Source of the DNA: a virus
Direction: 5' to 3' (one strand)
Length of the DNA: 28,174 nucleotides
Virus record (IMG/VR): IMGVR_UViG_3300049846_001114
Coordinates: 1 to 28,174 of that record
The position numbers and the translations under genes are program-made. Below the pieces are notes generated by a model that ran no database searches, was not told the origin of the DNA, and saw only the letters and a list, made by a program, of their open reading frames with translations. Below, piece by piece: positions 1-28,174 of the stretch (position 1 is the stretch's first letter; every line of letters starts with the position of its first letter).

Positions 1-474
1 GATGAAGTTGAGCGGTGCTTCTGCGGGATTGCCGTAAATCATAGGCTGTCCACCCTCACCTTTAGTCCAGTACAACCCTCCTACACAGTCGTAGGTCTGT
101 CCGTCTACACCTCCCTCGATGCCTTCGTAGAGCTTCATAAGCCCATCAGCCATTGGCAAGTTATCTTCTTCGATGGTGAGGAGATATTTGAACTTTGATA
201 GCTCGGGATTTGCAAGGATGCTTGCAATCATCTCGTTATACGCCTCCCCCACTTCCATTTTGATGGCAAAGATAGGCCCAACCACTTTCTGGTTCATGGG
301 CTTAATTAGTCCCATCCACGACTGCACGGCCTTTGCGGGAACCATTCCACGTGTGGGACAAATAATGATGGTAGAAAGGTCTTGGTACGTTCGTGACTTA
401 TCTAGTCTCGCTAACGTACCAGGGTCTGAGTTGTGTCTTCCTTGTAAATCAGGCACCACTATTTGCGGTTTCAT
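1..474 (-). CDS. Glycosyltransferase-like protein, 3' end cut by window edge
   Basis: The first 158 codons are present, starting MKPQIVVPDLQG; the frame is still open at base 1. The segments TIIICPTRGMVP, LLTIEEDNLP and YDCVGGLYWTKGEGG match phage proteins of the nucleotide-sugar glycosyltransferase (GT-A) type, where an acidic DN/DxD-like site (here EEDN) binds the metal and sugar nucleotide. Substrate unknown; decoration of virion or host glycans is inference. The gene lies downstream of the long fibre gene but has its own promoter: TGC-TACTCT ends six bases before the ATG, and no Shine-Dalgarno is seen. A DnaA-box-like 9-mer lies 29 bp upstream of the -10. Fold assignment is from motif memory, so moderate. 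Confidence 0.6.
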   Translation of the reverse strand, partial: MKPQIVVPDLQGRHNSDPGTLARLDKSRTYQDLSTIIICPTRGMVPAKAVQSWMGLIKPMNQKVVGPIFAIKMEVGEAYNEMIASILANPELSKFKYLLTIEEDNLPMADGLMKLYEGIEGGVDGQTYDCVGGLYWTKGEGGQPMIYGNPAEAPLNFI

Positions 475-480
475 GGAATA

Positions 481-524
481 AGAGTAGCACACATTTGAAC
501 ACACTTATCATGTCGTGTGGATAA
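481..524 (-). promoter_or_regulatory. Leaderless-type promoter with DnaA-box-like element
   Basis: On the minus strand a TTATCCACA box (516-524) is followed after 29 bp by an extended -10, TGC-TACTCT (hexamer 481-486), which ends six bases before the ATG at 474. It separates the fibre gene from the glycosyltransferase-like gene. Confidence 0.5.
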
Positions 525-525
525 C

Positions 526-3234
526 TTATGTGTTGGCGAAGAAGATAGCGTTGTATCGGTTTTGTGATGAACCACCTGTACCTGTGATGGCTGTCGAGTT
601 AATAGCTGCGGGGAGTATTTGAATGTGCGCCGCGTTGCTTGTTACCGTCGTTGATGCGATTCCTAAGAATGGCATGTGGCGAGATGATACGTTCGTTCCA
701 ATGATGGAACCCATTGTGCTTTGAGACATGCTCACGTGCATACCCGATAGAGAACCAATAGCTGCTCCTGCGGTGCTCATAGTCATAGCTTGCACGAGGT
801 AGTAGTTTCCTGGTGTGAGAGATGATGCACCAGTCTGTAGAAGAACAGCTCTTAGACCGTTGAAAGATGCTGAGATGTTTCCGTTTGTTCCGTAGTTGTT
901 CGCCGCGCTGTTGTTACCCCAATAGATGTAGTGGGTGTGAGCTGTCACAGAGTTCTGAGAGAGGCGAGCCGCAAACATCCATGTAGAGACACTAGAAAGT
1001 GTACCTGCGTTGTCGGTGTACAGTCCGTACATCATGCCAGCAGTCCACGAGCCTGTACCTGCCACGGTGTTGTACGATACTTGTCCTAGTACTTGGTCGT
1101 ATGATACATACTTGTCTACGAAGAATGGGGATATATACATGCTCATAGAAGAGACCGAGCCACCTGCTGTGGTGTTAGTCGCACCAGAGTACATAGACGA
1201 TGAAGCAAACGGGAGCGGCTCAGTAGGGAACATTTGAGCGGTGTAGTATGCAGGTGCGCCAATGCTAATTGTAGAGCCGTTGGTAGAGATAGATACGGCA
1301 CCTGTTGCGGAGAGAGATGAAGTAGCAGGAGCTGAGATGTTCACAACAGAACCGTTAGTACCTGAGAGGGTAAGGTTTATTCCCGAGTAGCCGATGGTAG
1401 AGCCTGATGCGGTGGTATTGCCTGCGGTATTGGCTCCCAAAAGGTTAACCCAGTTGTTCTCCGCTGCTGCGCCTGGTGCCGCTACTGATGCGGTGATGAT
1501 TGACCCTGCGGATGTTCCGAAGGTGACGTTGTTGGCGTTAGAGAAGCCTAGAGTGGTGAAGGAGAACGAACCGTTCGAGGCTGAGGCTACAGGGTTCACA
1601 CCCCCACCTGGAGCAACTGAGATAGCAAGACCATTCGAGTTAAGCGTGATGGATGCGTTTGTGGCTGATGTGCCAGTCCCCGCGTACCCGCGTCCGTCGA
1701 GCGAGATACCAGAGCTGTTCACCGTCCACGTCACATTGGATTGTGCGGTGTTAAGACCCACGGCGTCGTTAGATGCACGCGCGGTAGTCAATCCGTTGTG
1801 AGAGGCGTAGAGACCCTGTGTCCCTGTAGAGAATGAGATGCCGTTTGAGTTGGCGAACGTAGCTGTTTGGAAGGTGAACGAGCCGTTGGCGGCAGAAAGC
1901 GCCTGGTTGCTCTGTGAAGTGAGGGCGTTGTGACTTCCCACGATGGTGTGTGAGCCTCCTGTACCCGATGAAAGGGAGAGGGTGACACCGTTTAGGTTCG
2001 TGAAGGCGAGGCGAGCTACGGAACCTGATGTGGCACTGTCCGATACCGTCCATGAGCTGTTTGTGACCGTAGGGACGGTGTAGGAGCCTACGAGAGACCC
2101 GTTTGATGTGTAGAAAGATAGACCGTTTAAGTTCCCAAACGTAGCAGTCTGGAAGGCGAAGGAACCGTTTGAACCTGAGAGAGCCTGGTTGCTTTGAGAG
2201 GTGATGTACGGCCCTACCGAGACACTCACGCCACCAGAGTTCACCGTCACGCTTGCGTTAGTCGCACCCGTTGCCGTTCCTGCATAGCCTCGGGCGTCAA
2301 GAGAAATACCACTAGAGTTGACTGTCCAGGTTACGTTTGACTGCGCTGTGTTCAATCCTACCGCGTCGTTACTTGCGCGGGCTGTGGTGAGGTAGTTCGT
2401 CTGCACTGTTGCGTAGATACCTTGTGTACCTGTCGAGAACGATACACCGTTAGAGTTTGCAAAGGTTGCAGTTTGGAAAGTGAAGGAGCCGTTTGCTGCT
2501 GAAAGGGCTTGGTTAGACTGTGAAGTGAGGTAGTTTCCTACAGAGACCGAAACACCGTTAGAGTTGGCTGTCACTGATGCGTTGGTTGCGCCTGTCTGTG
2601 TTCCTACATATCCTCGCCCATCCAGGGAAATACCTGAGCTATTTACTGTCCATGTGACGTTAGACTGAGCGGTATTTAGTCCTACGGCATCGTTAGAAGC
2701 TCGGGCGGTAGTTAGATAGTCGGTGCGTACTGTAGCGTAGATGCCCTGAGTGCCAGTGGAGAAAGATACGCCGTTGCTGTTGGCAAACGTCGCGGTCTGA
2801 AATGTGAACGAACCGTTGGCCGCTGAGAGGGCTTGATTGCTTTGAGAGGTAAGTCCGTTGTGTGAGGCGGTGACTGTGGAACCGTTCGTGCCGAAGGTGA
2901 CACCGTTAGAGTTTGAGAACACGTACTCAGTCTGTGCAGGTACGTTCGGTACGGTGTACGAGCCAACCATCGAACCGTTTGAGGTGTAGAAGGAGAGGCC
3001 ATTTAAGTTGCCAAATGTCGCGGTGGAGTAAGAGAAACTACCGTTAGAACCTGAGAGTGCGGGTGTGACTCCTCCACCCGTGCCTGCACCGCCAACAATG
3101 GTTACAGAGTTAGCGTTCTGAGAAAGTGTAATGTTGTTACCACCAGCGAGAAAGTATGTGCCAGTGGATATGTTAGCAGTCGCGCCCTGGGTATTCCCTC
3201 CAATTTGGTGTGTGATTCGTTTGTGATAGGCCAT
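526..3234 (-). CDS. Long repeat-rich tail fibre or adhesin (902 aa)
   Basis: A low-complexity Ser/Asn/Gly/Thr protein with no enzyme motif. The N-terminus (MAYHKRITHQIGG) leads into many short blocks of the type SNGVSFSTGTQG or NGSTVTASHN. Three copies of a roughly 105-residue unit begin TSQSNQALSAANGSF and contain TARASNDAVGLNTAQSN; a shorter fourth unit has another ending. The last ~250 residues, from about YYTAQMFPTEP, are non-repetitive and richer in Tyr and Met, as expected of a receptor-binding tip. Role as a trimeric beta-rich fibre is inferred from composition and its place after the collagen-like gene (1-base gap). Repeats are near identical in protein but not in DNA (see findings). 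Confidence 0.75.
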   Translation of the reverse strand: MAYHKRITHQIGGNTQGATANISTGTYFLAGGNNITLSQNANSVTIVGGAGTGGGVTPALSGSNGSFSYSTATFGNLNGLSFYTSNGSMVGSYTVPNVPAQTEYVFSNSNGVTFGTNGSTVTASHNGLTSQSNQALSAANGSFTFQTATFANSNGVSFSTGTQGIYATVRTDYLTTARASNDAVGLNTAQSNVTWTVNSSGISLDGRGYVGTQTGATNASVTANSNGVSVSVGNYLTSQSNQALSAANGSFTFQTATFANSNGVSFSTGTQGIYATVQTNYLTTARASNDAVGLNTAQSNVTWTVNSSGISLDARGYAGTATGATNASVTVNSGGVSVSVGPYITSQSNQALSGSNGSFAFQTATFGNLNGLSFYTSNGSLVGSYTVPTVTNSSWTVSDSATSGSVARLAFTNLNGVTLSLSSGTGGSHTIVGSHNALTSQSNQALSAANGSFTFQTATFANSNGISFSTGTQGLYASHNGLTTARASNDAVGLNTAQSNVTWTVNSSGISLDGRGYAGTGTSATNASITLNSNGLAISVAPGGGVNPVASASNGSFSFTTLGFSNANNVTFGTSAGSIITASVAAPGAAAENNWVNLLGANTAGNTTASGSTIGYSGINLTLSGTNGSVVNISAPATSSLSATGAVSISTNGSTISIGAPAYYTAQMFPTEPLPFASSSMYSGATNTTAGGSVSSMSMYISPFFVDKYVSYDQVLGQVSYNTVAGTGSWTAGMMYGLYTDNAGTLSSVSTWMFAARLSQNSVTAHTHYIYWGNNSAANNYGTNGNISASFNGLRAVLLQTGASSLTPGNYYLVQAMTMSTAGAAIGSLSGMHVSMSQSTMGSIIGTNVSSRHMPFLGIASTTVTSNAAHIQILPAAINSTAITGTGGSSQNRYNAIFFANT
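1696..2706 (-). repeat. Three coding repeats with synonymous recoding
   Basis: The 29-residue core starting ARASNDAVGLN and ending SSGISLD is encoded at 1696-1782, 2296-2382 and 2620-2706. Protein copies are identical; the first two differ in 21 of 29 codons, all synonymous, including three TCN/AGY serine switches. Confidence 0.85.
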
Positions 3235-3235
3235 A

Positions 3236-4147
3236 CTATACGCCGATTACCCAGTTAGTACCGTCAGAGAAAAGGGTGATGGCTTCATACGAGAGTAGAG
3301 ACCAACTTGATTCTCCGTCGATTGTTTCGCCTCCCGTGGTGTTAATTGTAACACTTGCTGAGTGTGTATTCTTGATTGTGTAGAGGTTGGTATTCCCTAC
3401 TGCTGTAGGCATGGTTAGTACGTAGGCTGCGGGTATGACGTAATAGTAGTCAGTGTTCGATGTCGAGCCTGCGCTGGCCGAGCCAGTCATGGTAATAATA
3501 CTGCGTGCAATACCTGCTCCACCGCCCCCAGGGATGTTGAAGGTTACGTTTCCATGTCCGTCAGAAGAGATTACAACACCAGAGCCAGTGAGGTTGATGC
3601 TCTGTAGGTCGCCTTCAACCTTGGTTGCGGCGTTGAAGACTTCTACACTTTTTGATGCAGTTCTTTGAAGTGAGAGTAAGTTAGGCGTGTCTTTCAGGTC
3701 ATCGTAGGAGAGCTTCTTTTTAAGGAGCGGTATGAGCGTTTCGGTGGTAATAGTGGCGTGAGTGCCGTTTTCGCCACGTTCACCCTTCTCTCCTCGTTCT
3801 CCTTTGTCACCCTTCTCGCCTTTCTCACCTGGCAAGCCTCTTGGGCCGCGTGCCCCCGTCTTCCCGTCTACACCTGGAGTACCAGGGTCTCCTTTATCAC
3901 CTTTCGCACCTGGGTCACCCTTCTCGCCTTTCTCACCTGGCTCACCCTTGTCGCCTTTGTCTCCTTTAAGTCCCTTGACTGTAATAGTGGCAGTGTCGGC
4001 AACAGTCTGTACTTCTTCTGACTTCTTTTTAAGGCTAGAGGCAATCTCGTCTAGCTTCAACAGTTGTGCCTCAGCGATAGGCTCTATGTTGTTCTTTTCG
4101 GTTAACTGTATGAGGTGGTCTATTCCACGTTCGATGTTTTCATTCAT
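3236..4147 (-). CDS. Collagen-like virion protein (303 aa)
   Basis: Residues 59-128 form 23 uninterrupted Gly-X-Y triplets ([18 protein letters not shown] and so on), rich in Lys, Glu, Asp and Pro, which should fold as a collagen-type triple helix stabilised by K-G-E/D contacts. Before it is a helical 50-residue head with heptad character; after it come a linker and a Ser/Thr-rich domain (from about residue 205) ending [22 protein letters not shown], a common phage-fibre C-terminus. It sits between the ADP-ribosyltransferase-like protein (3-base gap) and the long fibre. Role as a fibre stalk or head decoration is inferred. Long plus-strand frames over the triplets are compositional shadows. 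Confidence 0.8.
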
Positions 4148-4150
4148 ACA

Positions 4151-7033
4151 CTACTTTATTTTATCCCATTCTGCTTTGAGTTGGGCGCGGGTTTTGAGTG
4201 TGGCTTTATCCGTATTCCAAAGGACTGTGAAATCCCCATCTCCTGAGAAATTAGGATAAGTTAGCCCGTCGTAACCCTGTTCTTGTAATAATGCAGCAAG
4301 CCTATCACCAGCATCATCTCCTTTTGCGATTAGATTGCTTATTACGTTGTTGAACATCTTTACTGGGTCGACCTCTTTTTGACTATATTTTCTAATGTCT
4401 TCCGTCGAGACACCCAATTCTTTAAGTAGACTGTTTGCCTTTTGTTGACTTGGTACAAGTTCATTTAATTTAACTAGTCTTGTGTCTAAGTTAAATTCAA
4501 CAGCCAAAGTTTTACCACCAACCACTCTTGCGTAGAGATTAGCATCTTCATCCCCTGCGATATAAAGCCCTCTTCCGTACGTAGACGAGCCTTCACCTGT
4601 TCCAATCTTTGTTCTATCAAATTTTTCAAATTCTTGCTTTGAAGCATGTTTCGGTAGCCCCTTCACCCACTCATCAAACGTCTTACCTTCTGCCTTGGCT
4701 TTGGAGATAGAGGAAGTGAGGGGGTCTTTGGGGAGGGACGCAACAAAGCGAAGCTCGCCTGTAGCGTTATCTATGGCAAGATTCTTTGTGGGGATTTTTA
4801 GCGCGACGACTTCACCGTTCGGTATTTGTTTAGCATAAAAGCCAGCACCATAAACACCGAGCGCTTCCTTATTTGCACCTTTAGTGAGTGACAAGTAGGA
4901 GCCATTATTGAGGTTGCTCCATGCGTTTCCTTGCAACTTGGAAGCGAAATTAGGGCTAGTGCCGTGATATACGGTAATGGTATCGCCTTTGAATTGGCTT
5001 ATATCGTAATTGCCCACCGAACCACTGCCCGTGCGGTCTGCTTCTGCTCTAGCTTTGGCTAGTAGAGCCTCTAGTGGCGTTGCAGGGGAGTCTACATATT
5101 CAGTCTGCCCATTCAATTTTACCTGTGACAACGTCTGCCCGATTTTGTTCTGCCCGCTCTTAGGCGTCGGCAGCATGACTGTGTTATTATTTATATCGTC
5201 ACCTGTGCCACGTGTACTTGGTGTATACGCAGACGCTCCTTCTGGGGCGTTTGTAGCATCAAAACTTCCCGACGTATCTGTTTTGAGTGCAGACACGTCC
5301 CCCCTTTCTGTAAGTCCTTTGGAGGTAGAGGTATTTGTGACCGTTGATGGTCTTGATGACTTTGTACCAGGGGATGACACGGCTCCTTTCTGTGGTAGAG
5401 TAGTAGATATGATTTCACTAGCAGGGTTAGTTACAGCAGGAATAGTAGGGGCTTGGCTTTGGTTTAGGCTCCCAGACCTGTTTGATTGACGTACCGATTC
5501 AAGCGCGTCTACTGTTGACTGAGATTTTGATGGTAGCGGTATAGTAGGGCCGCTAGGGAAGGAGGTACGCGGTGCTCCTGGCTTTGGCGCGGGGAGTGCA
5601 AGTGGCGGCAAGCTAGCGTTACGGTTAGCTTCTTTTACTACAGAAGACATTTGCAGTGGAAGACCTGTCTCACCAGAGAACTTTGATGACATCATCGCTC
5701 CCTTGATGCGTGCGCCCGCCTCGGCACCCACAATGGAACCAAGCGGGCCGAAGTGCGCGCCGACAACAGAACCGATGGTGCTTGCGAAGTACTTGCCAAG
5801 TTTACCTCCGTCTACTTTCTTTCCGTCTAGTTTTTCAAGAAGGTCGAGGACTGCGAAGTGGCGTGAGAGTTCTGCGTTTACTTTAGCCACATCGGCTGAC
5901 TTAGTATTCTTTTCGACTATTGTCTTAAATGCCCTGGCAATCGCTTTGTCGGCAATCTTGGATGCGCCGTTGGTATAGTCTATCGTGTTGTACTTGTTGA
6001 TTTTAGCGTCGTGTATTTTGTCAAGAATGATGCGGCCTGTGTTATCAGAACGGAGAGCCAAGCCCTTTACTTCTGCGTCAACCTTATCCAATGCACGTAC
6101 CAGTGCTTCACCTTCAAGTGAGCTTTTGTTTATTGCGTCTTTCAATTCGTCAGCGACATACTTCAACGTGACGCTTACTCCCTCACGCTTCAATGCAGCG
6201 CTTACCGTGCCCTCATATGGTTTGATGAAATCGTTTAGTTCTTGGGTAGCGGATTGTGTGCGGATTGTGCCTGTATCGTCAACTGCCCCACGGAGTAGGT
6301 CTGTACGCGCAAGGTCATCTAGTGGATTTACACCACGAGACTTAGCCTTCGTTGTCACCTTGCGTATTTGGCTGTAGCTATCTTCTAGGCGCTTTAGCTC
6401 GGCAACACGCTTAGTCACTATCTTTTCTGGGTTCTTCTTAAACGGGTTGCTAAGCGGGTTCGTTGCTTCTTGGATGTTGAAGGGGGTAGGGCCAGCCTTG
6501 GTTGGTGCCTTTAGACGTGCGTTTGCCTTTGCAATACCAGACTGCAACCCCGTGAAAGTCCCAATGATATTCGAGGTATCTGCGGCCACGTCGGCTACCT
6601 GCTCGGTAACACGTCCAGCTTTACTCTCCGCAAACTTCTGAACCTTCTCAGAGCTTCCTATTACATCACCAACTTTCTCGACTGCCTTGCCCACAGGCTT
6701 GAACACAGGTGCGAGTGGGGAAGAAATGATGGTAGCGACACCAGCAGCGGACTTTATACCTCCTGTTATAAGTGGCAGTGGGTTCTTCAATGTCGCCGCC
6801 TGCTGTTGCTCGTATCCTTGCATGATTTGGTCTTTACCAGACTGCACAGCTTCTGGGATGCTTTCGATTGCCGAGCGTAGTGTCTCAGCACCAGGCATCG
6901 TACGCTCAAATGATATTTGTGATTTGTATTGTGGGTACTTCTCTACCATCCTACGGGTCAAGTCTACGTCATTCAGGGAAGCGTATTGTGGGTATTTTGC
7001 CTTTATCTTAGCCGCAAACTCTTGTGGTGTCAT
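4151..7033 (-). CDS. Large virion protein with tandem ADP-ribosyltransferase-like domains (960 aa)
   Basis: N-terminus MTPQEFAAKIKAKYPQY with a second KYPQY is a small helical module I associate with large phage virion proteins. Residues about 45-480 are mostly helical with Gly/Ala stretches near 85-125 and 415-445; about 480-650 is a Ser/Thr/Pro linker. The C-terminus holds two ART-like units: unit 1 from about residue 683 (VYHGTSPNF, later YGAGFYAKQ) and unit 2 from about 795 (KHASKQEFEKFD, KIGTGEG, YGRGLYIAGDED, GYDGLTYPN). Unit 2 matches the ART-PolyVal pattern, with HGT/HGS replaced by HAS. Probably carried in the virion and delivered on injection, by analogy with polyvalent phage proteins. 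TATAAT lies five bases before the ATG. Confidence 0.75.
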   Translation of the reverse strand: MTPQEFAAKIKAKYPQYASLNDVDLTRRMVEKYPQYKSQISFERTMPGAETLRSAIESIPEAVQSGKDQIMQGYEQQQAATLKNPLPLITGGIKSAAGVATIISSPLAPVFKPVGKAVEKVGDVIGSSEKVQKFAESKAGRVTEQVADVAADTSNIIGTFTGLQSGIAKANARLKAPTKAGPTPFNIQEATNPLSNPFKKNPEKIVTKRVAELKRLEDSYSQIRKVTTKAKSRGVNPLDDLARTDLLRGAVDDTGTIRTQSATQELNDFIKPYEGTVSAALKREGVSVTLKYVADELKDAINKSSLEGEALVRALDKVDAEVKGLALRSDNTGRIILDKIHDAKINKYNTIDYTNGASKIADKAIARAFKTIVEKNTKSADVAKVNAELSRHFAVLDLLEKLDGKKVDGGKLGKYFASTIGSVVGAHFGPLGSIVGAEAGARIKGAMMSSKFSGETGLPLQMSSVVKEANRNASLPPLALPAPKPGAPRTSFPSGPTIPLPSKSQSTVDALESVRQSNRSGSLNQSQAPTIPAVTNPASEIISTTLPQKGAVSSPGTKSSRPSTVTNTSTSKGLTERGDVSALKTDTSGSFDATNAPEGASAYTPSTRGTGDDINNNTVMLPTPKSGQNKIGQTLSQVKLNGQTEYVDSPATPLEALLAKARAEADRTGSGSVGNYDISQFKGDTITVYHGTSPNFASKLQGNAWSNLNNGSYLSLTKGANKEALGVYGAGFYAKQIPNGEVVALKIPTKNLAIDNATGELRFVASLPKDPLTSSISKAKAEGKTFDEWVKGLPKHASKQEFEKFDRTKIGTGEGSSTYGRGLYIAGDEDANLYARVVGGKTLAVEFNLDTRLVKLNELVPSQQKANSLLKELGVSTEDIRKYSQKEVDPVKMFNNVISNLIAKGDDAGDRLAALLQEQGYDGLTYPNFSGDGDFTVLWNTDKATLKTRAQLKAEWDKIK

Positions 7034-7038
7034 AGGCT

Positions 7039-7044
7039 ATTATA
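7039..7044 (-). promoter_or_regulatory. -10 box five bases before an ATG
   Basis: A perfect TATAAT on the minus strand, in the six-base gap and the end of the upstream gene, five bases before the start of the 960-aa gene. No convincing -35 or DnaA-like box. Confidence 0.35.
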
Positions 7045-8536
7045 GGATTCCTAATGGGTCATCGTTGTTTACTGTTGACTCTGGCGGCGTTTGAGTATTG
7101 TTGTTTTCTGGGATGTTCACATTAAGACCATAGCGAGATGCACGTTCTTTAGCGAATTGTGCTTGCTGTTCTTCGTATGCTGCCGAAGACTCTGCGAGAG
7201 ACTTAGACATCTCCACAATGTTTTCGAGGTCGGCTAGTGCTACACCAGCACCACCGTAGAGGATTTTCTGACCGTACGCGTCAATGCGGTTAAGGAGTGA
7301 GGCTCCTTCTGCGGTACGAGCAAACTCACCTTCACGAACCACAGACTCTGGGTCGAGGATTTTGTTGAGAGCGATAATCATGGCTTGGGATTGCGCGTTG
7401 ATTGTCTTTCCCTCCTTCAAGTTTGCTTTCACCTGCTGGAAAGCTGAGTCGATGATATTGACTTGTCGGCGTGTCTCTCGTGCGTTCTTAGTTCTGTCAG
7501 TGTAAGACTTTTCTATGCTGCCTTCTGCCTGGAACTGCTGATACGGAGTAAGTCCTATGTTGATGCTCTGTGGTGCGTAGTTCTTCGGGTTATCTGCGAC
7601 TACCTGTCCTGTTTCGGTGTCATAGAGTGTCGCGCCATCAGAAAGGGTGACGTAGCGTTTGTCCTTTGCTTGTGTAGAGAGCAACTTCTGTGTTTCAGCT
7701 TGTGTCTTTGCAAGCTCTGCATCCATAGCAGCTTTCTCGGTCTTGGCTGACTGGTATGAGGTAAGCAATTCTTCAACCGAGACATTGTTTGCTGTTGCTA
7801 GTTTGGAGACTTCATCTGGGGAAAGAATAGATATATCGACATTCTGAGCTAGAGCCAGTTTTGCGGTGTTAGTAGCTCGCAGCAACCTTCGCTTCTCTGT
7901 TTCTTTGAGGAAGGTAATGTACGCCTCTGCACCTTGCTTCATTGCCTGGGCTTTGGCTGATATTTCAGCGTTCGCTTCTGCACGTCCCTTTGTGTAGAGA
8001 GAGGCGAGAGCGGAGTTTCGTTCGTCTAGTACCGCTTGTTCTGCACGGGCGTTCAGTCCCATTACTTCCGAAGTCTGAGCACCTCCAAAGGTAGACCCCA
8101 ACGTGCCTCGTCGTGCCTGTGCTGCGTTGTTAGCACCCAGGTTGTTCTTTCCTACGTTCTGTACGATTGCTAGTTTCTCAGCAGCGACTGCATTAGTAGC
8201 GTCGATTTCCCGTTGTAAGGAATCCATGACGTTTTTTCGTATACTTGCTTCATCTACTGGAGCGGTTGCAATTCCCTTGTAGGTCGTTGCCATGTCCTCC
8301 ATAGCTTTATCAGCAGGTGAGAGGGCACCGTACAGCTCTCCGATAGTCTGGCTTGAGTTGTAGTTAAACTGTGGATTTATAGAAGGATTGCCGACATACG
8401 CGGGTGTTCCACTCGGACTGGTAGCATTTGGGGTTGTTGGGGTCGGCTTCTTAGCAAGATTGTACTCGGCGATACGCTTGTTATAAGCGTCTATACTCTC
8501 ACCTTGTTTTACTTGGTAGTTGGTATCTATAGGCAT
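7040..8536 (-). CDS. Coiled-coil internal virion / ejection-type protein (498 aa)
   Basis: No known enzyme motif. After a Pro/Thr/Asn-rich head (about residues 30-55), residues about 80-460 are rich in Ala, Gln, Glu and Lys with long predicted helices and heptad runs such as LNARAEQAVLDERNSALASL. A NNLGANNAAQARRGTLGSTFGG segment near 130-155 is a glycine-bearing break. The C-terminus is polar (NNNTQTPPESTVNNDDPLGIL). Its place between structural genes and before the 960-aa protein resembles internal core or ejection proteins of short-tailed phages; that role is inferred from context. Four bases separate it from the upstream gene; no Shine-Dalgarno is visible. Confidence 0.6.
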   Translation of the reverse strand: MPIDTNYQVKQGESIDAYNKRIAEYNLAKKPTPTTPNATSPSGTPAYVGNPSINPQFNYNSSQTIGELYGALSPADKAMEDMATTYKGIATAPVDEASIRKNVMDSLQREIDATNAVAAEKLAIVQNVGKNNLGANNAAQARRGTLGSTFGGAQTSEVMGLNARAEQAVLDERNSALASLYTKGRAEANAEISAKAQAMKQGAEAYITFLKETEKRRLLRATNTAKLALAQNVDISILSPDEVSKLATANNVSVEELLTSYQSAKTEKAAMDAELAKTQAETQKLLSTQAKDKRYVTLSDGATLYDTETGQVVADNPKNYAPQSINIGLTPYQQFQAEGSIEKSYTDRTKNARETRRQVNIIDSAFQQVKANLKEGKTINAQSQAMIIALNKILDPESVVREGEFARTAEGASLLNRIDAYGQKILYGGAGVALADLENIVEMSKSLAESSAAYEEQQAQFAKERASRYGLNVNIPENNNTQTPPESTVNNDDPLGIL

Positions 8537-8539
8537 ACT

Positions 8540-9811
8540 CTATGCAAATGCTTCCCACATAAGGCCGATGGTTTCAGTACCATTTGACCCACTTTTAGTA
8601 AAGGCTAACGTAATGTTAGTCGAGTCTACAGAGACAGTAGCGGATTGTATGTTTGGTGAAGCACCGTCTGAGCGGAGATATACAATGTTACTTGCGTCAG
8701 AGCCTCCTCCACTCCCAGAGTAGATACAGCTCGTAGTGCTGCCATTATATGTACCGATGCTGGTGCTTGCGACTGTACCAGAGATGCCAGCGGTTATGCG
8801 AACAAATCGTGGTGTGCTTGATAGACCGTGTGCGATTACCAAGTTACCCGACGCAGTATTCATAGCACGGCTCGTGTTCAGACCTGTTTTGATGGAAGGC
8901 GCAGGCTGTTGGATGTCCATTATTTGGAAGTTTGTGCCGTCGTAGATTACTTCAGCAATCTGACCTGCGGTGATGTCACCTGTAGAGAGGTCAGTGTTTC
9001 CGAACTTTTTTATCGTCTTGGCACCGAGAGAGTTGACGTTGAGTGTTGCTGCGCCTGTGTTGCCAGTGTTTGCCTTGAAGCGAACCACCATGCCTGTGGT
9101 GTAGGCAGCAGGCGCTGGAGAAAGGGTGATTGCATACGTGTCGTTTGCCCCTGCGTCAGCGGCGTACACTTCTGCACTCTTCTGCAAGTCCTTTTGAGTG
9201 ACGAATAGGTTGCTTGATGAAGGAGTAGTAGTTGCTGCCAGTGCGTTGTTTTCATCCTGGGAAGGTACACGGGTGTCATTATCTCCCACAGCGATAGGGT
9301 TTGTGGCAGAAGCAGGTGCGGTGGATAGCTTCGTGATGCCTTTTACGGTTGTTGATGCGTCAGCACCTCCCGCTATTGCCACGCCATCCACATAATCCTT
9401 AGTGGCAAGGTGGTTCGCATTAGAGATGCTCGCTGTTCCGTCATATTTTAAAGGTGTCGAGGCGTTCAAATCGTCTGTGCCGTCGAGCAAATTCTTCATG
9501 TAAAGGATTACAGCAAAGTCTGTGAGGCGTACGGAAGCGCCTACGCGGTGCGCTCTAGCTGCTCCGCTCGTAATGGTTCCCTGTCTGGTGACGGTCTTGA
9601 TAGAGGTGAGACTGGTGCCAGACAAAGAACACTGGATGTGCTCTTTCTGTGAGTTGTCACCGTCAATAGTGAAGTAGTATGTTCCCGCTGGTAGGGATAC
9701 CCCGTCATCGTCTGTGGCTGATTGTAGCGTTGCAGAAGTTCCACCAACAGAGATGGCGGTGGCAAGTGAAGTTGTGAAATCCGCGACTATTTTTGAAAGT
9801 TTAGTACTCAT
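8540..9811 (-). CDS. Tail fibre / appendage-like structural protein (423 aa)
   Basis: The first ~110 residues are beta-rich, with AGTYYFTIDGDNSQKEHIQC and TRQGTITSGAARAH, which look like a virion-attachment domain. Next is NHLATKDYVDGVA (about 133-145), the widespread tail-fibre pattern in which TKxYVD marks a fibre repeat, then TKLSTAPASATNPIAVGDND. From about 230 there is a Gly/Thr/Ser-rich beta domain (VRFKANTGNTGAATLNVNSLG), and the end (IGLMWEAFA) is hydrophobic. Taken as a proximal fibre or appendage. TATAAT lies 11 bases before the ATG, so the leader would be very short. Confidence 0.6.
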   Translation of the reverse strand: MSTKLSKIVADFTTSLATAISVGGTSATLQSATDDDGVSLPAGTYYFTIDGDNSQKEHIQCSLSGTSLTSIKTVTRQGTITSGAARAHRVGASVRLTDFAVILYMKNLLDGTDDLNASTPLKYDGTASISNANHLATKDYVDGVAIAGGADASTTVKGITKLSTAPASATNPIAVGDNDTRVPSQDENNALAATTTPSSSNLFVTQKDLQKSAEVYAADAGANDTYAITLSPAPAAYTTGMVVRFKANTGNTGAATLNVNSLGAKTIKKFGNTDLSTGDITAGQIAEVIYDGTNFQIMDIQQPAPSIKTGLNTSRAMNTASGNLVIAHGLSSTPRFVRITAGISGTVASTSIGTYNGSTTSCIYSGSGGGSDASNIVYLRSDGASPNIQSATVSVDSTNITLAFTKSGSNGTETIGLMWEAFA

Positions 9812-9833
9812 ACATTGACAATATTATAACACG

Positions 9834-11951
9834 TTAATACTCAGGGTTTGCTAGTCCCGTCTGTGTCCCGTCCAATGAGACATTTTGCTTAATCCTGCTA
9901 GACCTTGGTAATTTATCTTCAAACAAGAACACGTCATGGTCTTCGATAGACTGCACATCCATATAGCCAATGCCCTTAGCCACAAACTTTATTCGGCGCT
10001 TTCTGAACTTAGGGGCCTTGACCTTCATTTCCATGTAGAAAGGGAATATGGTGCTCTGCTGCTCGCCCCCTACCTGGGAACCTCCAATCTCGGGCTGTCC
10101 GATGACGTCTGGCTCTGTGTTGTCTACATATCCACCGTCCCCGCGTATGGTGCCCACAAGCTGGAAACCCGCTCCGTCGTAGTCAATATACACCTCGCAG
10201 TACTGGTCTGGGTGAATAGAGCCACGGACACGTAACCATCTAAACTTCTTTAGTCGCGTGGTCTTGAACTTGTCGGCTGATGATATCCAGTAGTTCTCTA
10301 CAACCACTCCGTCGTCGTCGTAGCCGCTGAATATGAGGTACGTGTTCTCAGTGATGGAAGAACCGACATACAAGTTTCCATCGTTCTTAGAGAACATGCG
10401 CGCATGATACGCAGTCTCATCCACAGTGTTGTTTAGGAGGTCGCAAAGAAGAACGACGTCATTCTTGGTTGCTTCGGCTGATTTACAGGCCACAACTACG
10501 TAGCTGTCATGTGTGTCAATGCAGGCATCGTCGTAGACGTAATTTGAGAAGTCAAAATGTGGGAAGAGTACGTTTGGCTCGATGTTGTCCCCAAGTGGAT
10601 TGCGTTGCAACACAGTAAGAACAGGCTTATCTGAGTTTGCGGTATTCATAAAGACAATACCACGAGAGGTAGATGTTGCCGCCCTAAAGAAAGGAACACC
10701 AAGGTCTCGTCTATACACAAGATTCGTTGCGTTGGTGTCAGTTGGCTCCAGTTCCAACCGGTACACAGAACCACGCTTTAGAGAATAGTACGCGCCGTCC
10801 TGGCCGATTAGCACGGTTAGGATAGCGTCACCTCCTTCGTCTTGGGGGAAGACAAAACCTTCACCCGCTGCTCTCGTTGATGAGTACCTAAAGTCTGTAA
10901 TTCCCCCATCGTTTGAGTTCTCATACTGGTAGTTCGCTTTGATGTTGCTGGCTACGTTAGTAGGTGCGGTGTTGAACGTCAGAGTCCACGCTCCAGTAAG
11001 GTAGTTAATTGTGCCCGTGCCTCCAAGATTGCTTGTGAGTGTGCCCAAATAGCTGTCGGTGAAGTACTCTACCTTCTTCAATGTCCCACCAGAGGAATAC
11101 GCGGTGTACGCAGTGGAGTTGATGGCAATGATAATTGTATTGACGTCAGGTACGCTGTAGACCTTTACAACCATGTTGTTTAGTTGGGTCGTTCCTGTGA
11201 TGCTTTCAATACGTACGTAATCACCTGCTGCAAGTCCGTGAGAGTTGGACGTTATAGTAGTCAGTCCTCCCAGGGTGATAGCTGAAATGTTTGTAGGGGC
11301 AGCAATAGGTGCGTATGGGGTGAAAGCAAAGTAGTTTATCTGGCCCGCTCCCGAGAGGGTACCCGAGAAGGTCGTATCGGCACCATCTCCGCTCCCAAGT
11401 GTGACGGCTGTTTGTGTCGTGTAGTTTGTGCCCTGTGGGTCAATCTTTGAACCATACAGACCTGTTTTATCTTCCGTTCTGTTCCAAAGTATTGTGCGGC
11501 CACGGTCAATAAGTGCGTAGCCCTTAAAGTTACGCGTTGGGTCGTACATCGCAAGGTACGAGCCTGGGTTGGCGTTGTGGAACTTGTAAATCCCATCCAC
11601 TCCAAAGGCAAATGTAAACGAACCAGCCAAAGAAGAGTAGTTGGCAAATACGTAGTCAGTCTCCGATAGACCTGTTACTACATCAGTCCATGTCGAACCG
11701 CTTAGATATTGAATAGCCGTACCGCTTTTCCTCCAATGTACCTTCGTTCCGTCCGCTTTGTATCCAAAATGCTGTCCATGAATCTGCCCAACTCCATTAT
11801 CATCTCCCTCGATTATCCTACCTCCTGCAAGCTGTATTTTGCCATCTACAGTAATCCAGTTGCGCGATGCTGATGCAGCGTCTTGTGGGATTAACTCAGC
11901 GTCAAGCAGATTATGGGTGCCCTTTGTCAACGCTTCGATAGTGTTATCCAT
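9834..11951 (-). CDS. Tail nozzle / tubular-B-like protein (705 aa)
   Basis: Starts MDNTIEALTKGTHNLLDAELIPQDAASASRNW, the Leu-Ile-Pro..A-A-S..N-W opening typical of short-tail nozzle and stabilisation proteins (T7 gp12 / P22 gp10-like in role). The body is repeated beta strands with W/Y-G-x motifs (IHGQHFGYKADG, FAFGVDGIYKFHN, ALIDRGRTILWNR), consistent with a beta-propeller. The gene is one base downstream of the connector gene, the usual adaptor-nozzle order. A -10-like TATAAC ends seven bases before the ATG. Assignment rests on order and architecture more than direct similarity. Confidence 0.6.
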   Translation of the reverse strand: MDNTIEALTKGTHNLLDAELIPQDAASASRNWITVDGKIQLAGGRIIEGDDNGVGQIHGQHFGYKADGTKVHWRKSGTAIQYLSGSTWTDVVTGLSETDYVFANYSSLAGSFTFAFGVDGIYKFHNANPGSYLAMYDPTRNFKGYALIDRGRTILWNRTEDKTGLYGSKIDPQGTNYTTQTAVTLGSGDGADTTFSGTLSGAGQINYFAFTPYAPIAAPTNISAITLGGLTTITSNSHGLAAGDYVRIESITGTTQLNNMVVKVYSVPDVNTIIIAINSTAYTAYSSGGTLKKVEYFTDSYLGTLTSNLGGTGTINYLTGAWTLTFNTAPTNVASNIKANYQYENSNDGGITDFRYSSTRAAGEGFVFPQDEGGDAILTVLIGQDGAYYSLKRGSVYRLELEPTDTNATNLVYRRDLGVPFFRAATSTSRGIVFMNTANSDKPVLTVLQRNPLGDNIEPNVLFPHFDFSNYVYDDACIDTHDSYVVVACKSAEATKNDVVLLCDLLNNTVDETAYHARMFSKNDGNLYVGSSITENTYLIFSGYDDDGVVVENYWISSADKFKTTRLKKFRWLRVRGSIHPDQYCEVYIDYDGAGFQLVGTIRGDGGYVDNTEPDVIGQPEIGGSQVGGEQQSTIFPFYMEMKVKAPKFRKRRIKFVAKGIGYMDVQSIEDHDVFLFEDKLPRSSRIKQNVSLDGTQTGLANPEY

Positions 11952-11952
11952 A

Positions 11953-12576
11953 CTAATCGTTATAGTGTTGTGCGTCTTGGAATCTTAGGTCTGCAAGGAA
12001 CTCCTGGTATTTACTGCTGTTCTCAGTTGCATAGGAGCGCGCACGTTCGAAGCGCTGCGTAATATCGTCTTCAACTGCCATGCCGTGGTAAATCATAGCG
12101 TGGAAGTCCTCATCAAATATTGGGGATGTGTTCAATGTAAGAGCATCAGGGCGGTAGATATAGTCAAACTCGTAGGTATTCGCTACGGTTGGCTGTTTGG
12201 TGAACACGAGGCGGGAGTTTGGTATGTCCAGGTAGGCGTATCCGTCCTGGTCGCGGTATTGCTTTCTCTCAGACCAGTTGATGATGGTATAAGGGGCCTC
12301 ATCTACGAACACGACACGACTTGATGGGTTTTGGTCTACGAACTGGCCTGCGTACTGATTATTAGAAATGAGGTATTTGAAGTCGGCGGGAAGAGCAACG
12401 TAAGGAACGATAGTGGAGGTGGAGCCTGTTGCTTCTTTCTGTAGGAATGACCAGGGGCGGTCATTAAGTATTTCGCGGTAAATCTTTTCAGCGAGGGCGA
12501 GTTCCTCTGTAGGAGAAAGCTCAGTAGTGTCATCTACGTAGAGTTCAAACGCTGTGATTATTTCTTGTGTAGTCAT
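11953..12576 (-). CDS. Head-tail connector / adaptor protein (207 aa)
   Basis: An acidic, mainly helical protein of the size of T7 gp11 or P22 gp4-type adaptors. It opens with two helices (ITAFELYVDDTTELSPTEELALAEKIYREI), then NDRPWSFLQKEA, the arginine-proline-tryptophan segment typical of these adaptors, a middle beta portion with ALPADFKYLISNN, and a helical C-terminus that could wrap the portal. Located just after the major capsid protein and just before the nozzle-like gene. A weak -10, TAATAA, lies six bases before the ATG. Confidence 0.65.
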   Translation of the reverse strand: MTTQEIITAFELYVDDTTELSPTEELALAEKIYREILNDRPWSFLQKEATGSTSTIVPYVALPADFKYLISNNQYAGQFVDQNPSSRVVFVDEAPYTIINWSERKQYRDQDGYAYLDIPNSRLVFTKQPTVANTYEFDYIYRPDALTLNTSPIFDEDFHAMIYHGMAVEDDITQRFERARSYATENSSKYQEFLADLRFQDAQHYND

Positions 12577-12582
12577 GGTGTT

Positions 12583-12588
12583 TTATTA
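12583..12588 (-). promoter_or_regulatory. Possible -10 box for connector gene
   Basis: TAATAA on the minus strand, six bases before the ATG. Between it and the MCP stop is a small CCCC-TTAT-GGGG hairpin (about 12608-12619). No -35. Confidence 0.25.
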
Positions 12589-12629
12589 ACGCGCCCATCC
12601 CAACCCCCATAAGGGGCTGAGTGGAAGCA

Positions 12630-13832
12630 TTACGCTGCCAAAAGAACGTCGAGACCGCGAACCTTACCATCTGCGAACGTCTTGATGCCGTACATACGGT
12701 CACCCATGAAGTTCGTAGTTTTCTGCTTAGGTTCCTCACGTGTGGTCATATCGTCCTCCATCTGCATCACAACGTCGGTAAAGCCAGGCTTTCCGAAGTA
12801 TGCGTGGATGAAGTTAGACGTGACTGCGACGTTAGAGAGACCGTCAGTGATGGTCATACGTCCAGCACCCTTAGCAACAATCGTGAGAGTGTTTGCTGCG
12901 GCGCTGTCCGTTGCGGTTACACGCATGTCCTGCCAGGTCGTAAGTGAAGAGCCTGTGAGAGCTACTTGTGTTGAAGAAGTAGTCGTTGGGGCATTCATTA
13001 TACCTTCGAGGTTTGCGAGTGTTGCGTCCTGGTCAGCTCCGATAAGGAAGTTACCAGCAGCAGCACCGATAGAAGATACAGCCGTGAAAGTAACGCCGTT
13101 GATTACAAGGGTCTCACCGTTTGAAGGCTGACCAGTGAAGGTGATGAGAGCTTCTGCTGTCAACTTCTCCGATACTCGTACATCAGCGTTACCTACCGTT
13201 CCAGCGTAACCGTTCTTGAAGGTTGAACCTGCAAGGTCAATGTTCTTACCCATCACGTATTGTGCGATGTCAGAAGCGGCGTAACTGTCGATAATGAGGA
13301 TGTTGCCCTCGTTATCCTGGTTGTTCTTCTGAGAGTTCTTAGCAGGCATACGAGCCACCATCTGAGGCACAGTCGTGCTTGTGAGGGTGATTGGTGTACC
13401 AGTCGAAGAAAGGGTAGTAAGGTCTCCGTTGTCGAAGTCGTACGTAAGGTTCGTTACTTCGTAGAGGATGTCTCCGTCTACGTAGAGAGCGAGTTCCTTA
13501 GCTACTCGGCCACCAGCCGTTACAGCAGGTGCGAGAGGGCCAGCCTGTTTAAGTTCGTAGTCAGAGATAGCGAATGTGTAACCCTTGATACGGTCAACCG
13601 TAAGGGTCTCTTTGCTGTCGCCGAGTACGTCAACAGTACGGTCGGACATTGGGGTAATATCGCGCACGCGAACACCTGACGTGTCGAGGATTGCGCGGTC
13701 AACTGAAACTCCGTACTTCAAGTCAGACTGGAAGCGGAAGTTTGCAGCTACTTTACCTACAAGACGCTTCTGAAACAACTCTTGGTAAGTGTTTGAAAAG
13801 TGTGTCTTGAAGATGTCAAGATTTGCAGTCAT
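12630..13832 (-). CDS. Major capsid protein with inserted accessory domain (400 aa)
   Basis: Position (after the scaffold gene, before the connector) and sequence support an HK97-fold shell protein: N-terminal FSNTYQELFQKRLVGKVA, then DRTVDVLGDSKETLTVDRIKGYTFAISDYE and LALYVDGDILYEV. Residues about 226-336 form a separate, Thr/Ala/Gly-rich beta module (GQPSNGETLVINGVTFTAV, IGADQDATLANLEGIMNA) interrupting the fold; the shell sequence resumes at FIHAYFGKPG and ends MYGIKTFADGKVRGLDVLLAA. The insert is likely a surface domain. No Shine-Dalgarno; a GGGAATA/TATTCCC hairpin lies just upstream of the ATG, with its 3' arm ending six bases from it. Confidence 0.8.
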   Translation of the reverse strand: MTANLDIFKTHFSNTYQELFQKRLVGKVAANFRFQSDLKYGVSVDRAILDTSGVRVRDITPMSDRTVDVLGDSKETLTVDRIKGYTFAISDYELKQAGPLAPAVTAGGRVAKELALYVDGDILYEVTNLTYDFDNGDLTTLSSTGTPITLTSTTVPQMVARMPAKNSQKNNQDNEGNILIIDSYAASDIAQYVMGKNIDLAGSTFKNGYAGTVGNADVRVSEKLTAEALITFTGQPSNGETLVINGVTFTAVSSIGAAAGNFLIGADQDATLANLEGIMNAPTTTSSTQVALTGSSLTTWQDMRVTATDSAAANTLTIVAKGAGRMTITDGLSNVAVTSNFIHAYFGKPGFTDVVMQMEDDMTTREEPKQKTTNFMGDRMYGIKTFADGKVRGLDVLLAA

Positions 13833-13837
13833 AAAAT

Positions 13838-13861
13838 GGGAATAAAGTTAATTGTATTCCC
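13838..13861 (-). promoter_or_regulatory. Hairpin before the capsid start codon
   Basis: A seven-base inverted repeat, GGGAATA and TATTCCC, with a ten-base AT-rich loop fills most of the gap between scaffold and capsid genes. It could tune capsid translation or mRNA end processing; no U-tract follows, so it is not a clear terminator. Confidence 0.4.
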
Positions 13862-13871
13862 CCGTTGCATG

Positions 13872-14579
13872 TTAGTTGCGTCGTACCAACTCCATGACGT
13901 ATCTGTCGTACTGCTCCTTCAACTTTGGTGACTGCATCACTTCGTTGATGTAAGTAGGGTCAGAACTTGCACGGGTCGGGTCAAACTCACCTGGGGTGCT
14001 ACCCCCACGAGGCGTTGTTTTCTCTAGGGTTCGCTTGCCTCGCACTGCGGAACCATAGGTCTCTTCGATTAGTTGAGAGAACGTCTTGCTTTGGTTCTTA
14101 GGAAGTAGAGAGAGTTCCTTGATGATGTCCTTGTTGACTACATCAGAGTACTCTTCCATGTCCTCAAGAGCCTTAGCAAAAGAAGCGTCAAAGACCTTGT
14201 CAATATTTGCCTGCTTCTCTTTTTCCTCAAAGGGCTTTAGCTTCTCTGACATCAAACTTTCGATAGTCTTCTGGTTTTTATCCAGTACGGCTTTCTCTAG
14301 TTTAGAGAGAAACTTTTTGTCGATGTTGAACTCTTCTGCAAGCGCTTCGATACCTTCTGATGTTTCCTCCTCTGAGGCTCCAGACGATACCGCTTCTTGT
14401 AAAGCCTTGACTTGCTTTTCCAGAGCCTTACGTGCTTTCTTTTCTTCAAGGAAAGCCGCCTCTGGGACAGTCTTAGCTTCTGGCTTGTTAAGCTCCTCAC
14501 CGATAGTTTTCACAGGTTCTGGTGCTTTAGGGGTCTCCTTAGCTACTTCCTCACCTGCCTTTACGACTTCATCAGCCAT
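13872..14579 (-). CDS. Capsid scaffolding protein (235 aa)
   Basis: A very charged (Lys/Glu) helical protein directly upstream of the capsid gene, the canonical scaffold position. It starts MADEVVKAGEEVAKETPKAP, has coiled-coil stretches around residues 45-75 (EEKKARKALEKQVKALQEAV) and 85-140, and ends with a basic segment after TPRGGSTPGEFDPTRASSDP, as in scaffolds whose C-terminal helix binds the coat (QYDRYVMELVRRN). The ATG at 14579 is preferred; an in-frame GTG three codons upstream (14588) is possible. A 5' leader of about 100 bases separates it from its promoter. Confidence 0.75.
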   Translation of the reverse strand: MADEVVKAGEEVAKETPKAPEPVKTIGEELNKPEAKTVPEAAFLEEKKARKALEKQVKALQEAVSSGASEEETSEGIEALAEEFNIDKKFLSKLEKAVLDKNQKTIESLMSEKLKPFEEKEKQANIDKVFDASFAKALEDMEEYSDVVNKDIIKELSLLPKNQSKTFSQLIEETYGSAVRGKRTLEKTTPRGGSTPGEFDPTRASSDPTYINEVMQSPKLKEQYDRYVMELVRRN

Positions 14580-14596
14580 AATATTCACGTTTTTTA

Positions 14597-14611
14597 GTTG
14601 GTCGCACCAAC
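14597..14611 (-). other. Small hairpin in scaffold leader
   Basis: GTTGGT-GCG-ACCAAC on the minus strand, 17 bases before the scaffold ATG. On the plus strand the same hairpin is followed by GGTC and six Ts, so it could also stop antisense transcription. Confidence 0.35.
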
Positions 14612-14688
14612 GGTCTTTTTTCCTCTTGCGAGCCAGCCTGTGCCTAGCTGGAAAAATGGTTACGCCATCAGCGCCCCGAATTGGTATA

Positions 14689-14713
14689 AGTATACCACAT
14701 TTTTATTTGTCAA
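14689..14713 (-). promoter_or_regulatory. Promoter before scaffold-capsid genes
   Basis: Extended -10 TGG-TATACT (hexamer 14689-14694). A perfect TTGACA is at 14708-14713 but the spacer is only 13 bp, so the -35 may not be used in the usual way. Unlike the leaderless promoters it is followed by a leader of about 100 bases with a GCTGG/CCAGC stem. Confidence 0.5.
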
Positions 14714-14722
14714 ATGCGGTAT

Positions 14723-14768
14723 GTTGTGGGTTGGAAGGTACACGGGGGAGTACCCTACAGCCCACAAC
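14723..14768 (-). terminator. Nested stem-loop between structural genes
   Basis: GTTGTGGG pairs with CCCACAAC (8 bp) and encloses a second stem, GGTAC/GTACC. It lies between the 94-aa gene and the scaffold promoter. There is no U-tract, so it may be a processing or partial termination site. Confidence 0.4.
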
Positions 14769-14777
14769 ACACAGCAC

Positions 14778-15062
14778 TTATTCAGTGAGTGTGGCCATGA
14801 AATCTACAGCATCAGCATAATTCTTGTTAGAACGGTTCATTGCTCGGAGCATACTTAGATTTAGACCGATTGCCGCGCACTTGGCTCGAAGTTCTGTCTC
14901 AGAGAGTGTTGCATACTGAAAGGCGATGGTGTCTACGAGGTTAAGTACGTCCTCATTCAAGGTCTTTATCAATACCTGGCCCCCTTCGGTATTGTACAGT
15001 GCCGCGAGAGCGCCATACTTCTGTATGTCCTGCTGAACCACCTCTTTATCGTTCTTATTCAT
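14778..15062 (-). CDS. Small helical protein of unknown function (94 aa)
   Basis: Not recognised. Entirely helical by composition, starting MNKNDKEVVQQDIQKYGALAAL and ending NKNYADAVDFMATLTE; no Cys pairs or membrane segment. The start overlaps the end of the 128-aa gene by 8 bases, so the two are translated together. Position between portal and scaffold suggests an assembly or head-minor role, which is inference. Confidence 0.65.
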   Translation of the reverse strand: MNKNDKEVVQQDIQKYGALAALYNTEGGQVLIKTLNEDVLNLVDTIAFQYATLSETELRAKCAAIGLNLSMLRAMNRSNKNYADAVDFMATLTE

Positions 15063-15441
15063 GCTGTACTGGTGATTTGGTAAACCCTAGCACCTCCATC
15101 ATCAACTCCTTCTCTTTCTGGAACTCATCAAGGGCTGCGGTACGCTTCTCGATGCCGTCATTTAATTTGGCACATTCCATACGAGCCTGGTAGTACATCC
15201 ATACAGTATACTGGTCTTGTTCGCTCATCTCCTTTACGAAAGGGTGATGCTCTTCAATGTTCTTCCACTTTGCCTCTTCAATGGTGAGCTGGCCTTGCAT
15301 CTCTCGCTTCTCAGTCGAGTACTTATTCTGTACGTTCTCACTCTGCTCTAGCGTAAACTCGGCGGTTGATAGCTCTTCTTTCTGAATAAGAGCCTTACGG
15401 TAATCGTCGTTAGGCTGTAATACCTTGTATGTTGCGGTCAT
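15055..15441 (-). CDS. Coiled-coil protein of unknown function (128 aa)
   Basis: Not recognised. Residues about 20-60 and 85-115 have heptad-like Leu/Ala/Glu/Lys spacing (KRTAALDEFQKEKELMMEVL); Gln and Glu are abundant. It starts inside the end of the portal gene (32-base overlap) and its stop overlaps the next start, indicating coupled translation within the portal-scaffold segment. Confidence 0.65.
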   Translation of the reverse strand: MTATYKVLQPNDDYRKALIQKEELSTAEFTLEQSENVQNKYSTEKREMQGQLTIEEAKWKNIEEHHPFVKEMSEQDQYTVWMYYQARMECAKLNDGIEKRTAALDEFQKEKELMMEVLGFTKSPVQHE

Positions 15442-17338
15442 ATGACTCGGGCGATGATAATTCCACAGCCCCGTCCTGTGGGAGCGCTGGTGGTGCGCTC
15501 ATTGGGCTTATACCCTGTTGAATTTGTTTGTTGGTTATCTCACGTGCAGTATTTGCCAGTACGTACTCTTCACAAAGCGTGATGTACGATGCAAGTGCCA
15601 TGAACTGCTCGTGTGTCATGTCTTCCTCATGGTCAATCATGTAATCGAGGAAGCGCTTCTTGTATGCTACGTTTGCAGCTCGGTTCGGCTTGATTTCTTT
15701 TCCTTCGAGGATGTCTTCGATGTCTCGTGATGCTTCTGACATAATCTGGGCATTGCCGTAGTCTGACGTGTCCAAAAGCTCTTTAATCTCGTCGGCATCA
15801 AACCCTGCAATCTTTGCACCTATCTCGTATGCCTTCTTAGGTGATTGTGCAGGATTCTGAGCGTTAGCGGACAAGAAGCCAAGTTTATTGCGCTTGTCCA
15901 CCTCTGATGCCTGGTTCTCAGCGTCTGATGCTTCTACCGTGATGCCGAACTCGTCAGACTTTTTGAATACATCGCGTCGAGAGATACCTTCGGTCTCTAC
16001 TCCATCAGGGCCGAGGATTTCGATAGACACTTTCTTGGTAAGGTGGTTGCGTACTCCCATCTCATAGAGCTTGGCAAAACGCTTGTACCCAAACGAGTAA
16101 GACTTGTTGATAAGGCCGAACCTGTCGGCGGTGTTGGCCTGGTTGCCTTCGTAAATGCCTACCTTGTCATCTCCTGATGTACCCTTAGCTCCTGCGGTTA
16201 CGCCTGACGCCTTCTCTTGGATGCTTTCGAGAGCGTCAAAGGTTCGAAGCGGCGTGTCGATTGCTGGTGGACGTAGGAACTGTACAGCTCGCGTCACATC
16301 CATACCCGCTCGTGCTCGGATAGTGCCTGAGCGGCGGTACTTCAACTCAGAGAGGTTGGTGATTGCTCCAATGTCAACGACCTTCATAGGCTTGTTGTAC
16401 TCTTCACCGTTGTCGAGCATTTGGTTTATGGTCACGTTCTGAGCCATGAAGATTTCTCGTACTTGGTCAGCAGGTGCACGTGTCCAGAACTCAGTTACAG
16501 AAGGACGTGTGCCATAAGACCAGAACGGATACGCTCCTAAAGGGAAGTCTCGGGTAGGTGGGAAAATGTCTGTAAGAAGCTCCGCGCGGATGGCAATACC
16601 TTCGTCTGTCATAAGCAGGTAGTAGCGCTTGCCTTCGTATGTAGTGAACCACTCCCAGAACTTGAATTTATCCGCGTCTACATCCTCACGCTCTACAGCA
16701 GTGCCAGTAGCCTTCGTGCGGTTTACTTTGTTGCTCTCTTCCTTGGTCTTTTCAGTGTTGTTACCGCCACGGTCTAGGAGCTTCTTTACCTCGGATGTGA
16801 TGTAGTCTCCGTCTTTCATCTCGTATCTGTCCTTCACCACACCGTAGCGGCCAAGGTATTTAGCTTGCTCCATGTCTATACCGCCTGCTGATGGGTCGAT
16901 GAGGAAGTCGTACACGTCTACGTTCTCAAGGTGAGCGGCGTAACCATTCTCGCTATCTGCGTAATAGGCGAAGATTGCGCGTCCGTAGATAAGAAGCTGC
17001 TCCTTACCCGCAAGGTCTTTCATGTCCCAGAAGTCTCTGTCAGCATCGAACTTTCTGAGTGCGTTTAGGCGTGCTACACGCTTGAGCTGGGCTTCCTTTC
17101 TCTTGGTGAATTTAAACTGTAGAGAGTTGTCAATCTTTGAGAGGTACGTGTTAACGAACTCTTCCATTCGTCCCAGGTCAACATTTGCTCGGCTCTCCTG
17201 AGATTCTGATTTAACGCCATACAAAAGGTTCTCGTTGAGGTGCCAGTTAGATACCTTTGGTTGTTTATGTCGGCGTGCAAAGTCAATCTCTACAAGAGCT
17301 TGTGCAGTTAGTTTGTCGCGTAGTGTTTTTGAAATCAA
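15410..17338 (-). CDS. Portal protein (642 aa)
   Basis: The portal ring at the head vertex is assigned from size, order (TerS, TerL, two small genes, portal, scaffold, MCP) and sequence: a helical N-terminus with NENLLYGVKSESQESRANVDLGRMEEFVNTY, then LLIYGRAIFAYYADSENG and VDVYDFLIDPSAGGIDM, typical of podovirus-type portals, and a later long helix (QVREIFMAQNVTINQMLDNG) plausible for the stem. The C-terminus is acidic and Met/Gln-rich. The most 5' in-frame start is TTG at 17338, preceded by GGGGGTCATT, a usable Shine-Dalgarno; the next Met is about 50 codons on. Confidence 0.8.
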   Translation of the reverse strand: MISKTLRDKLTAQALVEIDFARRHKQPKVSNWHLNENLLYGVKSESQESRANVDLGRMEEFVNTYLSKIDNSLQFKFTKRKEAQLKRVARLNALRKFDADRDFWDMKDLAGKEQLLIYGRAIFAYYADSENGYAAHLENVDVYDFLIDPSAGGIDMEQAKYLGRYGVVKDRYEMKDGDYITSEVKKLLDRGGNNTEKTKEESNKVNRTKATGTAVEREDVDADKFKFWEWFTTYEGKRYYLLMTDEGIAIRAELLTDIFPPTRDFPLGAYPFWSYGTRPSVTEFWTRAPADQVREIFMAQNVTINQMLDNGEEYNKPMKVVDIGAITNLSELKYRRSGTIRARAGMDVTRAVQFLRPPAIDTPLRTFDALESIQEKASGVTAGAKGTSGDDKVGIYEGNQANTADRFGLINKSYSFGYKRFAKLYEMGVRNHLTKKVSIEILGPDGVETEGISRRDVFKKSDEFGITVEASDAENQASEVDKRNKLGFLSANAQNPAQSPKKAYEIGAKIAGFDADEIKELLDTSDYGNAQIMSEASRDIEDILEGKEIKPNRAANVAYKKRFLDYMIDHEEDMTHEQFMALASYITLCEEYVLANTAREITNKQIQQGISPMSAPPALPQDGAVELSSPESYDRNIQGITA

Positions 17339-17355
17339 AATGACCCCCGATTACA

Positions 17356-17496
17356 TTATTTAATAACTTGGGCTGGCTTTACCGCCTCCATTGCCTTACA
17401 TGCAGCACAAACACATACAGGTTTCGGTGCTTTCGGTGTCTCTGTAGGTGTGGCAACGACTTCTTTTACTGTCTTTGATGCGCTTTTCTTTGCCAT
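17356..17496 (-). CDS. 46-aa basic protein with a CVCAAC motif
   Basis: Too short for usual ORF cut-offs. It reads MAKKSASKTVKEVVATP, a Pro/Lys/Thr linker, then CVCAACKAMEAVKPAQVIK, whose CxCxxC cysteines could bind metal. It has its own promoter (TGA-TATAAT nine bases before the ATG, DnaA-like TTATCCCCA further upstream) and ends 17 bases before the portal start. Unknown function; the size and place suit a small head-associated or regulatory protein. Confidence 0.55.
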   Translation of the reverse strand: MAKKSASKTVKEVVATPTETPKAPKPVCVCAACKAMEAVKPAQVIK

Positions 17497-17505
17497 ATGC
17501 GGTTT

Positions 17506-17543
17506 ATTATATCACAGCATGTCAAATAGCTGTGTGGGGATAA
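17506..17543 (-). promoter_or_regulatory. Promoter with DnaA-box-like element
   Basis: TTATCCCCA (one mismatch to TTATCCACA, 17535-17543) is 23 bp upstream of TGA-TATAAT (hexamer 17506-17511). The leader to the 46-aa ORF would be very short. Confidence 0.5.
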
Positions 17544-17546
17544 CTC

Positions 17547-17654
17547 TTAAATGTTAATTGTGGGGTAAGTAGTAGCTGGTGGTGTTGCAGTTCCTACAGG
17601 ACGTATTGGTTTGCCGTCTTCCAGCTCGTAATCTCGTGATGCAGTTGTCCTCAT
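17547..17654 (-). CDS. 35-aa protein coupled to terminase
   Basis: Reads MRTTASRDYELEDGKPIRP and then a Pro/Thr/Ala tail ending TYPTINI. Its ATG overlaps the TerL stop as ATGA, so translation is coupled. No family recognised. The conserved-looking acidic centre and proline tail are compatible with a small virion or packaging accessory, but that is a guess. It could also be chance read-through of a short frame. Confidence 0.45.
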   Translation of the reverse strand: MRTTASRDYELEDGKPIRPVGTATPPATTYPTINI

Positions 17655-18928
17655 ATGCCTATTGTAGAGTAAATTGTATCATCCTCGTAGTCTTCCTCCT
17701 TCACATCCTTGACGGCATTGGGTTTGAGGAACGTAATGGCGTATCGTATCCCGTCCATAGAGTGGTCGTAGCCAGGCTTCGGGACGTTAATGATGTTCCC
17801 CTCCTTGTCCTCCATCCACGCATAGTTCTCCTGCTCTATCCTCGTGTTAACACTACGTTTTGTGTAGGAGATAGGCACAGACTGCACGACCTGGATGCCA
17901 TGCGTGATGCTATCAGGCCCTTTCTCCGCTGGAAGGATAAGGACGCCGTGCAAGGCGATTTCGTCAATGCTCTTAGGTTCAGAGCTGTCGGCTATAGTCG
18001 GGACGTTGCCAGGCTGCGCTTTGATGATGGCGGCAATTTGTGAGTTCAATAACCCTTTGGCGTACGCAATTTCATCCAGTATGTACCCACCGTTATACTC
18101 GTAAATATTACCGATGGATGTAGGGTCGTTGGTGTAACCGAAGTCTAGCCACCGTGCTACCAATCGAGCCTCGTGCGGCACGCTCTCAATCTCTCGCCAG
18201 TTTGTGTAAATCTTGCCACGGACTACTTCGGGGACTAGCCCTTTAATCATGTTGTAGTAGTGCGCGGGCTTTGTCTCTTTATACGCCTCGTATCTCTCTA
18301 CTGTTGCTGGAGTTATGTTAGCTACGTTGCAGGTGTAGTCAGTTCTGATGAAAAGGGTATCTTTGATGCTGTCTTTGAGCTTCGGTATGTAGAAGTCTGG
18401 AACACCTGACGGCAATAAGTCGAACCACCGCTTAATAATCCAATGTGACTTAGGAGGTGGGTTGAGCAATAGGATGATTGTTATATCACCCTTTACCGTA
18501 CGGATAGAGTCATCAAGCTGTGTAAAGTCTTCCTCTGGTATTTCGTCTGCTTCTTCAATGATGATGCAGTTGTAGTTGGCAAGGGACTTCAACTTAGCCT
18601 TCTGTCCCCCTGATGACTTACGAAAGCCCTTAGCGTTTATGGTGTTGATACCATACGTGACACTCATTCTGTCGTTGACCTGAAATGCACCCTCCTCTTC
18701 TGGTTCCTCGGCGATACGGTCTGTTATCTCACGGAAGATACTATCTCGAATGTCTCCAAGGATGTAACGCATGATGGCGCAACGGAAGTACTCTGGTGAG
18801 GCCAGCTTTGATTTAGCGAACTGAGAGGCGACGGTAGAACGTCCTGCACCACGTCCTCCCATGAGGATTATGTAGCGAGCTTTAGATGTGAACAGCTCCT
18901 TATATTCTTTATTCACTATCTGCTTCAT
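17651..18928 (-). CDS. terL: Terminase large subunit (425 aa)
   Basis: The ATPase-nuclease that pumps DNA into the prohead. Walker A is GGRGAGRST at residues 24-32, with Arg at position 30 where P-loops usually have Lys, a variant seen in some terminases. Walker B is CIIIEEADE (121-129), with the catalytic acid pair, and the coupling motif is TIILLLNPP (151-159). The C-terminal RNase H-like nuclease has WLDFGYTNDP near 265 and TIADSSEP near 315 as metal-binding Asp sites. Length is usual for PBSX/Terminase_3-type enzymes. The start overlaps the TerS end by 20 bases; the stop overlaps the next small gene. Confidence 0.92.
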   Translation of the reverse strand: MKQIVNKEYKELFTSKARYIILMGGRGAGRSTVASQFAKSKLASPEYFRCAIMRYILGDIRDSIFREITDRIAEEPEEEGAFQVNDRMSVTYGINTINAKGFRKSSGGQKAKLKSLANYNCIIIEEADEIPEEDFTQLDDSIRTVKGDITIILLLNPPPKSHWIIKRWFDLLPSGVPDFYIPKLKDSIKDTLFIRTDYTCNVANITPATVERYEAYKETKPAHYYNMIKGLVPEVVRGKIYTNWREIESVPHEARLVARWLDFGYTNDPTSIGNIYEYNGGYILDEIAYAKGLLNSQIAAIIKAQPGNVPTIADSSEPKSIDEIALHGVLILPAEKGPDSITHGIQVVQSVPISYTKRSVNTRIEQENYAWMEDKEGNIINVPKPGYDHSMDGIRYAITFLKPNAVKDVKEEDYEDDTIYSTIGI

Positions 18929-19316
18929 CGTCTGAGAAGTCTTTGAAGACTATGGTGTTCCCCTTGATTGGCTTATCGTCTGTGGTTATGTCGGCCTTCT
19001 CCCTCATACCGTGGTTAGCTGAGAGTATGAGCTTGGCAATGGTTGGGTTGTAGTCCCCTGAAAGCCCTTTGTTTATGAGCCTTTCTTTCTGCTCCCCTCT
19101 TATCTTGTCTAAAGCGTCCGAGAAGTCAGGATGGTCTTTCTCCCATAGGTACAATGATGAGCGAGCTACGTTGATGAAACGGGCAAAGCCTTCCATGGTA
19201 GGACTCTTTACTACCAGCCTACCCTTATCGTCGTATTCGTCTTGACACCACTCCAAGTAATGGTCTACTGCTGCAATGTATTCTTCCTTAAATTCGGATG
19301 TTCTCCCCAAAGTCAT
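18909..19316 (-). CDS. terS: Terminase small subunit (135 aa)
   Basis: DNA-recognition subunit of the packaging motor. Sequence MTLGRTSEFKEEYIAAVDHYLEW is followed by a helix-turn-helix-like stretch, TMEGFARFINVARSSLYLWEKDH (about 35-60), a central oligomerisation region with GLSGDYNPTIAKLIL, and an acidic C-terminus (FKDFSDDEADSE) that likely contacts TerL. I start it at 19316 rather than at an upstream in-frame ATG because TGG-TATAAT lies exactly six bases before this ATG, which would place the mRNA 5' end at the codon itself. Confidence 0.85.
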   Translation of the reverse strand: MTLGRTSEFKEEYIAAVDHYLEWCQDEYDDKGRLVVKSPTMEGFARFINVARSSLYLWEKDHPDFSDALDKIRGEQKERLINKGLSGDYNPTIAKLILSANHGMREKADITTDDKPIKGNTIVFKDFSDDEADSE

Positions 19317-19322
19317 AGCTGC

Positions 19323-19331
19323 ATTATACCA
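19323..19331 (-). promoter_or_regulatory. Leaderless promoter of terminase genes
   Basis: A consensus extended -10, TGG-TATAAT (hexamer 19323-19328), six bases before the TerS ATG; no Shine-Dalgarno in the gap (GCAGCT). The likely -35 region lies in the end of the HNH gene and is weak. Confidence 0.65.
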
Positions 19332-19334
19332 CAC

Positions 19335-19700
19335 CTATACAAACTGGCTAAACCTCTTTATTGCCTCCTGATAAAAAAACCTATCCACCTTCACATACTC
19401 ATTCTTCATAGCATCGAGCCGTTTGAACCAGTCCAGTCCTTTCCTCTCCACTATCTTAGAAGCCCAATAGCTTTCGTTGTTGTGTAGGACTACGTGGCAA
19501 TGGTGGCAAAGGGGGATAAGGTTCTCTTCCACGTATCGTAGACGGTTAGACTTGGATTTGTGGACGTGATGGTGCGCCACCTGTGTTTCAATAGCACAGT
19601 TAGGGGCGCGTAATAGGCAATGGGGATGCTTTGAACGGATGAAGGGCGTTAGGAGGGCGTCGGCTTTATTCCTAAGCGTAGAGAGTTTAGGTGCTTTCAT
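19335..19700 (-). CDS. HNH nuclease, NinG-like, next to terminase (121 aa)
   Basis: An HNH endonuclease with zinc ligands C28, C35, C65 and C68 and catalytic-type residues in VAHHHVHKSKSNRLRYVEEN (His43-His47), LIPLCHHCHVVLHNN (N60, H69, H73). The opening LRNKADALLTPFIRSKHPHC resembles NinG/Rap-type phage nucleases. HNH proteins beside TerS and TerL are known to assist terminase cleavage (HK97 gp74), so a packaging role is plausible; recombination (Rap-like) is the alternative. The ATG overlaps the previous stop (GTATGA), with GAGG just upstream as a Shine-Dalgarno. Confidence 0.8.
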   Translation of the reverse strand: MKAPKLSTLRNKADALLTPFIRSKHPHCLLRAPNCAIETQVAHHHVHKSKSNRLRYVEENLIPLCHHCHVVLHNNESYWASKIVERKGLDWFKRLDAMKNEYVKVDRFFYQEAIKRFSQFV

Positions 19701-19789
19701 ACCCTCTTCAAATACTTCAACACCTGTTCCTTAGTCATGGGACGTGGGAGCCATCTATGATTGAAACGTGTAAACAACGTTAGTGCCAT
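19697..19789 (-). CDS. 30-aa basic peptide between membrane protein and HNH
   Basis: Reads MALTLFTRFNHRWLPRP then MTKEQVLKYLKRV. It overlaps the end of the two-helix membrane gene by 10 bases and its stop overlaps the HNH start, which fits a translationally linked trio. No family; may be a short linker ORF rather than a product. Confidence 0.35.
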   Translation of the reverse strand: MALTLFTRFNHRWLPRPMTKEQVLKYLKRV

Positions 19790-20040
19790 ATAAGGAACAA
19801 ACCTAGCAGTATAGCTGGCAACAACGAGACCCAAAAGAAGACCCAACTGATACCTACATCTCTGTTTATCAAGAACTCCGCTACAGAGAATACAAATGCT
19901 AGGTATAGCGCGATTGCTATAAGAAACAAACCAAGTTCGGCTGATGTCTTCCCGATTTCCTCGCAATACTTAATCCCTTCATGGATAATACAATCTCTGC
20001 TATTGACGGGGCCAGACATTACAATAGGCATTGGATACAT
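19780..20040 (-). CDS. Two-helix membrane protein, holin-like in size (86 aa)
   Basis: Starts MYPMPIVMSGPVNSRDC, then two membrane segments, ELGLFLIAIALYLAFVFSVA (about 35-57) and WVFFWVSLLPAILLGLFLIWH (about 66-86), joined by a short charged loop (INRDVG). Small two-span proteins near packaging genes are often holins, but no endolysin is present here, so that is only a possibility. The frame stays open upstream to 20169, but TGG-TATAGT ends six bases before this ATG and a terminator sits in the extension, so I start here. Confidence 0.6.
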   Translation of the reverse strand: MYPMPIVMSGPVNSRDCIIHEGIKYCEEIGKTSAELGLFLIAIALYLAFVFSVAEFLINRDVGISWVFFWVSLLPAILLGLFLIWH

Positions 20041-20046
20041 AAATTT

Positions 20047-20086
20047 ACTATACCACACAAAAGAAAAGCCCCTGTGGTTATCCACA
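20047..20086 (-). promoter_or_regulatory. Leaderless promoter with DnaA-box-like element
   Basis: TGG-TATAGT (hexamer 20047-20052) six bases before the ATG at 20040. A perfect TTATCCACA (plus strand, 20078-20086) is 25 bp upstream and forms one arm of the terminator hairpin. Confidence 0.6.
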
Positions 20087-20092
20087 GGAGCT
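20057..20092 (-). terminator. Intrinsic terminator
   Basis: An 11-bp stem AGCTCCTGTGG/CCACAGGGGCT with an ATAA loop (20067-20092) followed on the minus strand by TTTTCTTTTG. It ends the short transcript from the promoter at 20160. Confidence 0.8.
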
Positions 20093-20153
20093 GGTGGGTG
20101 GGAGAACCTCCATGCTAGGGGGGAGATAGCACCCTGTGTGCTCACAGGCACCC
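20060..20153 (-). ncRNA. Candidate small RNA of about 95 nt
   Basis: A promoter (TGT-TATACT, 20160-20168) and a strong terminator are about 95 bases apart with no ATG-started ORF in between. The RNA would hold a CCTGTG-AGCA-CACAGG hairpin near its 5' end and GGAG-GTT-CTCC in the middle. Function unknown. The open frame through it lacks a credible start (TTG at 20169) and reads into the membrane gene. Confidence 0.4.
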
Positions 20154-20159
20154 GTTGGT

Positions 20160-20168
20160 AGTATAACA
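20160..20168 (-). promoter_or_regulatory. Extended -10 promoter
   Basis: TGT-TATACT within GTTATACTAC, a 10-mer also present at 25908-25917 and 26082-26091 in the same orientation. Confidence 0.5.
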
Positions 20169-20210
20169 AGAAAGCGAGGCTCTGCGTTCTGTGTGCTATG
20201 ATTACTACCT

Positions 20211-20414
20211 ATGCAAAAGCGTAATTGTTTGGCGTGTTATAAAGAGTTTAATACATACAGAACCGAACAGGCATATTGTTCATCTAAGTGTGGCGCGCGC
20301 GGCATGGAGCTACCTAACCACGTACCAAAATCGAGTGCAAGAGGGAGTGCCGAAGGGGTTCCGTACTCACGCATGAGCAGGAAGGCGAATTATAGGGGAA
20401 GATTGTGCTCGTGA
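20211..20414 (+). pseudogene. Zinc-finger N-terminus, likely truncated HNH-family remnant
   Basis: The first ~31 residues, MQKRNCLACYKEFN then EQAYCSSKCGARG, form the CxxC...CSxxC finger found at the N-terminus of many phage HNH nucleases. The rest (to 67 aa) is unlike any domain and no HNH core follows; its end runs 25 bases, antiparallel, into the HNH/AP2 gene. It is the only plus-strand gene between 0.5 and 26 kb. An extended -10 (TGC-TATGAT, 20194-20202) ends eight bases before the ATG. Best read as a gene whose body was lost or replaced, but a small finger protein is possible. Confidence 0.45.
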
Positions 20415-21001
20415 GCAAAAGAACGCGCATATTCGAGTGCCTGGCTTTTATTTGCGAAGTACTTTGATACACGTTTGTCGTTAACCTTTCGCACAAAGCA
20501 GTATCTCTTCATGCGCACGGAGTACGTCACATTTTTGACACCAACAGTGTTGTCCGTACGCATCTTTTGATTTTGCAAATTTTGTGCGTGCGATACAAGA
20601 CGCAAGTTTTCAATCCTATTGTCTAAAGTGTTGCGATTAATGTGGTCAATCACCATCCCTGGCGGGATACTTCCATGATGCAGTTCATAGATTGCCCTGT
20701 GTACATACTTTGTTTTGCCAAACTCAGAAAAAGTAAGATATCTCCTCCCGTTGCAGGAAGACATTGCTTTCAGCTCGGAGCGCTTTCCAAATTTATCCAA
20801 GTATAGCTTTCCGTCTTCATAGATGAGGTGTCTTTCTCTTTGTAGGCAGCCACAGGATTTAGGCTTTCCTTTTCGGACTTTGGATAGAGCTGCTACAAAC
20901 TCTTTGCCGCACTTACAAGAAAATTTCCACATTCGATTGTTATTCTTTACGTGGGAAAACTCAACTGGCGTTAGGTACCCGTACGTTGCAACAGCGTCCA
21001 T
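20390..21001 (-). CDS. HNH homing-type endonuclease with AP2-like domain (203 aa)
   Basis: Domain order: N-terminal zinc ribbon (C29, C31, C50, C52: FSCKCGKEF and KSCGCLQRE), HNH_3-type core (about 101-145: HRAIYELHHGSIPPG, VIDHINRN, LDNRIENLRLV), and a C-terminal AP2-like DNA-binding part (about 151-200: VGVKNVTYSVRMKRYCFVRK, SQALEYARSFAHEH). This is the architecture of free-standing phage homing endonucleases that cut and spread into related genomes. TGC-TAATAT lies nine bases before the ATG, giving it a private promoter. It abuts a truncated finger gene on the opposite strand, consistent with mobility. Confidence 0.85.
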   Translation of the reverse strand: MDAVATYGYLTPVEFSHVKNNNRMWKFSCKCGKEFVAALSKVRKGKPKSCGCLQRERHLIYEDGKLYLDKFGKRSELKAMSSCNGRRYLTFSEFGKTKYVHRAIYELHHGSIPPGMVIDHINRNTLDNRIENLRLVSHAQNLQNQKMRTDNTVGVKNVTYSVRMKRYCFVRKVNDKRVSKYFANKSQALEYARSFAHEHNLPL

Positions 21002-21010
21002 ATGTGATAC

Positions 21011-21019
21011 ATATTAGCA
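21011..21019 (-). promoter_or_regulatory. Extended -10 promoter of HNH gene
   Basis: TGC-TAATAT (hexamer 21011-21016), nine bases before the ATG at 21001. No Shine-Dalgarno in the leader. Confidence 0.4.
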
Positions 21020-21053
21020 TTTGCACTGATGTGTCGCAACCGTGCTCCTTGTT

Positions 21054-21080
21054 CCCCTTGTTCGATTATCGAGCAGGGGG
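21054..21080. other. 12-bp perfect stem-loop
   Basis: CCCCTTGTTCGA pairs with TCGAGCAGGGGG (three G-U on the plus strand) around a TTA loop, directly after the 56-aa gene. No U-tract on either side, so a processing or insulating structure is as likely as a terminator. Confidence 0.5.
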
Positions 21081-21295
21081 ATGGGAGCGCGGCTCAATCG
21101 GTGTAGCCAATGCTCTTGTCGGTATGAGTGATTTCCCCATCCCTCTTTAATTGTCTTTTGTAAAAGTAGCGCATCATGCGGTGGAACACTGTGCGTACCT
21201 TTTTATTCTTCCCAGCTCGACACTGTTTACACGAGCAACCAGTATGGATACGTTGTTGCAACATACTTTTTGTTACTTAGTAATGGGAGCGCGGC
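21081..21295. repeat. 13-bp direct repeat flanking the 56-aa gene
   Basis: ATGGGAGCGCGGC occurs at 21081-21093 and 21283-21295, 202 bp apart, bracketing the small gene. Confidence 0.6.
21094..21264 (-). CDS. 56-aa Cys-rich basic phage protein
   Basis: Reads MLQQRIHTGCSCKQCRAGK, then a basic helix (RTVFHRMMRYFYKRQLKRDG) and ends SIGYTD. The CxCxxC followed by RAGxxK, an Arg/Lys helix and a GYTD end is a pattern I recall from many small conserved tailed-phage proteins of unknown role, probably metal- and nucleic-acid-binding. Start chosen as the only ATG giving the full motif; no Shine-Dalgarno or clear -10. It sits between tRNA-Asp and the HNH gene. Confidence 0.7.
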   Translation of the reverse strand: MLQQRIHTGCSCKQCRAGKNKKVRTVFHRMMRYFYKRQLKRDGEITHTDKSIGYTD

Positions 21296-21300
21296 ACGTG

Positions 21301-21374
21301 CGGGAAAGATGGGAATTGAACCCACGGCCTATCGCTTGACAAGCGATTGCTCTAACCGACTGAGCTACTTCCCC
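21301..21374 (-). tRNA. tRNA-Asp (GTC)
   Basis: Seven-bp acceptor stem GGGGAAG/CTTTCCC (one G-U), D-arm AGCTCAGTCGGTTAGAGC, anticodon arm ATCGC-TTGTCAA-GCGAT with anticodon GTC, and T-arm with GGTTCAATTCC. Discriminator G as in tRNA-Asp. No CCA is encoded, so the host must add it. The gene lies in the late-reading strand just after several RNA hairpins. Confidence 0.95.
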
Positions 21375-21379
21375 AAGAA

Positions 21380-21400
21380 ATTCTCGCGTTAAGCGAGAAT
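21380..21400 (-). other. 8-bp hairpin before tRNA-Asp
   Basis: ATTCTCGC/GCGAGAAT with a five-base loop, six bases from the tRNA 5' end and followed by TTTCTT on the minus strand. Could guide tRNA 5' processing or act as a weak terminator. Confidence 0.5.
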
Positions 21401-21408
21401 CTCAGGAA

Positions 21409-21541
21409 CCCAAACCTTTTTTGAGGTTTGGGCACAGAAAGTGGCACATGGGCCCGTGGTGTCAAAGGTAACATTCCAGCCTTATAACCTAGGAGATGCC
21501 AGTTCGACTTCCACAAACCTGAACTACTTTCTGTGCTCAAA
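21409..21541 (-). ncRNA. Structured RNA element upstream of tRNA-Asp
   Basis: A long stem pairs 21427-21442 with 21526-21541 (15 of 16 bp; core GCACAGAAAGT) around ~83 bases that contain an AGTTC/GAACT hairpin and a GGGCCC palindrome. The inner end of the long stem shares bases 21427-21432 with a second hairpin, CCCAAACC/GGTTTGGG (21409-21432), so the two compete. No ORF fits. May be a leader switch, tRNA-processing element or small RNA. Confidence 0.45.
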
Positions 21542-21605
21542 CTTCAAACAGTGAGGGGAGCACGTATGCACCCCCCGTCTGCGTAGGTTCTATTGACCCG
21601 TGGCG

Positions 21606-21857
21606 TCACTCTGGAGGTGGTTTGCATCGCTTGCATTGGCAGATATCGTCTTCGATATCCTCTATGAAGTCGAACTCCACCTGGCTGTCTTCGAGGAACT
21701 GTACGTCCTGCGCTACACCGTTGGCGTAACACGTGGAGGAACAGTAGACCTTGCCGTGGTCGTGGTCTGGATACTTTACGAGCTTCAACGAGCCCGAGCA
21801 GCAATCACAACTACGTTTATCAGTGGTGACGTACGGGTACGGCCTGTCAAGGTGCAT
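21606..21857 (-). CDS. Zinc-finger-like protein (83 aa)
   Basis: Starts MHLDRPYPYVTTDKRSCDCC, with CxCC, then VYCSSTCYANG and a final CQCKRCKPPPE, so three close cysteine pairs that could hold one or two zinc ions, separated by an acidic stretch (DSQVEFDFIEDIEDD). No family recognised. The start is chosen for its clear Shine-Dalgarno (AGAGGAG, seven bases before ATG), a rare case here; a TTG 30 bases upstream is possible. A TATAAT about 100 bases upstream would give a structured leader. Confidence 0.65.
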   Translation of the reverse strand: MHLDRPYPYVTTDKRSCDCCSGSLKLVKYPDHDHGKVYCSSTCYANGVAQDVQFLEDSQVEFDFIEDIEDDICQCKRCKPPPE

Positions 21858-21961
21858 GGGACACTCCTCTTGCTTCCCAAGCCCCAAACAATGAAGTTTA
21901 GAGGCTTTCTAGGAAACGTCCCTTTTTGCGAAGGGCTCGGGAGGCGAGAGGTTCTTCCCTT

Positions 21962-21967
21962 ATTATA
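21962..21967 (-). promoter_or_regulatory. -10 box in a hairpin upstream of zinc-finger gene
   Basis: TATAAT lies at one side of an inverted repeat (TATACAC...GTGTATA, about 21963-22003) that follows the membrane-protein gene. The leader to the ATG at 21857 would be about 100 bases. Confidence 0.35.
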
Positions 21968-22005
21968 CACCCTCCCCAGACTGGTAGAGAATGGGGTGTG
22001 TATAA

Positions 22006-22272
22006 CTATTCAGGCTTTGCTAATTCGAGGTTACTACAGTATTGCGTGTCTATAGGCGGCACGAACCACATGAGCGGAAATACCATCGACAATAACACGT
22101 TATCAACTGATGCAACGGAGATGGATTTATTACACTCATATGTTCCAGTAGCCATTCGATTCACAGCAATCCCACCAAATAAACCGATTGTTACCAGCTG
22201 AAAGATAATCCATCCCGCCAAGAACCGAACCGCTATACTACGCTCTGCAACCACATCTATTGTGTATCCCAT
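22006..22272 (-). CDS. Two-helix membrane protein (88 aa)
   Basis: Two hydrophobic segments, VRFLAGWIIFQLVTIGLFGGIAV (about 15-37) and NVLLSMVFPLMWFVPPI (about 58-74), joined by a polar loop with one Cys. Not recognised. The ORF starts nine bases after the 57-aa gene stop and belongs to the same operon. A membrane role in takeover or lysis cannot be told apart from sequence. Confidence 0.6.
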   Translation of the reverse strand: MGYTIDVVAERSIAVRFLAGWIIFQLVTIGLFGGIAVNRMATGTYECNKSISVASVDNVLLSMVFPLMWFVPPIDTQYCSNLELAKPE

Positions 22273-22281
22273 ATCAGGTGT

Positions 22282-22455
22282 TTACTTATTATCAGGCACA
22301 GCTATTTCCAGGATAGCCTTCTTGTTGTCCGCAAGCCAGTTAAAAAACGTGTCTACACTCATGTGCTTGTTTAGCTTCTTGGCTACCGCTCCACGTAGGA
22401 TGTTAAAGCGTTGGTGGGTCGTGGCCTTGGTGATGTAGGACTTGTATTTGGGCAT
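22282..22455 (-). CDS. 57-aa basic protein of unknown function
   Basis: Reads MPKYKSYITKATTHQRFNIL, then VAKKLNKHMSVDTFFNWLADNKKAILEI; basic first half, amphipathic second half. Starts one base after the HTH gene stop with AAAGAAG as possible ribosome site. Not recognised; may be nucleic-acid-binding. Confidence 0.6.
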   Translation of the reverse strand: MPKYKSYITKATTHQRFNILRGAVAKKLNKHMSVDTFFNWLADNKKAILEIAVPDNK

Positions 22456-22456
22456 A

Positions 22457-22648
22457 CTACTTCTTTAACCTATAAACATAATCCAGTGACTTCCCTCTCT
22501 TCACGTACTCGCCTTGTACGTTAAAGCCTAGTCGGCGTAGTTCGTATACGATAGCGCCCAGGCGGGTGATGTACTTCCTCAGTGCTTGATTGCGGGACAC
22601 GTAGCCGTGCTTTTGTAGGTGGCTGTGTGCCCATTCTAGTTGGGTCAT
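22457..22648 (-). CDS. Small winged-helix/HTH protein (63 aa)
   Basis: Starts MTQLEWAHSHLQKHGYVSRN; the pattern (helix, turn with V-S-R-N-Q-A, helix LGAIVYELRRLGFNVQG, then a YVKRGKSLDYVYRLKK wing) is a typical phage winged helix-turn-helix of the HTH_39 sort. It starts one base after the NinB-like gene, so it may be a regulator within the accessory operon or a DNA-binding partner of the recombinase. Confidence 0.7.
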   Translation of the reverse strand: MTQLEWAHSHLQKHGYVSRNQALRKYITRLGAIVYELRRLGFNVQGEYVKRGKSLDYVYRLKK

Positions 22649-22649
22649 G

Positions 22650-23069
22650 TTATTTCATTAAGTATCCCGCCGCCTGTGGGTCAGGGAGGGGGACGTTGGT
22701 AAGTGCACAAATGCGGTCTAAGTATTCCCCAAACTCTATCTTTGAAAGTGAGGTGGTACTTGCGGGTATCTTTCTTTCTATCTCCTTCCCGTTGATGTGT
22801 ACCTTGATGGTACGAGGCGGGAGGAACTCTCTTTTAAAGAACTCGTGTAGGGCTTGCGGGTAGTCTCCTGTTTCCTTGGCTATGACGTCCAGGTAGAGCC
22901 AGTAGTAGTTGTTCTGCGTGTTGGTGCGTTCTAGTTTTGGTAGCTCTACGCGTACAACCTTTCCGTTATGCTGTTGCACAAATTGCTTCCAGAGAGCGAA
23001 GTGGGTTTCTGATTTCCACTTCAACCCTCCGAAAGTCTTTGTGTCGAGCGTTGGTAAGAACGCTTCCAT
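22650..23069 (-). CDS. NinB (Orf)-like recombination mediator (139 aa)
   Basis: The motif RTNTQNNYYWLYLDVIAKETG corresponds to the R(S/T)xxQNxxxWxxLxD block of lambda NinB/Orf, and STTSLSKIEFGEYLDRI to its STSxMxxxEFxELLxxI block; length is near the 146 aa of lambda Orf. Orf-type proteins bind ssDNA and SSB and help load recombinases. The next gene upstream encodes an SSB-like protein two bases away, which fits. The stop is followed at once by the HTH gene. Family assignment is by motif recall. Confidence 0.7.
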   Translation of the reverse strand: MEAFLPTLDTKTFGGLKWKSETHFALWKQFVQQHNGKVVRVELPKLERTNTQNNYYWLYLDVIAKETGDYPQALHEFFKREFLPPRTIKVHINGKEIERKIPASTTSLSKIEFGEYLDRICALTNVPLPDPQAAGYLMK

Positions 23070-23071
23070 AT

Positions 23072-23680
23072 CTAGAAGGGAATGTCACCAGACTTTATCT
23101 CATCGTGTCCGTTCATGCCCACGCTAGTACGTGTCTTGTACTCTTGTGATGAACGCATCTTTTCAGCAATGAACTGAGGGAGGGAGTTGATTACTTCCTC
23201 GGTTGCTGTGTCCACGTCTACCAGGCGAGACTTGTTGAACTGCTCTGGTGCGGTGATGCCTTTTAGAAGTGGGGAAGCGGACTTGATGTTGGCGTACACA
23301 CTGTCCCCTTTCGTGACGTGCACGACGTTTAGGAGGCAAGCGGTGCCAAGGAGCTTCTCCAGGTCAAAGGTACGAGCCTCTTCATCGGTGAGGGTCGCGC
23401 CAATCATTCCTTCCACTACTGGACGGAGGTTAGACTTCTCTCCCATTGAATAGGTGAACTCGCGGGAGATGGTGTATGGCTTCTCCTGCTCGCCTTCCTT
23501 GAATACTTTGCGTTCATTGCAAAGCTCAAAGCCTAGACGGATTTTGTGAGAGAGCCTCTTCTGTCCTTCCCACTCTGTCTCTACCGAACCAATGTTGATG
23601 ATTTCGATAAAGCGAGCTACGTGTGTTCCTGCTGGTACTGGGTCAAACTGCTTCTTCTCTGGTGCTGGTGCTGGTCGCAT
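23072..23680 (-). CDS. ssDNA-binding-like protein with DIPF tail (202 aa)
   Basis: Central block GQKRLSHKIRLGFELCNER, YTISREFTYSMGEKSNLRPVVEGMIG and LLGTACLLNVVH matches a widespread phage family with an OB-like fold usually placed with replication and recombination genes. The C-terminus ends GDIPF, the acidic-Pro-Phe tip by which SSBs recruit partner proteins. Together with the NinB-like neighbour it suggests coating of ssDNA during recombination or replication. No Shine-Dalgarno. Confidence is lower for the exact family than for the function class. Confidence 0.65.
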   Translation of the reverse strand: MRPAPAPEKKQFDPVPAGTHVARFIEIINIGSVETEWEGQKRLSHKIRLGFELCNERKVFKEGEQEKPYTISREFTYSMGEKSNLRPVVEGMIGATLTDEEARTFDLEKLLGTACLLNVVHVTKGDSVYANIKSASPLLKGITAPEQFNKSRLVDVDTATEEVINSLPQFIAEKMRSSQEYKTRTSVGMNGHDEIKSGDIPF

Positions 23681-23689
23681 AAATGTATG

Positions 23690-23935
23690 TTAGTAGTGTA
23701 ATTCGCCCTCTGGTAATGGAGAGTATTCTGCGGGAGCTTCGAGTTGCCACTCGTCCCCCGCGTCCCTCTCTCCTATGTAGTCACCTCGCCCTGTTATCTT
23801 GTCCCACATGCGGGCGTGATAGTCGTCCTTTCGTTTAGACTTTTCTTTGTGGTCACGAGCAAACTCTGCGAGGCGGTTCGTCATTTGACGTTCGACTGCT
23901 TGTTCAGGCGTTATCATATTCGTCTTTAGATTCAT
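23690..23935 (-). CDS. 81-aa charged protein of unknown function
   Basis: Reads MNLKTNMITPEQAVERQM, then a basic region (ARDHKEKSKRKDDYHARMW) and an acidic tail (EAPAEYSPLPEGELHY). Not recognised. Its start overlaps the previous gene by 32 bases; an internal ATG (MITPEQ, 23917) with a 14-base overlap is an alternative. Part of the accessory operon. Confidence 0.5.
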   Translation of the reverse strand: MNLKTNMITPEQAVERQMTNRLAEFARDHKEKSKRKDDYHARMWDKITGRGDYIGERDAGDEWQLEAPAEYSPLPEGELHY

Positions 23936-24116
23936 AATCCGCTATAGCTTGCTCTAGTCGGCGGGTGACAATAGCGGCGGTACTGGTAATGTCATCAGGC
24001 ACAAAACACGGGGAGTCTTCGATACAGACTATCTCGGGCTGGTCTTTGAATACTAAGTGAGCGTCGCCTTCTGGGTACACTACGACTGCTACACGGTATT
24101 TAATTTCGTTGTTCAT
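23904..24116 (-). CDS. 70-aa acidic protein of unknown function
   Basis: Reads MNNEIKYRVAVVVYPEGDAHLVFKDQPE, then SIEDSPCFVPDDITSTAAIVTRRLEQAIADYE; one small beta domain and a final helix. Its start overlaps the 52-aa gene stop as ATGA. Not recognised; conserved-looking, compact, likely soluble. Confidence 0.6.
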   Translation of the reverse strand: MNNEIKYRVAVVVYPEGDAHLVFKDQPEIVCIEDSPCFVPDDITSTAAIVTRRLEQAIADYESKDEYDNA

Positions 24117-24271
24117 GCTACTAGATAAGCTAGTAATGTGGGAGCAAGAACGGTTGCAAAGAGTGATATAGGCATGATGTGCTCTAGACTCTTGCGGGCA
24201 AGTTCTTTTAGCTCCATGTCTTTCTTGAACTGTGGGTACGTGAAGTACGGTTTAAGTATTAGTTGTTCCAT
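24113..24271 (-). CDS. 52-aa single-pass membrane peptide
   Basis: Reads MEQLILKPYFTYPQFKKDME, a basic helix, then a C-terminal hydrophobic segment (IMPISLFATVLAPTLLAYLVA, residues 32-52) ending at the stop. Such tail-anchored peptides are common early phage products. Missed by a 60-aa cutoff. The ATGA overlap with the next start links it to the operon. Confidence 0.5.
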   Translation of the reverse strand: MEQLILKPYFTYPQFKKDMELKELARKSLEHIMPISLFATVLAPTLLAYLVA

Positions 24272-24286
24272 AATCTGTTTTTAATG

Positions 24287-24328
24287 CCCTCGGGCGCACA
24301 CACAGGAAAGCATGTGCGCACCCGAAGG
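24287..24328 (-). other. 16-bp stem-loop in the leader of the accessory operon
   Basis: CCTTCGGGTGCGCACA pairs with TGTGTGCGCCCGAGGG over all 16 positions (several G-U) around a 10-base loop, 15 bases before the 52-aa ATG. No U-tract. Very stable; likely an mRNA stabiliser, attenuator or protein-binding site. Confidence 0.6.
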
Positions 24329-24355
24329 TTCCTGTTAATTCGCACTTATGGGGTA

Positions 24356-24430
24356 TGTCAACGTGCCTATATATATACTACACCCGTTATATATATGTGC
24401 AAGGGGTCGTATATGGTCGGTGTGGATAAC
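24356..24430. promoter_or_regulatory. AT-rich control segment with DnaA box
   Basis: Between 24356 and 24410 lie two runs of alternating TATATA, and a perfect TGTGGATAA at 24421-24429 adjoins the stop of the 91-aa gene. TTGACA on the minus strand (24356-24361) has no good -10 at 17 bp. It could be a promoter or an unwinding element. Confidence 0.35.
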
Positions 24431-24706
24431 TCATTTACCTTTAGTCCTGGCAAAGAAAGCGTGCGCCCAGGAGGTGTAGGGAGAACGTCTATCGTTATAT
24501 GAAGATGTCACGGTATGTATCAAAGCTCGCAATGAGTCTGTATCACAAGGTCGTACGTTCATGTTTATGCGTTTTGCTACTCTCGTTGGTGTCCATGCTG
24601 GGTCGTTGATAAGTGACACTATCTCTTGAATAACAAGTTTGCGCTCTTCTTTTTTTGAAAGGGGATTTATTGCAAATTGCAGTGACGCAGTTGTTACTTT
24701 TTGCAT
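24431..24706 (-). CDS. 91-aa HTH-like protein of unknown function
   Basis: Reads MQKVTTASLQFAINPLSKKEERK, then a helix-turn-helix-like pair (LVIQEIVSLINDPAWTPTRVAKRINMNVR, about 25-53) and a basic tail (HAFFARTKGK). Possibly a DNA-binding regulator. I start at 24706 because TGC-TATAGT is nine bases upstream; a longer frame (to 24757) passes through the promoter and DnaA box. Confidence 0.5.
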   Translation of the reverse strand: MQKVTTASLQFAINPLSKKEERKLVIQEIVSLINDPAWTPTRVAKRINMNVRPCDTDSLRALIHTVTSSYNDRRSPYTSWAHAFFARTKGK

Positions 24707-24715
24707 ACATGATTG

Positions 24716-24756
24716 ACTATAGCAAAGGAGAGGAGGAGGGGAAGGGGTTATCCACA
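24716..24756 (-). promoter_or_regulatory. Promoter with DnaA-box-like element
   Basis: TTATCCACA (plus strand, 24748-24756) is 26 bp upstream of TGC-TATAGT (hexamer 24716-24721). The spacer is a pyrimidine-rich tract (CCCTTCCCCTCCTCCTCTCC). Confidence 0.55.
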
Positions 24757-24757
24757 A

Positions 24758-25036
24758 TCAGATACTTTTAAGGAAGTCGAGTTGTGATTGATGCTCGTTC
24801 CAAATAGTTTGCGCCGCTTTTAATTCACGGCTGGCATCGTTGGTGTTGTGGACTTTGTACTTCTCGTACATCTGCATGTAGTGACAACGAGTACAGTAGT
24901 CCCACTGTGAAAAGTAGTAGGGTGCGTTCAACTGTTTCGACCTTAATACGTCGTGGACTCTTGTCTCGGTCATGTGGTTACAACGTGGGCACTGGATGCC
25001 AACGCCTGTTACCGTGTGTCTCTTCTTCTTCTTCAT
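24758..25036 (-). CDS. 92-aa zinc-ribbon protein
   Basis: Begins MKKKKRHTVTGVGIQCPRCNH and has a second pair in WDYCTRCHYMQMYE, so CxxC...CxxC zinc-ribbon ligands separated by 32 residues, then a helix with conserved-looking TNDASRELKAAQTIWNEH. No family name recalled. The frame opens further upstream (to a GTG at 25243), but that extension is unlike protein and crosses two hairpins, so the ATG at 25036 is preferred. Confidence 0.55.
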   Translation of the reverse strand: MKKKKRHTVTGVGIQCPRCNHMTETRVHDVLRSKQLNAPYYFSQWDYCTRCHYMQMYEKYKVHNTNDASRELKAAQTIWNEHQSQLDFLKSI

Positions 25037-25420
25037 ATCGTTTATATCATTCCTTTTAATTGTATGGCCACCCGATATTGAGGTCGGGTGTTGATGTAGT
25101 ATTAGTGCTTTGTATGAGATGTTAGTGGACAGCTTGCGCTGCATTCCTGAAAGCCGCTTGTTTTGAGGCAGCGGCACCCCAGACCACCCAATTCGGAACG
25201 GGAGACTTTCGTCTATCGCTAGGTTAACTCTAACGAGCTTCACCCTTTATTACAGCACCCACGGCGGTTCCTAGATACATGAGTGCATGGCTTTTTAATT
25301 CACCAGAAGCCTATAACTGGCTCATACTTATAGTGTGGAGACTCTCGCTTGTCTGCACAGCTAGGGAGCTATCACACTAATACGTTGTTACGGACTATTA
25401 GCTCTTATCCTTCAAAGAAC
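25037..25420 (-). other. Gene-free stretch with several hairpins
   Basis: No ORF convinces me here. It contains CACCCGA/TCGGGTG (25069-25090), GCCGCT/AGCGGC (25153-25175) and, near 25340-25410, interlocking pairs such as AGTGTG/CACACT and CTAATA/TATTAG. A TATAAG lies at 25328-25333 on the minus strand. This may be a long leader or an unrecognised structured RNA upstream of the zinc-ribbon gene. Confidence 0.35.
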
Positions 25421-25449
25421 AACACAAAAACCCACTCGTGAGAGCGGGT
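25421..25449 (-). terminator. Intrinsic terminator after 32-aa gene
   Basis: ACCCGCTC-TCAC-GAGTGGGT (one mismatch) followed by TTTTT GTGTTG on the minus strand, directly abutting the stop codon of the 32-aa ORF. Confidence 0.75.
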
Positions 25450-25548
25450 CTAAGTGATGGTGCCTACAAAGGCATGGAAGTCGCCAACAGAGTTAGCAGC
25501 TTTCATGCATTCAACACCTGTAAGGTATCTTACCTTTGTATTTACCAT
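25450..25548 (-). CDS. 32-aa leaderless microprotein
   Basis: Reads MVNTKVRYLTGVECMKAANS then VGDFHAFVGTIT. It forms a complete tiny unit: TGG-TATACT six bases before the ATG, 33 codons, and a terminator touching the stop. No family. The sequence is not low-complexity and looks protein-like. Too short for standard gene finders. Confidence 0.5.
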   Translation of the reverse strand: MVNTKVRYLTGVECMKAANSVGDFHAFVGTIT

Positions 25549-25554
25549 ACCGCA

Positions 25555-25590
25555 AGTATACCAGACTTCACGGAAACTACATGTGGATAA
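25555..25590 (-). promoter_or_regulatory. Leaderless promoter with DnaA-box-like element
   Basis: TGG-TATACT (hexamer 25555-25560) six bases before ATG; a perfect DnaA-type 9-mer (TGTGGATAA on plus, 25582-25590) is 21 bp upstream. Confidence 0.6.
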
Positions 25591-25596
25591 CTCCCC

Positions 25597-25625
25597 AAAA
25601 CAAAAGCCCCCTGTACAAAGGGCTT
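25597..25625 (-). terminator. Intrinsic terminator after 63-aa gene
   Basis: AAGCCC/GGGCTT stem with a 10-base loop (25604-25625), then TTTTGTTTTGG on the minus strand. Confidence 0.7.
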
Positions 25626-25711
25626 CTGTGTCTGGTGACCATGTCCGTACTTTTCCTCCTATGGTAGCCGCACGGACTCCTATACTTTACCAGGCGGGGT
25701 GCGTTACGCAA

Positions 25712-25903
25712 CTATTCCCTATCCTCAGGCCATTCTATTTCATCGTAACAATCTTGACAGTATGCGTCCAGGTATATTGACTGGAAACCGCTCTCTATCA
25801 CTTCTACGGGTATGCCGCACATCACGCACGGTAGTACCGTTCCCTTAGGAACCCAATGTACATCTAAGTCTCTTGTTTGATATGGGGAGGGTATCTCATC
25901 CAT
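25712..25903 (-). CDS. 63-aa CxxC protein, leaderless
   Basis: Reads MDEIPSPYQTRDLDVHWVPK, then LPCVMCGIPVEVIESG and YCQDCYDEIEWPEDRE: two CxxC pairs 23 residues apart, a zinc ribbon. TATACT ends six bases before the ATG; an intrinsic terminator is about 90 bases after the stop. Likely an early regulatory or nucleic-acid-binding protein; family unknown. Confidence 0.65.
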   Translation of the reverse strand: MDEIPSPYQTRDLDVHWVPKGTVLPCVMCGIPVEVIESGFQSIYLDAYCQDCYDEIEWPEDRE

Positions 25904-25907
25904 GAGG

Positions 25908-25919
25908 GTAGTATAACGC
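25908..25919 (-). promoter_or_regulatory. Conserved promoter element GCGTTATACTAC
   Basis: -10 TATACT (25910-25915) six bases before the 63-aa ATG. The 12-mer GTAGTATAACGC (plus) is repeated exactly at 26082-26093. Confidence 0.55.
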
Positions 25920-25944
25920 GAAAAGGAGGGCGCGAGCTCTCCTT
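25918..25944 (-). terminator. Intrinsic terminator after 24-aa ORF
   Basis: Nine-bp stem AAGGAGAGC/GCCCTCCTT with a TCGC loop, then TTCG; the T-tract is short. It lies immediately upstream of the next promoter. Confidence 0.5.
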
Positions 25945-25972
25945 AATGCGTGACTATTGCTCCCTTAGCCGC

Positions 25973-26047
25973 CTATACGCTTGTGCTTCGGGAGGTTGGG
26001 TTATCTCTTCCGTAGTACACCCAATCGACTTCTACGGCGTATCTCAT
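25973..26047 (-). CDS. 24-aa leaderless microprotein candidate
   Basis: Reads MRYAVEVDWVYYGRDNP and ends SRSTSV. TATACA lies six bases before the ATG and a second promoter (TATACT) 37 bases upstream; a terminator follows. The beta-strand-like VEVDWVYYG is protein-like, but the length makes chance possible. Confidence 0.35.
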   Translation of the reverse strand: MRYAVEVDWVYYGRDNPTSRSTSV

Positions 26048-26053
26048 GCGGAC

Positions 26054-26093
26054 TGTATAGTGCCCACGTGAGAGTGTAAGAGTAGTATAACGC
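26054..26093 (-). promoter_or_regulatory. Two -10 boxes before 24-aa ORF
   Basis: TATACA at 26054-26059, six bases from the ATG, and TATACT at 26084-26089 inside the repeated 12-mer GCGTTATACTAC. Confidence 0.45.
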
Positions 26094-26119
26094 AAAAATG
26101 ACCCGCGGTAGGCAGGTCA
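26094..26119 (-). terminator. Intrinsic terminator in divergent region
   Basis: TGACCTGC/GCGGGTCA stem (one mismatch) with a five-base loop, followed by TTTTTGCG on the minus strand. Confidence 0.6.
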
Positions 26120-26149
26120 TCGTTGCTTAAGGAAGACACTAACATTACT

Positions 26150-26194
26150 AGTCACTTGGGTGACTCACATATAGTAGTTTAAACACGTGTTTAA
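26150..26194. promoter_or_regulatory. Hairpin and 16-bp perfect palindrome (operator candidate)
   Basis: AGTCAC-TTGG-GTGACT (26150-26165) is followed by the perfect palindrome TTAAACACGTGTTTAA (26179-26194), in the region between minus- and plus-strand genes, ten bases before the DnaA-like box of the plus-strand promoter. A 16-bp two-fold symmetric site is a typical dimer operator. Confidence 0.5.
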
Positions 26195-26203
26195 TGCAAG
26201 TGT

Positions 26204-26244
26204 TGTGGATAAACGACATAGACAAGGCAAAATGTAGGTATACT
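26204..26244 (+). promoter_or_regulatory. Leaderless promoter with DnaA-box-like element
   Basis: TGTGGATAA (26204-26212), then 26 bp, then TATACT (26239-26244), six bases before the ATG at 26251. Confidence 0.6.
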
Positions 26245-26250
26245 AGGTTG

Positions 26251-26592
26251 ATGCTCTATCAACCACCAGAACAGCTCGTCAAGGAAGTCGCGGAAGTAGT
26301 ACGCCTTGCAACACGTCAAAGGATGCTCGAACGCGCCATTGACATAAAGTGGGAGGAACTTATGGAGGCACAGATAGAAGTACCCATAGTCTCCAAGTAC
26401 ACCATACGCAAAGACTTCTTAAGAAAGCTCATCATGCGCGAATATCCTGATGCCATGAAATACTTTGACTACTTCGCGGGTGAGGCTATCCAGTTCAAGA
26501 CACTCGGGAGAGTAAACGAGCAACGAATAGGATACGGCGTTACTGCTCGCATAAACAAGGTTCTCACAGACCACTTTGATGAATGGTGGTGA
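26251..26592 (+). CDS. 113-aa protein of unknown function
   Basis: Starts MLYQPPEQLVKEVAEVVRLATRQ; mostly helical, with a basic middle (YTIRKDFLRKLIMREYPDAM) and end GYGVTARINKVLTDHFDEWW. Not recognised; could be DNA-binding. The upstream ATG of the open frame (26194) is rejected because a promoter lies between, with TATACT six bases before this ATG. First gene of the plus-strand segment. Confidence 0.65.
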   Translation: MLYQPPEQLVKEVAEVVRLATRQRMLERAIDIKWEELMEAQIEVPIVSKYTIRKDFLRKLIMREYPDAMKYFDYFAGEAIQFKTLGRVNEQRIGYGVTARINKVLTDHFDEWW

Positions 26593-26593
26593 G

Positions 26594-26637
26594 TTATCCC
26601 CACTGTCAAGATTGACGCTCCTATTTAATGGTATTGT
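26594..26637 (+). promoter_or_regulatory. Leaderless promoter with DnaA-like box
   Basis: TTATCCCCA (one mismatch, 26594-26602), 29 bp, then TGG-TATTGT (hexamer 26632-26637) six bases before the ATG at 26644. Confidence 0.5.
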
Positions 26638-26643
26638 AGTGGT

Positions 26644-27765
26644 ATGACTCCACAGGAGAGTGCCGAGGTAAATGCTTTTATAAAAGAGAACTCTAGCAAG
26701 TCTGATAGAGAGTTATACAGGGAACTGGTACGGCAGGGAATAAACATAAGCATGAACGCGGTGCGCCTTCGAAGAAGGTCAATGGGTAACTTAAAGGATT
26801 CATTTGGCAACTTGATAGACGGGAAGGGATTGAGCAGAAACGATGTGAAGCTCGCGTGGTTGAAAGGAGAGGATGCGTCAATCCTGGTGCACAACCCTGA
26901 TTTCAATAAAGAGCAAATAGAAGACGTAGGGGCACGCATCATCGAAGAGATGAAAAAGCACGCTCCCAAATATCCTAAGATAAAAAGGGCAGCGGTAAAG
27001 CATTTACCGTGGATGAAAGAAGGACACTTGCTTGTCGTAAACATGGCAGACATTCACGTGGGGGAGAACACGGAGCTAGTCATAAAGAGATGCCACGAGG
27101 CACTGGATGATATTTTGATAAAGGCCACAATGTTCCCTATTTCCAAGATTGTGTTTGCGGGAGGGAATGACGTTTTACACGTAGACACGGACACTCACAC
27201 CACGACAAAGGGTACACAGCTCCACGCGGAGATGCGACCCGAGGATATGTTCGTCAAGGCCAAGGATTTGTATATTGCACTCATTGAAAAGCTCGTGGCC
27301 TTTGCTCCAGTCCACTACGTCCACATACCAGACAACCATGCAAAGATTTCAGGCTTCCACCTTTCGCAAGTCATAGAAGCATGGTTCCATAAACACCCAG
27401 AGGTGACTGTTGACGTGTCGAAGGACTATAGAAAGCGTCTTGTGTTCGGTGACAACCTTGTTTGCTTTGCACACGGGCATGGAGTGAAAGACAATGACAG
27501 ACCCCTGGACTTCGCTACAGTATTCGCTAAGGAGTGGGGATTGACACGGCATAGGTATGGATATTTGGGACACATTCACCACAACAAGTCCATTATCAGT
27601 AAGCACATAAAGGAGATGCCAGGGATAGAGATACAGTGGCTTAGGAGCATACAGCCACAAAATGACTACGAGAGCTTGAGCGGCTATCATTCAAAAGCGG
27701 GTGTTTCATTATTCATCCACCATCCTAAAGACGGACAGGTGGCAAGATTTAACAAGAACTTCTAG
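26644..27765 (+). CDS. Calcineurin-like metallophosphoesterase (373 aa)
   Basis: Two-metal phosphoesterase fold: DxH in NMADIHVGE (D136, H138), GGND (173-176) in place of the usual GDxxD, DNH (N231, H232), HGHG (H277, H279) and GHIHH (H310, H312). These are the five metal-binding motifs of the calcineurin-like/Mre11 superfamily. The N-terminal ~55 residues (SKSDRELYRELVRQGINIS, LRRRSMG) look like a helix-turn-helix that may bind DNA. Phage members are suspected nucleases or nucleotide phosphatases; substrate unknown. One base separates its stop from the next start. Confidence 0.85.
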   Translation: MTPQESAEVNAFIKENSSKSDRELYRELVRQGINISMNAVRLRRRSMGNLKDSFGNLIDGKGLSRNDVKLAWLKGEDASILVHNPDFNKEQIEDVGARIIEEMKKHAPKYPKIKRAAVKHLPWMKEGHLLVVNMADIHVGENTELVIKRCHEALDDILIKATMFPISKIVFAGGNDVLHVDTDTHTTTKGTQLHAEMRPEDMFVKAKDLYIALIEKLVAFAPVHYVHIPDNHAKISGFHLSQVIEAWFHKHPEVTVDVSKDYRKRLVFGDNLVCFAHGHGVKDNDRPLDFATVFAKEWGLTRHRYGYLGHIHHNKSIISKHIKEMPGIEIQWLRSIQPQNDYESLSGYHSKAGVSLFIHHPKDGQVARFNKNF

Positions 27766-27766
27766 T

Positions 27767-28144
27767 ATGACCAACAAGGAATGGGTAGAGCTCCACAAAG
27801 AACTCACGGACAAGATGCGCGAGATTACGATTCGTAAGAATGCGGACTATGCCACGTCTGGGGATGCGTTCTCTAACTTCAAGCTAGTCCAACAGTTCGG
27901 TGTAGCGAGTGCGGAGCAAGGATTCTTTACCCGCATGACAGACAAGATGAGCCGCATCGCGTCATTCATTGAAAAGGGAGAGCTACAGGTCAAGGATGAA
28001 AGTGTAGAAGATACACTACTCGACCTTGCCAATTATTCCCTTCTATTGATTGGGTATTTGAGAAATGTGGACAAGAAGCTAGCGGAGAAAGGTACAGGTG
28101 GGACAATTATGGGGACGGGCGACCCGTCACCTATAACAATATGA
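27767..28144 (+). CDS. DUF1599 / Nmad1-type protein (125 aa)
   Basis: The signature RKNADYATSGDAFSNFK (about 23-39), then MTDKMSRIASFIEKG and DESVEDTLLDLANYSLLLIGYL, is that of the DUF1599 family, also called nucleotide modification associated domain 1, found in phages and near nucleotide-modifying enzymes. It is all-helical and likely acts on or binds a nucleotide. The ATG follows the phosphoesterase stop by one base; the Gly/Thr-rich tail (KGTGGTIMGTGD) is flexible. The stop overlaps the next start as ATGA. Confidence 0.8.
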   Translation: MTNKEWVELHKELTDKMREITIRKNADYATSGDAFSNFKLVQQFGVASAEQGFFTRMTDKMSRIASFIEKGELQVKDESVEDTLLDLANYSLLLIGYLRNVDKKLAEKGTGGTIMGTGDPSPITI

Positions 28145-28174
28145 AATCACTTTTAACTTGGTTCGTTTATTCGT
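28141..28174 (+). CDS. Start of a further gene, cut by window edge
   Basis: Only MKSLLTWFVYS is visible, starting at the ATGA overlap with the previous stop. The coupled start supports a real gene; the hydrophobic opening could be a signal or membrane segment. Nothing more can be said. Confidence 0.4.
   Translation, partial: MKSLLTWFVYS

Follow-up and report, generated by a model that had tools for sequence, protein, structure and literature searches.

Genes of the viral window and its relatives

The window, meaning the entire stretch of 28,174 bases analysed here, is an IMG/VR virus record that carries genes for a large terminase subunit of the Terminase_3 type (17651-18928, minus strand), a gp3-like small terminase, an SU10-like portal and adaptor, tail fibres, and NinB-like and HNH proteins. 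The sole domain resembling a DNA-binding regulator among the window proteins scanned was HTH_39, found in a 63-aa winged-helix protein (22457-22648, minus strand) that is a candidate alternative reader of the sites described below. Within the gene of a 902-aa protein, repeats spaced 282-324 bp apart (1343-3060) suggest repeated domains, and a 23-nt inverted repeat (91%) with arms 83 nt apart adjoins a tRNA-Asp gene (21420-21548).

No nucleotide match to the window was found in the annotated phage collection. With the large terminase subunit (TerL) as query, 80 relatives were retrieved from IMG/VR, and further relatives were found in genomes, namely on a Moraniibacteriota contig, on a Fermentibacteria contig and in Chryseobacterium. 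Since a GenBank relative, MW202577.1, is a circular genome of 39.6 kb, the window is probably partial. The Moraniibacteriota contig also bears ftsZ, SHMT and cas1; there, the TerL relative is adjoined by cas1 and by the gene of a 1346-aa protein that weakly matches a Cas12f1-like TNB (L445, 348-6002). In L091, short repeats in 9-10 copies could be a CRISPR array.

DnaA-box-like sites in the window

The word TTATCCMCA occurs eight times in the window, against 0.24 occurrences expected, and none of 100 shuffles reached eight. Six copies are TTATCCACA and two are TTATCCCCA, and the eight coordinates given in the original prediction are all exact. The six TTATCCACA copies conform to the E. coli DnaA consensus TTWTNCACA and the two TTATCCCCA copies deviate from it at one position. 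Scanning with this consensus adds a single window site, TTATACACA at 21997-22005 (minus strand), a ninth, variant box that lies 29 bp upstream of a perfect TATAAT (21962-21967). By 9-mer statistics the word ranks top (6 copies, 0.30 expected) but is matched by a second, unrelated 9-mer of the window. The count is thus not extraordinary, and the case rests on placement.

In line with the earlier claim that the boxes are intergenic or at gene ends, all eight fall in intergenic DNA, compared to 9.1% of 9-mer positions by our gene map (p ~5e-9). When the two TTATCCCCA copies are set aside, seven of the eight sites that differ from TTATCCACA by one mismatch are coding, TTATACACA alone being intergenic. 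The boxes stand singly, ~330 bp to 17 kb apart, and no origin-type box cluster was found in the window.

Boxed promoters and their spacing

The boxes accompany promoters with an extended -10 (TGnTATAmT) and a poor -35, and the distance from the end of the box to the -10 is 21, 23, 25, 25, 26, 26, 29 and 29 bp across the eight sites. A TG stands one base before the -10 hexamer in six of the eight boxed promoters, and a start codon follows the -10 by 5-7 nt in six (including the box at 516, where the -10 is weak), so that the transcripts should be leaderless. Five boxes point TTATCC-first toward the promoter and three (20078, 24748 and 26204) the opposite way, which confirms that both orientations are used.

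At the right end of the window, the box at 26594-26602 (plus strand, TTATCCCCA) lies directly 3' of the stop codon of the gene starting at 26251 and 29 bp from TGgTATTGT (26632-26637), which is followed by a leaderless ATG at 26644; the product of this gene is a 373-aa protein of a DNA repair exonuclease family. The 26251 gene (113 aa) has its own leaderless ATG behind TATACT (26239-26244), 26 bp from a TTATCCACA box at 26204-26212 (minus strand) that faces away from this plus-strand promoter. Two further TTATCCACA boxes serve short leaderless genes: the one at 25582-25590 (minus strand) is 21 bp from TGgTATACT (25555-25560) and the ATG at 25548 (32 aa), and the one at 24748-24756 (plus strand) is 26 bp from the minus-strand TGcTATAGT (24716-24721) and the ATG at 24710 (55 aa). 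The TTATCCACA box at 24421-24429 (minus strand) is 25 bp from TATATA (24390-24395), behind which a leaderless ORF was not found. The plus-strand TTATCCACA box at 20078-20086 is 25 bp from the minus-strand TGgTATAGT (20047-20052), with a leaderless ATG at 20040 (86 aa). This box forms one half of an 18-bp perfect palindrome, CCTGTGGTTATCCACAGG (20069-20086), next to which a T-rich stretch follows on the minus strand; because of this arrangement, the palindrome may act as an intrinsic terminator shortly before the 20040 promoter. At 17535-17543 (minus strand), a TTATCCCCA box lies 23 bp from TGaTATAAT (17506-17511), and here the ATG (~17496) comes 9 nt after the -10 and opens a 46-codon ORF before the portal gene. 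Finally, the TTATCCACA box at 516-524 (minus strand) is 29 bp from a weak minus-strand -10, TACTCT (481-486), with a leaderless ATG at 474, 6 nt on. The genes behind the boxes, namely the exonuclease-family gene (26644), small unknown ORFs, the ORF before the portal and the left-end gene, indicate that DNA-metabolism and structural regions are both covered.

The original prediction placed seven of the eight boxes 21-29 bp from a -10. A strict rule was applied in which the -10 has to match TATAAT at five or more of six positions, or at four or more if preceded by TGn, and an ATG or GTG has to follow within 5-9 nt and open an ORF of 30 codons or more. Six boxes qualify, with starts at 26251 and 26644 on the plus strand and at 25548, 24710, 20040 and 17496 on the minus strand, whereas the boxes at 516, with its poor TACTCT, and 24421, with no leaderless ORF, drop out. 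Only 3.4% of intergenic positions satisfy the same rule, and the resulting p value (~4e-8) is partly post hoc because the 21-29 bp range was read off the same sites.

The box does not appear to stand in for a weak -35. This idea was rejected, as the -35 is just as weak in promoters that have no box. Promoters with and without a box occur side by side: that of the small terminase gene, a strong leaderless one with an extended -10 (TGgTATAATgcagctATG, 19294-19328), lacks an exact box up to 60 bp away. A GTTATACTAC-type repeat, present in three copies on the minus strand (20155-20177, 25905-25927 and 26079-26101), represents a second promoter-like class that lacks a DnaA box; one copy is leaderless (start 25903).

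Recurrence of the pattern in other viruses

The whole IMG/VR collection was searched for a composite pattern made of the box, 15-35 bp, TGNTATANT, 5-7 nt and ATG. It was found in 83 stretches with the forward box (GTTATCCACA) and in 74 with the reversed box, against 6 for the scrambled word GTTACACCTA and 19 when the same box was sought 100 bp further upstream (115-135 bp). Grouped by sequence, these correspond to 50 forward clusters and 48 reversed clusters, each set containing a few loci from the window and from hosts, compared to 3 scrambled and 9 distance-shifted clusters; the box is therefore 5-fold rarer by clusters when placed 100 bp further from the promoter. (An earlier, looser scan with at least 120 matches served only to find examples.) A leader of 6 nt dominates, in 36 of 50 forward and 31 of 48 reversed clusters where a third would be expected for each length, which argues that the matches are real leaderless promoters. 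What had been named as refuting the idea, namely that coding DNA has the box just as often or that its distances are random, was thus not seen, neither in the window, where all boxes are intergenic, nor across IMG/VR, where there is a several-fold excess at promoter distance.

Across the matches, spacing ranges from 18 to 38 bp, and both orientations occur. Forward boxes favour 30-32 bp (21 of 50), and their distances are non-uniform (p 0.003), so the 21-29 bp rule, which describes the window, is not exact elsewhere. Reversed boxes cluster near 18-19, 23-25, 28-29 and 37-38 bp, a weakly significant preference (p 0.02); clean 10.5-bp phasing of these boxes was not significant (p 0.05), and a 4.75-bp signal in them is unexplained.

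The clearest second case is a 33.7-kb virus, 3300030943_000105 (G003), with eight boxes, six of which lie 25-32 bp upstream of TGnTATAmT. Its large terminase belongs to Terminase_6, as opposed to Terminase_3 in the window, and the only match that the two share is the portal, at a weak 23% identity. The boxes were thus acquired independently in unrelated phages. A 125-aa gene is shared with L261, a relative of G003 with 84% identity in TerL; the flanks of the box in its promoter align between the two, and the box itself is flipped in place (GTCAAGTATtttaggTTATCCACAgaccggCTCAATTTT and GTCAAGTATGTGGATAACttCTCAATTTT). A box that is flipped and yet kept is what one would predict if a protein-binding site were under selection. 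The pattern, then, extends beyond the window phage to phages whose terminases are unrelated, with the box in either orientation. Within the family of the window itself, most TerL relatives have no boxes, which makes the boxes lineage-specific; no exact box was found before the portal gene in these relatives, where extended -10 leaderless promoters are present.

Other box-bearing phages differ in how the sites are arranged. G218 has many boxes away from promoters, three or four of them inside ORFs, and G004, G005, G008 and G012 contain tandem box clusters that resemble origins. Tandem TTATCCACA boxes similar to those of DnaA-dependent origins were noted in L240 (1045-1065 and 7531-7551), L241 (15170-15253), L243 and L244. 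Among isolates searched for a host, only streptococcal prophages were returned, for two box promoters; in prophages of S. suis (L096, 6443-6498) and S. ictaluri (L172, 9515-9570), an exact box lies 31 bp upstream of TGnTATAAT near repressor genes.

Candidate hosts

The host of the window phage is likely Patescibacteria-like, as we infer from the TerL relative on the Moraniibacteriota contig, the lack of Shine-Dalgarno sequences and the position of the -10 relative to starts. None of 26 window ORFs has a Shine-Dalgarno-like site. In the TerL relatives, TATAAT-like hexamers are sharply overrepresented at a distance of exactly 6 nt upstream of the start; the same leaderless peak is clear in two of four Patescibacterial genomes sampled. 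The reversed composite pattern was found 7 times in 380 Patescibacterial genomes (control 0), and two of these matches precede the same gene, by sequence a XerC/D-type tyrosine recombinase. The forward pattern was found twice in 192 Patescibacterial genomes, against one control match. Moraniibacteriota DnaA has the canonical domain IV motif GGRDHTTVIHAC, and TTATCCACA boxes are located near dnaA. The presumed hosts would accordingly be able to read the box word, and a few of their own leaderless promoters may make use of it.

Host DnaA and other candidate readers of the box

Based on these patterns, the boxes are, somewhat more probably than not, binding sites for host DnaA that have been selected at phage promoters. 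The placement of a regulatory site around the -35, as first proposed, is supported, in that the boxes lie around the -35 of leaderless promoters or slightly further from the start. Host DnaA also appears to be the likeliest reader, since the consensus recurs with unrelated terminases, at some Patescibacterial promoters and upstream of dnaA. As in DnaA-regulated promoters, the box is found within the promoter region at a non-random distance, and as with CtrA sites in phages, the sites are enriched over controls and intergenic or at promoters. In the proposed mechanism, the one DnaA box of each promoter would end 18-38 bp before the -10, where RNA polymerase contacts the -35 or slightly further upstream; DnaA bound there would modulate polymerase loading, and phage transcription would then follow host DnaA level or nucleotide state. 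This suggests that such viruses tie gene expression to the replication state of the host. The broader idea of a widespread and repeatedly acquired design, with host DnaA boxes at the leaderless promoters of phages that infect Patescibacteria-like bacteria and DnaA as a global regulator of phage gene expression, is put forward more tentatively, with a likelihood that we place a little short of even.

Whether bound DnaA would activate or repress is nearly balanced, with recruitment and activation slightly favoured. The preference of forward boxes for 30-32 bp, a suggestion of phasing by one helical turn and the fact that the box leaves the -10 and the start uncovered would speak for activation, whereas the use of both orientations and variable spacing would favour steric repression. 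A spacing of 18-38 bp combined with both orientations would indeed be unusual for a contact-dependent activator and counts against one. Further points against the DnaA reading are the lack of boxes in most TerL relatives, a -35 that is no weaker with a box than without, the forward count of 2 against 1 control match in Patescibacteria, and the HTH_39 protein common to three of the most box-rich phages.

Alternatively, a regulator encoded by the phage, such as the HTH_39 protein (22457-22648), could read the box, with the resemblance to DnaA sites being a coincidence or acquired mimicry. We regard this as unlikely, although it is the strongest of the alternatives. Of 32 phage records tested, three contain an HTH_39 homologue, and all three (the window, G007 with eight boxes and G218 with nine) are box-rich; the window proteins scanned yielded no second domain of a regulator type. 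This correlation is post hoc, however, and the domain is absent from G003. Phage regulators usually diverge in their sites, yet the DnaA consensus is common to phages with unrelated terminases and to host promoters. Being missing from G003, and with the boxes of G218 often off promoters and in three or four cases within ORFs, HTH_39 is a serious but lesser candidate. A phage-encoded DnaA domain IV (PF08299) is absent from the window and from nearly all box-rich phages, and no LuxR-type GerE domain was found. Two related, box-bearing phages show, at L217 (G008, 29924-30046) and L216 (G009, 14693-14815), weak DnaA C-terminal matches below the cut-off with one in-frame TAG, possibly a decayed or recoded DnaA-like gene.

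Less probable again is a role of the boxes in phage DNA replication or in titrating host DnaA, with their nearness to promoters due to the coincidence of promoters and intergenic space. Their intergenic location would be expected in that case, and the tandem clusters of G004, G005, G008 and G012 look like origins. The boxes of the window, on the other hand, are single and mostly far apart, their distance from the -10 is not random even when intergenic DNA alone is considered, and a box 100 bp further from the promoter is 5-fold rarer by clusters. It is improbable that the box is a core promoter element, that is, a -35-like site of a host sigma factor with no separate reader protein: it does lie near a -35 that is weak in its canonical form, but sigma elements have fixed spacing and orientation, so that 18-38 bp in both orientations largely refutes this reading, and leaderless promoters of this family that have no box share the same -10. 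Chance, with a striking word picked out by eye, is by far the least probable, for although another 9-mer of the window equals the count (6 against 0.30), all eight boxes are intergenic, six are at promoters, the DnaA consensus led to a ninth site, and the independent recurrence in IMG/VR with its controls refutes it at that level.

Comparison with known systems

If host DnaA does read these sites, phage transcription would be linked to replication initiation, and the boxes would help in studying how genes are regulated in phages whose Patescibacteria-like hosts are largely uncultured. The promoter signature of box, extended -10 and leaderless ATG could flag such phages in metagenomes. Sensing of the host cell cycle by phages via a host regulator is already documented for CtrA in Alphaproteobacteria. 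DnaA is nearly universal, and a CtrA-like trick via DnaA could therefore work much more widely.

On chromosomes, DnaA acts as a transcription factor (of dnaA, nrdAB, mioC, rpoH, sda and gcrA) that activates or represses depending on its nucleotide and level (PMC8203912). These genes likewise have TTATCCACA boxes in their promoter regions, but they are located on the chromosomes of model bacteria rather than in phage genomes and often have several boxes. For phage lambda, host DnaA is cited as binding the phage DNA and affecting transcription from pR/pO (PMC3985674, PMC8203912), which resembles the occupancy of a phage promoter by host DnaA predicted here. In lambda, as cited there, the boxes are situated downstream of the promoter, close to ori-lambda, and act in transcriptional activation of replication, whereas those described here precede the -10 of many promoters throughout the genome.

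No paper on DnaA boxes at leaderless phage promoters was found in a literature search whose coverage left out most subscription papers and preprints. The nearest precedent, by analogy, is the CtrA sites of alphaproteobacterial phages ('lytic deferment'), which are concentrated in terminal repeats or gap regions and were demonstrated by EMSA and reporters (PMC9437464). The same study scanned 499 phages and saw no positional asymmetry of DnaA sites, which counts against a DnaA reading. The two systems share sites for a host cell-cycle regulator in intergenic promoter regions, their presence in several independent lineages and a proposed sensing of host state. In contrast to the CtrA phages, the viruses described here carry a predicted DnaA site, a single one per promoter, at leaderless promoters.
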